From an uncultured Pseudomonadales bacterium (GTDB lineage: Bacteria > Pseudomonadota > Gammaproteobacteria > Pseudomonadales > Azotimanducaceae), in assembly GCA_958296405.1 (NCBI GenBank), contig OY282519.1, positions 2,960,132 through 3,024,131 on the forward strand: a stretch of 64,000 bases of DNA, in the 5' to 3' direction. The notes beneath the pieces are model-generated. The model saw only the letters and a program-made list of their open reading frames with translations. It was not told the DNA's origin and made no database searches. Shown one piece after another: positions 1 to 64,000 of this stretch (the first letter of the stretch is position 1; each line of letters opens with the position of its first letter). The position numbers and the translations under genes are program-made.

Positions 1-232
1 CCACCCACGCGCCGATGAAGAAGCCGGTGAGCGCCATCACGAAGCCGCCCAAGGAGCGTGGAATGGTGAACTCCGCGCGCGTCCAACCCAAATCCGCCGT
101 CATCGGCGCCAAAAAGGCGCCGGCCACATAGTTCGTCACGCCATGTGAAACGAACTGCGTGGCAAAGGCGCCGACGATCAGCCAGTAGCCGAAGTAGAGC
201 CGCGGCGCCGCGGCGACGGAACTAGCTGCCAA
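1..232 (-). CDS. MFS transporter, N-terminal part (runs off the window)
   Basis: The minus-strand frame encodes the start of a 12-helix transporter: a short Ala-rich lead, then RLYFGYWLIVGAFATQF and a helix beginning VTNYVAGAFLAP, followed by the cytoplasmic loop DLGWTRAEF that is typical of monocarboxylate/oxalate-type MFS carriers. Only about 77 residues are present. There is no ATG before this region; the best start is a TTG at 232 that overlaps the stop of the upstream gene, which would translationally couple the two. The substrate cannot be told from the fragment. Confidence 0.75.
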   Translation of the reverse strand, partial: MAASSVAAAPRLYFGYWLIVGAFATQFVSHGVTNYVAGAFLAPMTADLGWTRAEFTIPRSLGGFVMALTGFFIGAWV

Positions 233-3107
233 AGCGATAGCGCAGCTTCACCACGAAGAGGTCGATCACCGGCTCGTTCAGCGCATCCCGGAACAAGTCA
301 TCGAACGGCGCTTCGCCGCGGTCCGGCAAGTTGCTGCCACGGGTGTAGACGACGAAGAGGTCAGACAGCGGCGCGATCTGCCAACGATAACGAAGCTGCG
401 CCGTCATCCGGCTGATGGTGAAGTCGTCGCTGGGCGCGCCGGGCGCCTTCGCCACGCGCAACAAGCTGCCGGGGCGCTCCGGCACCCGGTAGAACTCCTC
501 CTCATCGGCGCGGATGCCGGCCCACTGCATGGTCAAGCGCAGTTGTTGGCGAGCGTTGATGAAGTAGTCCATGGCGAGGCGCGGCTGCCAATCCTTGGCG
601 CTGAAGGAGGTGAACTCGCGGTCTTCCTGATGCAGGAGCCAGCCCTCCCGTTGGTTGTAGATGAAGTCCATGTCCAACGAAAAGCGGTGACCCGGCTTCA
701 AGGTGAAGCCGACGCCGGCGCGGTAGTTCCAACCATCGAGATCTTCCCGAAACGCGCCGGCGATCACGCTCCAGCTAAAAGGCTTGCTGGTTTCCGTTCC
801 ATAGCCAAGCTGCAGCTGCATCCGGTCGTCTTTGCGGTAGGTGCCGTTGCCGCGGCTCTCAAGGTCGTCCCAACCCGAAGGAAAGACATTGAGCTCTGTG
901 CGCACTTCCGATCCGTTGTGGAACATCAGGCTGTTGCGAATGAACATGCCGCGGCGAATCGCGTGCCCTTCGTCGTTCACCCAGACGCCGGTAGTGACGC
1001 CGCTGCGCCACTGTCGAAAGCGGCGCATGCCGGAGCGGGTGTAGTCGAAACTGTAGCGCACGCCGCGCAGGTTGTTGCGATCTAGAAAGCCCAAGTCGTT
1101 GATGTTCAGCGCGTCGTCCGTGTAGTCCGCGCTGAAGCGATGGCGCACGCCACGCCGAGGCGTCCACGCAAGGTCCGTCATCACGCCGTAGCCGGTCTCC
1201 TGCCCATCTTCGGCGTCGTCGATGTCGCTTTGCAGGAGCTGCACATCCACCTTGACCTTCCCATTCGCGCTCAGATAGTGGCCATCCACGCCATGCACAA
1301 GCGCTTGGCGCTGCGGGTGATCGAGGATGGTGCCGATGTAGCCGACGGAACGACGTCCCTCGCCAACAGATTCCACCAAGCCACGCAGGACGCCAAAATC
1401 TCGCCCCTCGCCTTCCAACAGCACCTCCCTGCCAGCCCGCGTGCCGCGCAGCGTCGGCGTGTCTTCCAGCGCTGTCAGCACACCGTAGCGGAACGCGCCG
1501 GCCTGCCCGGTGAGCTTGGCGGCGCCAAGCAGCTCCGTCGGGCGCGCCTCCTCATGGCCCGCCACTTCCACGTCGCTCGGAATGGTCAGCAACGCCTTGC
1601 CGCCGATGCGCCGCGTGTTCAGCAAGGTGGTGGGCGGGCGCGTGAACGCCTCCTTGGTGGCGCGGGCGCCGATCGAGGAACTGGCGCCACTGGCGGTGCC
1701 GCTGCCGGGCCGCGGCGTGGCCGAACGGGGCGAAGTGAAGAAGATCTCGTTGCCCTCCACGAAGAAGAGCCGTTTCTCTGGGAAAAATGTCTCCCGGGAC
1801 GTGAGATTGACGACCACGTCGTCGGATTCCACCGAGCCGAAGTCTGGCGCGATGGCAGCGGTGACTTGGAAGTTCGACGACGGCCGCCAGAACACGTCGA
1901 GCCCCGTGTTCCAAATTTCATCGCTCGCCACCCGGTCGTAGGCGCCGGCCACATAAGGGAAGAGGGTGAGCTGGCGCTGCGGGGTGAGGTTGGAAAGCTT
2001 CATCGAGCCGAGCTGCGACATGAAGCGCGCCGCGGTGAATGGCAGCGCCGGCCAGCTCCAGCGCTCGTCGATGTAGGCGACCTTGCGGTTCATCCAGAAG
2101 CCCATCTCGCGGCGCCCCTCGGTGGCCGGCATGGCCATCATGGCCCACGGCAGGAACATCTCCATGCTCCAGCCATCCTCCGTCTGGGCTGTTGCGCTCT
2201 CCCACGGCCCGTCCCACTCGTAGCTGAAGTCTCGTTCCGGGGCGACCTTGCCGTCCATCACGGTGCCGCCCAAGTTCACCGAAAACCAATAGCCGTAGAG
2301 GCCGGCGCCGGACGTGTCCAGCGTCAGGCCGAAGCTGTCGCGGTTGATGTATTCATCGCGCGAGGTGAGTCGCTTGAGCAGCGTCTCTGGGGGCTGCTCC
2401 ATCCAAGCGCCCACATAGAGGCCCTCTTCAGTGTGGAAGAAGCGAGCGACGGTGCGAAAGCGCGCCGGCCCCAGCGTGTCCGGTTCGATGACGACCATGT
2501 TGTCGTAGCCGGGGACTTCTGCCCAAAACGCTTCGTCCAAGGCGCCGTCCAACTCGAAGGCGAGGCCCTGCTCTGCCATGCGGGGCACGACGATCGCGTC
2601 GCCGGCGGGCGAGGCTAGCCGCAATTCCGGCGCGCCACTTTCGTCTGGGGCCCGCATCGGCGTTGCCCGTGCCGTTGCAGCTTCCGTAGCTGGTGGCGGC
2701 GTGGCCGCAGGTTGCGATCTATCCGCCAAGGCCGGCTGCGCTGGCGTGTCATCGGCGTCAGTGGCTGCGGGCAGATCAAGCGGCTCGACGACATCGGTGG
2801 CAGGCACGCCCGTGGTGATGGCTGCCCCTGGCGTCGATGCCTCCCGCAGCAGCCAGACGTCCAACCAGCCGGCGGCGAAGGCACGGTCGCGCAGGGCGGC
2901 GGCCGCGCCGCTGGCGGCTACTGGGCCGACCACGCGATGGCGGCGTCCATCAGAGACAACACTCGCGTCCACGCCGAAGGCTTCCCGCACCTCTGCAGCC
3001 AAGGAATCGGCGTTGTTGGCGTTCTGGAAGCTGCCAAAGACGACGCGCGCTTCGGCCATTGCCGCGGTCGCCATCCACAGCAGCGCAACGACGAGAGCCA
3101 GTCTCAT
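222..3107 (-). CDS. Secreted SPOR-like/CBM9-like/DUF5916 outer-membrane protein
   Basis: The protein has 961 residues from an ATG at 3107, chosen because a clear signal peptide (MRLALVVALLWMATAAMA) starts there; the open frame continues upstream into transposase DNA without meaning. After the signal comes a segment of about 70 residues (VVFGSFQNANNADSLAAEV) that resembles a SPOR peptidoglycan-binding domain. A Pro/Ala-rich linker follows, then a CBM9-like sandwich around residues 175-350 (ELDGALDEAFWAEVPG, WSMEMFLPWAMMAM). The long C-terminal beta-rich DUF5916 region ends in an aromatic, membrane-type strand (VVKLRYRFGS). DUF5916 proteins are probably outer-membrane barrels of unknown function. 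The next gene, an MFS carrier, overlaps its stop, which hints at a shared transport role. Confidence 0.8.
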   Translation of the reverse strand: MRLALVVALLWMATAAMAEARVVFGSFQNANNADSLAAEVREAFGVDASVVSDGRRHRVVGPVAASGAAAALRDRAFAAGWLDVWLLREASTPGAAITTGVPATDVVEPLDLPAATDADDTPAQPALADRSQPAATPPPATEAATARATPMRAPDESGAPELRLASPAGDAIVVPRMAEQGLAFELDGALDEAFWAEVPGYDNMVVIEPDTLGPARFRTVARFFHTEEGLYVGAWMEQPPETLLKRLTSRDEYINRDSFGLTLDTSGAGLYGYWFSVNLGGTVMDGKVAPERDFSYEWDGPWESATAQTEDGWSMEMFLPWAMMAMPATEGRREMGFWMNRKVAYIDERWSWPALPFTAARFMSQLGSMKLSNLTPQRQLTLFPYVAGAYDRVASDEIWNTGLDVFWRPSSNFQVTAAIAPDFGSVESDDVVVNLTSRETFFPEKRLFFVEGNEIFFTSPRSATPRPGSGTASGASSSIGARATKEAFTRPPTTLLNTRRIGGKALLTIPSDVEVAGHEEARPTELLGAAKLTGQAGAFRYGVLTALEDTPTLRGTRAGREVLLEGEGRDFGVLRGLVESVGEGRRSVGYIGTILDHPQRQALVHGVDGHYLSANGKVKVDVQLLQSDIDDAEDGQETGYGVMTDLAWTPRRGVRHRFSADYTDDALNINDLGFLDRNNLRGVRYSFDYTRSGMRRFRQWRSGVTTGVWVNDEGHAIRRGMFIRNSLMFHNGSEVRTELNVFPSGWDDLESRGNGTYRKDDRMQLQLGYGTETSKPFSWSVIAGAFREDLDGWNYRAGVGFTLKPGHRFSLDMDFIYNQREGWLLHQEDREFTSFSAKDWQPRLAMDYFINARQQLRLTMQWAGIRADEEEFYRVPERPGSLLRVAKAPGAPSDDFTISRMTAQLRYRWQIAPLSDLFVVYTRGSNLPDRGEAPFDDLFRDALNEPVIDLFVVKLRYRFGS

Positions 3108-3139
3108 GCGAAGGGAACTACATACTTTGTTGCCCAGCG

Positions 3140-3724
3140 TCACGCTGCGGCTTTGAAGTTGTATTGTTGACGAGTCATAGGGGTGGCTAACGCCAACGCT
3201 CCTCGTCGTCCAGACGCCCCATTCCCGCGGGCCAGCATGTTCAACGCAGCATTGTGGTCCGCGTTGGCTTTGTGACCGCAAGACAGGCACTTGAAGTCCG
3301 CTTGCGTCGTTCTATTCCCTTTGTTGACGTGCCCGCAATTGTGGCACATCCGCGAAGTTTCACGCGGATCGATGGCGACGACATGCGCCGCCTTGCATTC
3401 CAGCATGTCCGGCGCAACGAGGATGTCCCCCGTCGATGTGGCCACTTGGCCGCAGTTCATGTCCACGCCGATTGCGAGTCCGTTGTCAACGACGTCTGGC
3501 ACCTCCACTTCGTAACCGATGGCCGCGAACCATTTCACACCATCCTCGCTGGCAACGTAAACGGATTTGACCTTCGCGCCGGCGTAGCGGTTTGATCCGC
3601 ACACCTTCACCCACCCGATGCCTGAAAGCCGCAACCACTCCCCGCAGAGCTTCGCTGAGTTGTCGGGAAAGTCGATCCACAACTTGTGGTCCCGATCATG
3701 GGGTGTCGCTCCAACAACACTCAC
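3140..3724 (-). pseudogene. Degenerate TnpB/OrfB (IS200/IS605-type) remnant
   Basis: The 194-residue frame shows TnpB landmarks in order: the RuvC-I region GLAIGVDMNCGQVAT with its Asp, then VVAIDPRETSRMCHNCGH opening the zinc ribbon, the second CxxC (KCLSCGH), and the RuvC-III region ADHNAALNMLARG. The usual N-terminal half is missing, and the middle, which should carry RuvC-II Glu and much of the nuclease core, is deleted between residues of about 115 and 125. Full-length TnpB proteins are about 350-420 residues. It starts at a GTG inside the homologous region and ends 32 bp before the DUF5916 start, so it occupies that gene's promoter region. It is probably dead, although the frame is still open. 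Confidence 0.8.
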
Positions 3725-3812
3725 AGCGTGTTGTAATTCCCTATTCTAACTGAGCCTAGCCGAAACCCTTTGCCACGCGAGAGGCCCGACGCTGACCACC
3801 GGCACAGACATT

Positions 3813-5204
3813 TTGACACTGTTGCAGCCCGTCCTAGCGCGAATCGTGCCCGGCTGCGCGGTCGAGGCGGTTGAACGCCTCTCGGCGGGCGCCAGCCAAG
3901 AGACCTATCGCGTGGACGCGAAGACGGCGAACGGGCCGCGTTCCTTCGCGTTGCGGCGCGCCGCCGGCGGGGCGCAGGCAGAAGGCACGCTCGGCTTGGC
4001 CACCGAGGCCAAGCTGATGATGGCGGCGCGCGCGGCCGGCGTCCCGGCGCCGGAGGTGCTCCATGTGCTCGACGCCGCAGAGGGGCTGGGCGATGGCTTC
4101 ATCATGGCTTGGCTCGATGGCGAGACCTTGGGCGCGCGCATCGTCCGCGAAGACGCTTATGCCGGCGCGCGCGAACGCCTCGCATATGACTGCGGCGCTG
4201 CCTTGGCCCGCACTCACGGCATCGATGTGGCGGCGGCGGGCTTGGCGCCGATCCTGCCCACCGCCACGCCCGAGGAACTCGTGCATGAGACATGGGACCG
4301 CTACAAGGCATTCGATACGCCGCAGCCCATGATCGACTACGCGGGGCGCTGGCTCTTGGAGCACCTGCCGAGGGGCGTCGAGCCGCGCTTGGTGCATGGC
4401 GACTTCCGCAACGGCAACATCATGGTGGCGCCGGCCGGCATCGTCGCCGTGTTGGATTGGGAAATCGCGCACCGCGGCGACCCCATGCGCGACTTGGGCT
4501 GGCTCTGCACCAGCTCGTGGCGCTTTGGGGGCGCGGCGCCAGTGGGGGGATTCGGCAGCTACGAGGACTTGTTCCAAGGCTACGAGGACGCAAGCGGCCG
4601 CGCCGTGGACGCAGACCATGTGCGGTTCTGGGAAGTGTTCGGCTCGTTCTGGTGGGCCGTGGGCTGCCTCGGCATGGCAGACCGCTACCGCAACGGGCCA
4701 GATCCATCCGTCGAGCGTCCGGGCATCGGGCGGCGCTCCTCCGAATGTCAGATGGACTGCGTGAACTTGCTGATCCCCGGCCGCATCGACCTGGCGCCGG
4801 GACCGTCGCGGCCAAACGATGTGGACATGCCACGCCTCGACGAACTGTTGGTGAGCGTGCGCGACTTCCTGCGCACCGAAGTGATGACCGCGACCGCGGG
4901 GCGCACGCGCTTCCTCGCCCGCGTGGCGGCCAACTCGTTGGACATCGTTCTGCGCGACAACGCGCTCGGCCCCAATGCGCGCGCTGCCGAGGAGCGCGGG
5001 CTGCAGGCGCTCTTCAACAGCGCGGAGGAGCTTGCCAGCTTGCGCTGGCGGCTGACGCGGGGGCTGCGCGACGGCGACATTGCATTGTCGCTGCCGGGCC
5101 TCGCCGAGCACCTGCGCCAATCCGTCGCGGCGCAATTGGCCATCGACCAACCCAAGTACCCGGCGCTGCAAACGGCGTTGGCAATGGCGGAAGGGCCGCC
5201 CTGA
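3813..5204 (+). CDS. Phosphotransferase (LvaA/ACAD10-type kinase) fused to a DUF6285/LvaB-like domain
   Basis: The protein has 463 residues from a TTG start; no in-frame ATG lies near the domain start. The N-terminal two thirds is an aminoglycoside-phosphotransferase-fold kinase: the catalytic loop LVHGDFRNGN sits near residue 195 and the metal-binding DWE near 215. The C-terminal 120 residues (from LDELLVSVRDFL, near 341) look like DUF6285, with the pattern ARVAANSLDIVLRDNALGP. In Pseudomonas LvaA (kinase) and its small partner LvaB phosphorylate 4-hydroxyacyl-CoA, and the ACAD-family LvaC completes the conversion. Here A and B appear fused, and an LvaC/ACAD10-like gene lies 3.6 kb away beyond inserted DNA. 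The exact substrate is inferred. Confidence 0.8.
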   Translation: MTLLQPVLARIVPGCAVEAVERLSAGASQETYRVDAKTANGPRSFALRRAAGGAQAEGTLGLATEAKLMMAARAAGVPAPEVLHVLDAAEGLGDGFIMAWLDGETLGARIVREDAYAGARERLAYDCGAALARTHGIDVAAAGLAPILPTATPEELVHETWDRYKAFDTPQPMIDYAGRWLLEHLPRGVEPRLVHGDFRNGNIMVAPAGIVAVLDWEIAHRGDPMRDLGWLCTSSWRFGGAAPVGGFGSYEDLFQGYEDASGRAVDADHVRFWEVFGSFWWAVGCLGMADRYRNGPDPSVERPGIGRRSSECQMDCVNLLIPGRIDLAPGPSRPNDVDMPRLDELLVSVRDFLRTEVMTATAGRTRFLARVAANSLDIVLRDNALGPNARAAEERGLQALFNSAEELASLRWRLTRGLRDGDIALSLPGLAEHLRQSVAAQLAIDQPKYPALQTALAMAEGPP

Positions 5205-5457
5205 GGGGATTGGCGGCCCGGCGACGCTGCGCGCCCTAGGCGCCAACGGTGACCGCCCTATCGTGGGCTTCACCGCCCCCGCCAAGGCCTGAGAACAGGT
5301 CGATTACTGGAACGGGTTTCCTCATCGTCTTCTAGCCGAGCGATTCATCGCCAGGTCGCGACTCGACAACCGTTGCCGTCCGCGGCCACTTGCTCTCTCC
5401 CGCAACCTCGCGTGAAATCGTGGCTTTGGGCAACTCGGACACGCAGACCGCCACCCG

Positions 5458-5964
5458 ATGACCGACATCGTCGACGTCGACAAGGCTACTCGGTCTCGGA
5501 TGATGGCGGGCATAACGGCCAAGCACACCAAGCCCGAACTCATTCTTCGACGAGCACTTCACGCGCAGGGGTTTCGATTCAGACTCCACGTCCGGGGTCT
5601 CCCCGGAACGCCGGATATCGTTCTCCGTCGCTACCGCGCCGTTTGCTTCGTTCACGGCTGCTTCTGGCACCGCCATGAAGGATGCTCGCATGCGACCACC
5701 CCAGCGACGAGGCCGGCATTCTGGCAATCCAAGTTCGATGACAATGTGGAGCGCGACCGCCGCTCCAAGCGCCAGCTCCTCGAGGCTGGCTGGCGAGTCG
5801 CTACGGTGTGGGAGTGCGCACTCCGCCGCGGAGCGCGTCACATGACGGTCGCCTTGGGCGGTGGCTTCAAGGTAGCGCCCCGAGTACGAGACCGCTCTCC
5901 GCAAGCCACGCGTCGCAAGCCCCAACAGGAAACCCTAGCTACGCCGCCGACTGACGGGGAATAA
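5458..5964 (+). CDS. vsr: Very-short-patch repair endonuclease Vsr
   Basis: The protein has 168 residues. Vsr nicks beside T:G mismatches that arise from deamination of 5-methylcytosine. The family signature is intact: an N-terminal DKATRSRMMAGITAKHTKPE, the catalytic Asp in GLPGTPDIVLRRY, and the VHGCFWHRHEGC segment with its His and zinc-binding Cys residues, followed by WQSKFDDNVERDRR and the final WECALRR. The tail after about residue 135 is longer than in E. coli (156 residues) and low in complexity. No cytosine-5 methyltransferase lies in the window, although Vsr is normally beside one. Its 3' end overlaps the convergent higA by 26 bp. Confidence 0.93.
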   Translation: MTDIVDVDKATRSRMMAGITAKHTKPELILRRALHAQGFRFRLHVRGLPGTPDIVLRRYRAVCFVHGCFWHRHEGCSHATTPATRPAFWQSKFDDNVERDRRSKRQLLEAGWRVATVWECALRRGARHMTVALGGGFKVAPRVRDRSPQATRRKPQQETLATPPTDGE

Positions 5965-6244
5965 CCCTCTCGGTAATCTGCCGACCAACCTCGATCTCGG
6001 CCCGCCGTAGTTCCCACGTCTGCTGAAGATTCAACCAGAGTTGCGGGCTGGTCCCGAAATAGCGTGCCAGCCGCAAGGCCGTGTCCGCCGTGACTCCCCG
6101 GCGGCCCTCCAGAATCAGGGTCACCCGGCTCAGCGGCACGTCCAATGCCTTCGACAACGCGTCCTCTGACACTCCCGCAGCCTCGATCTCTTCGCGGAGT
6201 ATCTCGCCCGGATGGACCGGCCTCATCCCGTTCTTGATGTCCAC
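5939..6244 (-). CDS. higA: HigA-family antitoxin (XRE/VapI)
   Basis: The 101-residue protein has the HigA N-terminus RPVHPGEILREEIEAAGVSE, an XRE helix-turn-helix (LSKALDVPLSRVTLILEGRR, residues about 30-50), and the family segment TALRLARYFGTSPQLWLNLQ. It neutralises HigB and normally represses its own operon. It lies 9 bp downstream of higB in the toxin-first order typical of higBA. The 3' end runs into vsr on the opposite strand. Confidence 0.92.
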   Translation of the reverse strand: MDIKNGMRPVHPGEILREEIEAAGVSEDALSKALDVPLSRVTLILEGRRGVTADTALRLARYFGTSPQLWLNLQQTWELRRAEIEVGRQITERVIPRQSAA

Positions 6245-6253
6245 CTCGTTCTC

Positions 6254-6535
6254 CTAACGGTGGTAGTCCACGATTTCCACGTCGTACGGCCCGTCTGCGC
6301 TCCAGCGGAAGCAAACGCGCCACTGCGCGTTGATCCGGATGCTGAACTGACCCTCTCGGTCACCTCGCAACGACTCAAGCCGATTGCTCGGCAGCGCCAC
6401 GAGGTCACCGAACGAACTGGCACCGGCCAGCAAGGTCAGCCGCCGAACCGCCTGATCAGCAAAGCCCTGAAAGGCTGCGACACGATGTCCCTCGTAAAAC
6501 CGCCTCGTCCTTCGGTCCTTGAAGCTCCGTATCAC
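6254..6535 (-). CDS. higB: HigB-family toxin (RelE-like mRNA interferase)
   Basis: The protein has 93 residues from a GTG at 6535 (MIRSFKDRRTRRFYEGHRV); the open frame extends far upstream into transposase DNA, but homology begins here. The body (ADQAVRRLTLLAGASSFGDL, QFSIRINAQWRVCFRW, DVEIVDYHR) is the RelE/HigB fold. The Arg of NAQWRVCFRW and the terminal YHR carry conserved basic residues. HigB cleaves mRNA on the ribosome. The gene is directly followed by its antitoxin, so the pair looks complete and probably active. Confidence 0.92.
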   Translation of the reverse strand: MIRSFKDRRTRRFYEGHRVAAFQGFADQAVRRLTLLAGASSFGDLVALPSNRLESLRGDREGQFSIRINAQWRVCFRWSADGPYDVEIVDYHR

Positions 6536-6604
6536 ATCCCGAACCATACCCCGCCCGGACCGATCCTTAAAGCCCCTGAAAGGGATCATCACCTTCTGGA
6601 CAGT

Positions 6605-6634
6605 GCCGCGCCCAAGGAAGCCCTTGGGCGCGGC
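6605..6634. repeat. Perfect 13-bp inverted repeat upstream of higB
   Basis: The arms GCCGCGCCCAAGG and CCTTGGGCGCGGC enclose a 4-base loop. The element lies about 70 bp upstream of the higB start and 150 bp before the transposase frame. It could be a terminator that insulates the two units, an operator for HigA, or part of the insertion-sequence end. No T-run follows on either strand. Confidence 0.6.
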
Positions 6635-6783
6635 GGTTCGGCAGCCTATGAGTTGAGAGACAACATGGGAGACCGAACGATGCGGATGTTGGCACAAGAC
6701 AGGGCGTTCCACCTGAATCTGCGGGTGGACGGGACGGACGACGCGGAGGCGCTGCGCCGGCGGCGGGAGCTGGAGGGGACCGG

Positions 6784-7612
6784 ATGCGGAAGCTGTCGCC
6801 GCTGGCGGAGGTTCTGGCGGCGTTCGGGGTGGGGCGGAGCGCCTACTACGAGAGGAGGAAGCGGCTGCGCGAGGAGGGGGTGAAGGGGCTGGTTCCGCGC
6901 AGCAGCCGGCTGCGCAGCCATCCGGGGAGGCAGTGGACGATGGCGGACGCCAGGCGGGTGGCGCGCATCCGCCGCGAGATGCCGTGGGCGGGGAAGGCGA
7001 GGATCGCGCTGGCCAGAGCGCGCGCTGAGCGAGGCGACGGTGGGACGCATCCTGCGCTGGGCGGTGGAGCGCGGGCGCGTGCGGCCGTGTTCGTTCTGCG
7101 AGGGGCGGGCCGCCGCGAAGCGGCGGCGCGACATGCACTTCGGCGTGCAGTTCGACCACATGACCGTGCGCATCGACGGCGTGGCCCACAAGGAGTTCCG
7201 CGCCGTGTGCCCGCGCACGCGGCTGCAGCACGCCAAGGTCTACTCCCGCGCCACGGCGGGCGTCGCAAGGGCGTTCCTGCGCGAGGCCGTCCGTGAGCTC
7301 GACGTCCGCGCCGTGCAGGTGGACGGCGGCTCCGAGTTCATGGCCGCCTTCGAGGAGGAGTGCAAGGCGCTGGGCCTGCCGCTGCTGGTGCTGCCGCCGC
7401 GCTCGCCGCAGCTCAACGGCATCGTCGAGCGCGCCAACCGCACCGCGCGCGCCGAGTGCTGGAGCCAGTACCGCGGAGAGCTCACCTGCGCGGCGATGAA
7501 CGAGGCGCTCGCCGCCTACCTCGACTACTACAACCGCCGCCAGCACCGCTCCCTCGGCACGAAAACACCTGCCGAGTTCGCTAGCAAACCGCCTGATAGA
7601 CGCGCCGCTTGA
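6784..7612 (+). pseudogene. Frameshifted IS481/IS3-like transposase with rve integrase core
   Basis: Frame one from 6784 encodes the helix-turn-helix half (EVLAAFGVGRSAYYERRKRL, then REMPWAGKARIALARA). Homology then continues one base later, in a second frame, from about 7022 (ALSEATVGRILRWAVERGR) to the stop at 7612. That half has the DDE-type core: QFDHMTVRIDG, VQVDGGSEFMAAFEE, and PQLNGIVERANRTARAE with the catalytic Glu. The shift falls in an alternating GC run near 7017-7024. IS481 enzymes are normally one frame, so this is most likely an indel. The last codons run into the antisense end of the serine hydrolase, and no terminal repeats were recognised. Confidence 0.8.
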
Positions 7613-8771
7613 AGTCTTGGCTGAACGGGTGCCAGAAGCCTGGCAACCGCTGGGTGAAGATGATGCCGGCGATGCCGGCGGCCGGCGACATCCAGCTATG
7701 GGTGCCGGCCATGCCGCCCCAGTGGTATTCGCCGACGGCGGCGTCGGGCTCGCCGGCTGCCGGCACCGTCTTGATGGCGAAGCCGAGGCCGAACACCGTG
7801 TCTGGCATCACCCACATCGGAAACTCCACCGCCACCCCGTCGGGAAGCTGATTCCTGCGCATCTCCGCCAAGGTGGAAGCGTCCAAGATGCGCGTGCCGG
7901 CCAGCGCCCCGTTGCCCATCAGCATCTGCACGAAGCGCGTGTAGTCGCCGATGGTGGAGACCAGCCCGCCACCGCCGGATTGGAACGGCTTGGGCTCTAG
8001 ATAGCCGCCGCCAAGGGATTCCGGCGCCGCCACGATGCCGGGCTTCAGCGGATCCAACGGGTCCACCGGCGCGTAGTTGGCGCAGAAGCGGCTGTGCTTG
8101 CCCGCCGGCACATGAAAGCCGGTGTCCACCATGCCCAGCGGCTCGAAGATGCTCGCGGCCAAGTAGTCGCCAAAGCGCTGGCCAGACCATACCTCCACCA
8201 ACCGCGCCAGCACGTCCGTCGCCACGCTGTACTGGAACCGCTTGCCGGGCCGGCGGGCCAACGGCAGCTTGCCCAGACGCTCCACCATCTCGGTGAGGGA
8301 GAGGCGCCCGGTCAAGAGGCCCTCGGCTTGGTAGAGGGCGTCCATCGGCGATTCCATCAGGAAGCCGTAGGAGAAGCCGGCGTTGTGGCACATCAACTGC
8401 CGCACTGTGGGCGGCGTGTCTAGCGGCTGGGCATCCGCCGCGTCCGTCGCGCCTTCCCGCAGCACCGTCAGCCCGCTCAAGGCCGGCAGGTGTTTCTCCA
8501 CCGGATCGTCGAGGTGGAACTTGCCGGCCTCCCACAGCGTCATCGCCGCCACCGAGGTGATGGGCTTGGTGTTCGAGTAGATGCGGTAGATGGAGTCCAG
8601 CGCGATGGACGCTCCCGCTTCCCGGTCTTGGTGGCCGGCGAGATGCAGGTCCACCACATCCTGCCCCTCCAGCACCACCGTCGCCGCCATCACGAGGAAG
8701 CCATCCTCGATGCGCTTGGCCAGCGCCTCGTGCATGGGCGAGAAGTCGTGGCGATTCGGGCGAACGTTCAT
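7581..8771 (-). CDS. Serine hydrolase, beta-lactamase/EstB family
   Basis: The protein has 396 residues from an ATG at 8771 (MNVRPNRHDFSPMHEALAKR); the open frame upstream is not homologous. It has the class C beta-lactamase/esterase layout: the nucleophile motif SNTK in YRIYSNTKPITSV (near residue 67), a YSVATDVLARL tyrosine motif, and HWGGMAGTHSW in place of the KTG box near the C-terminus. Such proteins are esterases or lactamases of varied substrate; no signal peptide is seen, so it is probably cytoplasmic. The 3' end (RRVYQAVC) coincides with the end of the IS481-like transposase frame, so the last residues may have been replaced by insertion DNA. Confidence 0.85.
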   Translation of the reverse strand: MNVRPNRHDFSPMHEALAKRIEDGFLVMAATVVLEGQDVVDLHLAGHQDREAGASIALDSIYRIYSNTKPITSVAAMTLWEAGKFHLDDPVEKHLPALSGLTVLREGATDAADAQPLDTPPTVRQLMCHNAGFSYGFLMESPMDALYQAEGLLTGRLSLTEMVERLGKLPLARRPGKRFQYSVATDVLARLVEVWSGQRFGDYLAASIFEPLGMVDTGFHVPAGKHSRFCANYAPVDPLDPLKPGIVAAPESLGGGYLEPKPFQSGGGGLVSTIGDYTRFVQMLMGNGALAGTRILDASTLAEMRRNQLPDGVAVEFPMWVMPDTVFGLGFAIKTVPAAGEPDAAVGEYHWGGMAGTHSWMSPAAGIAGIIFTQRLPGFWHPFSQDFKRRVYQAVC

Positions 8772-8799
8772 GTCGCGCTTGCGCGCCGCGGCCAACTTC

Positions 8800-8823
8800 G
8801 GAGGGCCCGCGAGCGGGCCCTCC
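8800..8823. terminator. Strong 11-bp hairpin between dehydrogenase and hydrolase genes
   Basis: The arms GGAGGGCCCGC and GCGGGCCCTCC are perfectly complementary and lie between the acyl-CoA dehydrogenase stop and the next start. It probably reduces read-through from the dehydrogenase gene. There is no U-tract. Confidence 0.6.
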
Positions 8824-8841
8824 GGTGAAGCCGGCGTTGCG

Positions 8842-10107
8842 CTATGCCTCGCCTTGGTACTTGCGCAGTTCGGCGCGCCCGACGACGAGGTGATGCACTT
8901 CGTCCGGGCCGTCGGCGATGCGCAGGGTGCGCTGGCCGGTGTACATGCGGGCCAACGGCGTCCATTGCGAAACGCCGCTCGCGCCATGCATCTGAATCGC
9001 CTGATCGATGATCTGGCACACCCGCTCCGGCACCATCGCCTTCACCATGTGTACCCACACCCGTGCTTCCCGGTTGCCGAGCACGTCCATCGCCTTGGCA
9101 GCCTTCAGCACCATCAGGCGCATGGCCTCGATTTCGATGCGCGCGCGGGAGATGACCTCCACGTTCTTGCCTAGCTGCGCGATGGGGCGCCCGAATGCCT
9201 CCCGCGACAGCCCGCGGCGCACCATCAGGTCGAGCGCGCGCTCGGCTTGGCCGATGGAGCGCATGCAGTGATGGATGCGGCCAGGGCCCAAGCGGCCTTG
9301 GGAAATCTCGAAGCCGCGGCCTTCGCCGAGCAGGATGTTCTCCTTCGGCACGCGGGCATCGCTGAAGCGCAGGTGCATGTGGCCGTGGGGCGCGTCATCG
9401 TGGCCGAACACGGTCATCGGGCCGAGGATTTCCACGCCGGGGTTGTCGATGGGCACGAGGATCTGCGACTGCTGCCGATGCGGCGCCGCGTCTGGGCTCG
9501 TCTTCACCATCGTGATCATCACCTTGCAGCGGCTGTCGCCGGCGCCGGAGATGTAGAACTTCTCGCCGTTGATGACCCACTCGTCGCCATCGAGGCGGGC
9601 TTGGGTGGCGATCTGCTTCGCGTCAGAGGAGGCGAGGTTCGGCTCCGTCATGGCGTACGCGGAGCGGATTTCGCCGTTCAAGAGCGGCTTCAGCCAGCGC
9701 TCCTTTTGCTCTGCCGTGCCGTAGCGTTCCAGCACTTCCATGTTGCCGGTGTCCGGAGCGCTGCAGTTCAGGCACTCGGAGGCGATGGGGTTCTTGCCGA
9801 GCTGGGCTGCGATGTAGGCGTAGTCCAGATTCTTGAGGCCCTCGCCGGTTTCGGCGTCTGGCAGGAAGAAGTTCCACAGGCCAGCGGTCTTCGCCTTGCC
9901 CTTGAGGGCGCCCAAGATGTCTTCTTGGCGGGGAGACAGGCTCCAGCGGTCTCCATGCTCTCCGGCCGCATCGAAGTATGCCTCCGTCTGCGGCTCCACA
10001 TCCTCGTTGATGAACTTGGTCACCGCGTCCAGCAGCGGCTGCGCTTCCTCGCCCATCGTGAGGACATTCAAATCGGCTTCGGTGTCTTTGATGGCGGCTT
10101 CGGCCAT
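8842..10107 (-). CDS. Acyl-CoA dehydrogenase, ACAD10/11- or LvaC-like
   Basis: The 421-residue flavoprotein has the full ACAD fold: an N-terminal helical part, AYAMTEPNLASSDAKQI in the FAD/substrate groove, the middle beta domain (EWVINGEKFYISGAGD), and the C-terminal helices with GPGRIHHCMRSIGQAERAL, AIQMHGASGVSQWTPL and IADGPDEVHHLVVGR. The GR-IHH-MR signature and terminal DGPDEVH are typical of the ACAD10/11 branch, which works with a phosphotransferase on hydroxyacyl-CoA. That partner is probably the kinase at 3.8-5.2 kb. A GGGGAGGAAGG ribosome site precedes the ATG, and a strong hairpin follows the stop. Confidence 0.92.
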   Translation of the reverse strand: MAEAAIKDTEADLNVLTMGEEAQPLLDAVTKFINEDVEPQTEAYFDAAGEHGDRWSLSPRQEDILGALKGKAKTAGLWNFFLPDAETGEGLKNLDYAYIAAQLGKNPIASECLNCSAPDTGNMEVLERYGTAEQKERWLKPLLNGEIRSAYAMTEPNLASSDAKQIATQARLDGDEWVINGEKFYISGAGDSRCKVMITMVKTSPDAAPHRQQSQILVPIDNPGVEILGPMTVFGHDDAPHGHMHLRFSDARVPKENILLGEGRGFEISQGRLGPGRIHHCMRSIGQAERALDLMVRRGLSREAFGRPIAQLGKNVEVISRARIEIEAMRLMVLKAAKAMDVLGNREARVWVHMVKAMVPERVCQIIDQAIQMHGASGVSQWTPLARMYTGQRTLRIADGPDEVHHLVVGRAELRKYQGEA

Positions 10108-10154
10108 GCCTTCCTCCCCTTGGTCAACGTTGTTGGTGAGTCGATGCGGGCTAG

Positions 10155-10190
10155 CGTCGCCGGCGGGAGGTGCAGCCCCCGCCGGCGACG
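10155..10190. terminator. 13-bp stem hairpin after the LLM oxidoreductase gene
   Basis: The arms CGTCGCCGGCGGG and CCCGCCGGCGACG flank a 10-base loop, 8 bp beyond the stop of the LLM gene and upstream of the dehydrogenase. It is GC-rich, lacks a T-run, and most likely separates the two transcription units. Confidence 0.65.
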
Positions 10191-10197
10191 AAGCTCT

Positions 10198-11274
10198 CTA
10201 GCGGGCTGCGACCGCGGCGTCGCCGCGCAGCGCCGGCAGCACTTTGTCTGCGAACAGGCGCAGATTGCGTTCGGCTTGGTTGTAGGGCATGCCCGCGTAG
10301 CTGAACACGCCGGTGAAGGCGCTCGAACCCATGCGCTGGCAGGTTTGCTCGATGCGCTCGATGCACATTTGCGGGGTGCCCCACACCTGCAGGTCGAGAT
10401 ATGCCTCGGTGGCGGCGTCCGCGCTCGCCTGCTGCGCCGCGGACATGGCCGCGTAGAACTCGTAGCCCTTCGTCTTGGCGAAGTGGGCGCCGCCGAACTC
10501 ATAGTGCTTGCGGGCGGTTTCCCAATAGCCACCGATCCAGCGCACCGCCTGTTCCCGCGCCACGGCCTCGTCCTCGTCGCAAAACACCCAGCCGGCGATG
10601 ATCGGCGCCGGCGCCGGGGCGCCGTTCACTTTCTGGAACACGTCGCGGTAGGTGGCGAGCTCTTGGTCGACCATGTCCCATGGCTTTTGCGGAATCACAA
10701 GGATGCCGAGGCCTAGGCGCGCCATGATCTCGCTGGATTCCGGCGACACCGCCGCCGCATAGCAGCGGCCCTTGAAGGTGGCGCGCGGACGCGGGCGAAT
10801 GTCCCGCGGCGCTTGCTGATAGTACTTGCCGTCGTATTCAACGCGGCCGTTCTCAAGCCCGGTGAGCAGCAACTCTGCCGCCTCGACGAACCGCTCCCGC
10901 GATTCGCCCATGTCGATGCCGAAGCCCTCGAACTCCACCCGGCCGGCGCCGCGGCCCATGCCGAGGATGAAGCGCCCGTTGGACACATGGTCCAACATGG
11001 ACACCTGCTCGGCGACGCGAAGCGGATCGTGCCAAGGCAGCACCACCACCATCGAGCCTAGCTGGATGCGCTCGGTGCGGCCCGCCATGTAGGTGAGGAA
11101 CTGCAGCACGTCAGGGCACATGGTGTAGTCCGTGAAGTGGTGCTCCACGCCCCAGATGGAATCGAACCCCAGCGGTTCGGCGAGGTTGGCGAGGCGCAGT
11201 TCGTTCGCGTACACCTCGCCATCTTGGATATGGTCTTCCGGATTCTGGAAGATGGCGGCCATGCCAACGTGCAT
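10198..11274 (-). CDS. LLM-class (luciferase-like) flavin-dependent oxidoreductase
   Basis: The protein has 358 residues from an ATG at 11274 (MHVGMAAIFQNPEDH), preceded by GGGAG. It is a bacterial-luciferase-like TIM barrel: SIWGVEHHFTDYTMCPDVL near the N-terminus, the strand IQLGSMVVVLPWHDPLRVAEQ with the family's PWH-P-R-AEQ signature, and GRFILGMGRGAGRVEFEGFG. It would use FMNH2 or F420; the substrate is unknown. It sits next to the acyl-CoA dehydrogenase with a terminator between. Confidence 0.88.
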   Translation of the reverse strand: MHVGMAAIFQNPEDHIQDGEVYANELRLANLAEPLGFDSIWGVEHHFTDYTMCPDVLQFLTYMAGRTERIQLGSMVVVLPWHDPLRVAEQVSMLDHVSNGRFILGMGRGAGRVEFEGFGIDMGESRERFVEAAELLLTGLENGRVEYDGKYYQQAPRDIRPRPRATFKGRCYAAAVSPESSEIMARLGLGILVIPQKPWDMVDQELATYRDVFQKVNGAPAPAPIIAGWVFCDEDEAVAREQAVRWIGGYWETARKHYEFGGAHFAKTKGYEFYAAMSAAQQASADAATEAYLDLQVWGTPQMCIERIEQTCQRMGSSAFTGVFSYAGMPYNQAERNLRLFADKVLPALRGDAAVAAR

Positions 11275-11451
11275 CGGTGCTCCCTGAGTCTGCTCGCGTT
11301 TTCGACGCAGTGCGGCGCAAGTTACCACGTCATATCATGCGACGGAAACGCTGCCCGTCTTCGCCATGCCGCACTCCCGTCCCTCGGCCAGGCCCTGCGC
11401 CCCACGCCCCGCTGCGATTTGGCTGTCACCACGCCCGGGTGGCGCCGCCTG

Positions 11452-12096
11452 ATGCGCGCGCTGAAACGTGCCGGCATCGCCGTGGGGGCGGCGGTCGGTG
11501 GCTTCGTCCTCATCGCCGCAAGCGTCCTGTTCCTGTGGCCGCGCCCGCCAGACACCACAGACCCGGCCATCTTCGCCGCCGATGGCGCGGACTTGAACTA
11601 TTGCGACCTGCCGGAGTTGGACGGCAACGGCCCAACCGCCGCCGACATCCCCAAGGCATACACTCCAGGCTGTGGCTGGTCCCGCTGGCCCATGCCCGTG
11701 CTCGCAGATTGCCGCGAACCGTTGGCGCCCGACGCCGCGGACTTGCGCGGCTTATGGCGCAGCCGCAGCGGTGAACCGTTCCATGTGGAGCGCGTCGAAC
11801 AATGCGGCGACCGGGTGGTGGTGACGGCCGCCGGCGTCATCCACGATTTCCACGCCGACGGCACGGTGGCCAATGGCTCGCGGGACGTCGGGCTCTGGTG
11901 TGTCAACACTTGGGTCGCCATCGAGTGGCGCGACAAGGTGCTCAGCTTCAGAGCCCTCGGAGCGCCATACGTCATCGTCGAACGCGAGCGCGTCGGCGAG
12001 CACCTGCGCTTCAGCTACCCGGGCCGCGGCGAGCGACTGCTCGAACGCGCTTGTCGCATCCCCGAGGCAGCCCGCACTGCCCCATACTCTGCATGA
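11452..12096 (+). CDS. Membrane-anchored protein of unknown function
   Basis: The protein has 214 residues from an ATG at 11452, taken because it opens a basic N-terminus followed by one strong helix (GIAVGAAVGGFVLIAASVLF). The rest is predicted extracytoplasmic and contains several Cys and a beta-rich C-terminal half (VVVTAAGVIHDFHADGTVAN) that looks lipocalin-like. No family is recognised with confidence. Its stop overlaps the aroA start (ATGA), so the two are probably co-translated. Confidence 0.7.
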   Translation: MRALKRAGIAVGAAVGGFVLIAASVLFLWPRPPDTTDPAIFAADGADLNYCDLPELDGNGPTAADIPKAYTPGCGWSRWPMPVLADCREPLAPDAADLRGLWRSRSGEPFHVERVEQCGDRVVVTAAGVIHDFHADGTVANGSRDVGLWCVNTWVAIEWRDKVLSFRALGAPYVIVERERVGEHLRFSYPGRGERLLERACRIPEAARTAPYSA

Positions 12097-13370
12097 CCAG
12101 CCCCGCCCGCGCCATCGCCAAGGTGGAACGTCCGTTCGACGCGGAGGTGTCGCTGCCGGGCAGCAAGTCCATCGCGTTGCGCCATTTCCTCATGGCCGCA
12201 CTGGCAGAAGCGCCCACCGAACTCATCGGCGCGCCGCATTGCGAAGACGTGACAACGATGGCGACCGCCTTGGCAGCGCTTGGCACGGGTATCGAAACGC
12301 TCGGCGATGCACACTGGATGGCCACCCCACCGCAATCGCTCAATGGTGGAGACTCGGCACTCAACTTGGATTTGAGCGGCGTCTCGATGCGACTGTTGCT
12401 CGCATTGGCCGCGCTGCGCCAAGGGCGCACCCTGCTCGACGGGCAGGCGTCGCTGCGGGCGCGTCCGAATGACGGCCTCGTCGCCGCGTTGCGGGAACTT
12501 GGCTGCAACATTGAAGGCCAACCCGGCGGGCGGCTGCCCATCACGGTGCGCGGCGCGGCGCATCCGGCGGCGCAGGTGGCCATCGATGCGAGCGTCTCCG
12601 GCCAGTTTCTGTCCGCGCTGCTCCTCATCGCGCCGCGGTTGCCAAGGGGCCTGACCATCCATCAAACCGGCGCCCCGGCGTCTGCGCCGTATGTCGCCAT
12701 CACGGTGGCGGAGATGGCAAGACGCGGCGTGGTCGTGAACGCGGTGGACGCGCGCACGCTGGAAGTGGCGCCGCAGCGCTACGCCGGCGGGGCGGTGGCC
12801 ATCGAAGGCGATGCGTCCGCGGCGACTTATCACGCGGCCCTCGCCACGCTGCACCACTCCACGGTGCGCATCGTGAACCTCGGCGCCGAGACAGGCCAAG
12901 GGGACTTCGCGTTTCTCGATGTCTGCCGGCGTCTCGGGGCGCAGGTGGACGCCGAGGCCGACAGCGTGACCATCACCGGCCCGACGGCGCTGAACGCCAT
13001 TGCCCATGTGGACATGGCAGCGATGCCAGACGCCGCGCCGACGCTGATGGCGATGGCGCCGTTCCTGCCAGCGCCGGTGGAGATCAGCGGCCTCGCCACG
13101 CTGCGCCACAAAGAGTGCGACCGCATCAGCTGCCCCGCCGGGGAACTCCGCAAGGCCGGGGTGGAGGTTGACGAGGGTGCAGACCGCATGCGCATCGCGC
13201 CGTTGACGAACCCGCGGCGCACCACATTCGACACTTTTCGAGACCACCGCATGGCCATGTCCATGGCGGTGTTCGCCAGCAAAGTCGGTGGCTGTGAGGT
13301 GCGGGCGCCGGCGTGCGTCGCCAAGACCTACCCAGACTTCTGGGAAGATTTCGACCGCATCTACCAATAG
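12093..13370 (+). CDS. aroA: 3-phosphoshikimate 1-carboxyvinyltransferase (EPSP synthase)
   Basis: The 425-residue enzyme joins phosphoenolpyruvate to shikimate-3-phosphate in chorismate synthesis. Visible motifs are the N-terminal LPGSKSIALRHFLMAALAE with the catalytic Lys, GQASLRARPNDGLVAALREL, the KECDRISCPAGELRKAGVEV segment with its Lys-Glu pair, and DHRMAMSMAVFASKV near the end. The usual LPG(S/T)KS-x-SNR box reads LPGSKSIALRH, so the Asn-Arg is changed to Leu-Arg; the Arg is kept. The ATG overlaps the previous stop by four bases. Confidence 0.96.
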   Translation: MTSPARAIAKVERPFDAEVSLPGSKSIALRHFLMAALAEAPTELIGAPHCEDVTTMATALAALGTGIETLGDAHWMATPPQSLNGGDSALNLDLSGVSMRLLLALAALRQGRTLLDGQASLRARPNDGLVAALRELGCNIEGQPGGRLPITVRGAAHPAAQVAIDASVSGQFLSALLLIAPRLPRGLTIHQTGAPASAPYVAITVAEMARRGVVVNAVDARTLEVAPQRYAGGAVAIEGDASAATYHAALATLHHSTVRIVNLGAETGQGDFAFLDVCRRLGAQVDAEADSVTITGPTALNAIAHVDMAAMPDAAPTLMAMAPFLPAPVEISGLATLRHKECDRISCPAGELRKAGVEVDEGADRMRIAPLTNPRRTTFDTFRDHRMAMSMAVFASKVGGCEVRAPACVAKTYPDFWEDFDRIYQ

Positions 13371-13431
13371 CCCGCGCTGGCTTCGATTCACCGCGACGAC
13401 GGTGGGCGCGACCGGGGCAGGTGGCGCGAGT

Positions 13432-13508
13432 TGGCGCACCCGCAGGGACTCGAACCCCGAACCCCCAGGTTCGAAGCCTGGTGCTCTATCCAGTTGAGCT
13501 ACGGGTGC
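13432..13508 (-). tRNA. tRNA-Arg (anticodon TCG), CCA encoded
   Basis: The minus strand folds as a cloverleaf: acceptor GCACCCG/CGGGTGC, D arm AGCTCAACTGGATAGAGCA, anticodon stem CCAGG/CCTGG with loop CTTCGAA (anticodon TCG, reading CGA), T arm with GGTTCGAGTCC, and an encoded CCA end. It stands alone, convergent with aroA. Confidence 0.96.
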
Positions 13509-13519
13509 GGCGCGCTGGC

Positions 13520-13525
13520 AGTATA
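13520..13525 (-). promoter_or_regulatory. Likely -10 box (TATACT) of tRNA-Arg
   Basis: TATACT lies 11 bp upstream of the tRNA 5' end on the minus strand, the expected place for the -10 element of a stable-RNA promoter. No convincing -35 hexamer is seen at 16-18 bp. Confidence 0.55.
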
Positions 13526-13836
13526 TCGTGCGCCAGCGTGATGGCATTCATGCGCCTACCCGCACGCCCTCGCCTCGCTGGCTAAACGACGCTCATCGCG
13601 AATGGAGCCAGCGACTGGTGTGCCAGAGGGACTTCGGCATCACGCCATCGCGCACCGTTGGCCCGGCTTGGCGGTCGGCCCAGTCGGAGCCGCCTGTGAA
13701 GACGCCCCGCGCCCGCTGGACAAGCGCTGTGTCCAATCGGCCGGCCTAGTGCCGAGCGCGGCTACCAACGCGGCGTCGGCAAGCCTCAACGCGGCACGAT
13801 GGCCCGTGCGCACTTCGCCGCGGCGCCAATCATGGG
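13526..13836. other. Gene-free stretch upstream of tRNA-Arg and after the GH3 gene
   Basis: About 310 bp without a credible gene. Short frames here overlap the 3' flank of the glycosidase in the wrong phase. It holds the upstream part of the tRNA promoter region; nothing else stands out. Confidence 0.6.
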
Positions 13837-16350
13837 TCACCTCCTTGGCGGGGCGGCCGTCTCTTTGCCTAGGCCCGAGGCCCGCTCCTTGGACGCAAGC
13901 GCATCCTTGCGCACCAGCGCGCGCAGAGCGGCGATGGGGCGGCTGTCCGCCAGCGCCGCCAAGGCCGCAGCCATGCGAAAACTCAGGGCACCGCCGCTGT
14001 GCAGCACCAACGCCCGCAGCGGCATATCGGCCTGCATCTGGGTGAACATCTTGCGCGTGGCGGCATCCACGCTGTCTAGCCCCAAACGCTTGGCGAACAC
14101 CGCCGCGAATCGCGCCCGAACTGCCCTGCCAAGCCGCGTCGCCTCGAGTTCGCCGAGGGTTGAGTTGATGTGGAAGGGCCGCGTCCGTTCGGCCGGCGGC
14201 AGTGGATGGCCGAGCCATGCCTCGAAACTCCCGGCGGCGAATTGGCCATCGTGAATGGGATGCGCGACGCGTTCCTGGGCGGTGCCCGACGCGCCCGGCA
14301 AGGTCACCTCAACGGTGGCGCGGATGTCGCGGCTTGAGGCGCCAACGCGAATCTCGGCCACGCCACTGGCCGGTGCCCACGCGCCAGCATCCGCGTCAAA
14401 CCAGCGGAGGGCGCTCGCTTCCAACCTGAAGGCCAAGCGGCGCGCCTCGCCGACGTCCAAATGCGCCTTGGCGAAGGCGCAGAGTTCCTGCTCTGGGCAG
14501 TGCGTGGGCGCCACGCGCTGGTGAACGTAGAGCTGCGCCGTCTCCGCGCCTGGCCGCGTGCCGACATTGCGCACCGTCACCGCCACCTCGAAGGCGCCGG
14601 CGTCGCCCTCCGCCGGCGTGGCCTGCAGGTCCGAGTACTCGAAGCGGGTGTACGAGAGGCCATGCCCGAACGGAAACGCCACCTGCGCGCCGATGGCGTC
14701 ATAGTAGCGATAGCCCACATAGATGCCTTCGCGGTAAGCAACTTGCCGCCCGACGCCCGGAAACCACGGGTCCGCCGGCACGTCCGTCTGCCGCAGCGGA
14801 AACGTCTCGGCGAGCTTGCCGCTTGGATTGGCGTTGCCGAACAAGAGCGCGGCCACGGCCCCGCCGCCGGCCTGCCCGCCGAAGTACGCCTCCAAGATGG
14901 CGCGGGGCCGGCCGGCCCAAGGCATCTCCACCGGCGACCCATTGGCCAACACGACGGCAACGTTGGCATTGGCGGCGCACACCGCCTCAATCAAACGCTC
15001 GTGTTGCGCCGGCAACCGCATGTGCTCCCGGTCGAATCCCTCAGACTCGTAGGCGTCCGGCAAGCCAACGAAGAGCGCGACGGCATCGACGCCGGCGGCC
15101 AAAGCGGCGGCTTCCTCCGCCAGCGCAGGCGCCAAATCACTCTCTTCGGGGTCGTAGCCGGGGGCATAGGCGAGCTTGGCTGCCGGCGGCATCAGCTTGA
15201 CGATGGCGTCAAACGCACAGTCAACTTGGGTGGGGTGGACGCGGGAGCTGCCCGTGCCCTGGAAGCGCGGCGCGCGGGCGAAGGCGCCGATCACCGCGAG
15301 GCTGCCCTGGCCGGAGAACGGCAGCAGTTCCCCTGCGTTCTGCAGCAGCACGGCGCTTTCAGTGGCCGCCCGGCGCGCCAAGGCATGGTGCGCGTCCAAG
15401 TCCGGCGCGGCGCCGGCGCCCGGCGCGGCGGCCGTCGCGCGGAGCGTCAAGGCCACCACGCGCTCGGCAGTGCGATCGAGCAGGGGTTCCGGCAACTCGC
15501 CCGCCGTCACCGCGGCGGCCACGCGGCGATCATTGACGCCGCGGCTGCCCGGCATTTCGAGATCAAGCCCGGCGGCGACGCCGGCCACCCGATCGTTCGC
15601 CGCGCCCCAGTCCGTCATGGTGAGGCCATCGAAGCCCCACTCATCGCGCAGGATGTGTGTGAGGAGCCCTTCGTGTTCGCTGCAATAGGTGCCGTTCACC
15701 TTGTTGTAGGCGCACATCACCGTCCACGGCGCCGCCTTGCGCACGGCGATCTCAAAGCCGCGCAGGTAGATTTCGCGCAGCGAGCGCTCATCCACCACCG
15801 CATCCACCACCATGCGCCGCGTCTCCTGATTGTTCACGGCAAAGTGCTTGAGGCAGGCGCCGACGCCTTGCGACTGCACCCCCTCCACCAGCGCCGCGGC
15901 CAGTTCGCCCGACAGCACGGGATCTTCGGAGAAGTACTCGAAATTGCGCCCGCACAGGGGGTGGCGCTTGATGTTGAGGCCGGGGCCCAGCAGCACATGA
16001 ACGCCCTGCGCGCGGCACTCGGCACCGATGGCGGCGCCCACCTCGCGCAGCAGATCCACGTCCCAAGCGCTGGCGAGGGCCGCGGCGGTGGGAAAGCAGG
16101 TGGCCGGTTCGGTGTTGCCGAACGCCGGCGCCCCCTTGCCGGTGGCCTTGCGCACGCCATGGGGGCCATCGGTGAGCAGGATGGCAGGCACGCCAAGCCG
16201 CTCCACACCAGAGGTGTGCCACAAGCCGGTGCCGGAACAGAGGGCGGCCTTTTCGTCCAAGGTCATGCGCGCCACGAGGGCCGCGGCCGGCGCGCCGAAT
16301 TGGGCTGACGTGCCCAGCGTCTCGCCTTCAGGCGCGAGGTCTTCCTTCAT
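13837..16350 (-). CDS. Glycoside hydrolase family 3, multi-domain beta-glucosidase type
   Basis: The 837-residue enzyme has the GH3 N-terminal barrel (MTLDEKAALCSGTGLWHT, VLLGPGLNIKRHPLCGRNFE, KHFAVNNQETRRM) and the nucleophile Asp in GLTMTDWGAANDRV near residue 247. The alpha/beta sandwich follows, with YESEGFDREHMRLP as the probable acid/base region. A fibronectin-III-like domain (FPFGHGLSYTRFEYSDL, VRNVGTRPGAETAQLYV) comes next, then an extra helical tail of about 150 residues. There is no signal peptide, so it would act on imported oligosaccharides or glycosides. A GGAGG site precedes the ATG. It stands apart from the second glycosidase locus at 34-37 kb and has no LacI palindrome upstream. 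Confidence 0.92.
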   Translation of the reverse strand: MKEDLAPEGETLGTSAQFGAPAAALVARMTLDEKAALCSGTGLWHTSGVERLGVPAILLTDGPHGVRKATGKGAPAFGNTEPATCFPTAAALASAWDVDLLREVGAAIGAECRAQGVHVLLGPGLNIKRHPLCGRNFEYFSEDPVLSGELAAALVEGVQSQGVGACLKHFAVNNQETRRMVVDAVVDERSLREIYLRGFEIAVRKAAPWTVMCAYNKVNGTYCSEHEGLLTHILRDEWGFDGLTMTDWGAANDRVAGVAAGLDLEMPGSRGVNDRRVAAAVTAGELPEPLLDRTAERVVALTLRATAAAPGAGAAPDLDAHHALARRAATESAVLLQNAGELLPFSGQGSLAVIGAFARAPRFQGTGSSRVHPTQVDCAFDAIVKLMPPAAKLAYAPGYDPEESDLAPALAEEAAALAAGVDAVALFVGLPDAYESEGFDREHMRLPAQHERLIEAVCAANANVAVVLANGSPVEMPWAGRPRAILEAYFGGQAGGGAVAALLFGNANPSGKLAETFPLRQTDVPADPWFPGVGRQVAYREGIYVGYRYYDAIGAQVAFPFGHGLSYTRFEYSDLQATPAEGDAGAFEVAVTVRNVGTRPGAETAQLYVHQRVAPTHCPEQELCAFAKAHLDVGEARRLAFRLEASALRWFDADAGAWAPASGVAEIRVGASSRDIRATVEVTLPGASGTAQERVAHPIHDGQFAAGSFEAWLGHPLPPAERTRPFHINSTLGELEATRLGRAVRARFAAVFAKRLGLDSVDAATRKMFTQMQADMPLRALVLHSGGALSFRMAAALAALADSRPIAALRALVRKDALASKERASGLGKETAAPPRR

Positions 16351-16413
16351 GGTTCCTCCATGTCACGGCGCCAGCCGGCCAGCGCCATCCCGCGCCGGCG
16401 CTGCCACGTCGCG

Positions 16414-17325
16414 TTAGGGCGCATGGTCCGAGCGTGTCAACCAAGCCACCAACAAACGCACATGCATGTCATCAAGCCGCCCGTCGAAGGCCGGCATCTC
16501 GCCGCCGCGGCCGACGGCGATGGTGTGCTCGATGGCTGCCAAGTCCGCACCGTACAGCGTCGCCGCGTCCACCAAGCTCGGCGCGCCCAGCAACGGGTTG
16601 CCGCTGCCGTCTGGCCCGTGGCAGGCAACACAGTACTGCATGTATTCCGCGTGGCCGGCATGAGTGCTGTCGATGGGTTGGCCAGTGCCGTGCATGGCGG
16701 CCGTCAATGCCGTCAACCGCGCCACGCCGGCCTCGCCCAACACCGCTTGCCAACCCACCATCACGGCTTGGCGGCCATCGCGGATGGAGCGCTCGATGTC
16801 CGCCGGCGCTCCGCCCCACTGCCAAGCGGCATCCACAAGGTTAGGGAACAGCTGCGCCTGCCCAGCGCCATCTTCACCGTGGCACACGGCGCACTCCCGG
16901 CCAAACACGCGCTCGGCGGAAGCCATGAGACTGGCGTCTGCCCGCAATGCCTCCAATGGCGCCACGGCGATGAGGCCGCGGATGCTGTCGAACTCGGCCT
17001 CGTAGGCCGCCATGCGGTCTTCGAGTTCGCCGCCCTGGGACCAGCGCAACGCGCCGGCGTAACTGCCGAGGCCCGGGTACAGGATGAGGTAGAGCACAGA
17101 GAAGGCGAGCGACGCGAACATCGTCCAAAACCACCACATCGGCGCCGGATGCGAGCCTTCGCGCAGGTTGCCATCCCACACTGTTTCGTCGCCCTCGGGC
17201 TCTTGGGCGGCGGCGCCGAAGTACACGCTGTAGATGAGCCACGCCAAGCCCGCCACGCTCACCGCGGTGACGATGAGAATCCAGCCGGCCCAGAAGTCCG
17301 ACGGCAGGTCAGCGGCTGGCATCAT
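16414..17325 (-). CDS. ccoP: cbb3-type cytochrome c oxidase subunit III (di-heme CcoP)
   Basis: The protein has about 303 residues. An N-terminal membrane helix (FWAGWILIVTAVSVAGLAWL) and a second helix in APMWWFWTMFASLAFSVLYL precede two cytochrome c domains with heme motifs CAVCH and CVACH; the axial Met candidates lie in QAVMVGW and GEMPAF. CcoP carries electrons from cytochrome c to the CcoO/CcoN core. It begins inside the end of ccoQ, with GAGG before tandem ATGs at 17325 and 17322, and is the last gene of the operon. Confidence 0.95.
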   Translation of the reverse strand: MMPAADLPSDFWAGWILIVTAVSVAGLAWLIYSVYFGAAAQEPEGDETVWDGNLREGSHPAPMWWFWTMFASLAFSVLYLILYPGLGSYAGALRWSQGGELEDRMAAYEAEFDSIRGLIAVAPLEALRADASLMASAERVFGRECAVCHGEDGAGQAQLFPNLVDAAWQWGGAPADIERSIRDGRQAVMVGWQAVLGEAGVARLTALTAAMHGTGQPIDSTHAGHAEYMQYCVACHGPDGSGNPLLGAPSLVDAATLYGADLAAIEHTIAVGRGGEMPAFDGRLDDMHVRLLVAWLTRSDHAP

Positions 17326-17470
17326 CGTCTTGCGCCTCGCCTTCGTCCTCAAGCGGGATGCGCGCCGCGGCGGCGATGGCCTCGTCCGAGGAACGCCAAA
17401 ACAGCCACACCGCCAACACCGTGATGAACAGCATGACGAGCATGTCTCCTGCGAACACGAACCAAGTCAT
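17309..17470 (-). CDS. ccoQ: cbb3-type oxidase small subunit CcoQ
   Basis: This 53-residue protein is a single membrane helix (MLVMLFITVLAVWLFWRSS) followed by a short acidic tail (PLEDEGEAQDDDASR), the usual form of CcoQ/FixQ, which stabilises the oxidase. Its ATG overlaps the ccoO stop (ATGA), and its 3' end overlaps the ccoP start by 17 bp. The position between ccoO and ccoP supports the call. Confidence 0.9.
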   Translation of the reverse strand: MTWFVFAGDMLVMLFITVLAVWLFWRSSDEAIAAAARIPLEDEGEAQDDDASR

Positions 17471-18093
17471 CGCGGCGGCGCCCCCGCGCTCGCGCCCAGC
17501 CCTTGCAGGTACGCGATGAGCGCATCCAATTCCGTGGCGCCGGCGAGAGCGGCCGGCGCGGCGTCGATTTCGGCATCCGTGTACGGGTGGCCGAGGAAGC
17601 GCAACGCCCTCATGCGCCGCGCGATGTCGCCGTCCGCGTCTGCGGCGCGCCGTTCAAGCCACGGATAGCCGGGCATGATGGAGTTCGGCACGACGCTGCG
17701 CGGGTCTAGGAGATGCGCGCGATGCCAGACATCCGTGTAGCGCCCGCCGATGCGATGCAAATCTGGCCCGGTGCGCTTGGAGCCCCACAGGAAGGGCCGG
17801 TCGTACGCCGATTCGCCGGCGCGGGAATACGGGCCGTAACGCCGCACTTCCGCCAACAACGGCCGCACCTGCTGCGAATGGCAGGCGCTGCACCCTTCGC
17901 GGATGTACACGTCGCGCCCGATCAGCTGCAGCGCGGGATACGGGCGCGTCGCCGGCGCCGGGGCCACGAGCGAATCCTGGAACACGCTCGGCAGCACCTG
18001 CACCAAGCCGCCGATGGCGGACACGACCAAGATGCCAAAGGTCAGCAGCCCCGCGTTCGCCTCCAAGCGCCGATGCAGGCCCAAGCCGTCCAT
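17467..18093 (-). CDS. ccoO: cbb3-type cytochrome c oxidase subunit II (mono-heme CcoO)
   Basis: The 208-residue protein has one N-terminal helix (LLTFGILVVSAIGGLVQVLPSVF), then the periplasmic heme domain YIREGCSACHSQQVRPLLAE with CSACH and the conserved GRDVYIREGC lead, and the Met ligand in PNSIMPGYPWL. The ATG overlaps the ccoN stop (TGATG), so translation is coupled. It passes electrons from CcoP to the catalytic subunit. Confidence 0.97.
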   Translation of the reverse strand: MDGLGLHRRLEANAGLLTFGILVVSAIGGLVQVLPSVFQDSLVAPAPATRPYPALQLIGRDVYIREGCSACHSQQVRPLLAEVRRYGPYSRAGESAYDRPFLWGSKRTGPDLHRIGGRYTDVWHRAHLLDPRSVVPNSIMPGYPWLERRAADADGDIARRMRALRFLGHPYTDAEIDAAPAALAGATELDALIAYLQGLGASAGAPPR

Positions 18094-19547
18094 CAGGCAT
18101 CCCCTCGCATCGCGCTGGCCGCGTCCGCCACGCTCGGCGGCGCCACTGCCACCGTGCGGCGCCCGCGCACCGTCCACCACAAGTTGGCGGCCATGAGCAC
18201 GGCGCCGGCGAAGAACAACAGGCCGGCCACCAAGCGCAGGGCGTAGTACGGCGCCATGCTCGCCATGATGTCCTTGAAGCTGAAGCTGAGCTCGCCAATG
18301 TCGTCCAAAGCCAGCCACAACAGACCTTGCGACACGCCGGCGCCCCACATGGCGAGGACGTAGAGCATCGTGCCCGCCAACGCGAGCCAGAAATGGATGT
18401 TGGCCAAGCGCACGCTGCGAAGCGGGGCGCCGACGAGCCGCGGCACCAGAAAGTAGAACGTGCCGAAGGTAATCATCGCGTTCCAACCCAAGGCGCCGGA
18501 ATGCACATGGCCGATGGTCCAATCGGTGAAGTGGCTCACCACGTTCACGCTGCGGATGGACATCATCGGCCCCTCGAATGTCGCCAGGCCATAGAACGCG
18601 AGCGAAAGCACGATGAACTTGAGCGCCGGGTCGGTCTTCAGCTTCTGCCACGCGCCGGCCACGGTCATCACGCCGTTCACCATCGTCGCCCACGACGGCG
18701 CGAGCAGCACCAGGCTCATCACCATGCCCAACGACTGCACCCATTCCGGAATGGCGCTGTAGTGCAGGTGGTGCGGCCCGGCCCAGATGTAGCTGTAAGT
18801 GAAGGCCCAGAACGCCAAGATGGAGAGCCGATAGCTCCAAATTGGCCGGTCGGCCTGCTTCGGCAGGAAGTAATACAACATGCCGAGAAAGCCGCCGGTG
18901 AGCAGAAAGCCCACCGCGTTGTGCCCATACCACCACTGCACGATGGCGTCTTGGGCGCCGGCGAACAGCGAGTAAGACTTGGACAATGTCACCGGCACGG
19001 CCAAGCTGTTGACGATGTGCAGCATGGCGATGACGATGATGAGCGCGCCGTAGAACCAGTTGGACACGTAGATGGGCCGCACCGCGCGGCGGGCAATGGT
19101 GAGGAAGAAGACGACGCCGAAGCTCACCCACACGATGGCGATGGCGATGTCGAAGGGCCACTCCAACTCCGCGTATTCCTTGCCCCCGGTCCAACCGGCG
19201 AGCAGCGAGGCGCCGCCGGCAGCCACGCCGAGCTGCCAAGCAACGGCGCAGAACCAAGCGAGCCGCGGCAGCGCCAGCGGCACATGGCAGGTGCGCTGCA
19301 CGCTGTAGAACGCGGTGCCCATGAGCGCCGAGACGCCGAAGCCGAAGATCACGGCGTTGGTGTGCAGCGCCCGCAAGCGGCCATAGGAGAGCGCCGGCCA
19401 GCCAAAATCCAGCGTTGGCCACACCAACTCCGCGGCGAGGTATACCCCGGCGGCCATGCCGACCAGCGCCCAGATGACAGAGCAGAAGACGAGTACACGC
19501 ACCACCGGGTCGTGGTAGCGCAACGCTGCTCCCGCGGGCGCGTTCAC
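18093..19547 (-). CDS. ccoN: cbb3-type cytochrome c oxidase catalytic subunit I
   Basis: This 484-residue, 12-helix heme-copper subunit reduces oxygen at high affinity. The ligand set is visible: RLRALHTNAVIFGFG (low-spin heme His), VQWWYGHNAVGFLLTGGFLG (CuB His and the region of the cross-linked Tyr), the HH of WAGPHHLHYSAIPEW, and DWTIGHVHSGALGWNAM. The best start is the GTG at 19547 (MNAPAGAALRYHDPVVR), which overlaps the stop of the upstream YIP1 gene. Longer open frame upstream is shadow sequence. No ccoGHIS assembly genes are in the window. Confidence 0.96.
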   Translation of the reverse strand: MNAPAGAALRYHDPVVRVLVFCSVIWALVGMAAGVYLAAELVWPTLDFGWPALSYGRLRALHTNAVIFGFGVSALMGTAFYSVQRTCHVPLALPRLAWFCAVAWQLGVAAGGASLLAGWTGGKEYAELEWPFDIAIAIVWVSFGVVFFLTIARRAVRPIYVSNWFYGALIIVIAMLHIVNSLAVPVTLSKSYSLFAGAQDAIVQWWYGHNAVGFLLTGGFLGMLYYFLPKQADRPIWSYRLSILAFWAFTYSYIWAGPHHLHYSAIPEWVQSLGMVMSLVLLAPSWATMVNGVMTVAGAWQKLKTDPALKFIVLSLAFYGLATFEGPMMSIRSVNVVSHFTDWTIGHVHSGALGWNAMITFGTFYFLVPRLVGAPLRSVRLANIHFWLALAGTMLYVLAMWGAGVSQGLLWLALDDIGELSFSFKDIMASMAPYYALRLVAGLLFFAGAVLMAANLWWTVRGRRTVAVAPPSVADAASAMRGDA

Positions 19548-20158
19548 ACGCCGATGGCCGGCCCGATGCCGCTGGCCCAGAGCGCCACGCTCACGCACAG
19601 CAGCGTCACCGCGCCCACCAGCAGGCAGCCCACCAACGCCGAGGCCATCAACATGCCCCGCTCCGGCCCGGTGCCGAGCACCGCCGGCAGCCCCGCGTAG
19701 AGCAGGTAGAGGCTCCACAACAACGCCGGAATGAGCGCAAGCACGTTGACGAACACATGGGGAAAGAGATGCACGGCGCTGGCGATGACCAGTGGCGTGG
19801 CGACCAGCGCCACCAACGCCAAGTGCGCCCCCAAGGCGTCACGCCCGCCATAGGTGGCGGCCATCCAACGCGACACGGCCGCGGTGCTGGTGAGGCCGAC
19901 GACCAGCGCCAAGAAGTAGCCCATGGCGATGAGCGTCAGCGTCTCCTGAGGCAGCCGCAGCGGTTCTCCCGCGCCCAAGCGCCAGCCGAAGAGGGAACTG
20001 CCGACGAACACGAACACCGCCGGCGCGAGCGCGAGCCACAGGATGTGCTTGAAGAGGATGCGAACCGGATCCGGCGTGGCCGCCGCGAGCTCCGCAAAGG
20101 CGCGCTGCGGGGCAAACAAGGACCCGAGCGGAAACCATGACGACGGCAGCGTTCGCAT
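19544..20158 (-). CDS. YIP1-family inner-membrane protein
   Basis: This 204-residue protein has about five hydrophobic helices and the YIP1 entry region (SLFAPQRAFAELAAATPDPVRIL), followed by membrane segments such as GYFLALVVGLTSTAAVSRWMA and FVNVLALIPALLWSLYLLYAG. Bacterial YIP1-domain proteins have no firm function. Its stop (GTGTGA) overlaps the ccoN start, so it is the first gene of the cbb3 operon and is translationally tied to the oxidase. That suggests a role in assembly or in membrane insertion of the complex, but this is inference from position. Confidence 0.75.
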   Translation of the reverse strand: MRTLPSSWFPLGSLFAPQRAFAELAAATPDPVRILFKHILWLALAPAVFVFVGSSLFGWRLGAGEPLRLPQETLTLIAMGYFLALVVGLTSTAAVSRWMAATYGGRDALGAHLALVALVATPLVIASAVHLFPHVFVNVLALIPALLWSLYLLYAGLPAVLGTGPERGMLMASALVGCLLVGAVTLLCVSVALWASGIGPAIGV

Positions 20159-20233
20159 CCTTATCGGCGGGGCTCGGCGTGGCTACCCTTACGTTCGCTA
20201 GCTGCGCATGATAACCCCAACGCCCGGCCCGAA

Positions 20234-20262
20234 GCGCCGGCCGGCGGCCCGCCGGCCGGCGC
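20234..20262. terminator. GC-rich hairpin after the TonB receptor gene
   Basis: A 12-bp stem (CGCCGGCCGGC paired with GCCGGCCGGCG, extended by one pair) with a 5-base loop lies just past the receptor stop and before the YIP1-ccoNOQP operon. It probably ends receptor transcription; no U-tract is present. Confidence 0.65.
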
Positions 20263-20271
20263 GTCGCATCC

Positions 20272-22521
20272 TCAAATCGATACGCGGATGCCCGCCTCCA
20301 GCGTGCGGCCAGGGCGCGGCGCCAAGTCCTTGATGAAGGACACATGGTCGCGCTGCTCGTCGTCCGTGAGGTTGCGGCCCTGCACGAAGAAGGAGATGTT
20401 CGAGCGGCCCGCCGACAAACGGTAGCTGGCGTCGAAACGCAGGTCTTCGTAGGCGTCCGTGGGCAGTTCCAACGGCGCCACGTCGTCTTGGCTAGCGGAG
20501 CGCAGGTAGTCGATGCCGACGAAGAAGCGCCCGTTGTCAACATCGAAGCCAAAACCGGCCCGCGACGGCGGAATGCGCGGCAAGTTGTCATTGCCATCGA
20601 CGTCGAGTTCCGCTGCCACCACGTCGAACATGAAGCGCAAATCGCCATGCCAATCGCCCCGCTCCCACACATGGAAGGTGGCTTCGAAATCCAACCCGGT
20701 GAAGGTGGCGTCCGCTTGGCTGAAGCGGAGCACCGCCAAGCCATCTTGCTCGTCGCCGGTGAACGTTTGATGGATGAAGTTGCGGAAGTGGCGGCGATAG
20801 GCGGTGGCGCGCGCCACGATGCGCTCGCTCTGGTACTCGGCCTTGGCGGACAGGCTCGCTGCCTGCTCTGGGTCTAAGGACGGGTCGCCCAGCTCGAAAC
20901 TGCGCGTGGCCAAGTGGGCGCCGTTGGAATAGAGCTCCTCGGCAATCGGCGCCCGCGAAGACAAGTCGCCGAGCAGCGACAGGCGCCAAGCGTCGCTCAC
21001 TGGCGCGATGATGCCAGCGGATGCCGCGTAGGCCGTGAAGCTTCGCCGCGGGCCAGACGCGCGTTCCGACGGCTCGTGGCTGGTGCGCTCCAAGCGCAGG
21101 CCGCTCTCTAGCTGCAACGCGCCGAGGCCCCGCTCCCCGGCCCAGAACAGCGCGGTGGAGCTTGAGTCCACCGGCGGTGCGAAAGCCTCCTCGCCCAACG
21201 CGGAGAACTCGCGCCCGACCAGATGCAGGCCGTAGGCGTTGCGCCACGCGCCGGCCGTCTCCTGCCGGAGTTCGATGCGCCCGTCATAGGCATCGTTGGC
21301 GAAGGTCGTGCCGACTTCGCCATTCGGCTCGATTTCCGTGTGCTCGTAATCGTTGTAGCCAATGCGGGCGCCGAGGCTGTCGAAGTTGCCAAAGGGCGCA
21401 TCGAGGCCAAACTCAACGCTGACGCGCTGCTGCTTCATGTCGAGCCAAGCGTTGCCGCCTTCCTCGTCATGCTCCGCTTCGTCTTCGTGATGCTCGTCTT
21501 CGGCCTCCTCGTCGCCGTGCTCGTGGCCGCCCGGCAGCCCGTAGTCGCCATCCATGCGGCTGAATGAGATGCCGGCAAAGCCGCGCTCGCCAACAAACGA
21601 CAGGCCGGCGGCGGCGCCGCGCACCGTGTAATCGCTGCCCGGCAGGCGGCCATGCGCCGGCGCCTCATCTTCGTGCGCGTCCTCATCGCCATCCTCGTGA
21701 TGGTCGTCGCCGTCCTCATCGCCGTCTTCGTGGTGATCGTCACCGTCGTCGTCATGCTCTGCCGCTTCCTGCGCCATCAAGCGAGAGGATTCGGCGAAGC
21801 CGGGGATGGCGTAGTCTTCCGCTCGCCGCCGAAAGCCATCCACATGCCACACCAAGCGCCCGACGGCGCCGTCCATGCGCAGGGCCGCCGCCGTGCCGTC
21901 GCCGTTGTCGTTGCCACGCACCTCAAGCCGGGCGCCGAAGTTGTCATCGGGCACCGCGTTGGCGATGCGGCCGGTTTCCACGTTCACCACGCCGCCGATG
22001 GCGCCTGACCCATACAGCAGCGTGCTCGGCCCCTTCAACACTTCCACCCGCTCCGCCACGAAGGATTCCACCGTCACCATGTGGTCTGAACTGGTGACGG
22101 ACACATCGAGGGTGTCGGAGCGGTCTTCCAACATGCGCACGCGGGCGCCGGCCAAGCCGTGAATGACTGGCCGCCCGGCCGCCTCGCCGAAGGAGCTCAA
22201 CCGCACGCCAGGCAACCGCTCCACGGTCGCGCCGATGTTGGCGCCGCGCGCCTGATCGAGGGCTGCGCCGGCAAGCACTTGGGCCGGTTGCGCCAAGCCA
22301 GTGTCAGAGAGTGGATGCGCCGTCACCACAACCTCTTCGTAGTGATCGGGGGGTTGGTCGGCGGACGGCTCCGCGTCCTCGCCGGCGGCGAACGCCGGCA
22401 AGCCACACAGGCAAACAAGCCACGCGCTCGGGCAAAGGCAGCGCCGACGCACCGCTCTGGCGAGGCTAGGGCCACACAGACACGCGAGCCAAGCGCTCGG
22501 GCAAACGCAAACATGGAACAT
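20272..22521 (-). CDS. TonB-dependent receptor with metal-binding His/Asp loops (ZnuD-like)
   Basis: The protein has about 749 residues from an ATG at 22521. It has a duplicated hydrophobic signal region, a TonB-box-like stretch (YEEVVVTAHPL), a plug domain (GRPVIHGLAGARVRMLEDR, VEVLKGPSTLLYGSGAIGGV) and a 22-strand barrel ending EAGIRVSI. Two external loops are extraordinarily rich in His, Asp and Glu: a repeat of GDDHHEDGDED, and HEHGDEEAEDEHHEDEAEHD. Such loops in ZnuD-type receptors bind zinc or other divalent metals before uptake. The small upstream gene with HxH and CxxC fits a metal role. Copper or nickel cannot be excluded. Confidence 0.88.
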   Translation of the reverse strand: MFHVCVCPSAWLACLCGPSLARAVRRRCLCPSAWLVCLCGLPAFAAGEDAEPSADQPPDHYEEVVVTAHPLSDTGLAQPAQVLAGAALDQARGANIGATVERLPGVRLSSFGEAAGRPVIHGLAGARVRMLEDRSDTLDVSVTSSDHMVTVESFVAERVEVLKGPSTLLYGSGAIGGVVNVETGRIANAVPDDNFGARLEVRGNDNGDGTAAALRMDGAVGRLVWHVDGFRRRAEDYAIPGFAESSRLMAQEAAEHDDDGDDHHEDGDEDGDDHHEDGDEDAHEDEAPAHGRLPGSDYTVRGAAAGLSFVGERGFAGISFSRMDGDYGLPGGHEHGDEEAEDEHHEDEAEHDEEGGNAWLDMKQQRVSVEFGLDAPFGNFDSLGARIGYNDYEHTEIEPNGEVGTTFANDAYDGRIELRQETAGAWRNAYGLHLVGREFSALGEEAFAPPVDSSSTALFWAGERGLGALQLESGLRLERTSHEPSERASGPRRSFTAYAASAGIIAPVSDAWRLSLLGDLSSRAPIAEELYSNGAHLATRSFELGDPSLDPEQAASLSAKAEYQSERIVARATAYRRHFRNFIHQTFTGDEQDGLAVLRFSQADATFTGLDFEATFHVWERGDWHGDLRFMFDVVAAELDVDGNDNLPRIPPSRAGFGFDVDNGRFFVGIDYLRSASQDDVAPLELPTDAYEDLRFDASYRLSAGRSNISFFVQGRNLTDDEQRDHVSFIKDLAPRPGRTLEAGIRVSI
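22402..22509. repeat. 69-bp-offset duplication inside the receptor signal region
   Basis: Positions 22402-22440 and 22471-22509 match at 33 of 39 bases, 69 bp apart. In protein they give CVCPSAWLACLCG and CLCPSAWLVCLCG, so the receptor has a duplicated export segment with an unusual number of Cys residues. The offset is 23 codons, which preserves frame. Confidence 0.8.
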
Positions 22522-22551
22522 TGGGAACTCCCACAAGCAAAACAACGTGTT

Positions 22552-22571
22552 ACCCCGCGAGACCGCGGGGT
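22552..22571. repeat. 8-bp hairpin between the small gene and the TonB receptor
   Basis: ACCCCGCG and CGCGGGGT with a 4-base loop sit 31 bp before the receptor start and just after the small upstream gene. It could lower receptor expression relative to the first gene or act as an attenuator. Confidence 0.5.
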
Positions 22572-22577
22572 TGCCGG

Positions 22578-22874
22578 TTAGGTGCTGAGAGAGTGCGGCG
22601 GCGCCCGAATGGCTGGGGCCAACAGCGCCGCGCCCACCGCGGCGGGCGTGGCGCGTGGCGTGGCAAGGCGGGCCACCGTGGTGGTCCGCGGTGGCGGGAG
22701 GACGGCGCCGCCCAAGCCTTCTGGGGCGCTCGACGCGCAAACGGCGCAGGCGGGTTCGCCAACTTGGTGCAGGCTCGCTTCATGCTCGATGAGCAACGCG
22801 CCGCCGAGCAGCAGCAATGCGACGCTGCCGAGGCCGATGCGCTTACGCGCCGCCCATGACATTGCCGACAACAT
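22578..22874 (-). CDS. Small DUF2946-like membrane/periplasmic protein
   Basis: The protein has 98 residues from an ATG at 22874. It has an N-terminal helix (IGLGSVALLLLGGALLI), then EHEASLHQVGEPACAVCASS, which joins His residues to a CxxC pair, and a low-complexity Pro/Ala tail. Small proteins of this style (DUF2946 or relatives) commonly precede TonB receptors for copper or zinc and may hold metal in the periplasm. The family match is weak; the context, 56 bp upstream of a metal-type receptor, is the main support. Confidence 0.6.
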   Translation of the reverse strand: MLSAMSWAARKRIGLGSVALLLLGGALLIEHEASLHQVGEPACAVCASSAPEGLGGAVLPPPRTTTVARLATPRATPAAVGAALLAPAIRAPPHSLST

Positions 22875-22951
22875 CGCAGCCACCCTAGGTGCCTTCCCGC
22901 GAAGCCGCAATATGTCGCATTCGGCGGGCAATGACAACCGCGGGTGCGGGA

Positions 22952-23224
22952 TCAGACACGCGTACCCCCGTCGATTTGCGCCCGGCGAGCTTCCCACACC
23001 CGCTGCAGATTCAACCAGAACTGCACAGTCGTGTCGAAGTGACGGCCGAGGCGGCGGGCCGTGTCGGGCGTGACGCCGCGCTCTCCATTGAGAATCGCGG
23101 TGATTCGATTCGCGGGCACGTCGATGGCCTTGGCCAGCGCACTCGCCGAAAGGCCAAGATCGTCGAGCTCCTCGCGCAGGACTTCACCTAGATGCATCGG
23201 ATTCATTCCGCTCTTGGTGGTCAT
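22952..23224 (-). CDS. higA: Solitary HigA-family XRE regulator
   Basis: The 90-residue protein has the HigA layout: NPMHLGEVLREELDDLGLSA, the helix-turn-helix LAKAIDVPANRITAILNGER, and ARRLGRHFDTTVQFWLNLQR. No HigB-like toxin frame is found on either side; upstream lies the end of an acyl-CoA-dehydrogenase-like gene, and downstream the small metal-associated gene. It may be an orphan antitoxin or a regulator recruited for the adjacent receptor operon. Confidence 0.85.
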   Translation of the reverse strand: MTTKSGMNPMHLGEVLREELDDLGLSASALAKAIDVPANRITAILNGERGVTPDTARRLGRHFDTTVQFWLNLQRVWEARRAQIDGGTRV

Positions 23225-23240
23225 GTCGAAAGTGCGCCGC

Positions 23241-24374
23241 TCAAACCATGCCCTGCGGCTCTAGGCCCAAGAAATGTTGGCCGGCGGTTTGATAGTGGGA
23301 TTCGCGGCCTTGAACTTGCTGCGTGATCACGTGCGCGTCTTGGAAGCGGCGTTGAATGGCCCGATCCGCGAAGATGGCGGTGGCGCCGCTTAGGTTGTAG
23401 GCGATGTCCACCACCGCCGCGGATTGGCGGATGGCGTGTGTGCCGGCTAGGCGCAAAGCGACGCGTTCGGGCATGGTGATCGCTCCGTTCGCCTGCACGG
23501 AGCGCCACACGTCCCCTGCCGCCTCGAACAAGAGCGCCTTGGCGGCCCGCCACGTTGCCTCCGCCTTGCCGATTTGCTGCTGCACCACCGCGTCTTCGTT
23601 GAGCGGCCGTCGGGTGAAGCGCGGCCGCTTGTCGGCGCAGAGCGCGAGGGTGGCGTCCAAGCCGGCGCGCGCATTGCCGAGCGCCACGCAGCCAAAGCCG
23701 CAGGCGAACAGCAGCTCTTGCGGGATCACATAGAGGGGCCACGGCGCCCGCGGCGGCACGACCAACGGCATCATGCGCCCGGCTGGCACGAACAGTTCGC
23801 GGGCGCGGAAGCCAAAGCTGCCGGTGCCGCGCAAGCCCTGCACTTGCCACACGTCCACGAACTCCACGTCGGCGCGCGGCAACAGGCAGAGTCGCGCCGG
23901 TTGGCCGCCACCAGCCACCAACGCGGCAATCCAGTTGGCGTGGCGGCAGCCGCTGGAGAACATCCACTGCCCGGTGAGCCGGTAGCCGCCGGCGGTTGGC
24001 GTCGCTTCCACTGCGCCTTGCGGCGGGCCGTTCGCCACCACGGTGTCCGGGTCGCCCCACACCTCCTGCGCCAACGCCGCCGGCGCCCGGGCGCAGACGG
24101 TGGCGAACACGCTGCCCTGGTTGAAGCACCAGCCCACGCTGGCATCCGCTTGGGCGATGACGAACACCGCGCGCAGATACTCAAGCCAATCCGCCTCTTC
24201 GCCGCCGACGGAGCGTGGCGCCAACAGGCGGAACAGGCCCAGCGCCTTCATGGCGTCCGCGAGGGCCGCTGGCAACTCGCGCCCGGCATCGATGGCGTCT
24301 GCGGCGGCCCTGACCTCGGCGACGAGGGATTCGGCGCGGGCGACCGGCGTGAGCGCGCCGTTGTCTGTGTGCAT
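23241..24374 (-). CDS. Acyl-CoA-dehydrogenase-fold flavin monooxygenase-like protein (HsaA/group D type)
   Basis: The 377-residue protein has an ACAD fold but lacks the strict dehydrogenase signatures. It shows ALADAMKALGLFRLLAPRSVGG, ADASVGWCFNQGSVFATVCA, a beta domain with YRLTGQWMFSSGCRHANWI, and the C-terminal AIRQSAAVVDIAYNLSGATA and QDAHVITQQVQGRESHYQTA. These fit the HsaA/HpaB-like oxygenase component family, which takes reduced flavin from a separate reductase. It follows the MFS gene by 57 bp and may be the last gene of the halogenase operon. Confidence 0.8.
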   Translation of the reverse strand: MHTDNGALTPVARAESLVAEVRAAADAIDAGRELPAALADAMKALGLFRLLAPRSVGGEEADWLEYLRAVFVIAQADASVGWCFNQGSVFATVCARAPAALAQEVWGDPDTVVANGPPQGAVEATPTAGGYRLTGQWMFSSGCRHANWIAALVAGGGQPARLCLLPRADVEFVDVWQVQGLRGTGSFGFRARELFVPAGRMMPLVVPPRAPWPLYVIPQELLFACGFGCVALGNARAGLDATLALCADKRPRFTRRPLNEDAVVQQQIGKAEATWRAAKALLFEAAGDVWRSVQANGAITMPERVALRLAGTHAIRQSAAVVDIAYNLSGATAIFADRAIQRRFQDAHVITQQVQGRESHYQTAGQHFLGLEPQGMV

Positions 24375-24431
24375 GCGGAAAGTCTACGCCAAGGCGCACC
24401 GCCGCCGACAAATGCCGGGCCGCGCTCGGCG

Positions 24432-25823
24432 CTAGCCGCTGGCGGCGCGGCGGCGTTCCGCCAGTTCCGCTTCCATCACGGCGATGGTGGAGCGGTCTAA
24501 GCGATAGAACAGGATGGCGGCGGCGCCGATGAAGGAGAGCGCGGCGGGAAACAACGTGAACATCAGGCGGATGCCCAGCATGGCGGTTTCGGTTTGCGGC
24601 TGGTTCGCCACGAAGCCGAACAGCGCCAAGATGTAGCCGGCGAGCCCGGCGCCGACGGCGAGGCCCATCTTGGCAGCGAAGCCGCCGCCGGAATAGATGA
24701 GCGCCGTAGTGCGGCGGCCGCTCTTCCACTCGCCGTAGTCTGCGCAATCCGCGTTCATGGCGAACACCAACGGCGCCAGCGGGCCGGCAATGAAGTTGCC
24801 GATGCAATTGAGCGCCAGCATCCAGCCGTACTGATCCGGCGTCAAGAAGAAGAACCCGCAGGACAGCACTGTGCTCAGCACCGTGAGGGCGATCATCAGG
24901 TGCTGCTTCTCGAAGCGCTGGGTGAGGAAGCGAGTGAATGTCACCCCCAGAATCATGGCGAGCGTGCCGGTGGAGAGAAACACCGCGGTGCTGTCGAAGA
25001 TCCAGAACAAGCTCGCGCCGTCGTCGCCCACGTAGTACTTGAAGTAGTACAGGATGCCGCCGTTGCGCACCGCCACCTGCATGAGCGCGAACACGCCAGA
25101 CACAAACAGCGCGAGCCAAGGCACGTTGCGCGACAGGGCCGTGAGGTCTCCCCGCATGTTGGATTGCTGCCCGACGGTTTGCACACGTTCCTTGGTGGTG
25201 GCAAACGTCACCCAGAACAGGGCTATCGAGAAGCCCGAGAAGATCAGCATGGTGAGCCGGAAGCCCTCGGCTTCGTCGCCGCCGCCCAAGATGTTCTTGA
25301 ACGGCGTCACGAACGTGCCGATCAGCCAGGCGGCGCCAAAGGCACACACAAAGCGGTACGCGGACACCTTCACACGCTCGTCCGAGAAAGGCGAAATCAC
25401 TCCCATCAGCGCCGAGTAGGGAATGTTGATGGCCGTGTAGGCAAGCATCATCAGCGAGTAGGTGACGTAGGCGTAGACGAGCTTGCCGGTGTCTGAAAGC
25501 GCTGGACTGGCGAACATCGCGTAGCCGAGCAGCCCGTAGGGAACCGCCATCCACAGCAGGTATGGCCGGTACTTCCCCCAGCGCGTCTCGGTGCGGTCCG
25601 CGACCAGCCCCATCGCCGGGTCGCTGACGGCATCCACCGCCTTGGTGACCAAAAACATCGTGCCCACCGCGGCCGGGTGCAAGCCGAACACATCCGTGTA
25701 GTAGTACAGCAGGAAGATGTTGAACACTTGAAAGTAGAAGTTGGAGGCGGCATCCCCCAAACCGTAGCCGAACTTCTCGGTGAACTTCAGCGTCTCGGCG
25801 GCCGAGCGTGTGGGTGCGGCCAT
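24432..25823 (-). CDS. MFS sugar transporter, glycoside-pentoside-hexuronide (GPH) type
   Basis: The 463-residue, 12-helix carrier starts at an ATG at 25823; the longer open frame upstream is shadow. GPH features are clear: KFGYGLGDAASNFYFQVFNI at the N-terminus, VTKAVDAVSDPAMGLVADRT, and TRWGKYRPYLLWMAVPYGLL. These carriers import glycosides with H+ or Na+. It follows halogenase 1 by 44 bp in the same direction, and it probably brings in the sugar released by the upstream glycosidases. Confidence 0.92.
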   Translation of the reverse strand: MAAPTRSAAETLKFTEKFGYGLGDAASNFYFQVFNIFLLYYYTDVFGLHPAAVGTMFLVTKAVDAVSDPAMGLVADRTETRWGKYRPYLLWMAVPYGLLGYAMFASPALSDTGKLVYAYVTYSLMMLAYTAINIPYSALMGVISPFSDERVKVSAYRFVCAFGAAWLIGTFVTPFKNILGGGDEAEGFRLTMLIFSGFSIALFWVTFATTKERVQTVGQQSNMRGDLTALSRNVPWLALFVSGVFALMQVAVRNGGILYYFKYYVGDDGASLFWIFDSTAVFLSTGTLAMILGVTFTRFLTQRFEKQHLMIALTVLSTVLSCGFFFLTPDQYGWMLALNCIGNFIAGPLAPLVFAMNADCADYGEWKSGRRTTALIYSGGGFAAKMGLAVGAGLAGYILALFGFVANQPQTETAMLGIRLMFTLFPAALSFIGAAAILFYRLDRSTIAVMEAELAERRRAASG

Positions 25824-25867
25824 GTGAGGCCCTCCAGGATTGATGGGCGAGTGCTTGGGGGCGAGGG

Positions 25868-27358
25868 CTAGCTCGCCGCGGCCTTGCAGTAGTAATCGAT
25901 GAAGCGCTGATGTTCCGGCAGTTGCTGCACCAGCCGGTCCACCGAGCCGTGGATGCCGGCCAAGAACTGCGTCAGTTCCTCTTCCGTCATCATGTTGACG
26001 ATGGGATGGTATTGCTCCGGTTCGAGCCCCTGCCCCATCATCACCTGAATCCAAGACGTTTCGCCAAACAGTTCCGTCGGCACCTTGAACACCCGCCCGG
26101 CCTGCTTGAACAGCTCGATGCGATGGGTGAGGGAATCCGGCACGTCCATGGCGCGGCACTGCAACCAGAAATCGCTGTCCGCGCGGCGGGTGACGTGGTA
26201 GTGCAGGATGATGAAATCGCGCACGTTGTCGATCTCGAAGTTCATTTGGCTGTTGAACTCGTCGATGTCTGGCGCCCGAATGCCGTCGTAGGGGAACATT
26301 TGCATCAAGCGAATCAAGCTGCGCTGAATGAGGTGGATGCTGGTGGATTCCAACGGTTCGATGAAACCGGAAGCCAAGCCCACCGCCACGCAGTTCTTCT
26401 CCCAATGCCGACGGCGCTGGCCGGCGCCGAAGCGAATGACGCGCGGCTCCGTGAGCGCGTCGCCTTCAACGTTGCCCATGAGCTGCCCAACGGCCTCGTC
26501 GTCGGACCAGTGGCGGCTGCTGAACACCACGCCGTTGCCCACCCGGCGCTGCAGGGGGATGCGCCATTGCCAGCCGGCCGCCCTGGCCATGGCGCGGGTG
26601 TAGGGGATGGGCGGCGCCACGGCCTTGGTTTGCACAGCCACGGCGCGGTCGCAAGGCAGCCAGTGCCCCCAATCCTCGTAGCCGATGTCCAGTTGCTGCC
26701 CGATCAGCAAGGCGCGAAAGCCGGTGCAGTCGATGAACAAGTCCCCTTCCACCAGTTGCCCGGAACGCAGGCGGATGCCGGTGATGAAGCCATCTGCCGG
26801 GTCTTGCAGCACCGTTTCGATCATCCCCTCTTGGCGTTTCACCCCGTGCTCCTCGGCAATGCCGCGCAGGAACTTGGCATACAAGGAGGCGTCAATGTGG
26901 TAGGCGTAGTTCAGCCTGTTGTTCGGCAGCACGGCGAAGCGGCCGCGCTTGGCGGCCAGCCACTCGTTGCAGTAGGCGCCGTATTCGCGGCTGATGCCCA
27001 AGCGCTTGCCCTTCAGCCAAAAATGTTGAAAGCCGGCGGCCCAGCTGTCTTTGCCGGCCCAGCCGAAGGAATGGATGTAGTCCGCGCCGACATCGCGCCA
27101 GCCTTCGAAGGAGATGCCCAGCTTGAAGGTGGCCTGCACCGCCTTGAGGAAATCCTGCTCCTTCACCTTCAGCAGTTGGTGGAAGGTGATGAGGGTGGGA
27201 ATGGTTGCCTCGCCCACGCCGACGGTGCCGATTTCCTCGGATTCCACCAAGGTGATGTCCAGCGTTTTGCCGATGAGCTTCGACAGCGCCGCCGCGGTCA
27301 TCCAACCGGCGGTGCCACCGCCGGCGATCACAACCCGATGAATCCTTTTGTTTGTCAC
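25868..27358 (-). CDS. FAD-dependent tryptophan-halogenase-family protein 1
   Basis: The protein has 496 residues from a GTG. It has the FAD motif GGGTAGW (13-19), the catalytic Lys at 79 in ATFKLGISFEGW, the halogenase signature WQWRIP near 262, and the active-site Glu in GFIEPLESTSIHLIQ near 335. Flavin halogenases use FADH2, oxygen and chloride or bromide to make HOX for aromatic halogenation, and need a separate flavin reductase. Relatives beside TonB receptors, SapC and cupin genes (for example BrvH) act on small indoles, but their natural substrate is unknown. All catalytic residues seem present. Confidence 0.93.
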   Translation of the reverse strand: MTNKRIHRVVIAGGGTAGWMTAAALSKLIGKTLDITLVESEEIGTVGVGEATIPTLITFHQLLKVKEQDFLKAVQATFKLGISFEGWRDVGADYIHSFGWAGKDSWAAGFQHFWLKGKRLGISREYGAYCNEWLAAKRGRFAVLPNNRLNYAYHIDASLYAKFLRGIAEEHGVKRQEGMIETVLQDPADGFITGIRLRSGQLVEGDLFIDCTGFRALLIGQQLDIGYEDWGHWLPCDRAVAVQTKAVAPPIPYTRAMARAAGWQWRIPLQRRVGNGVVFSSRHWSDDEAVGQLMGNVEGDALTEPRVIRFGAGQRRRHWEKNCVAVGLASGFIEPLESTSIHLIQRSLIRLMQMFPYDGIRAPDIDEFNSQMNFEIDNVRDFIILHYHVTRRADSDFWLQCRAMDVPDSLTHRIELFKQAGRVFKVPTELFGETSWIQVMMGQGLEPEQYHPIVNMMTEEELTQFLAGIHGSVDRLVQQLPEHQRFIDYYCKAAAS

Positions 27359-27385
27359 GGCATCCCCGGCGCGACCGCTCGCGCG

Positions 27386-28405
27386 CTACCCGTTCAACCT
27401 TTGGGCGAGCTTCGCCCGCAGCTGCTTCGCCGCCGCCTCGCCAAGCGGCGCCAACGCGCCTCTGGCCGCTTCTGGAATGTGCTCGTGGGTGGCGTCGCCC
27501 GCGTCGAACACATAGTGGTTGAAGAGCCCGCGCCACGCTTCCCGTTGCCGCGGCGGCAGATCGCGCAGCGCGAGGATGCCATGCATCAAGGCATCTGCTG
27601 GCGAGCCCAGATACATGGGGCTGGCCAGCCACCAATAGTTCACCAACAGGTTGAAGGGCGCCAAGGACTCGACATGGTGCCACCACATGCTGGGAATGAA
27701 GAGCGCGTCGCCCGGCCCCAAGGTGGCGGTTTTGGCGTGGCGCATGGCCTCGGCGAAGCGCGGGTGGCGGGCCAAGTCCGGCGCGGCGAAGTCCACCAAG
27801 CTCACTGGCTGGCCGGCCGGGGTTTTGTCCAACGGCCCCACATAGAGGCTCGCCAACTGCTCCGGCGGCAGCAGGGTGAAGCGCCGCTCACCGGCCACCA
27901 CGCAGGCCAAGTTGTTCGGAAAATCGTAGTGCGCGGCGATGCGGGCTTGGTTGCCGAGCCAGAAGCTCACCACGGCTTGCTCGGACGGCACCTGCACATC
28001 GTTGTGGGCGCGAAAGCCCGGCAGCCACGCCTCCACCGACGTGGAGCCAATGTAGATGGATGCCAAGTGCGCCTCGCGCGCGGGGTCTGCCAGCTTGCCC
28101 AGCACTTGGGCCAAGGTGGCGCGGCCACGTTGGAAGTTGAAGCCAGTGCAATCCGCGTTGTAGAAAAACCGTCCGTTGGCATGCGCTTCGGCGGCGTAAA
28201 CGGTGAGCGGTCGCTCGGTGTGGAACTGGCCGAGGTAGCGGGTTGCCGCCGCCAGCGATTGGCCACATTCGCGCACCGCCGGCCAATCGCGGACAGCGCC
28301 CTTCAGCAGCACCGGCTCGGAAGACTCGAAGCATCGCGGCGCCACGCCGCCAGCGTCGCTTGCCGCGCTGTGGACGCAAGGCAGGTCAGCCAACCAATCC
28401 ATCAT
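27386..28405 (-). CDS. Cupin-like (JmjC/cupin_8) putative Fe(II)/2-oxoglutarate oxygenase
   Basis: The 339-residue protein has the cupin_8 core: an entry strand EPVLLKGAVRDWPAV, the metal HxD in IAAHYDFPNNLACVVAGERR near residue 170, and the distal His in FIPSMWWHHVESLAPFNLLV. Relatives hydroxylate amino-acid side chains or small molecules. Its start overlaps the end of the SapC gene by 20 bp, and it lies 27 bp before halogenase 1, so it is in the same transcript. Cupin-SapC-halogenase sets recur near TonB receptors; its reaction here is unknown. Confidence 0.87.
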   Translation of the reverse strand: MMDWLADLPCVHSAASDAGGVAPRCFESSEPVLLKGAVRDWPAVRECGQSLAAATRYLGQFHTERPLTVYAAEAHANGRFFYNADCTGFNFQRGRATLAQVLGKLADPAREAHLASIYIGSTSVEAWLPGFRAHNDVQVPSEQAVVSFWLGNQARIAAHYDFPNNLACVVAGERRFTLLPPEQLASLYVGPLDKTPAGQPVSLVDFAAPDLARHPRFAEAMRHAKTATLGPGDALFIPSMWWHHVESLAPFNLLVNYWWLASPMYLGSPADALMHGILALRDLPPRQREAWRGLFNHYVFDAGDATHEHIPEAARGALAPLGEAAAKQLRAKLAQRLNG

Positions 28406-29129
28406 CCAAATCCAAGCGCTGGTTCTTGATCCCGATCAAAGTTCTCAGGTGAGCCATCGAGGCCAACATCATGAACAGCGGCATCAAGAAGCCTTGTGCC
28501 TGCAAGTCGCCCAGCTCCTCCCCGGACAACTCTTGCAGCTTCTCCTCCGCCACGCAGTGAAAGCCGAGCAGTTCGTTCACGGAGCCGTCCTGAAGCGGTA
28601 TCTCGAACGTGACCGCCTCGATCAAATCAAGCTCCTGCAAGGCTTCGACGAATGCCTTGGAGTGCATGATGGCGCCGTAGATGGCCTCCACCAAGTCCGC
28701 AGTCTGCTCCAGAAAGTCCGTGTATTCGCCCAACGGCTGAAACAGCGCCTCCCCCTCCTCGGTGTTGACCCGGGGATGATCCACATCCAAGGCCAACACA
28801 CGCACGCTTTCGCCTTGGTCAGGGTCTTCGGGCGGTTGGATGGCAATGAGAAAGGGCTCCCGTCGAATCATGGCAGGGATGTAGCCGGCCTGCCAGCCGT
28901 AATCGTCCAGAAAGAGGTTTTCGTTCTCCTGCAAGCCGAACAGGGCCACCGGATGGATGCCGCCATCGCTGCCTTGATGAAACAGGATTGGGTAGAACGC
29001 CTGCACGTCGCGGAACTCGAACGGAAAGGTGGCCACGTGCATCACGTTGTCGCCAAAGCGGGCGGAGCGCTCGGTGATGACTTTGAGGTGCTGATGTTCC
29101 TCGTGGTCGAGCATGATGAAGTTGGTCAT
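28386..29129 (-). CDS. SapC-family protein
   Basis: The 247-residue protein matches SapC-like proteins: HLKVITERSARFGDNVMHVA, EFRDVQAFYPILFHQ, ENLFLDDYGWQAGYIPAMIR and RREPFLIAIQ, then an acidic middle and a C-terminal helix PLFMMLASMAHLRTLIGIKN. The name comes from a Campylobacter S-layer locus, but in proteobacteria the family is found with TonB receptors and flavin halogenases and has no known biochemical role. A GGAGG site precedes the ATG; the gene overlaps the cupin gene downstream. Confidence 0.88.
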   Translation of the reverse strand: MTNFIMLDHEEHQHLKVITERSARFGDNVMHVATFPFEFRDVQAFYPILFHQGSDGGIHPVALFGLQENENLFLDDYGWQAGYIPAMIRREPFLIAIQPPEDPDQGESVRVLALDVDHPRVNTEEGEALFQPLGEYTDFLEQTADLVEAIYGAIMHSKAFVEALQELDLIEAVTFEIPLQDGSVNELLGFHCVAEEKLQELSGEELGDLQAQGFLMPLFMMLASMAHLRTLIGIKNQRLDLDDGLVG

Positions 29130-29174
29130 TTGCCTCGCCTCCTCTATGGCTTCTTTGTGTGCTTCTACGGGGTT

Positions 29175-30731
29175 CTATTGCGTTTGGGCCGCCCGCAGCG
29201 CGTTCAAGAGCTGCCGATTGGTCGGCAAGCGCTGCGCCAGCTTGTCCGCCTGCCGCGCGGTGTCGCGGAACACCGCCGCCGCCCGTTGCGCCGTTGGCGC
29301 ACAGCCCTGAGCATCTTGGTAGCGCGGCCTGAAACCGAGGCCATAGAGCACATACTGATAGCTCGCCGAAGGAAAGAGTTCATCGAGCAACGGCGCGTCC
29401 TCGTGCCACGGCGGCTGCTGCTGCCACAGGGTGAGCTTATCGCGCAGTGCCTCCGGGCATGTTTCCGGCGCCCGGTTGTCCCGCCAATACTCGCTGCCTT
29501 CACGGCGCGACAGCATGTAATGCAGCTTCAGAAACTCGACGATGCGTTGCCAATGGTGGCGCATCTTCGCGTTGAAGCGCTTGGCCAGCACGGCCATGAT
29601 CTCCCGGTCTCTCGGCAATTGCCGGCCGATGATGGCTGCGGCTTGCTCGATGAGCGCGAGCGCGGACGCCTCCAGCGGCTCGACGAAGCCAGCGGCCAGG
29701 CCCACCGCCACGCAATTGCGCGTCCACGGCTCCTCCCGGTAGCCGGGCTCGAAGGGGATGCTGCGGTAGTCGAGCGCGTCGACGTCGATGCCAGGCGAGG
29801 TGTGCTGGATGTGGCGCTGCAGCGCCTGCATCGCGGTGGCTTCGTCGATATGGGCGCGGCTATGCACATAGCCCAGACCGCGGCGGGTTTGCAGGCCGAT
29901 GTCCCAAATCCAACCGGCGCTTTGCGCCGTGGCGCAGGTCGCCGAAGCGATGGCGTCCTGTTCGGCGTCCGCGTACGGCACCTGCACGGCGATGGCGCGG
30001 TCGTTGAAGAGCCAGCGCCGCACGGAGGTGAACGCGCACCCATAGTGCGCCCCAATCAAAAGCGCCCGCTGCCCGCTGCAATCCACGAACAGATCGCCGG
30101 CGACGCGCTGCCCGCCGCCGAGCACCAGCGCCGCCAAATCTCCGTCAGGGTGGCGCTCGACGCCCTCGACGGTGCCGGAGAGGTGCCGCACGCCTTGGCG
30201 ATCCACCGCGTGGCGGCGCAGCAAATGCGCGAACTTGGCGGCATTCAGGTGGTAGCCGTAGTTCACGGTGAAGGCGTAGTCCGGCGCGCTGGCCTGTTTG
30301 GGCGCAAGCCCCTCGGCGATCACCCGCGCTTGCGGCGTGACGGCCTCAGCAAACGCCGGCCTCCCGCCCTGCGCCAGCCAATGCCGCGCTGGGTTCATGC
30401 TCGCGTACTCGGCAGGCCAACTGAAGGGATGGCAGTATGCGTCCGCGCCGTCGTCCTGTGTCCAGCCGAAGAACCTGGTGCCCTGTTTGAAGCTCGCCTC
30501 TGCGCCGCGGACGAAGTCGGCTTCGGACAAGCCGATGCGCTGCAGCGTCATGCGCATGGAAGGCCAAGTGCCTTCGCCGACGCCGATGGTCGGCACGTCT
30601 GGGGATTCGACCAACAGCACCGCCGGCAGTTCCGCGTTGCGCCGGCGGCGCTCCGCAGCCAACACGTTGGCTGTGATCCAGCCAGCCGTGCCGCCGCCGA
30701 CGATCACCACCGTGCGGGTTGGCCGATTCAT
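29175..30731 (-). CDS. FAD-dependent tryptophan-halogenase-family protein 2
   Basis: The 518-residue protein has the FAD motif GGGTAGW (12-18), the Lys at 82 in ASFKQGTRFFGW, and the Glu in GFVEPLEASALALIEQ. The signature WxWxIP reads WIWDIGL, losing the Pro. In known halogenases this motif is linked to suppressing monooxygenase activity, so the change may mean altered activity. It is only about one quarter to one third identical by eye to halogenase 1, so this is not a recent duplication. It lies 95 bp after the TonB receptor gene and 45 bp before sapC. Confidence 0.9.
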   Translation of the reverse strand: MNRPTRTVVIVGGGTAGWITANVLAAERRRRNAELPAVLLVESPDVPTIGVGEGTWPSMRMTLQRIGLSEADFVRGAEASFKQGTRFFGWTQDDGADAYCHPFSWPAEYASMNPARHWLAQGGRPAFAEAVTPQARVIAEGLAPKQASAPDYAFTVNYGYHLNAAKFAHLLRRHAVDRQGVRHLSGTVEGVERHPDGDLAALVLGGGQRVAGDLFVDCSGQRALLIGAHYGCAFTSVRRWLFNDRAIAVQVPYADAEQDAIASATCATAQSAGWIWDIGLQTRRGLGYVHSRAHIDEATAMQALQRHIQHTSPGIDVDALDYRSIPFEPGYREEPWTRNCVAVGLAAGFVEPLEASALALIEQAAAIIGRQLPRDREIMAVLAKRFNAKMRHHWQRIVEFLKLHYMLSRREGSEYWRDNRAPETCPEALRDKLTLWQQQPPWHEDAPLLDELFPSASYQYVLYGLGFRPRYQDAQGCAPTAQRAAAVFRDTARQADKLAQRLPTNRQLLNALRAAQTQ

Positions 30732-30825
30732 TGTCCGCTATTCGCCGCGCTGGCTTTTGGCTGCACACCAAAGGGGATGGTACTACGCGCCGGCCGCCGC
30801 CAGCGACGGCGCCCAACGAGGCCGG

Positions 30826-33816
30826 TTAGAATTTGTACCGGAAGCCTATGTTGTAGCGTGTGCCCAACTGGTCCGCGAACAGCGTTTGGCTTTCATCGCG
30901 CCCGAAGATATGTACCGTTTCGTCCGTGATGTTCAGCACATCGAGGTACGCCTGCACTTGGTCTGTGAACCAGTAGCTGGCGGACAGGTCGAGCTGTTGG
31001 TACGGCGCCACATACGTCGGCGGCCCGGAGCCCACATTCGTTTGGCCGGTGCCGGACAAGAACTCATCGCGCCAGTTGTAGGCCAACCGGACGCTGATGT
31101 CGTTCTTGTCATAGAAGGCGATGAGATTGGCGGAGTCGCTCAAGCCAGTGAGCACGAACTGCTGCGCCAAACTGAAGTTGTCGTACCCCACGTCGGCATC
31201 CACGATGGTGGCGTTGACGATGGCGCCGAAGCCGCTCTCGCCGAAGTTGTGCTGGAGGACAAACTCCCAGCCACTCATGGTGGCCTCCTCGATGTTCACC
31301 GGCACGGTCAGGTTGAACGGCGCGGCCGGGTCTCGCCCTGCCACGCCCGAAATGGTGCCGGTTTCCGCGTTCACGCCCTCTGCGTCCGCACGGTTGGCGA
31401 TGATCCAAGAGTAGAGCGTGCCACCATCCGAACTGCCGGTGGCTTGCCGCGCTTCGTCGCCCAATGGGCCCAGCGCCGGATGCGGCAAATTGAACAACGT
31501 TTCCACCACAGATGAGGTGCCGATGAAGTTTTCCACGTCTTTGTGGAAGTAACCAACGGCGACATAGCTGTCCTCGCCGTAGTACCACTCCAAGGAGAGA
31601 TCAACGTTGCTGGACTCGAACGGCAGCAAACTGGGGTTGCCGCGGTTGCCCGTGCCGCCATTGATGCGCACCAAGGAGTCAATGGTTTGGCCGCCCTGGA
31701 TGTCCTCGTAGTTGGGCCGCGTGATGGTTTCGCTGTACGAAACCCGTGCCACCAAATCGTCTGTCAGCCCAAACTTGAAATCGACATTAGGCAGCACGAA
31801 ATCATAGTCGCCTTTCAAGTTGGTGAACTCGGGATTCTCCGAGCGCACCGCGGACAGTTCGTTGCCGGATGCCCAATTGATGGCGACATACGCCGGGGAG
31901 AGTGCCCGCGAGGCGACGTCCGTTTGTTCATAACGCAAGCCGATGCGCACGCCGATGGGGATGGCGCCCGCCTCGAACGACAGGTTGGCCTGCACATAGG
32001 CGGCGATGGAGTCTTCCTCCGTGCGTCGGTCTGACGTGTAGTTGTCCGATGCGCAAAGCCCGGTGCCGCAGGGCCCCATGTCCGGCAATTGGAACACGTT
32101 CGCCTCGCCGGACGCCATGAGCGCCTCGGTGCGCGCGATCAACTGCACCATGTCGAAGGTGTAGAAGTCTGTTTGGCGACGGGGATCGTCGCCGCCGGGA
32201 ATCTCGTCGAACGCCTTGCGGGCGGAGGCGGGCCGCATCAGGTCTGCAATGGCGCCGAGAGGCGTTTGCTGATTGTTCCAGGCATCGCGCTGCACGACGG
32301 ACTGCGCGGAGCGGTTGTTCACCTCCGTGAGCTGCACGCCGAAATCGATGCTCTCGATGAAGTCGAAGTCCATGTCGAAGGTGCCACCCGCCCGTGCCTG
32401 CTCGATGTCCATCCTCGAATAGTCATTGGTGAAAACGCTGCCGGTGACCTGCATGTCATCTGGGCTCAACGGGTCGCTCAAGGTCACTTCCAAAAGTGGC
32501 AGTTCCTCGCCGAAGTAGCCGGTGGTGCGGTCCCGTGTCCATGCCGCGACGGAGAGCAGCGATTCACTCCCGTAGGGGCTGTCCGGCGAGCGCTCGGCCA
32601 TGGAGTCGTGGTAGTCGAACTCCAGCGACACGCGATCCGACACATCCCAAACCACATTGAGGCCCAAGGCGCCATTCTGCGCTTGGAAGGCGTCCTGTCC
32701 GGCGCCCATGGAGAAGTCGCTGCCGGAGGAGTTCTCCGTGTAAATCAGCGGCGTGGCTTGGGGGCCATCGCTCCAACTCGTTTCTTGGCCGCCGAAGTTG
32801 AACCAAGCGGAGAGGTTGTTGTAGGTGCGCGCCAGCTCCAATTCCGAGTATGTGTAGTCCAACGTGGCTTCCACCCGCTCGTTCGGCTGCCACTGCAGCG
32901 TGAGCTGGCCGTTGGTGCGCACGCGGTCGTACTCCGCCAACTCATAGCCGATGACTTGCGGCACCGAGTAGAGGTCATCATCGCCAGGGCGGTTCTGTTG
33001 GTTCGCGTCACTCGCCAGCGGAATGCCGCCCCACTCGGAGCGTCCCACGCCACACCAACAGTTGTTCACCACTCCGTCGAAGGTGCGCCATCCACCGACG
33101 CTGGCGCGGTTGACGGCGCTGTCCCGCGATTGGCGCACAGCGCTCACTGCAACGCCGAAGGTGTCGTCCGCGAAGGTGTTCGAGAACAGCGCGGACAGTT
33201 CCTCCGTCCACTCCTTGCCTTCTGCCGTCGAGGTGTCGTGGTGGCCGCTGGCGGCGGCGGTGAACTGCATGCCGGGCGCATCCAAGGGGCGCGTGGTGCG
33301 GATGTTGATGGTTGAGCCGATGCCGCCCGTCGGCACATTGGCCTGCCCGCTCTTGTACACCTCCACCGAGGAGACGCCCTCAGACGCGAGGTTGCCGAAG
33401 TCAAACGAGCGGCTCAGCTCGTCGCTGGTGGCCATTTGCCGCCCGTTCAAGAGCACTAGGTTGAACGCCGGGCCGAAGCCGCGCACGGTCACCTTGGCGC
33501 CCTCGCCACGTTCCCGGTCTATGGACACGCCAGTGATGCGCTGCAGGGATTCGGCCAAGTTGCCATCCGGGAAATCGCCGATGTCCTCGGCCGTGATGGC
33601 GTCCACCACCCCGTCTCGGGCCCGCTTCAGCTCCATGGACTGCTTGAGGCTTTGGCGAATGCCGACGACGACGATCTCTTCGATCGGCCTCTGCACTTGT
33701 GCCTCGCTGGCGGGGCCCTCCTGCGCATAGGCCACCGGCGCACCGACCGCAATCCCCTTCAAGGCGAGGGAAACAGCCAAAGTGAGCGGCGACTTCTTGA
33801 AGCGCTCGTTACCCAT
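30826..33816 (-). CDS. Large TonB-dependent receptor (Caulobacter-type, TIGR01782-like)
   Basis: The 996-residue outer-membrane receptor has a signal peptide ending APVAYAQE, a TonB box region (IEEIVVVGIRQSLKQSMELK), and the plug motifs DAITAEDIGDFPDGNLAESL, RITGVSIDRERGEGAKVTVR and NLVLLNGRQMA. The long barrel ends TRYNIGFRYKF with a terminal Phe. The IRQSLK...AEDIGDFPD pattern marks the subfamily that imports plant or algal oligosaccharides in Caulobacter and Xanthomonas. The gene has its own sigma70 promoter and a LacI-type operator, and it heads the run receptor-halogenase 2-sapC-cupin-halogenase 1-MFS. Confidence 0.95.
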   Translation of the reverse strand: MGNERFKKSPLTLAVSLALKGIAVGAPVAYAQEGPASEAQVQRPIEEIVVVGIRQSLKQSMELKRARDGVVDAITAEDIGDFPDGNLAESLQRITGVSIDRERGEGAKVTVRGFGPAFNLVLLNGRQMATSDELSRSFDFGNLASEGVSSVEVYKSGQANVPTGGIGSTINIRTTRPLDAPGMQFTAAASGHHDTSTAEGKEWTEELSALFSNTFADDTFGVAVSAVRQSRDSAVNRASVGGWRTFDGVVNNCWCGVGRSEWGGIPLASDANQQNRPGDDDLYSVPQVIGYELAEYDRVRTNGQLTLQWQPNERVEATLDYTYSELELARTYNNLSAWFNFGGQETSWSDGPQATPLIYTENSSGSDFSMGAGQDAFQAQNGALGLNVVWDVSDRVSLEFDYHDSMAERSPDSPYGSESLLSVAAWTRDRTTGYFGEELPLLEVTLSDPLSPDDMQVTGSVFTNDYSRMDIEQARAGGTFDMDFDFIESIDFGVQLTEVNNRSAQSVVQRDAWNNQQTPLGAIADLMRPASARKAFDEIPGGDDPRRQTDFYTFDMVQLIARTEALMASGEANVFQLPDMGPCGTGLCASDNYTSDRRTEEDSIAAYVQANLSFEAGAIPIGVRIGLRYEQTDVASRALSPAYVAINWASGNELSAVRSENPEFTNLKGDYDFVLPNVDFKFGLTDDLVARVSYSETITRPNYEDIQGGQTIDSLVRINGGTGNRGNPSLLPFESSNVDLSLEWYYGEDSYVAVGYFHKDVENFIGTSSVVETLFNLPHPALGPLGDEARQATGSSDGGTLYSWIIANRADAEGVNAETGTISGVAGRDPAAPFNLTVPVNIEEATMSGWEFVLQHNFGESGFGAIVNATIVDADVGYDNFSLAQQFVLTGLSDSANLIAFYDKNDISVRLAYNWRDEFLSGTGQTNVGSGPPTYVAPYQQLDLSASYWFTDQVQAYLDVLNITDETVHIFGRDESQTLFADQLGTRYNIGFRYKF

Positions 33817-33906
33817 CAGAGTGTCCCTCCACCAGTTTGGGTTGGCGTGCTTTTGCCAAATCGGTGGCTAAGCCAAAACTACGCGGCAAGCCGCCACTCA
33901 GCAGAA

Positions 33907-33920
33907 TGACAACGCTGTCA
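33907..33920. promoter_or_regulatory. LacI-type operator 1 (TGACAACGCTGTCA)
   Basis: The palindrome, extended to ATGACA-ACGC-TGTCAT, has a central CG step as in LacI/GalR operators. It begins about 7 bp downstream of the -10 box of the TonB receptor promoter, over the expected start of transcription, so a bound repressor would block initiation. The same 14-mer occurs once more, upstream of the glycosidases next to the lacI-family gene. Confidence 0.8.
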
Positions 33921-33926
33921 TGCTGG

Positions 33927-33955
33927 CTTATATGAAACCGCACAGGCGATGTCAA
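33927..33955 (-). promoter_or_regulatory. Sigma70 promoter of the TonB receptor/halogenase operon
   Basis: On the minus strand TTGACA (33955-33950) and TATAAG (33932-33927) are separated by exactly 17 bp, close to consensus. The start point should fall near 33920, inside the LacI-type operator. The untranslated leader to the ATG at 33816 is about 100 bases. Confidence 0.8.
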
Positions 33956-33980
33956 CGCGCTTTTGCCACCGATGCAGCGG

Positions 33981-33999
33981 GGCGTCCACATCGGACGCC
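33981..33999. repeat. Small hairpin between the GH3 gene and the TonB promoter
   Basis: GGCGTCC and GGACGCC with a 5-base loop form a 7-bp stem, 25 bp upstream of the -35 box and about 65 bp after the GH3 stop. It may help to end the glycosidase transcript, although no T-run follows. Confidence 0.45.
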
Positions 34000-34062
34000 G
34001 AAATGCGTCGGAATTGGGCTTGCGCGGATTGGTTCGGCGCAAGGGCGGAGGCAGCCCCTTCC

Positions 34063-35877
34063 CTAGCCCGGAGGCGCCGCCGATGCAACCGCCAGCGCGT
34101 AGCCGGGGGGAAACAGCGGCTCGCCCGCCGCGGCGCCGCCACTATCCGTGTTCGGGCGCTTGGGCCACGGCAACGGCAGCCGCCCGGCGAAGCCATAGTG
34201 TCCGAACAGCACCTCGGCGACGCCCTGCCCCTCCGAACCCGGCAGCCAGCCGACAACGAAAGCGGTGGAGGCGTCGAGCTCGGCGTTCACCACCAACGGC
34301 CGTCCAGAGATCAAGAGCGTCACCACCGGCACGCCCGTGGCAGCGATGCGTTGGATGCAGGCCAAATCCTCCGGATGCGTGCGCGTGAGCTCAAGGCTCC
34401 GACCATACGGCCCCAAGGGGTTGATGATGCCCCGCACCGCGGAGCCGGTATCTTGGATCACCTCATCGCCAGGGCGAATGTCGCCAAAGCCCTCGGCGTA
34501 TGGCTTCTCGCCGATCACGACGAGGGCCGCGTCGTGCCGTGCCGGATCCGCTTCGGCGCCGCTCAAGTCCGCGCTGAGTTCCGCCTGCGGCGCCATGGCG
34601 CGGATGCCTTCCCAGATGGTGGTGCCATCAATGGTGGCATTGCCGCTCTCGCCCTGCCAGCTCAAGGTCCAACCGCCACATTGGTGGCCGAGGTTGTGGG
34701 CGTTCTTGCCGGCCACCAGCAGGCGTTGGCTCGGCGCCAAGGGGAGCAGGCGCTGGCGGTTCTGCAGCAGCACCAAGGAGGCGCGCACAGCGCGCTTGGC
34801 CACTTGCCGATGCGTTTGCGAGCCGAAACTGGCGGCGCCGGCGCCGGAGCGCTCGGCGGGGCGCGGCGCATCGAACAAGCCGTGGCGCAACTTGGTGCGC
34901 AGGATGCGGCGCACCGCGTCGTCGATGCGCCCCATGGGAACGTGGCCGCCCCGCACCTGCGCCTCCAGCGCGTCCATGCACTCGCGCCAAGCCTCGGGCA
35001 CCATGAGCATGTCCAAGCCCGCGTTCACGCACTTGCGCACGGCGACGCCATAGTCGTCGTCCAAGTACTTCACGCCGTCCCAGTCCGACACCACGATGCC
35101 CTCAAAGCCCAACCGCTGCTTCAGTAGCTCGGTGACGAGAAAGCGGTGGCCGTGGCACTTGTCGCCGTTCCAGCTATTGAAGGAGACCATCAAGCTCTTC
35201 ACCCCGGCTTCGAGGGCCGGGTAGTACGGCGCCACATGGGTGGCCTCGAAAGCCTCCCAACCGAGGGTCGTCTCGCCTTGGTCCATGCCGTGTTGGGTGC
35301 CGCCATCCCCCGCCCAGTGCTTCACGCAGGCCATGACGCCCTCGTCCTGCATGGCGCGCACGTAGCTCACGCCGAACTCGGCGACGCGCTGCGGGTCGCA
35401 GCCGAAACTCTCGTAGGTGCGCCCCCATTGGCTGTTGCCGACGACAGCGAGGGTGGGCGCGAAGTTCCAATCCAAGCCGGTGGCGCGCATCTCCTTGGCG
35501 GTGATGCGGGCGATCTCGGCCGCCAGTTGCGGGCTGCCGGCAGCGCCGAGGCCGATGTTGTGCGGGAAGATGGTGGCGCCGCGCACGTTGTTGTGGCCAT
35601 GCACCGCGTCAATGCCGAACAAGATGGGCACGCCCAGGCTGTCCGCATCCGCCACCGCCGCCTGCCAGAACTGGTCGTTCATCGCCACCCAGTCCGCCGG
35701 CGCGTTGCCGCCTGGGTGGGAGCCGCCGCCAGAGAGCACGGCTCCCAAGGCGTGCGCCTTGACGTCCTCTGGAGTGACGGCCAACCGCTCGGCCATGGTC
35801 ATCTGACCGATCTTCTGGCGCAGGCTCATTCGGTTGAGCCAGCCCGACAGGAAGGCTTCCTCGCGCAAGTTCGCCAT
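34063..35877 (-). CDS. Glycoside hydrolase family 3 (exo-beta-glucanase/glucosidase type)
   Basis: The protein has 604 residues from an ATG at 35877; the upstream open frame is shadow of the GH2-like gene. The barrel shows MSLRQKIGQMTMAER, FGIDAVHGHNNVRGATIFPH, FAPTLAVVGNSQWGRTYESF and KHWAGDGGTQHGMDQGE, with the nucleophile Asp in GIVVSDWDGVKYL. The second domain contains LLVAGKNAHNLGHQCGGWTL and the GEKPYAEGFGDI acidic loop. This pattern fits ExoP-type enzymes that release glucose from beta-glucans. No signal peptide is seen. It starts 5 bp after the GH2-like gene, so the two form one operon under operator 2. Confidence 0.93.
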   Translation of the reverse strand: MANLREEAFLSGWLNRMSLRQKIGQMTMAERLAVTPEDVKAHALGAVLSGGGSHPGGNAPADWVAMNDQFWQAAVADADSLGVPILFGIDAVHGHNNVRGATIFPHNIGLGAAGSPQLAAEIARITAKEMRATGLDWNFAPTLAVVGNSQWGRTYESFGCDPQRVAEFGVSYVRAMQDEGVMACVKHWAGDGGTQHGMDQGETTLGWEAFEATHVAPYYPALEAGVKSLMVSFNSWNGDKCHGHRFLVTELLKQRLGFEGIVVSDWDGVKYLDDDYGVAVRKCVNAGLDMLMVPEAWRECMDALEAQVRGGHVPMGRIDDAVRRILRTKLRHGLFDAPRPAERSGAGAASFGSQTHRQVAKRAVRASLVLLQNRQRLLPLAPSQRLLVAGKNAHNLGHQCGGWTLSWQGESGNATIDGTTIWEGIRAMAPQAELSADLSGAEADPARHDAALVVIGEKPYAEGFGDIRPGDEVIQDTGSAVRGIINPLGPYGRSLELTRTHPEDLACIQRIAATGVPVVTLLISGRPLVVNAELDASTAFVVGWLPGSEGQGVAEVLFGHYGFAGRLPLPWPKRPNTDSGGAAAGEPLFPPGYALAVASAAPPG

Positions 35878-35882
35878 GGGGC

Positions 35883-37241
35883 CTAGTCTTGCGCCACGAG
35901 GAACGGCAAGTTGGCGTGGCCGACGCCGCCTTGGCCGTCTCCTACATACACAAACAGCCGATAGGCGCTTGGCTGCGTCGGCGCCTGCAGCTGGGTCTCG
36001 CTGGCTGCCGGGCCCAGCACGGCGGCCGCGAGCGCTTCTGGAATCTCCTCTGGGTCGCCCCCGCTTTGTGTGGCTGCGCTTTCCCGCAACAGGCGCCAAT
36101 CGAAACGCAGCGCGTCTTGCTCCGGGTCGCTCGCCTGCACTGCGGCGGCATAGGTTTGCCCTGGGCGCAGCCGCACCGAGTCTTCCGCCGCTTGGCCATC
36201 AAGGGCCAAGCCAGTGACCGCCGGCGCTCGGTTGGCCGGCCAATCGCCGGTCCAGATGCGCTGCAGCACATCCACCGCCTCGGTGCGCCGCCCGTCGGCG
36301 GTGAACAGCCCGTACCAAGTGGGCGTGCGCTCCTGCTTCTGCCCCCACAGGAAGGCGTAGTTGCCAATGACGCGCCCGGCCAACGGCGCCAGCGCCTGCT
36401 CGTAGCCCGCGCGGTAGCGCTGCGCCTTCGCCGAGCTGGTGGGTTCGATGGGGGCGCCCCACTCCGTGGCGTCCACTTCCCAATGGCCGATGGTGCCCCA
36501 TTCGGTGACCATGAGCGGCATGTCGAGGCCAAGCTCCGCCAAGGCGTCCGGCAGCCCGGCAAGCCCGCCGTACACCTGCACGCTCAAGAAATCCAAATCC
36601 GGCGCGCGCTGGCGAATCACTTGGGCGAGTTCCGCGCTGATGCCGGCGGTGGTGGTCGTAGTGGGATGGTGCGGGTCCAGTTCGTGAATCATCTTTGAGA
36701 GATCGTTCACGGCGTCGTAGACGCGGGGGTTGCTGTAATCGTGATTGAGCTCGTTGCCAATGATCCAAGCCAATAGCGCGGGATGGCCGCGGTGCGCCAG
36801 CACCTGCTCCCGCAGGCGCTCGAATTGCCGCGCCACGGCCTCGGCGTCGTCATAGTCGAAGCCGTGGCGTTCCCGCGCCACGTCCAAGCACAGCGCCACC
36901 GTCAGCCCAAACTCCGACGCCCGGTCCAAGATGGCGCCATCCTCCACGGCCCAGTTGCGCACCGAGTTGCCGCCGTGCTGGGGCAACGTGGCAAGATCGT
37001 TCGGATTTTGGCTGCCCACGCCCCGAATCACATAGGGCGCGTTGCCGCGATAGAGTTGGTAGTTGCCGGGTTCGCCGCGGATCTCCACATGCACCGGCCC
37101 TTCCTGAGATGGGCTGCCGGCGATGCTTGCCGAGAGCCAACGCGGGGTGCCGCTGCGATCTGCCTCTGGCTGCGGGGCCGCGGCGACGCCACTCGCCAAA
37201 GCGCCCGCCACCGCCACCATCACATGAGCCTGCACACTCAT
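35883..37241 (-). CDS. Exported GH2-like (clan GH-A) glycoside hydrolase
   Basis: The protein has 452 residues from an ATG at 37241 with a signal sequence (HVMVAVAGALASGVAAAPQ). The TIM barrel begins YVIRGVGSQNPNDLATLPQHGGNSVR; the acid/base Glu is in WIIGNELNHDYSNP, and the nucleophile Glu is in LMVTEWGTIGHWEV. A C-terminal beta domain of about 110 residues (VTGLALDGQAAEDSVRL) follows and is probably Ig-like. The order NE...TEWG marks clan GH-A; family GH2 or a near relative is most likely. It would cut glycan in the periplasm, feeding the GH3 enzyme and the GPH carrier. Confidence 0.82.
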   Translation of the reverse strand: MSVQAHVMVAVAGALASGVAAAPQPEADRSGTPRWLSASIAGSPSQEGPVHVEIRGEPGNYQLYRGNAPYVIRGVGSQNPNDLATLPQHGGNSVRNWAVEDGAILDRASEFGLTVALCLDVARERHGFDYDDAEAVARQFERLREQVLAHRGHPALLAWIIGNELNHDYSNPRVYDAVNDLSKMIHELDPHHPTTTTTAGISAELAQVIRQRAPDLDFLSVQVYGGLAGLPDALAELGLDMPLMVTEWGTIGHWEVDATEWGAPIEPTSSAKAQRYRAGYEQALAPLAGRVIGNYAFLWGQKQERTPTWYGLFTADGRRTEAVDVLQRIWTGDWPANRAPAVTGLALDGQAAEDSVRLRPGQTYAAAVQASDPEQDALRFDWRLLRESAATQSGGDPEEIPEALAAAVLGPAASETQLQAPTQPSAYRLFVYVGDGQGGVGHANLPFLVAQD

Positions 37242-37340
37242 TGGTTCAATCTTCCGCCTCCCCGAAGCGCCGCAGCGCACACCGTCGCTAACAGCATGGC
37301 CGGCGTCTTGCGTCGGCGGGGCGCTAATCTGCCTATGGAA

Positions 37341-37354
37341 TGACAACGCTGTCA
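37341..37354. promoter_or_regulatory. LacI-type operator 2 (TGACAACGCTGTCA)
   Basis: The same 14-bp palindrome as at 33907 lies 100 bp upstream of the GH2-like start and 126 bp beyond the stop of the lacI-family gene. On the minus strand its left part reads CTTGACAGCG, so the operator overlaps a possible -35 hexamer TTGACA; a good -10 at 17 bp is not evident. Confidence 0.75.
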
Positions 37355-37479
37355 AGCTGGAATGTGCGAGGCTCGATTCAGAGTCTGTGGCTAGCCCTGC
37401 CGCCAATCGGCGTCGCGCAGGGCGCGGCGCGGCGGATCGTGGCACCGGCGGCAGCGACAGCCGGCGTGTGCCTCGCGCC

Positions 37480-38514
37480 TCAGGTGGTGGATTCCCGAAC
37501 CACGATCTCACAGGCAAAGGGAGCCGCGGGGGGTTGCGTCGCTTTGCCATTCAACAGGTCCATCAATAGCTCGGCGGCGGTTTTCGCCATCTCGCGGATG
37601 GGCTGGCGGACGGTGGTGAGGGGCGGCCACAGGCGCGACGCCAACGGGGTGTCGTCAAAGCCCACCACGGAAAGGGCGTGCGGGATCGCGAGGCCCCGCT
37701 GCCGCGCCGCCAACAGCGCGCCGGCGGCCATGTCGTCGTTGCTGGCGACGATGGCGGTGGGCGTCTGCGGCAGGTCCAGCAGTTCGGCGGCGGCGGCCTT
37801 GCCAGAATCGAAGTTGAAGTAGCCCTGCCGGACGAGCCGCCCCTGATAGCGAATGCCATGCTTCGCCAATGCCTGTCGATAGCCGGCGAAGCGCTTGGCC
37901 GCGGCGCCGTGGTCTGGGTCGCCCTTGATGAAGCCGATGGCGCGGTGCCCGCGCTCGATGAGGAACTCGGTGAGCGCGAAGCTCGCAGCTTGCTCCTCGC
38001 ACAAGATGGTCACTTGCCCTGCCGTCGCCACCTTCGGCGCGATGGCCGCGAACGGAATCTCCAGCCGGCGCAGCAGGCGCTGCAGGTCTGGCAGGTCTCC
38101 CATGGGCGCCGGCAAGATGACGCCCTCCACCCGCGCTTGGGTGATGAAGCGCTCAACTTGGTCGACGAGTTCCGCGCTCGGCAAGGTCAACGGCCGCAGC
38201 AAGAGGGAGTAATCGCGCTCCTCGCACGCGCTCAACGCGCCGTCGAGCACGTCCTTCATGTAGCTGAACTCATCCGGACTGCCATAGACCAAGCCGAGCA
38301 CCCAAGACCTGCGGCCAGACAAAGAGCGGGCCGCGACGTTCGGTCGGTAGCGTAAGCGGCCCACCGCTTCGAGCACTTTGTCTCGTGTGCTCTCGCGGAC
38401 GTTCGGTTCGTTGTTGACGACCCGCGAGACCGTCTTGATGGAGACCCCGGCCTGCTCGGCGACGTCGAAGATCGTCGCCTTGCCCTGCCGCGCTTCCCGC
38501 TGCTTGGAAGTCAC
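37480..38514 (-). CDS. LacI-family transcriptional regulator
   Basis: The protein has 344 residues from a GTG. It has an N-terminal helix-turn-helix (TIFDVAEQAGVSIKTVSRVV), the hinge helix NVAARSLSGRRS, then a periplasmic-binding-like sensor domain (VLGLVYGSPDEFSYMKDVLDG, GHRAIGFIKGDPDHGAAAKR, AIVASNDDMAAGALLAARQR, VVGFDDTPLASRLWPPLTTV). The hinge sequence is standard for binding a palindrome with a central CG. Its neighbours, and the two identical palindromes at 33.9 and 37.3 kb, make it the likely repressor of both the glycosidase pair and the TonB/halogenase operon. The inducer is probably a sugar. Confidence 0.94.
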   Translation of the reverse strand: MTSKQREARQGKATIFDVAEQAGVSIKTVSRVVNNEPNVRESTRDKVLEAVGRLRYRPNVAARSLSGRRSWVLGLVYGSPDEFSYMKDVLDGALSACEERDYSLLLRPLTLPSAELVDQVERFITQARVEGVILPAPMGDLPDLQRLLRRLEIPFAAIAPKVATAGQVTILCEEQAASFALTEFLIERGHRAIGFIKGDPDHGAAAKRFAGYRQALAKHGIRYQGRLVRQGYFNFDSGKAAAAELLDLPQTPTAIVASNDDMAAGALLAARQRGLAIPHALSVVGFDDTPLASRLWPPLTTVRQPIREMAKTAAELLMDLLNGKATQPPAAPFACEIVVRESTT

Positions 38515-38546
38515 CGCGCTGGCTTGCGCGTGAGCCGTTGGTGGCG

Positions 38547-39428
38547 TCAGGCCGCGCGGGCGCTCACCTTCATCATGGCGGCCACGATGTCGTCCTGATG
38601 GCGCTCCGGCATGTCGTGCCCAGCGCCGTCCAGCGTCAGCAACTCGGCGCCAGGGATCGTTGCCGCCAACGCCAAGCCGTGGGGATACGGCAAGATCGGG
38701 TCTTCCGTGCCGTGGACGACCAGCGTCGGCACATCCACCTCGCGCAGCTGCGGCCGCCGGTCCCCCGGGTGGCTGGCGCCGATGGCCAGCGCGTGATTGT
38801 TCATCGCCTCGAAGTGCTCCGCCCGCTCAAACTCGCGCTCGGCCAAGGCGCGCTGGCGGCCGCCGTCGAACCCCGACGCCGAGCCAGCCAAGCGGCCAAA
38901 CATCTCCACCCGCATGGCGATCTTCTCCTCGCGGGTATTGAGCGGGCGCATCTGCAAGGCCATGGTCTCCGCCAGCCACGCTGGGTCTGGGCCTGACAAA
39001 TCTGCGGCGCCGAGTTCCGGCTGCTCGCCGCCGCCGGAGAGCGGCGATGACATGATGATGGTGGCGCTCGCAATGCGCGCCCGATGATGGATCGCCAACG
39101 CTTGCACGATCATGCCGCCCATGGAAGCGCCAGCCACATCGGCGCGGTCGATGCCGAGCGCATCCAGCACCCCCACTGCGTCCGCGGCGAGATCATTCAG
39201 ATCGTAGGGCGTCGCCCCGAAGTCGAAGCAGGTGGACCTGCCCGTATCCCGGTTGTCGTAGCGGATGACGCGGCGACGCTGCGCCACCAGCCGTTGCACG
39301 AACTCGTCCTCCCAGTAGATGCCCTGCGCCGACGCGCCCATGATGAGCAACAGCGGCGCGTCGCCGGCATCACCGAAAGACTCCGTGCAGATGTCGATGC
39401 CGTTCGCCCGCACCATTCTCTCTGGCAT
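38547..39428 (-). CDS. Alpha/beta hydrolase (aclacinomycin methylesterase-like)
   Basis: The 293-residue protein has the alpha/beta-hydrolase fold: the oxyanion strand PLLLIMGASAQGIYWEDEFV, RVIRYDNRDTGRSTCFDFG, the nucleophile elbow GASMGG, the Asp in VVHGTEDPILPYPHGLALA, and the final His in LDGAGHDMPERHQDDI. The YDNRDTGRS pattern is typical of RdmC/EstB-type esterases. It starts between divergent genes; the aldo/keto reductase begins 90 bp away on the other strand. Substrate unknown. Confidence 0.9.
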   Translation of the reverse strand: MPERMVRANGIDICTESFGDAGDAPLLLIMGASAQGIYWEDEFVQRLVAQRRRVIRYDNRDTGRSTCFDFGATPYDLNDLAADAVGVLDALGIDRADVAGASMGGMIVQALAIHHRARIASATIIMSSPLSGGGEQPELGAADLSGPDPAWLAETMALQMRPLNTREEKIAMRVEMFGRLAGSASGFDGGRQRALAEREFERAEHFEAMNNHALAIGASHPGDRRPQLREVDVPTLVVHGTEDPILPYPHGLALAATIPGAELLTLDGAGHDMPERHQDDIVAAMMKVSARAA

Positions 39429-39518
39429 GGCCTGTCATTCCCCTGCGCCAATGGATATCCTGTTATACATCAAGGGAAACAAGCGCAACGGCCAACGAGC
39501 GCAGAGGCAAACGAGCGG

Positions 39519-40505
39519 ATGGGCATGGAACATCGGCCGCTTGGCCGCGCCGGCGTGAAAGTCAGCCCAGTCGCGCTCGGCACGGTGAACTTCTCCTGGC
39601 TCACCGACGAGGCGGAATCGTTCGCCATGATGGACCGAGCGTTGGAGCTCGGCGTGAACTTCTTCGACACCTCCAACAACTACAACGCCGGCCAAACGGA
39701 AGCCCTCATCGGCCGCTGGCTGGCGCAGGGCGGCGGTCGGCGCGAGCACATCGTGCTGGCCACCAAGGTGTATTCCAAGCCGAACGAATGGGGCGCGCCA
39801 GACCCGGCTAAGCGCACTGGCGAGTGGGTGGGGCCGAACGACCATGGCCTCTCCGCCCGGCACATCCGCGCCGCCGTGGAGGCGAGCCTCACGCGCCTGC
39901 AAACAGACCACATCGACCTCTACCAGACGCATCATGTAGACCGTGCCGTGCGCTTCGAGGAGCTCTGGCAGGCGATGGAGCTGTTGGTGGCCCAGGGCAA
40001 GGTCATCTATGTGGGCAGTTCCAACTACGCTGGCTGGCACATCGCCAAGGCGCAGGAGGCAGCCAAGTGCCGCGGCTTTCTTGGCTTCGTCTCGGAACAG
40101 AGCGTCTACAACCTGGCGAATCGGCAGGTGGAACTGGAAGTCATCCCCGCCTGCGAGGCGTATGGCTTGGGCTTCGTGCCGTACAGCCCCCTAGCTGGGG
40201 GGCAGCTTGGCGGGCGGTCTGGCGCCGACGCCGGCAGCCGCCGCGCCTTCATGCCGAAATCCGCCAAGGCGGACGCTTACCAAGCGCTGTGCGACGAGCT
40301 AGGGCTTGCCCCGGCGGACGTGGCCGTGGCGTGGGTGGCGCAGCAGCCGGGCGTGACGGCGCCCATCATCGGGCCGCGCACCATGGCGCAGCTCGAAGCG
40401 AACGTTGCCGCGGCGCAACTGCAACTCGATGCGTCCGCCATCGAGCGGTTGGATGAGTTGTTCCCAGGGCCCGGCGGCCCTGCGCCAGAGGCATACGCTT
40501 GGTAG
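39519..40505 (+). CDS. Aldo/keto reductase
   Basis: The protein has 328 residues from the ATG at 39519, with GAGG 11 bp before it; a second ATG at 39525 is possible. The (beta/alpha)8 NADPH-dependent reductase motifs are RPLGRAGVKVSPVALGTVNF, the catalytic Asp and Tyr in VNFFDTSNNYNAGQTE, the Lys in HIVLATKVYSKPNEW, and the His in DLYQTHHVDRAV. Cofactor-binding sequence near the end is IIGPRTMAQLEANVAA. It resembles the YajO/Tas-like branch. Substrate unknown. Confidence 0.92.
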   Translation: MGMEHRPLGRAGVKVSPVALGTVNFSWLTDEAESFAMMDRALELGVNFFDTSNNYNAGQTEALIGRWLAQGGGRREHIVLATKVYSKPNEWGAPDPAKRTGEWVGPNDHGLSARHIRAAVEASLTRLQTDHIDLYQTHHVDRAVRFEELWQAMELLVAQGKVIYVGSSNYAGWHIAKAQEAAKCRGFLGFVSEQSVYNLANRQVELEVIPACEAYGLGFVPYSPLAGGQLGGRSGADAGSRRAFMPKSAKADAYQALCDELGLAPADVAVAWVAQQPGVTAPIIGPRTMAQLEANVAAAQLQLDASAIERLDELFPGPGGPAPEAYAW

Positions 40506-40530
40506 GCGCTCGTCACGGCGCGCCGGCGCC

Positions 40531-41952
40531 TCATTCCGCCGCCAAGCCCAGTTTGGTCAACTTGCGCGTCAAGGTGTTGCGTCCGTAGCCGAGCCGCTGC
40601 GCGGCCTCCCCCTTGTGGCCATTGGTGTGATCCAAGGCGGCCTCGATGAGCGTGCGCTCGAACTCGGCCAAGGCGCGCGGCAGCACTTCGCCGGCGTCGG
40701 CGGCGAGTTCACGCCGCGCCCACGCGGCCAAGGCTGCCGGCCAATCGTGCGGCGTGGTGGCAGCCGCCGCTGGCTTCGCCTCCAGCAACTCCGGCGGCAA
40801 ATCCTCGATCAAGATTTCGCGGCCGGCGGCCATCACCGTGAGCCAACGGCACACATTCTGCAATTGGCGCACGTTGCCGCGCCACGGCAACCCGCATAGG
40901 TAGGCTTCGGTTTCTGGCAGCAGCGTCTTCGGCTCGCCGCCAAGCTCCTTGGCCGCGGCGGCGAGAAAGTGCCGCGCCAAGGCCGGGATGTCTTCGCTGC
41001 GTTCAGCGAGCAGCGGCAGGTGAACGCGAATGACGTTCAAGCGGTGATACAAGTCTTCCCGAAACGCGCCGGACGCCACCAGCGCCTCCAAATCTTGGTG
41101 CGTGGCGGCGATGACGCGCACGTCCACCTTCACCGTGGCGCGGCCGCCAACGCGGTAGAACTCGCCATCCGCGAGCACGCGCAGCAAGCGCGTCTGCGCA
41201 TCCGCCGGCATGTCGCCGATCTCGTCCAAGAACAACGTGCCGCCATCGGCCTGCTCGAAGCGGCCGATGCGCCGGGCGTTGGCGCCGGTGAACGCGCCCT
41301 TCTCATGCCCGAACAGCTCCGTTTCAATCAGCTCTTTGGGGATGGCCGCCATGTTGAGGGCCACCAGCGGGCCTTGGGCACGCGGGCTGTGCCGGTGCAA
41401 GGCGTTGGCCACCAGTTCCTTGCCGGTGCCCGAAGCGCCGCTGATGAGCACCGTGATGTTGGACTGCGCCAAGCGCCCGATGGCGCGAAACACCTCTTGC
41501 ATCGCCGGCGCCTGGCCGATGATCTCCGCGGCCGGCAGCGGGGCGCCGTCTGCCTCCTTGGGGCTCGCCAGTTCGCGGCCATGCGCCACGGCGCGCCTCA
41601 CGGTGGCGATGAGCTCATCGATGTCGAACGGCTTGGGCAGATACTCGAAGGCGCCGCCTTGGTAGGACTTCACGGCGCTCTCCAAATCTGAATGTGCCGT
41701 GATCACGATCACTGGCAGCGATGGACGCTGGGCGCGCACCGCAGCGAGCAGTTCCAGCCCGTCCGCGCCCGGCATGCGAATGTCGCTCACCACCGCATCC
41801 GGTTGCTCGCCCGCCAAGCTCCGCAGCGCTTCGTCGCCGCGCGCGAAGGAGCGCGTGGCGAACCCGGCTTGGCCGAGCGCCCGCTCCAGCACCCAGCGCA
41901 CGGAACGATCGTCCTCCACCACCCACACCGTCGCTGGCGCCGCGTCGCTCAT
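40531..41952 (-). CDS. glnG: Nitrogen regulation response regulator NtrC
   Basis: The 473-residue protein has three domains. The receiver (VWVVEDDRSVRWVLERAL) has its phospho-Asp in AVVSDIRMPGADGLEL. The AAA+ sigma54 activator has Walker A GASGTGKELVANALHRH, the sigma54-contact loop ELFGHEKGAFTGA and Walker B GGTLFLDEIGDMP. The C-terminal Fis-type helix-turn-helix is EAAQRLGYGRNTLTRKLTK. It activates sigma54 promoters under nitrogen limitation. Its ATG lies one base after the ntrB stop. Confidence 0.97.
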   Translation of the reverse strand: MSDAAPATVWVVEDDRSVRWVLERALGQAGFATRSFARGDEALRSLAGEQPDAVVSDIRMPGADGLELLAAVRAQRPSLPVIVITAHSDLESAVKSYQGGAFEYLPKPFDIDELIATVRRAVAHGRELASPKEADGAPLPAAEIIGQAPAMQEVFRAIGRLAQSNITVLISGASGTGKELVANALHRHSPRAQGPLVALNMAAIPKELIETELFGHEKGAFTGANARRIGRFEQADGGTLFLDEIGDMPADAQTRLLRVLADGEFYRVGGRATVKVDVRVIAATHQDLEALVASGAFREDLYHRLNVIRVHLPLLAERSEDIPALARHFLAAAAKELGGEPKTLLPETEAYLCGLPWRGNVRQLQNVCRWLTVMAAGREILIEDLPPELLEAKPAAAATTPHDWPAALAAWARRELAADAGEVLPRALAEFERTLIEAALDHTNGHKGEAAQRLGYGRNTLTRKLTKLGLAAE

Positions 41953-41953
41953 C

Positions 41954-43006
41954 TCATTCACTCTTCGGTTGCCGCAGGGGGAGATACAGCGAGAACACCG
42001 TGCGTCCCGGCGCGCTGTCGCACTCCAACACCCCGTTGTGCTGGCCGGCGATGTTCTGCGTGATGGAAAGCCCCAAGCCAGTGCCATCTGGCCGCCCGCT
42101 CACCATCGGGTAATAGATGCCCTGCGCGATGTCCGCCGGCACGCCGGGGCCGTTGTCCACGCAATCCACCCGCACCACAACCCGGTGCCGATGCTGGCCG
42201 ATGGTGAATTGGCGCACGACTCGGGTGGCCAACTCAATGTGCGGGCTCTGCGTCTCAACAAGCGCTTCCCGAGCGTTGCGCAGGATGTTGAGGCAAGCCT
42301 GCACCAGTTTGCCGAAGTCCCCCTCCAACTCAGGCAACCCCAAGTCGTAATCCCGCGTGAAGGTGATTTGGCCCGGCGCTTCCGCCTCGATGAGCTGCAC
42401 CACCCGCTCCAACACGCGATGGATGTTCACCAGCGCGAAGTTGGGCTGTTGATTGGAGCCCAACATGCGGTCCACCAGCTTGCGCAAACGGTCTGCCTCT
42501 GCGATGACCACTTCCGTGTACTCGCGCAATCGCTGCGACGGCAATTCCCGTTCCAACAGCTGCGCCGCGCCGCGAATGCCGCCCAAGGGATTCTTGATCT
42601 CATGGGCGAGGCCGCGCACCAGTTTGCGCGTCGTCTCTTGCAGCGCGACATGCTGACCGTCCCGGTTGATGCGCAGAAAGCGGTCTAGTGGCTCCAATTC
42701 GATCAGGAGTTCCGCCTCGCCGAGCAACTCCACCGTGTAGTGGGCGCGCAATGGGCGGCGCCCGTTGCCCACCAGCGTCGCCTCGCGCTTGGTGAAGGGC
42801 TGGCCGGTTTCCAAGGCGTTGCGGAACACGGAAGCCGGCTCCGCCGGATCCACGAACAACCGCCGCACTTCCTCGCCCAAGGCGCGGTGCGCGGATTTGC
42901 CGAAGAGCGACTGCGCCGCTTGGTTCAAGTAGCTCACGCGCAGGGTGTTGTCCAGCACCACCACGGCGGTGGTGAGGTGATCGAGTATCTCGGCTGCGCT
43001 GGCCAT
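41954..43006 (-). CDS. glnL: Nitrogen regulation sensor kinase NtrB
   Basis: The protein has 350 residues from the ATG at 43006, matching the E. coli length; a TTG at 43030 is less likely. The N-terminal PAS domain (EILDHLTTAVVVLDNTLRVS) senses the PII state. The H box is RGLAHEIKNPLGGIRGAAQL, the N box LNILRNAREALVE, and the G boxes VDNGPGVPADIAQGI and GTGLGLSITQNIAGQHNG. It phosphorylates NtrC. The gene is preceded by a sigma54-type promoter and an NtrC-type palindrome, so it appears autoregulated. Confidence 0.97.
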   Translation of the reverse strand: MASAAEILDHLTTAVVVLDNTLRVSYLNQAAQSLFGKSAHRALGEEVRRLFVDPAEPASVFRNALETGQPFTKREATLVGNGRRPLRAHYTVELLGEAELLIELEPLDRFLRINRDGQHVALQETTRKLVRGLAHEIKNPLGGIRGAAQLLERELPSQRLREYTEVVIAEADRLRKLVDRMLGSNQQPNFALVNIHRVLERVVQLIEAEAPGQITFTRDYDLGLPELEGDFGKLVQACLNILRNAREALVETQSPHIELATRVVRQFTIGQHRHRVVVRVDCVDNGPGVPADIAQGIYYPMVSGRPDGTGLGLSITQNIAGQHNGVLECDSAPGRTVFSLYLPLRQPKSE

Positions 43007-43137
43007 GGGCTCTGTTCGATTGCCGTCCAAGGGTGGCTGCCGTTGCCGGCAAGCGCCTTTCGCGCCGGCAGCGGCGGGGCGAGGGTTTCACCTCAAGCGG
43101 GATGGTTCAAGAGAGACGGCCGCCCTAACGTCTAGCT

Positions 43138-43153
43138 AGCAATGTCCGTGCCG
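43138..43153 (-). promoter_or_regulatory. Sigma54 promoter of ntrBC
   Basis: The minus strand reads CGGCACGGACATTGCT, which matches TGGCACGNNNNTTGCW at all but the first base with the correct GG/GC spacing. The start point would be near 43127, about 120 bases before the ntrB ATG. Confidence 0.75.
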
Positions 43154-43223
43154 ATGCTTGGCACCACCGTGCGATCGCGCTGCAGCCTGTTTGCACCAGG
43201 ACGGCCATCCAGCCAGCCGCACA

Positions 43224-43242
43224 TTGCACCAAACGGGTGCAA
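43224..43242. promoter_or_regulatory. NtrC-binding palindrome upstream of ntrBC
   Basis: TTGCACC-AAACG-GGTGCAA matches the NtrC enhancer pattern TGCACC-N5-GGTGCA exactly. It is centred about 85 bp upstream of the sigma54 site. A second half-like site, TTGCACC at 43191, lies exactly 33 bp (three turns) away on the promoter side. Confidence 0.8.
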
Positions 43243-43291
43243 TCATCAAGGTGGGCGACGGCCGGGTGGCAGCCAAGTGCGCTCAGCGCGA

Positions 43292-43846
43292 TTAGCGGAC
43301 GGTGGCGCGCAGCACGTGGAAGACCGATGGAGCGCCCTGCAACAGCGTGTCCCCGTTGGCGTCCACCACATCGATGCGCGCTTGATGGCTTCCGCGCGCC
43401 ACGTTCGCCAAGGCGAACTCCAAGCTGCCGTCCGCGTTGGCATCGGCCTTGGCAAGCATCGCGCCATCGACGAACAGCACGGCGCGATGCCCCGTCCGCA
43501 AAGACGGCGACACCTGCCCCCGCAACTGCACGGCGCCACCGTTGGCGCGCACTGCCTCCCCAGCCAAGGGCGCGAGGATGAGCGCGGAGACATAGGCTGA
43601 CGTTTCGGCGACGGGCTGTGCATCGCCGGCGGCCTCGTTGCCGCTCGACGGAAGCAAGGCGGCGTAGACGTTCACCCCAGCAGGGCGCTGCGCCACTTCG
43701 GCCGTGTCCAACGGCACATCGCTGAACACGGGCAACCCGTCGGCATCCACGGAGCGATACACCTCGGCATCGGCATCGGCACCGCCGGCGCTGGCGGCAA
43801 GAAGCGTGACGGCTAGTGCCGGCCACATCCTGCGCCGCCCAGCCAT
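43292..43846 (-). CDS. Exported DUF4124-domain protein
   Basis: The protein has 184 residues from the ATG at 43846, chosen because the signal peptide (MWPALAVTLLAASAGGADA) follows it; an ATG at 43912 would add 22 unlikely residues. DUF4124 is seen in AEVYRSVDADGLPVFSDVP. A C-terminal Ig-like domain (VQLRGQVSPSLRTGHRAVLF, GSHQARIDVVDANGDTLL) follows. DUF4124 proteins often lie between glnA and ntrB in gammaproteobacteria, as here; their role in the periplasm is unknown. Confidence 0.85.
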   Translation of the reverse strand: MAGRRRMWPALAVTLLAASAGGADADAEVYRSVDADGLPVFSDVPLDTAEVAQRPAGVNVYAALLPSSGNEAAGDAQPVAETSAYVSALILAPLAGEAVRANGGAVQLRGQVSPSLRTGHRAVLFVDGAMLAKADANADGSLEFALANVARGSHQARIDVVDANGDTLLQGAPSVFHVLRATVR

Positions 43847-43917
43847 CGGCCACCGCCCTAGCTGGCCGCGCGCAACCCGTAGGCCGGTCGTGGCCCCAAG
43901 TGCGCGCGGCATGGCCG

Positions 43918-45330
43918 TCAGACGGAGTAGTACAGGTCGAACTCGGCGGGATGCGTGGTCATGCGCAGCACTTCCACTTCCGCCTGCTTGAGTTCGATGT
44001 AGGCGTCGATCTGATCGTCGCTGAAGACGCCGCCCGCGGTGAGGAAGCCGCGGTCCGCGTCCAAGGCTTCCAAGGCTTGGTCGAGCGAGGCGCACACGGT
44101 GGGAACGCCGACGAGTTCCTCCGGCGCAAGATCGTACAAGTCTTTGTCGAAGGGGTCGCCAGGGTGAATCTGGTTCTGGATGCCGTCGATGCCGGCCATC
44201 AGCATGGCGGCGAACGTCAGGTACGGATTGCCGGCGGCATCCGGGAACCGCACTTCCACCCGATATGCCTTCGGGTTGCCGCCCTGCACGTAAGGGATGC
44301 GGATGGAGGCCGAGCGGTTACGCGCCGAGTAAGCGAGCAGCACCGGCGCCTCAAAGCCCGGCACGAGCCGCTTGTAGGAGTTGGTGGCCGCGTTCGAGAA
44401 CGCGTTGATGGCGCGGGCGTGCTTGATGATGCCGCCGATGTAGTACAGCGCCGTGTCCGAGAGGCCGGCGTAGCCGTCGCCATAGAAGACGTTCTCGCCG
44501 CCGCGGGCGATGGACTGATGCACATGCATGCCGTTGCCGTTGTCTCCCACCAAGGGCTTGGGCATGAAAGTGGCCGTCTTGTTGTAGGCGTGGGCCACGT
44601 TGTGGACGACGTACTTGTACATCTGCAACTCGTCCGCCTTCGCCACCAGCGTGTTGAACTGCACGCCGATCTCGTTTTGGCACGCCGTGCCGACTTCGTG
44701 GTGATGCACTTCCACCGGCAACCCCATCGACAGCAGGGTGCTGCACATGGCATTGCGCAAGTCCATGGCGGAATCCACCGGCGGCACGGGGAAGTAACCC
44801 CCCTTCACACGCGGGCGGTGGCCCATGTTGCCGCCCTCGTATTCGGAGTTCGATTCCCACGCCGCTTCTTCCGCCGAGATGGCGTAGGAGGCGCCGGAGA
44901 TGTCCACCTTCCAACGCACGTCGTCAAACACGAAAAACTCGGCCTCCGGCCCGAAATAGGCCGTGTCGCCGATGCCGGTGGACGCGAGATACTGTTCAGC
45001 GAGCTTGGCCGTGGAGCGCGGGTCCCGCCCGTACGGCTGCATGGTGCTCGGCTCGACGATGTCGCAGCGCAGGTTGACGGTGGTTTCGTCTCGGAACGGA
45101 TCCAGCACCGGCGTGGAGTCATCCGGCATCAGGATCATGTCCGACTCGTTGATGGACTTCCAACCCGAAACGGAAGAGCCATCGAACATGAGGCCGTCTG
45201 CGAACACGTCATCGTCCACGCGCTCAGCCGGGATGGTGGTGTGCTGCTCCTTGCCGCGCGGATCCGTGAAACGCAGGTCTACCCACTTGGCGTCCTTGTC
45301 TTGGATCAGCTTTAACGTGTTTTCCGACAT
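43918..45330 (-). CDS. glnA: Glutamine synthetase type I
   Basis: The 470-residue enzyme makes glutamine from glutamate, ammonia and ATP as a dodecamer. Family motifs are [20 protein letters not shown], the metal site in [15 protein letters not shown], the ATP/ammonia site [34 protein letters not shown], and the adenylylation loop ending EFDLYYSV, whose Tyr is the target of GlnE. AAGGAG precedes the ATG. It is followed by DUF4124 and ntrBC in the same direction. Confidence 0.98.
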
Positions 45331-45459
45331 TCGGCTAACGCTCCTTGTGAACTCGGTGTGTTAACGACGGCGCGAAGCGCGTCGCCCCAAGCGGCCTGGC
45401 GCCGCCCCCTTGAAACTTAGGCGATCGAGTGGGGCCTGCCTGCCGCTGCCGTTAGGACA

Positions 45460-45475
45460 AGCAACATCGGCGCCA
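45460..45475 (-). promoter_or_regulatory. Candidate sigma54 promoter of glnA
   Basis: The minus strand reads TGGCGCCGATGTTGCT: GG and GC are spaced correctly, and 10 of 12 fixed positions match the sigma54 consensus. It lies about 130 bp before glnA. No clear NtrC palindrome was found further upstream, so support is weaker than for ntrBC. The 280 bp between glnA and the TusA-like gene hold no gene. Confidence 0.5.
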
Positions 45476-45610
45476 ACGCGAATTCGCCCCTCCCGTTTCG
45501 CACGGCGGCGATGCGCGGCGCAGCTTCGAAGCGGGCCGCCAACCCGAGCCGCCGGACGCCTCAAGCTCGCTCTTGCCTCTCTCGCGGAAGCCGGGCGGCC
45601 AAGGCACAGT

Positions 45611-45889
45611 TCAAGTCTCGCACACTTCGATGCGAATGCGAATGTCCCCCCTCTCGCGCCAAGTGCCCACCACCCGGTGGCCATGCACTGCGCACCAAGC
45701 GGGAATGTCGTGCAATGTGCCTGGATCCGTGGCGAAAACGTCGAGCAGACCGCCGGGCGCCAAGGTGCCGGCCGCGTCTTGGGCGCGGATGACAGGCAGC
45801 GGGCAGAGCAAGCCGCGCGCGTCCACCTCATGCACAGACGCGTTGCTGGCGTCGGGCGCGCCAGCGGGCCGCTCCGTGGCTTCAGACAT
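45611..45889 (-). CDS. TusA/SirA-like sulfur-carrier protein
   Basis: The protein has 92 residues from the ATG at 45889. The TusA fold carries persulfide on a single Cys, here in VHEVDARGLLCPLPVIRAQD; the C-terminal strands RVVGTWRERGDIRIRIEVC complete it. The N-terminal 20 residues are an unstructured extension. Its start overlaps the stop of the PP-loop thiouridylase-like gene by 8 bp, so it is probably the sulfur donor to that enzyme. Confidence 0.85.
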   Translation of the reverse strand: MSEATERPAGAPDASNASVHEVDARGLLCPLPVIRAQDAAGTLAPGGLLDVFATDPGTLHDIPAWCAVHGHRVVGTWRERGDIRIRIEVCET

Positions 45890-46928
45890 GCCAAGCCCGC
45901 GGAATCTCGGACGCCGGCAGCGGCACCACCTGCAGCGCCTCGGTGACGCCATTGGTGTGGTGAGCGCTCACACCGACTTGGGCGGCGTCCCGGCCTTGGC
46001 TGTAGCGGGCCAGCACCCGCGCGGCGAGGCGCACGTCGCCCCGGCTCGGCGCTCCGTCGATCAGCGCCAAGGGGCCCTCCACATCCACCATGCGCAGGTG
46101 CAAAAACCGTTTCCGGTAGCCTTCGAGAAAGCGGTTCTCGCCCGCTTCCCGCCCCACGATGAGCTTGTAATGGCGCGCCGGCCGAACGTGCCGCCCCACC
46201 TTGAGGAGCATGATGTCGTCGAGATCGTAGTCGCGTTCGCCGCGCGCCTGCCACAGGTCACTCAGCTTCGCGGCATAAGCGGCGTCCGTCAGAAAACAGC
46301 AGCCGCCGGCCGGTTGCGCATAATCCGTGAAGCCGAGCTGCGCGGCCAACGCCATCTGCGGCTTGCGGCTGCGGCCTTCGAAGCCGTGCAGGCGCGCACG
46401 GTCCACCCAGCCCTCGCGCTCAGGCTTGGTCGGCGCCAGCCGCTTGGCGCACAGCGGACGCAAGAGAAGATCATCCGCGCCGGACTCCTTGGCGATGATC
46501 GGCATGGTGGCTTTGCGCTGGGATTTCGGGCGCTGGCCGATCACTTCGCCGGTGATGACGAAGTCAAAGCCATTCGCATCCATGAACCCCCATGCCAATG
46601 CCTTGTTCACCATGAAAATCTTGCAGTCGAGGCAGGGGTTGAGATGCTGGCCGTAGCCGTGCTTCGGGCGCAGCACGATGTCCTTGTACTGCTCCGACAC
46701 GTCGATGATGTGCAACTTGATGCCTAGCTGCTGTGCCACCCACAGCGCGTTGTTGCGCTTCGGCCGCGCTTGGTGCCGGGCGCGAATGGCGTGGGTGTGG
46801 CCTTCCACGCAGAATCCGGTGTAGAAATTGAGCCCTTCCACATGGACGCCCTCCTCCATGACCACTTTCGCGGCCAGCATGGAATCGAGCCCGCCCGAAA
46901 TGAGGGCGACTGCCTTCTTTTGCATCAT
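45882..46928 (-). CDS. PP-loop ATPase, ThiI/MnmA-like putative tRNA thiolation enzyme
   Basis: The protein has 348 residues starting at ATG-ATG (46928/46925). The PP-loop ATPase motif is ALISGGLDSMLAAKVV. Next come GYGQHLNPCLDCKIFM with a CxxC pair, a conserved block FVITGEVIGQRPKSQRKATM, LLLRPLCAKRLAPTKPE and AQPAGGCCFLTDAAYA. This is a distinct family related to MnmA/ThiI but without their partner domains, and it is often just annotated as a thiouridylase homologue. The overlap with a TusA-like gene supports tRNA or other sulfur transfer. The target base is unknown. Confidence 0.8.
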   Translation of the reverse strand: MMQKKAVALISGGLDSMLAAKVVMEEGVHVEGLNFYTGFCVEGHTHAIRARHQARPKRNNALWVAQQLGIKLHIIDVSEQYKDIVLRPKHGYGQHLNPCLDCKIFMVNKALAWGFMDANGFDFVITGEVIGQRPKSQRKATMPIIAKESGADDLLLRPLCAKRLAPTKPEREGWVDRARLHGFEGRSRKPQMALAAQLGFTDYAQPAGGCCFLTDAAYAAKLSDLWQARGERDYDLDDIMLLKVGRHVRPARHYKLIVGREAGENRFLEGYRKRFLHLRMVDVEGPLALIDGAPSRGDVRLAARVLARYSQGRDAAQVGVSAHHTNGVTEALQVVPLPASEIPRAWHV

Positions 46929-47084
46929 GGCGGCTATTGTAGAAGAACCTCGTGTGGAAGAACTTGGCACCGAGCGGCTCCGGCGTGGCGCGACGTGCCG
47001 CCCGAGGGCTGCGCTGGCGGCTGGCCAACGGCTGGCCCCGGCACGAACGGCGCGACTGCCCCAAAAGTCAGCGCCCAGAGACCC

Positions 47085-47522
47085 ATGAGGGCGCTCTGCC
47101 AACGCGTCGCCGGCGCGGCGGTGGCTGTGGACGGCGCGGAGGTCGCCCGCATCGGCCAAGGGCTGTTGGTGTTCCTCGGCGTGTTCCGGGAAGACGACGC
47201 GCAGCGGGCCGACAAGCTGGCCGCCAAGACGTTGGCGCTGCGGGTGTTCGCGGACGCCGCCAAGCCGATGAATCGCTCTGTCGTGGACATCGGCGGCGGC
47301 GTGCTCGTCGTCTCCCAATTCACCTTGGCGGCGGACACCTCCCGCGGCAACCGCCCCAGCTTCGCGCACGCCGCCGAGCCGACCCACGCCAAAGCGCTCT
47401 ACGAGCGCTACCTAGACGCCCTGCGCCAGCGCTGGGCACCCGTGCATGCCGGCATCTTCGGCGCCGACATGCAGGTGAGCCTGACCAACGATGGGCCAGT
47501 GACGATTCTGTTGGAGGGTTAG
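47085..47522 (+). CDS. dtd: D-aminoacyl-tRNA deacylase
   Basis: The protein has 145 residues, the standard Dtd length. It removes D-amino acids and glycine wrongly attached to tRNA. The catalytic SQFTLAADT motif and the Gly-cisPro region SLTNDGPVTILLE are both present, as is RALCQRVAGAAVAVDG at the N-terminus. It is divergent from the thiolation pair. Confidence 0.97.
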   Translation: MRALCQRVAGAAVAVDGAEVARIGQGLLVFLGVFREDDAQRADKLAAKTLALRVFADAAKPMNRSVVDIGGGVLVVSQFTLAADTSRGNRPSFAHAAEPTHAKALYERYLDALRQRWAPVHAGIFGADMQVSLTNDGPVTILLEG

Positions 47523-47746
47523 GAGCGACGCACGATGCCCAGGACGCCAGCGGTCCACCCAGTCCACGCTGCTTCGCCGCGATTGGCAGACAGTGGAATC
47601 TTTTTGTATCTGTCTCTGGCCCGCGTCGAACGGCTGAGTGTGCAAACCGGACAGGCTGCAAGCGAGCCCGATCAGCAGGAACTCGCGATTGCGTGAGCCA
47701 GCGCCAGTGGCCACAGCGTCTGTCACAACATGCCGGCGCGGCATCG

Positions 47747-47775
47747 TGGACACCCACTAATTTCTCACACATAAT
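47747..47775 (+). promoter_or_regulatory. Sigma70-like promoter of the short unit
   Basis: TGGACA (47747-47752) and CATAAT (47770-47775) with a 17-bp spacer; the start would fall near 47782, 17 bases before the strong ribosome site. Confidence 0.55.
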
Positions 47776-47862
47776 GTGGCCGTGTTTGGCCGAGAGTGAA
47801 GGAGGTGATCTGTGAAATCTGCGGTAAAGGAGCGGGGACGGTAGCTCACCGCTCCATCCCGG

Positions 47863-47908
47863 GGTGAAGGCGCTTCGGCGCCGATCGCGCGCTCGAAGCG
47901 CCTTCGCC
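47863..47908. terminator. 15-bp stem hairpin ending the short unit
   Basis: GGTGAAGGCGCTTCG pairs with CGAAGCGCCTTCGCC (one G-T pair) around a 16-base loop. It follows the tiny frames directly, and CAAAACC rather than a T-run comes after, so it may be a structured RNA element rather than a classic terminator. Confidence 0.5.
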
Positions 47909-48083
47909 AAAACCTGACACCTTGCGTCCACCCATCACTAGGCGTTGCCGGCTTCAACGCCGTCGTCACGTTTAGCTCCTTCCTCTCCTATCGGCTCCTA
48001 TCGGCGACGTGCCCCTAGCGCATCCCGCTAAGCTGCCCCTGCTACCATTGCCAAGCATCACCGTTGCCGAACTGGGGGAGGCT

Positions 48084-48998
48084 ATGAAGCTTGCAGTCGA
48101 GTTCCCAAGCGTTGCTTACCGCGAGGGTGGCGCTGCCGTGGTGAAGCTCGCGCAGGGCATTGAAGCCATCGGCTACGACCAAATCGACATGTTTGACCAT
48201 GTCATCATGGGCTATCCCACCGATTCGCGCGAAGCACCGATCTACCCACCGCAGATGCCGATCATGGAAGCGCTGATGACGTTGAGCTTCATCGCGTCCG
48301 CCACGTCGCGCATCGGCCTCGGCACCGAAGTGCTGGTGCTGCCGCAACGTCAACCCGTGCTGGTGGCCAAACAGGTGGCCACCCTCGACACGCTGTCTGG
48401 CGGACGCATGCGTTTGGGCGTTGGCGTGGGTTGGCAGGCATCCGAATACGATGCGCTTGAGGAGCGGTTCGACAATCGCGGCAAGCGCATGGACGAGGCG
48501 ATTCGGGTGCTGCGCGCCTACTGGGGCGACAAGCGGGTGGACTTCAAGGGCGACTACTACTCGGCCACCGCGATGGCGATGGAACCCAAGCCGCCACAAG
48601 GGCGTAGCCTGCCAATTTGGGTCGGCGGCAGCGCCGCGGCGGCGCTCAAGCGCGTTGGCGAACAAGGCGACGGCTGGCTTTCCAACGCGATTGCCGAACC
48701 CGCCTTCGCTGCCAAGTGCCGAGAGCGCATCCTCGGGCACGCCGAAGCTGCCGGGCGCGACCCCGCTGCCATCGGCTTCCAACAAATGCTCGCCCTGCCG
48801 CCGCGAGATCAGGCAGACAAGGCGTTTTACGCAGACAAGGAACAGGTGGTGCGCCGCGCCGAGGAGGTGGCGGCGATGGGCTTCGATTGGACCGCGCTCA
48901 ACGCCACCGCCATCTTCCAAGCGGGCGCCCGCAGCGTGGATGCAATGCTGAACGAGCTAGGCGAGCTGCACGCGGCGATCCACGGCGCCGTTGGCTGA
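48084..48998 (+). CDS. LLM-class F420-type oxidoreductase
   Basis: The protein has 304 residues from the ATG at 48084 (MKLAVEFPSVAYREGGAAVV), with GGGGGAG before it. The luciferase-like barrel shows RIGLGTEVLVLPQRQPVLVA, TLDTLSGGRMRLGVGVGWQA and SLPIWVGGSAAAALKRVGEQ, the pattern of the F420-dependent TIGR03619-like branch. It is a different subfamily from the LLM enzyme at 10.2 kb. Substrate unknown. Confidence 0.9.
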   Translation: MKLAVEFPSVAYREGGAAVVKLAQGIEAIGYDQIDMFDHVIMGYPTDSREAPIYPPQMPIMEALMTLSFIASATSRIGLGTEVLVLPQRQPVLVAKQVATLDTLSGGRMRLGVGVGWQASEYDALEERFDNRGKRMDEAIRVLRAYWGDKRVDFKGDYYSATAMAMEPKPPQGRSLPIWVGGSAAAALKRVGEQGDGWLSNAIAEPAFAAKCRERILGHAEAAGRDPAAIGFQQMLALPPRDQADKAFYADKEQVVRRAEEVAAMGFDWTALNATAIFQAGARSVDAMLNELGELHAAIHGAVG

Positions 48999-49115
48999 AC
49001 GCCGCCGAGCGTCCAGACCTGCCAAGCGACGAGCGCAGCAGCCGGCTACTCCCTTGAACGGCGCGGATGAATGCAGTGCGCGTCGTTTCCGCGTGCCGGC
49101 CGACGCATCGTTGCG

Positions 49116-49460
49116 TTAGTTCCCGGCTTGGTAGTGTCGACACGCTTCACTATAAAAGCCTAGGTCCGTGAGGTTGGCTGCGCCGTCCGTGAACTGTGAC
49201 CAAGTTTTTCCGCAAGCCGCAAGCCAGCGTTCGTAGAGGACGCAATCCTCCGAATCATCGCAAGCGCCAGTCCGAGGCACCGCATCAATGCAATCCCGGT
49301 AGCTGTTTGGGGTGACGTAGCCGGCGGCGTGGCAGGCATTCACGAACGCCAATTGCTCGGCGGACAGGTTCACGTCAATTTCGACTTCTTGGGGCTGCGC
49401 ATGCGCTGTCACCCCGGTCACCGTCAACGCGAAGGCCACTGCGACCATGATGTGCTTCAC
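49116..49460 (-). CDS. Small exported Cys-rich protein of unknown function
   Basis: The 114-residue protein has a signal peptide (HIMVAVAFALTVTGVTAHAQ) and a mature part of about 93 residues with six Cys (NACHA, YRDCID, TGACDD, EDCVLY, LAACGK, SEACRH), enough for three disulfides. No family was recognised. A GGGGAGGGGGG tract precedes the ATG. It stands alone. Confidence 0.65.
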   Translation of the reverse strand: MKHIMVAVAFALTVTGVTAHAQPQEVEIDVNLSAEQLAFVNACHAAGYVTPNSYRDCIDAVPRTGACDDSEDCVLYERWLAACGKTWSQFTDGAANLTDLGFYSEACRHYQAGN

Positions 49461-49569
49461 TTCCCACCCCCCTCCCCAAATCTGATGGCGAGACTATTCC
49501 GCCAGCCGCGCCGGCGTCAACTGGCGGCGGCGCAGGGCGTCGGCGAGTTGGGCGTTCGCGGCACACCGC

Positions 49570-50538
49570 TTACAGCGAGTACAGCGTCACGAACATCACC
49601 AGCAGGAAGCCGGGGCCGAGCATGACCGAGTACAGCGCCATGAGCCCCAGCCACTTCGCGCCGGATACTGCCCGGCCACCGCCGTAGTAGCGCCGCAGCG
49701 CAAGGTAGTAGTAGGCGGCGAGCCACAGCGCGATCGCAGCGGTCAGGTAGTCTCCAACGACGTTCTCCGGCGCGAGCAACATCACCGTGAACGCAACGAA
49801 GGCGACGATGTGGATGTGCATGGCGAACACAAAGTGCTCCACGTAGTAGCGCCCGCTGAGCGGATAGAAGCACACCAACAGCAGGGCGTAGGCCGGCAGC
49901 ATGAAGAACATGGCGATGGGGAGGTTGTCGATGAGCCGGTCGAACGCCACCCTCGGTTGATGCAGCACATCGACCAACTGCGTCAACAGGAATCGCCAGA
50001 ACGGCTCAATCTCCACCTCCTCGGCGAAAGGCTCCAACTCAACCTGCAAGATCATGGCGCGCGCCAGCCGGCCCTCGTCATCCATGATTTCGTCCCACTT
50101 GCGCGCCTGCTCCGGTGGTAGCAAGGCGCGCACCGCGTCCGCACCGGCTTGGGCACCCGGCGGCTCGGGGCGCTCCCGCGCCGCGGCCAAGCGTTCCGCC
50201 GGCGGTGCGCCGAGTTCCGCAGTGAGCGACAGCACGAAGAAGAAGGCGATGCTGGCGAAGAAATACAGGCGCACCGGCGAGGAATAGTCCGCGCGCCGAT
50301 CTCGGGAGAACTCGGCCGGGAGTTCGCCAGGTCGCGTCGCCATCAGCTTGAAGGTGCGCAGCACGCGCGAATCCAGCTCGAACGCCTCGCGCAGGAACTC
50401 CCACATCATCCGCGGCAGCGAGCGGATGTAGCTGCGGTCGTTCTGCCCGCAACGGGCACAGAACCGATCGCGCCGCGGGCTGCCGCAGTTCGGGCAGATG
50501 CCGCTAAGCGGGCCGTCCAACGGCGTGGCGCCCGGCAA
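49570..50538 (-). CDS. DUF3667 membrane protein
   Basis: The protein has 322 residues from a TTG, the only start after the upstream stop. The N-terminal zinc ribbon (ICPNCGSPRRDRFCARCGQN) and the following MMWEFLREAFELDSRVLRTF and DYSSPVRLYFFASIAFFFVL are DUF3667 hallmarks. Four to five C-terminal helices follow. The family has no known function. It begins 6 bp after the PQQ dehydrogenase stop, so the two are probably co-transcribed. Confidence 0.85.
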   Translation of the reverse strand: MPGATPLDGPLSGICPNCGSPRRDRFCARCGQNDRSYIRSLPRMMWEFLREAFELDSRVLRTFKLMATRPGELPAEFSRDRRADYSSPVRLYFFASIAFFFVLSLTAELGAPPAERLAAARERPEPPGAQAGADAVRALLPPEQARKWDEIMDDEGRLARAMILQVELEPFAEEVEIEPFWRFLLTQLVDVLHQPRVAFDRLIDNLPIAMFFMLPAYALLLVCFYPLSGRYYVEHFVFAMHIHIVAFVAFTVMLLAPENVVGDYLTAAIALWLAAYYYLALRRYYGGGRAVSGAKWLGLMALYSVMLGPGFLLVMFVTLYSL

Positions 50539-50544
50539 CGCGCT

Positions 50545-52776
50545 TCACTCCGCCGCCTTCGTCGCGACCGATGCCTCCGCCAGCGCCGCGTCGCGATCCT
50601 TCACGGCGCGGGAAACGATGTATTGATGGATGCGCTCCACATCCTGCGCGTCGAGCAGGTCGGCGAAGCTCGCCATGCCGGCGTCCTGCTTCGTGCCGCC
50701 GAGCACGATGGCTTGGAAGGCGTCGTGGCTCTCCGCCGTCATCAAGCGCAGGTCCGGCAGGCCGCCGGGAGATTTGGCGCCCGGCCCGTGGCAGGCCCAG
50801 CAGTACTCGTGGTAGAGCACGTCCCCACGGTCCAAGTCCTCCGCGGAGGCCGTGATGGGCCGCTGCTCGGGAATCTCCAAGTTCCTCAGCGCGGGCTCGG
50901 TCAGCGCCACATCGCCGCCGAGCTTGAAGGCGATGAGCTGGCCGCGGCTGCCGTACTTCCAAGTGGCGGTTGCCTCGTCCGGCAGGTTGCCGCCGCCGGT
51001 CATGATGGCGACGTACTGGTCGCCGTCCACGGCGTAGGTGATTGGCGGCGCCACGATTGAGGCATAAGTCTGCGCTTGCCAGAGCGCTGCGCCGGTGTCG
51101 GCGTCCCGTGCCGAGACGTGGCCGGTGCCGTCGCCTTGGAACACGAGGTCGCCGGCGGTGGCCAAGACGCCGCCATTCCAGGCATGGGCCTGTTCGACGG
51201 CCCAAACGCGCTCGCCGCTCAGTGGATCAAAGGCGATGAGGTAGCCCTTGCCCTCAGGCGGGTTCTCCGTCGCCTCCACCATCTGGTTCAGGCGGCCGAA
51301 CTCCACGGCCGTGTTCCACGCCCCCGGGCGGCGCTTGTACACCCCCGTCTCGCGGTACTCCTCCGGCATCGCGTACAGGAACGGCAGGTCGTGCGCACCC
51401 AAATACATCAACCCACGCCCCGCGTCCCAAGACATCGCCTGCCAGTTGTGGCCGCCGCCAGGCCCCGGCAGGATCCACTGCGGCGCGTCCGCGTACGCCG
51501 TGTCCGGATTCTCAACCGGCCGGCCCGTCTCCATGTCCACATGCGTGGCCCACGTCACCGCGGCGTACGGGTGCGCCCGCAGCAGCGAGCCGTCGCTGCG
51601 GTCGATCACGTAGAAGAAGCCGTTCTTCGGCGCCTGCATCAGCACCTTGCGCTCCACGCCGTCCACCGCCAGGTCCGCCAGCGCCATGTCCTGCACCGCC
51701 GTGTAGTCCCAGTTGTCACCCGGAACCGTCTGGTAGTGCCAGCGGTACTCCCCCGTCGCCGCGTCCACCGCCACGATGGACGCCAAATACAGGTTGTCAC
51801 CGCCTCCCGGAGAGCGGATCGCCCGCGTCCACGGCGAGCCGTTGCCAACCCCCAGGTACACCGCGCCGAAGTCCGGGTCGTAGACGATGGCGTTCCACAC
51901 CGTGCCGCCGCCGCCGATCTCCCACCATGCGCCGCCGCTCCACGTCTGCGCAGCCGCAGCCATCGCTTCGCTCTTGAACCCCAGCGCTGGATCCCCGGGC
52001 ACCGTGAAGAAGCGCCACGCCTGCTCCCCCGTCGCCGCGTCGTAAGCCGTCACGTAGCCGCGCACCCCGTACTCGGCGCCGCCGTTGCCGATGAACACCT
52101 TGCCCGCGGCAGCCCGCGGCGCGCCGGTGATCGTGTACTCCCGCGTCCGGTCGATCACCGTGTCCACCTCCCACAGCTTCGACCCGGTGCCCGCGTCCAG
52201 CGCCAGCAGCCGCCCGTCCAGCGTCGCCAGATGCACCCGCCCCTCGTACACCGCCAGCCCCCGGCTGATCACCCCGCAGCACGCCGCCCGCGCCGTCTCC
52301 CCCGGCACCTCGGGGTCGAACGACCACAGCTCCTCGCCCGTCGCCGCGTCCACCGCGTAAGCCACGTTCCACGGCGCGGTGAAGTACATCACCCCGTCCA
52401 CCACCAAGGGCGTCGCCTCCACCGGATGGTAGGTGCCGAGGTCCTTGAACCACGCCACGCCGAGCTCCGCCACATTCCCCCGGTGGATGCCGGCCAGCGG
52501 CGAGAAGCGCTGCTCCTCGTGCGTGCGCCCGTGCGCCAGCCACATCCCTGGATCGTCCACGTCCGCCCGCAGAACCCGCCCGTCCGTCACCCGACCAGCC
52601 GCCCCAGCCGACTCCGGCGCCGTAGCCGACTCCGGCGCCGCGGCGGGAGCCGGCGGCGAACGCCCCTCCGCCAGATACACATACGCGCCAAACGCCGACG
52701 CAACGGCCAGCACCAGCGCCAACGCCCACAACGCCGACGCGCCGGCCGCGCCGCCCCTGCCAATGCCTCTCTCCAT
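50545..52776 (-). CDS. PQQ-dependent quinohemoprotein alcohol dehydrogenase
   Basis: The protein has 743 residues from the ATG at 52776. It has an N-terminal anchor (ALWALALVLAVASAFGAYVY), the eight-bladed PQQ propeller with the vicinal disulfide AACCGVISRG, repeated W-docking strands, and PGDNWDYTAVQD carrying the catalytic Asp. A C-terminal cytochrome c domain has YCWACHGPGAKSPGG. Two residues after the catalytic Asp is Thr, not the Asp of lanthanide enzymes, so calcium is more likely. It oxidises alcohols in the periplasm. The N-terminal half uses more G-ending codons (GGG, GAG) than neighbours. Confidence 0.93.
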   Translation of the reverse strand: MERGIGRGGAAGASALWALALVLAVASAFGAYVYLAEGRSPPAPAAAPESATAPESAGAAGRVTDGRVLRADVDDPGMWLAHGRTHEEQRFSPLAGIHRGNVAELGVAWFKDLGTYHPVEATPLVVDGVMYFTAPWNVAYAVDAATGEELWSFDPEVPGETARAACCGVISRGLAVYEGRVHLATLDGRLLALDAGTGSKLWEVDTVIDRTREYTITGAPRAAAGKVFIGNGGAEYGVRGYVTAYDAATGEQAWRFFTVPGDPALGFKSEAMAAAAQTWSGGAWWEIGGGGTVWNAIVYDPDFGAVYLGVGNGSPWTRAIRSPGGGDNLYLASIVAVDAATGEYRWHYQTVPGDNWDYTAVQDMALADLAVDGVERKVLMQAPKNGFFYVIDRSDGSLLRAHPYAAVTWATHVDMETGRPVENPDTAYADAPQWILPGPGGGHNWQAMSWDAGRGLMYLGAHDLPFLYAMPEEYRETGVYKRRPGAWNTAVEFGRLNQMVEATENPPEGKGYLIAFDPLSGERVWAVEQAHAWNGGVLATAGDLVFQGDGTGHVSARDADTGAALWQAQTYASIVAPPITYAVDGDQYVAIMTGGGNLPDEATATWKYGSRGQLIAFKLGGDVALTEPALRNLEIPEQRPITASAEDLDRGDVLYHEYCWACHGPGAKSPGGLPDLRLMTAESHDAFQAIVLGGTKQDAGMASFADLLDAQDVERIHQYIVSRAVKDRDAALAEASVATKAAE

Positions 52777-52897
52777 GCCGTCTCCCCATAAGCGTCCCTC
52801 GGCCTGCCGGAACATACCACCACGCGGCAAAGCCCGTTGACACCACTCGCGCACATCCCCACCATCAACTCGACGCTGGGATCGTTGGAGAACTTTC

Positions 52898-53413
52898 ATG
52901 ATCGTCGTGCGAGGCTTGTCCATCCTCATCGGCGCGTTCATCGTCGTCGTCGGTTGCTTCCTGATTGCCATGCGCTTCGCGGACGGCCCCAACGAGTTGG
53001 TGGCCGGCGGCCCGTTGGTCGGCGGTGAACTGGTGACGGAAGAGCCGGATTGGGCGTTCGCCCGCGACGTCATGGAGATCGAACTGCAGCTCATGACGCC
53101 GCCGCGCTCGCGCACCGTGTGGGTGGTGGAGCACGGCGGCAAGCTCTACGTGCCATGCGGCTACATGGATAGCTGGTGGGGTCGGCTGTGGAAGCAGTGG
53201 CCAGCGGAGGCGCAGGAAGATCCGCGCGCCGTGGTGCGCATCAACGGCAAGCGCTATGAGCGCGAGCTCATCCCGGTGACTTCGCAGCATCCCGAAGCAG
53301 CCACGATCCTAGCCAAGCTCGGCGCCAAGTACGGCTTTCCCGGCGCACCCGCCGCGGTCTTGGAAACCGACGCCCTGCTGCTGTTCGAGCTGGGCGCGAG
53401 GGCCGCAGCCTAG
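52898..53413 (+). CDS. Single-helix membrane protein, possibly split-barrel fold
   Basis: The 171-residue protein has an N-terminal helix (LSILIGAFIVVVGCFLIAM) and a soluble part with PRSRTVWVVEHGGKLYVPCG and EDPRAVVRINGKRYERELIP. That pattern of basic, beta-rich segments recalls deazaflavin/PNPOx-like split barrels, but the match is weak. GGAGAA precedes the ATG. It diverges from the PQQ dehydrogenase and converges with adk. Confidence 0.7.
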   Translation: MIVVRGLSILIGAFIVVVGCFLIAMRFADGPNELVAGGPLVGGELVTEEPDWAFARDVMEIELQLMTPPRSRTVWVVEHGGKLYVPCGYMDSWWGRLWKQWPAEAQEDPRAVVRINGKRYERELIPVTSQHPEAATILAKLGAKYGFPGAPAAVLETDALLLFELGARAAA

Positions 53414-53433
53414 CGCCGCGGCTCCACCTAGCC

Positions 53434-54108
53434 CTAGCCGCGCCGTTGGCCAGTGGATGCCCCGCCCGCCAGCCCCGCGCGCACTTCGGCGCGAATGGCC
53501 GCCACGTCGCCCATTCCATTGACGAGCACATAACGCAACGCGGTGTTCTCGGCCAACACTCGGTAGAACTCCACTAGCGGCGCCGTCTGGCGCCGATAGA
53601 CTGCGAGCCGGTCGCGCACAGTGTCTTCACGGTCATCTGGGCGTTGCACGAGAGGCTCGCCGGTGTCGTCATCGCGGCCCGCCGTGCGCGGCGGGTTGAA
53701 GGCGATGTGATAGACGCGCCCGCTGCCTTCGTGGACGCGCCGCCCGGCGATGCGCTGCACCACTTCCGCGTCGTCCACCGCGATCTCCACCACGACATCG
53801 ATCTCGACCCCCGCCGCCACCAACGCCTCGGCTTGGGGAATGGTGCGGGGGAAACCGTCAAAGAGAAACCCGCCGGCGCAATCCGGCGACGCTAGGCGTT
53901 CTTGGACGAGGCCCACGATCACTGTGTCCGACACCAACTCGCCAGCGTCCATCACGGCCTTCGCTTCCAGCCCCAACGGCGTGCCGGCCGCAATGGCAGC
54001 GCGCAGCATGTCGCCGGTCGAAATCTGCGGAATGCCCAGCGCATCGCAAATGAATTGCGCTTGAGTGCCTTTGCCCGCCCCCGGCGGCCCCAACAAGATG
54101 AGTTTCAA
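53434..54108 (-). CDS. adk: Adenylate kinase
   Basis: The protein has 224 residues from a TTG (with GAGGAA upstream). It converts ATP and AMP to two ADP. Motifs are the P-loop [16 protein letters not shown], the AMP site [34 protein letters not shown] and the long LID ([20 protein letters not shown]) without zinc Cys residues. The C-terminus has an extra Gly-rich tail. Confidence 0.97.
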
Positions 54109-54193
54109 TGCCTATTCCTCAAACTGCTGACTGTTGCCCGCCAGCCATCCTGCTCCGAGCCAAGCGAAACCGAAGCGCCAAGGGCCGGCGCGG

Positions 54194-56113
54194 TCATGCC
54201 CGGCACACATCCTGGACGCTCGGCACGCGGCGGATGCGGTCAATGATCAGGGCCAGCTGCAGCATGTCCTCCACCCGCACTTCGAGCGCAATGGTCGCCT
54301 CGTCGCCAGGCTTGACCACGCGCGCCGACACGCTCGCCACGTCAATGCCCATGGCCGCCGCCACGGAGGACACGTCCCGCAGCAACCCCGGCCGGTTGTG
54401 GCACAGCACGCGGATGCCCTGCGCAGAACAGGCGGGCTTGGCTGGCGCCGGCAGCAGCGAGAGTTGCTCGCTCTCCCTTGGCCGCGCCCCCACGAGCCGC
54501 ACAAGGTCGATGACATCGCACTCGCCGATGCCCACCGCGGTCAGCAAACCCTCCCGCGTCGCGTACCCGGCCTCTTGCGCCAAGGCATCCAAATCCGCGG
54601 CGATGTCTAAACGGCGGAAGGCGTCGAGCAGCAAGCCCTCGCCGTTGCGCACGTTGGATTCGGCCAATTGTTCGCGCAGCCAAGCTTGGATCTTCGACCG
54701 CGCCCGCGCCGTCTTCACAAAGCCGGCGTCACGGTTCAGCCACTCCCGGCGTGGCGCCTCGGCGGCGCCGGTCAGCACCTCAACGGTCTGACCGGTCAGC
54801 AGCGTCGTGTTCAGCGGCACGGCGACGCCATCCACCCGCGCCCCAACGCAACGGTGCCCCACCTCGGTGTGGACGCGGTAGGCGAAGTCCACCGGCGTTG
54901 CGCCCTGCACCATGTCGATGACATGGCCTTGGGGCGTCGCCACATAGATGCGGTCCACCTCGCCACCCGCCTCATCGAGCGGGTGCTGGGCGTCATCGTG
55001 CCACTCCAACAGTTGCGCGAGCCACTGCATCTTGCGCGACCGCAAAGACTTCGCCTCCCCATCCTTGTAGTCCCAATGGGCGCAGACGCCTAGCTCAGAC
55101 TCCTTGTGCATCTCCGCGGTGCGGATTTGCACCTCAAGCACCTTGCCGGCGGGGCCGATCACGGCGGTGTGGATCGAGCGGTAGCCGTTGTCCTTGGGGT
55201 TGGCGATGTAGTCATCGAACTCTGGCGGAATGTGCGGCCACGCCGTATGGACGACGCCCAACGTCGCGTAGCACTCCGGCACGCGCTGCACCACGACGCG
55301 CACTGCCTGCACGTCGTAGACCTCGCTGAAGTCGATGCCCTTGCGCCGCATCTTGCGCCAGATGCTGTAGAGGTGCTTGGCGCGCCCGACCACTTGCGCC
55401 TCAATGCCGGCCTTGTCCAGGCGCCCGCACAACTCCGCCACCGCTTGGCGCACCTGCTCTTCCCGTTCCTCGCGACGGGCATCGAGGGACGCGGCGACCT
55501 TCCGGTAGTCCTCCGGGCGCAGGTAACGGAACGCAAGGTCTTCAAGGGGCCACTTCAACTGGCCGATGCCCAAGCGCCCGGCAAGCGGCGCGAACACGCG
55601 CAACGCCTCGTCCGCCACGCGCTGCTGCGTTTCCCGCGGCGCAGACTTGGCGGCGCGCAAGGCAACCACGCGCTCGGCGAGCTTGATGACGGCGACGCGC
55701 GGATCGTCGATGAGCGACGCCAACAGATGGCGGACGTTGTCCACTTGGCTGCCATGGCGGTTGTCGAGGAGTGGCGCGTCGGAGAGCTCGTAAGCGTCCG
55801 CCCTACCCACCCGCAGCAACGCTTCGAGGAGCCCGGCCGCGCCATCGCCAACCCGTTCTGCCACGGGCGCCGGGCCCAAAGCACCGGCATGCGCCGCTTC
55901 GTAGAGGAGCCCTGCGGCCACGGCGTCGGTGTCCATCTCCAACTGCTGCAGCAAATGGGCGACGTCCAAACCGTGGCCGAGCAATGCGGCATCCTCGATG
56001 AGGCCAACTGCGGCGGCGAGCGGACGGCGGCCCGCTCCCAATTCACTGAGCCACGCCTCCACATCGGGGCAGCCATCCGCGGAACGCGGGAGGTCATCTC
56101 TGATCTTGACCAT
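54194..56113 (-). CDS. relA: (p)ppGpp synthetase RelA
   Basis: The protein has 639 residues from the ATG at 56113, shorter than E. coli RelA (744). The pseudo-HD domain has lost the HD pair (LLYEAAHAGALG, VAVIKLAERVVALRAAK), so it cannot hydrolyse ppGpp. The synthetase domain is intact: GRAKHLYSIWRKMRRKGIDF, NPKDNGYRSIHTAVIGP and VQIRTAEMHKESELGVCAHW. The TGS domain (YVATPQGHVIDMVQGATPVD) and ACT domain (VLCHNRPGLLRDVSSVAAAM) follow. It makes the alarmone on stalled ribosomes. Confidence 0.96.
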   Translation of the reverse strand: MVKIRDDLPRSADGCPDVEAWLSELGAGRRPLAAAVGLIEDAALLGHGLDVAHLLQQLEMDTDAVAAGLLYEAAHAGALGPAPVAERVGDGAAGLLEALLRVGRADAYELSDAPLLDNRHGSQVDNVRHLLASLIDDPRVAVIKLAERVVALRAAKSAPRETQQRVADEALRVFAPLAGRLGIGQLKWPLEDLAFRYLRPEDYRKVAASLDARREEREEQVRQAVAELCGRLDKAGIEAQVVGRAKHLYSIWRKMRRKGIDFSEVYDVQAVRVVVQRVPECYATLGVVHTAWPHIPPEFDDYIANPKDNGYRSIHTAVIGPAGKVLEVQIRTAEMHKESELGVCAHWDYKDGEAKSLRSRKMQWLAQLLEWHDDAQHPLDEAGGEVDRIYVATPQGHVIDMVQGATPVDFAYRVHTEVGHRCVGARVDGVAVPLNTTLLTGQTVEVLTGAAEAPRREWLNRDAGFVKTARARSKIQAWLREQLAESNVRNGEGLLLDAFRRLDIAADLDALAQEAGYATREGLLTAVGIGECDVIDLVRLVGARPRESEQLSLLPAPAKPACSAQGIRVLCHNRPGLLRDVSSVAAAMGIDVASVSARVVKPGDEATIALEVRVEDMLQLALIIDRIRRVPSVQDVCRA

Positions 56114-56240
56114 CAGCAGGGCGTCACGCAGTGAAGGGGGCCGCCGACACGACGTGGGCGGCCGGCGCAAACATACCAAAACGCGCCCCTAGCGGCCCGC
56201 GCTACGATGTCGGGCTTAGGGCGGAACGGCAGCGCCACGC

Positions 56241-56939
56241 TCATCGGCCGGCGGCGCGAAAGAGATCGCGGGACGTCAAGGGCTGGTCGCCGACATGGGC
56301 CTTCAGCGCCGTGCGCAGGATGGCTTTGGCGGCGCGGCGCACGTCGGGCGCGTCATAGCGGTCTGCGGCGATGGCGCACAACACCGCTCCCGGATAGGTC
56401 GCGGCGGCACCCCCATCGGCGGCACGGAACCCTTCGCCGTCGACGAACTCGTAACGACATTCGGATTCGATGGCGGCGCCACTGCCCAGCTCGCAGTCGA
56501 ATGCCAACCCGTAGCCGAGTTCGTGCAGCAGGCGCTTCTCGAAGGCGCGCAAAACGGGCTCCAAATCGCATCCGGCGGCGAGGCGGGCGAGCGTGTCGCC
56601 ATAAGCCGCGAACAGCGACGTGACCGCCTCCTCCGGCGCCAAGCAGCGCGTCAACAGTTCGTTCAAGTACATGCCGGCGAACAACGGCCGCCCGGACAAG
56701 GCAAACCGGCGCGTCGTCTCACAGGCCGTGAGGGTCATCATGCGGCCGCGGCCGCGCCATGCCACTTCCAAGCTGGCGAACGGTTCCACCGCTTGCGGGC
56801 GACGCGCCCGACGCACCGCGCGGGCGACCGCCGCGATGCGGCCATGATCCCGCGTCAGCAACTCGATGATGGCGCTCGTCTCCCGATAGGGGCGGCGGTG
56901 CAGCACGAACGCCGGCTGGCGCAGGGTGGGTTCAGCCAT
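56241..56939 (-). CDS. recO: DNA repair protein RecO
   Basis: The protein has 232 residues from the ATG at 56939. The N-terminal OB fold (AFVLHRRPYRETSAIIELLT) and the LYLNELL-type motif (AGMYLNELLTRCLAPEEA) are standard, then FEKRLLHELGYGLAFDCE. It loads RecA with RecR. It starts 5 bp after era and belongs to the lepA-rnc-era-recO run. Confidence 0.95.
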   Translation of the reverse strand: MAEPTLRQPAFVLHRRPYRETSAIIELLTRDHGRIAAVARAVRRARRPQAVEPFASLEVAWRGRGRMMTLTACETTRRFALSGRPLFAGMYLNELLTRCLAPEEAVTSLFAAYGDTLARLAAGCDLEPVLRAFEKRLLHELGYGLAFDCELGSGAAIESECRYEFVDGEGFRAADGGAAATYPGAVLCAIAADRYDAPDVRRAAKAILRTALKAHVGDQPLTSRDLFRAAGR

Positions 56940-56944
56940 GCGCG

Positions 56945-57850
56945 TCAGTGGTAGCCAAGCGCCTTCAGGGAAGCGGCATTGTTGCTCCAACCCGCCTTCA
57001 CCTTCACCCACAAGCGCAGCATCGTCTGGCAGCCAAGCAGGTGCTCGATGTCGCGGCGCGCATCGGCGCCGATGGCTTTCAAGCGCTGGCCGCGGCGCCC
57101 GATGACAATACCCTTTTGGCTGCTGCGCTCGACGAACACCACGGCATCCACTTCCGCAAGCGCCGGCCCGGTCACGAACCGCTCCACCTCCACTGCGACG
57201 CGATGCGGCACTTCGTCGCCCAAGCGTCGCATGATCTTCTCGCGCACGATTTCGCCCAAGAAGAACTCAACCGGGCGGTCGGTCACGTCGTCTGCGGCAA
57301 AGAGGTGCGGGCCTGGCGGCAGGCACCCGGCAATCTCGTCGGTCAACGCATCCAGCCCATCGCGCCGCAGGGCGGAAATCGGCACGATGGCGGCGAACTC
57401 GCCACGCCCGCGGACGTCATCAATGAGCGGCAGCAACGCGCGGCGATCTGCCAAGCGGTCGATCTTGTTGATGGCGCAGATGCGCGCGGCTTCGCCACGC
57501 TCCACTTGGCGCAAGGCGGCGGCGTCCGCCTCTGTGAAGGCGCGCGCCTCGATGAGCAGCACCACCACATCCGCGTCGCGCACGGCATGGCTCGCCTGCC
57601 CTGCCATGTAGCGGTTGATGGCTGCGCCGACGCGATGTCCACCGGCGCCGCCAACGCGATGGATGCCCGGCGTGTCTTGATAGATGACCTGCACGGCGCC
57701 CCGCGTGTCGATGCCGAGCAGGTTGTGCCGCGTGGTCTGAGGCTTGCGCGAGGTGATGGCGAGCTTGCGCCCCAACAGGTGGTTGAGCAATGTGGACTTG
57801 CCGACGTTGGGCCGGCCCGCCAACACCACGAAGCCGCAGCGGCTCGTCAC
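56945..57850 (-). CDS. era: GTPase Era
   Basis: The protein has 301 residues from a GTG that overlaps the rnc stop (GTGA). The G1 motif AGRPNVGKSTLLNHLLG, G3 DTPG, and G4 INKIDRL lead to a C-terminal KH domain with VERSSQKGIVIGRRGQRLK. Era matures the 30S subunit at the 3' end of 16S rRNA. Confidence 0.97.
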   Translation of the reverse strand: MTSRCGFVVLAGRPNVGKSTLLNHLLGRKLAITSRKPQTTRHNLLGIDTRGAVQVIYQDTPGIHRVGGAGGHRVGAAINRYMAGQASHAVRDADVVVLLIEARAFTEADAAALRQVERGEAARICAINKIDRLADRRALLPLIDDVRGRGEFAAIVPISALRRDGLDALTDEIAGCLPPGPHLFAADDVTDRPVEFFLGEIVREKIMRRLGDEVPHRVAVEVERFVTGPALAEVDAVVFVERSSQKGIVIGRRGQRLKAIGADARRDIEHLLGCQTMLRLWVKVKAGWSNNAASLKALGYH

Positions 57851-58533
57851 AGCAGCCGCCTGAGCACCGCGTCGGCGGCGCGTTGCTCCGCCTCGCGGCG
57901 CGAGTTGCCGGCCGCGGCGGCATCGACGTCGAGCTGCGCGACGCGGCACCGCACCACAAAGCGCCGCGCGTGGTCGGCGCCCTCCACGCGCTCCACCAAG
58001 TAATCCGGCAACGGGATGCTGCGCGCCTGCACGAGCTCTTGCAGCCTGGTTTTCGCATCCTGCGGCGCAATGCCGCCCAATGCCGCCAAGCGCGCCCCAA
58101 AGAGCTGCGTCACCACCGGGCGCAGGGCGTCCACGCCGCCATCGCGCACCACCGCGCCCAGCACCGCTTCCAGCGCATTGGCGAGGATGGAGGCGGAGCG
58201 CCGCGCGCCGGCGCGCTTCTCGCCGCTGCCTAAGCGCAGCCCGACGCCCAGTTCGATCTCTGCGGCGATGGCCGCCAAGGCATCGTTGCGCACGAGACTC
58301 GCCCGCATCAGGCTCAAGTCCCGCTCGGCGGCGTCTGGGTAGGCATCGAACAGCTGGCTGGCAATCTCGAAGCCCAACGCGGCATCGCCCAAGAACTCCA
58401 AGCGCTCGTTATGGGCCGCGCCGCCGCTGCGATGGGTGAGCGCCTGCGCCAACAGCGCTCGGCTGCGAAACGCATGGCCCAGACGCGCTTCCAGCGCAGC
58501 CAGCGCCGGCTCGCTCGATGCGCCGGCGCTCAT
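57847..58533 (-). CDS. rnc: Ribonuclease III
   Basis: The 228-residue protein cuts double-stranded RNA. The signature [20 protein letters not shown] keeps Glu and Asp, and the dsRNA-binding domain ([38 protein letters not shown]) is normal. In the second acidic motif E. coli has SILADTVEALIG, while this protein reads [13 protein letters not shown]: the Asp-114 equivalent is Asn and Glu-117 is kept. The ATG overlaps the lepA stop (ATGA). The lepB gene that usually lies between lepA and rnc is absent. Confidence 0.96.
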
Positions 58534-60332
58534 CGCCGCTCCATCTTGAGCACGGCGTGAAAGGCATCCTGCGGGATGTCCACCTTGCCCAAGCGCTTCA
58601 TGCGCCGCTTGCCGACCTTTTGCTTTTCCAACAGTTTCTTCTTGCGCGTGACGTCGCCGCCATAGCACTTCGAGGTGACGTTCTTGCGCAGCGCCTTCAC
58701 GTTCACGCGCCCGATGATGCGCCCGCCGATGGCGGCTTGCAGGGCAACGTCGAACATCTGGCGGGGGATGATCTCCTTCAGCTTGCGGATGAGGTCGCGC
58801 CCGCGCTGTTCCGCTTGACCGCGATGCACGATGGCTGCCAGCGCATCCACCCGCTCGCCGTTGACGAGGATGTCCAGCCGGTTAAGCGGCGCCGGCTCGA
58901 ATCGCTCGAAGCCGTAGTCCAAGGACGCGAACCCACGGCTCACGGACTTCAGCCGGTCGAAGAAATCCATCACCACCTCCGCCAACGGCAGCTCGTAGGT
59001 GAGCGCGACTTGGCCAGCGGAGAATTGCATGTTCTTCTGCGCGCCGCGGCGGGCGACGCAAAGGTCGATGACGGCGCCCAAATGTTCCTGCGGCACGAGG
59101 ATTTGCGCGCGCGCGATGGGTTCCCGCAGCGCAGCGACCCGCGCTGGATCTGGCAGGCTCGATGGATTGGACACCTCGAAGCACTCGCCGTCCCGGGTTT
59201 CCACTTCGTAGACCACGGTGGGCGCGGAAGTGATGAGGTCCAGACCGTACTCGCGCTCCAAGCGCTCCTGCACAATTTCCATGTGCAAGAGGCCCAGGAA
59301 ACCACAGCGGAAGCCGAAGCCCAAGGCGTCCGACGTCTCCGGCTCGTGGAACAGCGCCGCGTCGTTCAAGGAGAGCTTGGAGAGGGCCTCGCGCAGCCCC
59401 TCGAAGTCATCCGAGTTGACGGGGAACATGCCGGCGTATACCTGCGGCTTGGGCTGCGCGAAGCCGGGCAGCGCCGGCACGTCCACGGCGCCCGCCAGCG
59501 TGAGGGTGTCGCCCACCGGCGCGCCGCGAATCTCCTTGATGCCGGCCGCCAGATAGCCCACCTCCCCCGCGCAGAGCGCATCGCAGGGCTCGCGCTTCGG
59601 CGTGAAGCGACCCACGTCGTCCACCAGCCAAGCGCGACCAGTGGACTGCACGACGATGCGGTCGCCCTTACGCAAGCGCCCCTGCACCACACGCACTAGA
59701 GACACCACGCCCAAGTAGTTGTCGAACCAAGAATCAATGATGAGCGCCTGCAGGGGGGCGCCGACGGCGCCCTGCGGCGGCGGCACCTCGGCCACCAAGC
59801 GTTCCAGCAGCGCCGGCACGCCAGCGCCGGTCTTGGCGCTCACCAGGGCGGCGTCCGCGGCATCCAGACCGATGAGGTTCTCGATTTCCTCCCTTGCGCG
59901 GGCTGCGTCCGCCTGCGGCAGGTCGATCTTGTTGAGCACCGGCAGCACTTCAAGCCCCTGCTCGATGGCGGTGTAGCAGTTGGCGACGGATTGCGCTTCC
60001 ACGCCCTGTGCCGCGTCCACCACTAAGAGCGCGCCTTCGCAAGCTGCCAGCGACCGCGACACCTCGTAGCTGAAATCCACGTGGCCAGGGGTGTCGATGA
60101 AGTTCAGCTGGTAGCGCTCGCCGTTCTGCGCCCCATAGCGCAACGTGACGCACTGCGCCTTGATGGTGATGCCGCGCTCGCGCTCCAAATCCATGGAATC
60201 GAGCACTTGCTCCGCCATCTCGCGCTCGTCCAAGCCGCCGCAGAACTGGATCAGGCGGTCCGACAGGGTGGACTTGCCGTGGTCGATGTGCGCGATGATG
60301 GAGAAGTTGCGGATGTGGTCGATGGCCGGCAA
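58530..60332 (-). CDS. lepA: Elongation factor 4 (LepA)
   Basis: The 600-residue translational GTPase has G1 [42 protein letters not shown] and [13 protein letters not shown], then the LepA-specific C-terminal domain with [20 protein letters not shown]. It helps ribosomes under stress and during assembly. It is the first gene of the run to recO. Confidence 0.98.
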
Positions 60333-60435
60333 GGCGTCTGTTCACCGCAATTCCGAGTGGGCGCCAATTTTACCGCACCCCGGCGCCGCCGCCGAACGCT
60401 TAGGTCGGGCACCTGCAGGCGGACGGTGGAAGGGC

Positions 60436-60822
60436 CTACTCGTCGGCCGGCGGCGCGGCGACCAGGCGTGGACGCAGCCAGGCCGCTTGGTTGCCGAGCC
60501 GGGTGGCCGCCAGCGCCAGGCCGGCGCCCGCCGCGAATCCAATCAACGCCGCAGCGGCAGCCCCCAGCCAAGCGCCGGCGACAAGGCCGGCGAGGGGCAA
60601 GCCGAACACGGTGAGCGCGGCGCTGGTCATGCCGCGCCGCGGCACGCCGACGAACACCTGTTCGCCCACCGCCGGCGGCTCTTGGGTCGCCACCTTGAGT
60701 TCCACTTGGGAGAGCCAGCCAAGCCCTGCCGTGCAGCGGCCCGCGCAGCCGGCGCAGCGGTCACGCTCCATGGCCACGCGGCAACCGCCGCCGCCGGCCG
60801 CGATGACGGTTCCACACCGCAC
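60436..60822 (-). CDS. rseC: RseC/MucC-family positive regulator of sigma(E)
   Basis: The protein has 128 residues from a GTG at 60822 (AGGCGG 8 bp upstream); a TTG at 60828 is the alternative. The N-terminus has the Cys cluster [10 protein letters not shown] in a small beta domain, then [20 protein letters not shown] and two helices with [19 protein letters not shown]. RseC is linked to sigmaE activation and to the SoxR-reducing complex. It lies divergent from nadB, 81 bp away. Confidence 0.88.
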
Positions 60823-60903
60823 GATCAAATCCGCCTGGTCAAGCGGCAATGGCTTGCCTCCGCGTGGCCTGCCCAGCTCAGCCGCCACCCTTATACTACG
60901 GCC

Positions 60904-62559
60904 ATGAACGAGCGATTCAGGCCGGCAGTGCTCATCGTTGGCGCCGGCGCCGCCGGGCTCGCCACCGCTTTGCGGTTGGCGGAGCGCACGCGGGTGATCG
61001 TGCTCTCCAAGGGCCCGATCGAAGGCGGCTCGACCAACTGGGCGCAGGGCGGCATCGCCGCGGTGATGGGGGCCAACGACTCGGTGCGCAGCCATGTGCG
61101 CGACACGATTCAGGCCGGCGCCGGGCTGTGCGACGAAGCGATGGTGCAGTTCGTCGTCGAACGCGGCCCGACGGCCATTCGACGGCTGCTCGACTATGGC
61201 TTGGCGCCAGACACCCGCCACGCTGGCAGCGGCGAGTTCCACCTGACGCGCGAGGGCGGGCATAGCCGGCGGCGCGTGCTGCACGTCGCGGACCGCACCG
61301 GCCAAGCCATGGAGCATGTGCTCGCCGAGCGCGCCGACGCGCATCCGAACATCACGCTGCTGCCCGATCGGGTGGCCATCGACGTGATCACCACGGGCAA
61401 GCTCGGCCGCCAGCCAGACCGCGTGGCCGGCGCCTACGTCTACAACAGCGTCACGGACGCGGTGGAACTCATTCGCGCCTCGTTTGTGGTGCTGGCCACC
61501 GGCGGGGCGAGCAAGGTCTATCTCTACACCAGCAACCCAGATGGCGCCACCGGCGACGGCATCGCCATGGCCTGGCGCGCCGGCTGCCGCGTCGGCAACA
61601 TGGAGTTCAACCAGTTCCACCCCACCTGCCTGTTCCATCCGCACGCCAAGTCATTCCTCATCTCCGAGGCCGTGCGCGGCGAAGGGGCGCACCTGCTGCT
61701 GCCGAACGGCGAACGCTTCATGCCGCGCTTCGACCCGCGCGCCGAACTCGCGTCCCGGGACATCGTCGCCCGCGCCATCGACCATGAAATGAAGCGGCTC
61801 GGCGCAGACTGCGTGCATCTCGACATCAGCCACCGGCCGCGGGCGTTCATCGAATCCAGCTTTCCCACCATCCACGCCCGCTGCCTGGACTTCGGCATCG
61901 ACATCACCCAAGAGCCGATTCCGGTGGTGCCGGCGGCGCATTACACCTGCGGCGGCGTCATCGTGGACCGCCACGGCGCGACGGACGTGCCGGGCCTCTA
62001 CGCGATCGGCGAGACGGCCTGCACGGGCTTGCACGGCGCCAATCGCCTCGCCAGCAATTCGCTGCTGGAGTGCATGGTGTTGGCAGATTCGGCCAGTGAG
62101 CACATCGCCGCATCGCTCGACGCGGCGCGGCCGACGCTGCCCAAGCTCAAGCACTGGGACGAGAGCCGCGTGACGGATTCGGATGAAGGCGTGGTGCTCT
62201 CCCACAACTGGGACGAACTGCGCCGCTTCATGTGGGATTACGTTGGCATTGTGCGCACCGACAAGCGGCTGGCGCGGGCGCGGCGCCGCATCGACCTGTT
62301 GAAGCAGGAAGTACACGACCACTACGCCAACCACCGCGTGTCGAACGATCTGATCGAGTTGCGCAACCTCCTGCATGTGGCGGAGCTGATGGTGCGTTGC
62401 GCCAGCGCCCGGCGCGAGAGCCGCGGGTTGCACTACACGTTGGACTTTCCGGCGCCCCTGCCCCACGCCGCGCCGAGCATCCTGCACCCAGCGGCGGATC
62501 CTCTCGACGTGCTTCAGCCGCCGGCGAGGGCCGCGCGCCGCAGCCGCGCAAAGTCTTGA
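60904..62559 (+). CDS. nadB: L-aspartate oxidase
   Basis: The 551-residue FAD enzyme oxidises aspartate to iminoaspartate, the first step of NAD synthesis. Motifs are [72 protein letters not shown], and [20 protein letters not shown]. The C-terminal helical domain ([18 protein letters not shown]) is complete. Its 3' end overlaps the convergent ygfX by 46 bp. Confidence 0.97.
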
Positions 62560-62906
62560 GGCGACAGCCGCCCGCGCCTGATCGGCAGGACGCGCTGCGC
62601 GGTGGGGATGACGAGCCACCGTTCCGTCAACCAGCACGGCCCGCGGCGCGGCAGCACGGCGTCCCCGCGCCGCACCTCAATGCCGTCCTCGAAGGCCAAG
62701 ATTAGGTAGCCCTCGCCCGGACGCGCCGACAGCGCCTTCCAAGCGCAACTCGCCGCTGCCACCCAACCCCACCACGGTGACGCCAAGGCAGCCAAGGCCG
62801 TGCCGACCAAGACGTGCAGAGCGACCACCGCCACCAGCCACTCATAGCCGAGCGTCCACGGGATGGCGTGGCGCGGCGCGCTGGCGTCAGCGGTTGGCGA
62901 AGGCAC
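62514..62906 (-). CDS. ygfX: YgfX/CptA-like membrane protein
   Basis: The protein has 130 residues from a GTG at 62906 that overlaps the sdhE end by 20 bp. Two helices ([20 protein letters not shown] and [15 protein letters not shown]) are followed by a small beta domain ([37 protein letters not shown]). E. coli YgfX is 135 residues, lies beside sdhE, and has been proposed as a toxin that acts on the cytoskeleton. The position and size support the call more than the sequence does. Confidence 0.75.
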
Positions 62907-63132
62907 GGATGCGCTCGACGATGGCGGCGAGTCCGGCGCTCGGCTCGGAGCGCCCTTGCAGCCAATCGAGGATTTGCCAGTCATCAGTGTTCAACAACAC
63001 CGCGTAGGCGCTGCGTTCCGCCGCCGTCAGGCGGCCATGCTCGCGCTCGGCGAACGGCACCAAGTAAAGGTCCAGCTCCAGCATCCCGCGGCGGCTGCGC
63101 CACAGCGCCTTGGCGTCATCCGCCTGGCTCAT
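62887..63132 (-). CDS. sdhE: FAD assembly factor SdhE (YgfY/CptB)
   Basis: The protein has 81 residues from the ATG at 63132. The RGMLELDLYLVPFAE motif, with its RGxxE flavinylation signature, and LLNTDDWQILDWLQG are typical. It helps attach FAD to succinate dehydrogenase. It is divergent from ygfZ, 45 bp away. Confidence 0.94.
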   Translation of the reverse strand: MSQADDAKALWRSRRGMLELDLYLVPFAEREHGRLTAAERSAYAVLLNTDDWQILDWLQGRSEPSAGLAAIVERIRAFANR

Positions 63133-63177
63133 GGCCGCCGCGGCGAGCCCATGCTGCCAACCTTGTAGACTACGCGC

Positions 63178-63936
63178 ATGAGTTCTCCCGCCACGCAATC
63201 GAGCCTCGGCCTCGCAAAGCTGGCGCTAACCGGCCCAGATGCTGCGAGCTTCATGCAAGGCTACGTCACTTGCGACTTGGACGCTCTCGAGAAGAACGCT
63301 GCCATGCCGATGGCGTGCTGCAACATCAAGGGGCGCGTGTTGGCCAATGGCTGGGCGGCCGGCCGCGCCAATGCGGTGGACATCTTCGTCCATGCCAGCG
63401 TGGCAGATGCTTTGGCTGCCCACTTGGCGAAGTATCTCGTATTCGCCAAGTGCTCGCTCACTCGCCGGCCGGAGCGCTTCACCATTGCCGATGACGCCGC
63501 GGCGGAGGCCATCGCGCTGCGCCCGTTCGGGTGGTTCCTGACGGCCGCCGAGGGCGCGGCCGACGACTTGGACGAGCGCTGCATCAACGCCGGCATAGGC
63601 ATCGCCAGCGCGCCCGTGGCGGAACGGTTCCTGCCACAGATGCTGGGCTTGGCGGACATGGGCGCGGTGAGCTTCACCAAGGGCTGCTATCTGGGGCAAG
63701 AGGTGGTCGCGCGGGCACAGCACCGGGGCGCGGTGAAGCGACGCTTGGAACGCTTCCGCTGGCGTGGTGTCCTGCCTGCCGCCGGCGCCGCCACGTCGCC
63801 CGCCGGCACCATCATCCACGCCGCGAGCGATGCGGCCGACGCCGACGCCGATGCCGGCTTGGCGCTCGTCGTCACCGCCACCGGCGACGCCAAGCTGTCC
63901 GGCGACAGCTTCGAGCTGACGCCAGCGCCGAGTTAG
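63178..63936 (+). CDS. ygfZ: Folate-binding iron-sulfur repair protein YgfZ
   Basis: The 252-residue GcvT-like protein has the invariant KGCYLGQEVVARAQHRGAVK motif, whose Cys is essential for its role in tetrahydrofolate-dependent Fe-S protein maintenance. The N-terminal part has TGPDAASFMQGYVTCDLDAL, typical of the family. It is shorter than the E. coli protein (326). The last 64 bp of the window hold no further gene. Confidence 0.93.
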   Translation: MSSPATQSSLGLAKLALTGPDAASFMQGYVTCDLDALEKNAAMPMACCNIKGRVLANGWAAGRANAVDIFVHASVADALAAHLAKYLVFAKCSLTRRPERFTIADDAAAEAIALRPFGWFLTAAEGAADDLDERCINAGIGIASAPVAERFLPQMLGLADMGAVSFTKGCYLGQEVVARAQHRGAVKRRLERFRWRGVLPAAGAATSPAGTIIHAASDAADADADAGLALVVTATGDAKLSGDSFELTPAPS

Positions 63937-64000
63937 CCGGCCCCGGCCAAGACCGCCAAGCGCGGCAGCGCTCTACCCTATTCGGAAGCCGCCGGCGCCC

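Follow-up and report, generated by a model that had tools for sequence, protein, structure and literature searches.

Ten minus-strand genes at positions 23241-38514 of the window, the 64,000-nucleotide stretch of DNA analyzed here, make up what we tentatively read, with slightly less than even confidence, as a LacI-controlled scavenging locus of the CUT type, likely for a β-1,3-glucan, whose halogenase cassette would modify the precursor of the TonB receptor (TBDR) before its export. Judged from gene neighborhoods, the constant partner of the halogenase set is the receptor and not the sugar, and linkage alone does not separate the receptor from the receptor's cargo as the target. The minus strand carries all ten genes listed in the first-pass annotation, in the order given there: a LacI-family regulator, a GH158-type enzyme, a GH3 enzyme, the TBDR, HalA, SapC, a cupin-8 protein, HalB, a GPH carrier, and an HsaA-like protein.

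The locus has the composition of a CUT locus, with a TBDR, an inner-membrane carrier, a degradative enzyme, and a regulator side by side. The regulator (37480..38514; Pfam PF00356 and PF13377) has NCBIfam LacI-family matches (CytR, RbsR, and others), each under its own cut-off. The adjacent protein (35883..37241), initially called GH2-like, is of the GH158 type instead: its GH2 Pfam match is only E 1.9e-4, and it matches PDB entries 9oro ("Glycoside hydrolase family 158", E 2.7e-87) and 6pal (E 2.8e-63), with a full-domain likeness, known here from sequence, over residues 147-551. Its reading frame reaches 37550, but the ATG at 37241 is the likely start, giving an N-terminus that looks by eye like a signal peptide. 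The GH3 protein (34063..35877; PF00933 and PF01915), a β-glucosidase or exo-β-glucanase type, probably starts at 35877 rather than at 36099, and its closest PDB relatives are the β-glucosidase 5m6g, the exo-1,3/1,4-β-glucanase 3usz, and barley ExoI. These two enzyme families make a β-1,3-glucan the most likely sugar of the locus. The TBDR (30826..33816) is of the TonB-Xanth-Caul type (TIGR01782, 635 bits vs. a cut-off of 310), and its AF2 model has the TBDR fold (pLDDT 84.1). The GPH-family sugar:cation symporter (24432..25796; PF13347; TIGR00792, 376 bits vs. a cut-off of 231) lies in a reading frame whose start at 26405 appears over-long, as the match to the GPH profiles sets in only at residues 211-213, and the real start is probably near 25796.

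Two identical 14-mers, TGACAACGCTGTCA, are putative LacI operators, one at 37341..37354, 100 bp before the likely GH158 start, and the other at 33907..33920, 91 bp before the TBDR start. Across the 3.83-Mb genome no third site comes within one mismatch of this operator-like sequence, and each of the two sits before one operon, so that control of the locus by LacI through them is likely. A like palindrome precedes 83 of 115 halogenase-linked receptors, which belong mostly to one clade, as opposed to 5 of 36 others, and both observations support the LacI-controlled sugar uptake proposed at the outset. The gaps between genes from the TBDR through the HsaA-like gene, computed from inferred starts, are 94, 45, -20, 27, 71, and 57 bp, consistent with a single operon; scans for sigma-70 promoters and terminators returned matches no more than chance. 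In the mechanism that we propose, GH158 would cut the polymer, the TBDR would bring oligosaccharides across the outer membrane, GH3 would release glucose, and the GPH carrier would take the sugar through the inner membrane, with LacI presumably repressing both operons from the two operators. CUT loci, carbohydrate utilization loci with a TonB-dependent receptor such as the sux locus of Xanthomonas campestris (PMC1790865), also combine a LacI-type regulator, a TBDR, an inner-membrane carrier, and a degradative enzyme, to which the locus described here adds the HalA-SapC-cupin-8-HalB cassette; neither halogenase nor SapC is mentioned in the main text of that paper.

The cassette lies between the receptor and the carrier and would serve the receptor. 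HalB (25868..27358) falls in the Xcc4156/BrvH group of flavin-dependent halogenases, with PDB matches to 6y1w (E 8e-199) and 6frl (E 5.5e-148) and a nearly full-length alignment to Xcc4156/BrvH in which it shares the lysine (Lys79), WxWxIP, and E-S-T. By its motifs (GxGxxG, catalytic lysine, WxWxIP, and active-site glutamate) HalB is a canonical variant-A flavin-dependent halogenase, and conservation is high both among 79 aligned HalB sequences (GGGTAGW in 79, lysine in 79, WxWxIP in 76, and E-S-T in 79) and in a wider B-type set (WxWxIP in 122/132, E-S-T in 128/132). HalA (29175..30731), a PF04820 flavin enzyme by Pfam profile and motif check, retains Lys82 and Glu354, with WIWDIG replacing WxWxIP and E-A-S replacing E-S-T. 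The variant-A WxWxIP motif is absent from all 71 aligned HalA sequences, which have WxWxIG (69) or WxWxIA (2) and keep the lysine and glutamate throughout; the wider A-type set has WxWxIG in 85/99 and E-A-S/T in 96/99. A halogenase-like flavoprotein, QhpG, has been described to hydroxylate peptidyl tryptophan in the cytoplasm for the formation of cysteine tryptophylquinone (PMC7876137). HalA matches QhpG weakly (42 bits, far under the NCBIfam cut-off of 240), and HalB scores 24 bits against a LodB cut-off of 400, so QhpG and LodB serve here as analogies; unlike in the QhpG system, the proteins of our block include neither a radical SAM enzyme nor a protease or quinone enzyme.

The cupin-8 protein (27386..28405; PF13621), a JmjC-type Fe(II)/2OG oxygenase, has the iron triad HxD...H at H159, D161, and H243, each conserved in at least 97% of 80 sequences. 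Its best PDB relative is FIH, followed by JMJD5 and JMJD7, all of which are protein hydroxylases and from which it differs in being bacterial; C2orf60 (3al5), another PDB relative, is presumably a tRNA-modifying enzyme and not a protein hydroxylase. The alignment to FIH covers residues 157-264 with HxD...H intact and leaves the N-terminal half of the cupin-8 protein unaligned, and an arginine occupies what we take to be the 2OG-lysine position of FIH. SapC (28386..29129; PF07277, cassette subfamily, 214.9 bits vs. a cut-off of 28.9) yields a confident AF2 model (pLDDT 94.5), and searches matched this predicted fold to no solved PDB structure. Going by its family name SapC would have a role in S-layer export, and profile searches found no S-layer family among the proteins of the block. 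Given that HalA, SapC, cupin-8, and HalB have no obvious signal peptide by eye, the cassette proteins should act in the cytoplasm. There, the receptor precursor would be halogenated or hydroxylated before export on aromatic side chains and perhaps on others, with HalB as the canonical halogenase, HalA as a divergent halogenase or a hydroxylase, cupin-8 as an FIH-like protein hydroxylase, and SapC possibly as an adaptor.

Gene content was counted by tblastn in 80 named loci chosen via SapC, as longest-first ORF calling had missed 17 of the 80 SapC genes and the one HsaA. These loci contain cupin-8 in 80 cases, HalB in 79, a TBDR in 78, and HalA in 71; because most of them repeat the five-gene core in unchanged order, the arrangement goes beyond chance, and TBDR-HalA-SapC-cupin-HalB is, by gene content and order, a conserved cassette. 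The anticipated co-occurrence of glycosidases with the halogenase set stood for GH3-like genes (43/80), along with LacI-like (45/80) and GPH-like genes (39/80), but not for GH158, found in just 4 of the 80 loci. The HsaA-like flavin monooxygenase oxygenase component (23241..24374; NF045629, 164 bits vs. an equivalog cut-off of 450) lies in the operon, yet HsaA was found in 1/80 loci and does not belong to the conserved halogenase set. Within 60 chosen stretches around SapC, 24 have a halogenase-profile match and 23 of these a TBDR; the stretch lacking one, L169, has a weak match of 214 bits.

The link between halogenase and receptor extends beyond this cassette. Eight genomes that carry SapC encode 52 flavin halogenases, and 46 of these follow a TIGR01782 TBDR on the same strand that lies at most 5 kb upstream (approximately 0.6% expected); none of the 34 siderophore TBDRs in these genomes has a halogenase near. 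A class-wide sample not selected for SapC gave 12 of 19 halogenases linked to a TIGR01782 receptor. There are also receptors and halogenases that stand apart: for 53 of 83 TIGR01782 receptors the 5 kb downstream contain no halogenase, and some halogenases have no receptor nearby. All ten annotated plasmid relatives of HalB that we examined (45-56% identical, picked by halogenase) have a TBDR beside or heading the halogenase run; the glycoside hydrolases of these loci are very different, and in two of them the stretch between TBDR and halogenase encodes a 2OG oxygenase from a different family or a DUF6445 protein. Halogenase-linked receptors adjoin chitin, starch, xylan, agar, fucoside, sucrose, and β-glucan enzymes, the genes near receptors of same-type halogenases including GH20, GH13/GH31, agarase, GH43/xylosidase, GH95, and amylosucrase. 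Glycans of the chitin, starch, xylan, agar, and sucrose types carry no aromatic aglycone. The linkage is seen on chromosomes and plasmids and recurs in five receptor groups (our grouping of the receptor tree) with differing halogenase types and partner genes, the minimal form of the set being a receptor with one halogenase downstream. Several receptor-halogenase pairs lack an adjacent SapC, and the cassette of Sphingomonas parapaucimobilis has no glycosidase or carrier annotated near, which leaves the receptor as the most constant of the proteins observed. The set travels with sugar receptors of many kinds, and we therefore suggest that it acts on the receptor and not on an aromatic nutrient.

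A glycosylated aromatic compound taken up as a nutrient had been the target favored at the outset; the TBDR would import the glycoside, GH3 would free the aglycone, and the halogenases, cupin-8, and the HsaA-like enzyme would modify it. The glycosidases, the carrier, and this relative of an aromatic monooxygenase do share one block, and flavin halogenases act on electron-rich rings (PMC7336383). We nevertheless reject this as the main explanation and consider it very unlikely, because the GH158 and GH3 enzymes are β-1,3-glucan types and the halogenases follow receptors for many aromatic-free glycans; the rarity of HsaA, and profile searches that found no ring-cleavage family among the proteins of the block, argue in the same direction. 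Xcc4156 and BrvH brominate indoles (PMC7336383, PMC5945002), BrvH halogenating free indole in vitro, and the cassette might analogously make a small halogenated or hydroxylated aromatic, as antimicrobial or signal, upon sugar sensing, the tie to the sugar operon being regulatory only. The putative LacI-type site would provide such a tie to sugar supply, and in a deep-ocean metatranscriptome study halogenase transcripts of Colwellia and phage have been read as competition or as changes in virus-receptor contact (PMC11337851). This is improbable given that the cassette has no biosynthetic or export genes, that the minimal form is a receptor with a single halogenase downstream, that none of the 34 listed siderophore receptors has a halogenase near, and that BrvH turns over indole so slowly that its authors doubt indole as substrate (PMC5945002).

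Another protein of the system (SapC, TonB/ExbD, the secreted hydrolase, or the carrier) is an unlikely target, though one that carries some weight, as SapC, whose model resembles no solved structure, accompanies halogenases in many loci and the receptor residue scans described below gave no common site; the pairs without SapC and the Sphingomonas parapaucimobilis cassette argue against it. That halogenase and receptor are neighbors through shared ancestry alone, with no functional tie, is highly improbable: many loci come from related genera and amount to few independent events, but the linkage spans five receptor groups, both replicon types, and a class-wide sample. Modification of the receptor itself, also raised in the first-pass annotation, fits the data best, although we found no residue of the receptor that follows the enzymes across every group, and we infer that the receptor is the substrate of the cassette. 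A broader proposal, that Proteobacteria tailor sugar TonB receptors before export with cytoplasmic flavin halogenases, often together with a 2OG oxygenase and SapC and for any glycan, is rather doubtful; the tailoring would consist of bromination, chlorination, or hydroxylation of tryptophan or tyrosine, and the 2OG oxygenase would be of the JmjC or another type.

Receptor modification would bear on the Xcc4156/BrvH halogenases, whose native substrates the literature gives as unknown (PMC7336383). The active site of Xcc4156 is open, the enzyme does not halogenate free tryptophan, and the authors of that study suggest peptides (PMC7336383); the BrvH gene has a second halogenase gene upstream (PMC5945002). 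The genomic linkage suggests a receptor partner for these enzymes and narrows the substrate question to one protein partner, an outer-membrane receptor. Should this hold, glycan uptake by bacteria would widely involve halogenation or hydroxylation at the protein level, this would be a new class of outer-membrane protein modification, the Xcc4156/BrvH halogenases would have a native job, and SapC would gain context. The literature searched, to which subscription papers did not belong, does not tie these halogenases to sugar receptors as substrates, and an earlier mention is quite possible, the first-pass annotation calling such sets known; searches that combined halogenases with TonB, SapC, or related terms either gave no paper or gave listings in which, judged by titles and abstract openings among the matches listed, this tie was not made, and TonB, SapC, and cupin are unmentioned in the text of PMC8269204.

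We searched for modified residues in an alignment of TIGR01782 receptors, 116 halogenase-linked and 36 other, after dropping 4 of intermediate label; 6 of the 36 fall within linked clades. No aromatic, histidine, or cysteine column marks all halogenase-linked groups among these 116 and 36 receptors, and the mean tryptophan, tyrosine, histidine, and cysteine content is alike across all classes. Contrasting 77 receptors from HalA loci with 19 from HalA-less loci yields W262-G263, W348, Y359, and others. Of these, W262-G263 is the strongest candidate; it lies in a predicted loop, differs in one Lysobacter-type clade without HalA and in some deep branches, and is kept in three other lineages without HalA. 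I166, an aspartate at 313, and F858 pass a loose filter and were judged unlikely targets. In a mirror-tree comparison, HalA, HalB, SapC, cupin, GPH, and LacI correlate with the TBDR at 0.79-0.92 (0.81-0.89 on the 29 loci with all genes but GH3) and GH3 at 0.56; these values do not single out the enzymes because LacI and GPH track the TBDR equally well. Elsewhere in the window, no tandem repeats were found at 17-21 kb. SapC and cupin-8 each have one match in this genome, and the halogenase family has two full-length matches and one weak partial match (20 bits) far away.

The genes named in the first-pass annotation are all present on the minus strand of the block, a carbohydrate utilisation (CUT-type) locus, probably under LacI control, in a single-contig genome of 3.83 Mb, of which the window spans bases 2,960,132–3,024,131. 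One label changes: the hydrolase described as GH2-like matches the GH2 Pfam model at just E 1.9e-4 and fits GH158 better, with PDB entries 9oro (titled Glycoside hydrolase family 158) and 6pal matched at E 2.7e-87 and 2.8e-63, respectively. Members of GH158 are endo-beta-1,3-glucanases. The closest PDB entries to the GH3 protein are a beta-glucosidase (5m6g), an exo-1,3/1,4-beta-glucanase (3usz), and barley beta-D-glucan exohydrolase. Judged from their sequences, the two enzyme types point to a beta-1,3-glucan as the target sugar, and the locus probably serves its use. The nearest named record found for SapC, 99% identical, is in OY282379.1, a metagenome-assembled "uncultured Pseudomonadales bacterium".

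LacI likely controls both operons of the block through putative operators, because identical operator-like 14-bp palindromes, TGACAACGCTGTCA, precede each operon and because a related palindrome is enriched before halogenase-linked receptors elsewhere. One copy (33,907–33,920) lies 91 bp before the start of the TonB-dependent receptor (TBDR) and the other (37,341–37,354) precedes the likely start of GH158 by 100 bp; with up to one mismatch the sequence occurs at these two places only in the whole genome, and a reversed control pattern gave one chance match. Palindromes of the form TGNNANCGNTNNCA, sought from −400 to +150 of the receptor ORF start (background 0.054 per 550 bp), are found near 83 of 115 halogenase-linked receptors versus 5 of 36 receptors without a halogenase, and among the linked receptors at 50/55 loci with a LacI profile match versus 33/60 without, counts that are not independent given that the linked receptors belong mostly to one clade.

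The block also carries an accessory oxidative cassette, which is widespread and linked to receptors: HalA (a divergent PF04820 flavin enzyme), SapC, a cupin-8 protein, and HalB (a canonical flavin halogenase). A scan of named genomes with an alignment of the SapC subfamily yielded 95 relatives, and the neighbors of the best 80 were located by tblastn with the window proteins. Among these 80 loci, selected by SapC and thus containing it by construction, the cupin-8 protein occurs in 80, HalB in 79, the TBDR in 78, and HalA in 71, and the same-strand order TBDR-(HalA)-SapC-cupin-8-HalB is kept in nearly all (L092 is rearranged). Contig ends truncate L038 and L076, the two that lack a TBDR, and L111, the one that lacks HalB; among the nine that lack HalA, just L076 is truncated in this way. 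LacI (45), GH3 (43), the GPH carrier (39), and the GH158 enzyme (4) were also counted in these 80 loci, with some LacI and GH3 matches at 27–31% identity that may be non-orthologs. The HsaA-like protein is placed outside the set because it is present in just one of the 80. In L168 and L092, two SapC genes flank a halogenase within one cassette. Caulobacter vibrioides, included as a control genome, gave matches to the SapC, cupin-8, and halogenase families.

HalB groups with Xcc4156 and BrvH; its alignment of 79 sequences has Lys79 and the E-S-T motif in all and WxWxIP in 76. HalA, for which the closest PDB entry is 2pyx, retains Lys82 and Glu354 in all 71 aligned sequences but differs in having E-A in all and WxWxIG in 69. 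Typing 231 halogenase-type enzymes, a few counted twice owing to overlapping stretches, by the better of the two profiles gave 99 A-type sequences, 85 of them with WxWxIG, and 132 B-type sequences, 122 of them with WxWxIP. The cupin-8 protein best matches FIH, followed by JMJD5 and JMJD7, and keeps the iron triad. Two of the plasmid loci have either a DUF6445 protein or a 2OG-Fe(II) oxygenase from a different family between the TBDR and the halogenase. DUF6445 (PF20043) adjoins receptor–halogenase pairs in two arrangements, between them in L296 and, in L289, on the opposite strand past the halogenase; a sequence search with one member found no solved relative.

Eight SapC-bearing genomes contain 52 matches to the halogenase family PF04820 at E 1e-40 or below and at least 83 TIGR01782 receptor matches, first-look receptor candidates having been partly scored in two of the genomes. 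A same-strand receptor match ends within 5 kb upstream of 46 of the 52 halogenases, where a simple count predicts about 0.6%, and within 300 bp for 23 of these. Conversely, a halogenase lies downstream of 30 of the 83 TIGR01782 receptors listed; none lies within 5 kb of the 34 siderophore receptors (TIGR01783) listed from the same genomes, again from partly scored candidates. Of the six halogenases that are exceptions, one (G267) follows a TBDR of another type beside GH31, one (G340) adjoins GH20, and G234 is found about 7 kb ahead of a full cassette's receptor; no receptor was found by profile near the other three (one in L282, two in L284). In a class-wide sample with up to eight candidates scored per genome, 8/185 genomes have a halogenase at E 1e-60 and, with the source genome set aside, 12/19 halogenase genes have a same-strand receptor within 5 kb upstream. 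Of the other seven, two are in a cassette (L278) whose first gene is preceded, at about 3.4 kb, by a TBDR of another kind; three more lie, respectively, directly before a TBDR, facing a TBDR–halogenase pair, and at a contig end. At L279 and L280, where one ORF each was also scanned with Pfam, no receptor was found by a profile able to miss distant receptors.

The sugars served by these receptors appear to vary. In our grouping of the receptor tree, with one or two neighbors scanned per locus, a GH20 hexosaminidase is found at 5/5 loci of the group in which HalA and SapC stand beside LacI; the other HalA–SapC group has agarase-type genes beside two loci and GH16 beside one, with FecR at L237 and a sugar kinase at L243. 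In one HalB-only group, 3/4 loci carry alpha-amylase, pullulanase-type, cyclomaltodextrinase, or GH31 genes (a helicase at L252); in another, two loci carry either CBM15 or GH95 together with a GH42-like enzyme, and the third an RND pump. Neighbors in the main group include GH3, GH16, GH1, MFS, and LacI proteins (109 neighbors at 26 loci, 4 of the 113 picked proteins being omitted for size). HalB relatives of at least 43.9% identity lie on 24 plasmid records, and 10 of these, mostly annotated ones, were examined via the halogenase; all 10 have a TBDR, upstream on the same strand in eight and divergent in two, near genes for GH3, alpha-L-fucosidase, GH95, alpha-N-acetylglucosaminidase, GH43, GH9, beta-xylosidase, alpha-amylase with GH97, and amylosucrase with GH32. 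A further three of these records, reached via SapC, have a TBDR upstream, one without an annotated glycosidase near. Two more distant relatives, examined for contrast, lie in a PrnB-containing, pyrrolnitrin-like cluster without a TBDR and in a locus with GH68, LacI, and a TBDR. The Niveispirillum plasmid locus L293 has four consecutive halogenase genes beside a TonB receptor, with GH43/GH9 further on.

The first-pass annotation had offered two targets for the cassette, a glycosylated aromatic nutrient or the receptor itself. An aromatic aglycone does not explain a set whose neighbors range over chitin-, starch-, agar-, fucoside-, and xylan-type enzymes; neither it nor any single sugar accounts for the cassette, and the receptor is the constant partner. 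We therefore favor modification of the receptor, given that the linkage holds whatever the sugar: the four cassette proteins would act in the cytoplasm on the receptor precursor, ahead of its export. Further reasons are that the four proteins show no signal peptide at their starts by eye, that Xcc4156 is described as open at its active site and inactive on free tryptophan, its authors suggesting peptides (PMC7336383), and that there is a precedent in QhpG, described as modifying a protein in the cytoplasm (PMC7876137). Two results count against receptor modification: tree distances fail to single out the cassette enzymes, and a common target residue was not found among the halogenase-linked receptors. 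In the receptor model, the candidate residues W262-G263 and W348 fall within long loops 2 and 3, which strand alternation places outside the cell, and they could equally be sugar-binding platforms there. Modification of the receptor by such a cassette would, if proved, be new.

The SapC family must have a wider role than receptor and halogenase loci, since 36 of 60 SapC-centred stretches (L140–L199) contain SapC with none of the seven other profiles searched; in 23 a halogenase occurs together with a TBDR, and one (L169) has a weak halogenase match (214 bits) without a TBDR. These stretches, 58 among the matches listed in a phylum survey and two from another search, favor well-assembled, family-diverse genomes; in that phylum, PF07277 is present in 138 of 398 genomes sampled. 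The predicted structure of SapC is confident (pLDDT 94.5), and no match to it was found in PDB and viral libraries.

The surroundings of the block include ntrC, ntrB, and glnA (40,531–45,330, minus strand) and an alpha/beta hydrolase (38,547–39,428, minus strand) for which the top NCBIfam models are macrolide esterases, under their cut-offs (268 versus 420 bits). A second TonB receptor adjoins the block (20,272–22,740, minus strand); it resembles the zinc receptor ZnuD (352 bits versus a cut-off of 950) and has stretches rich in His, Asp, and Glu. The AT skew of 0.31 at 18,001–20,000, far higher than elsewhere in the window, perhaps reflects codon use of minus-strand membrane oxidase genes.
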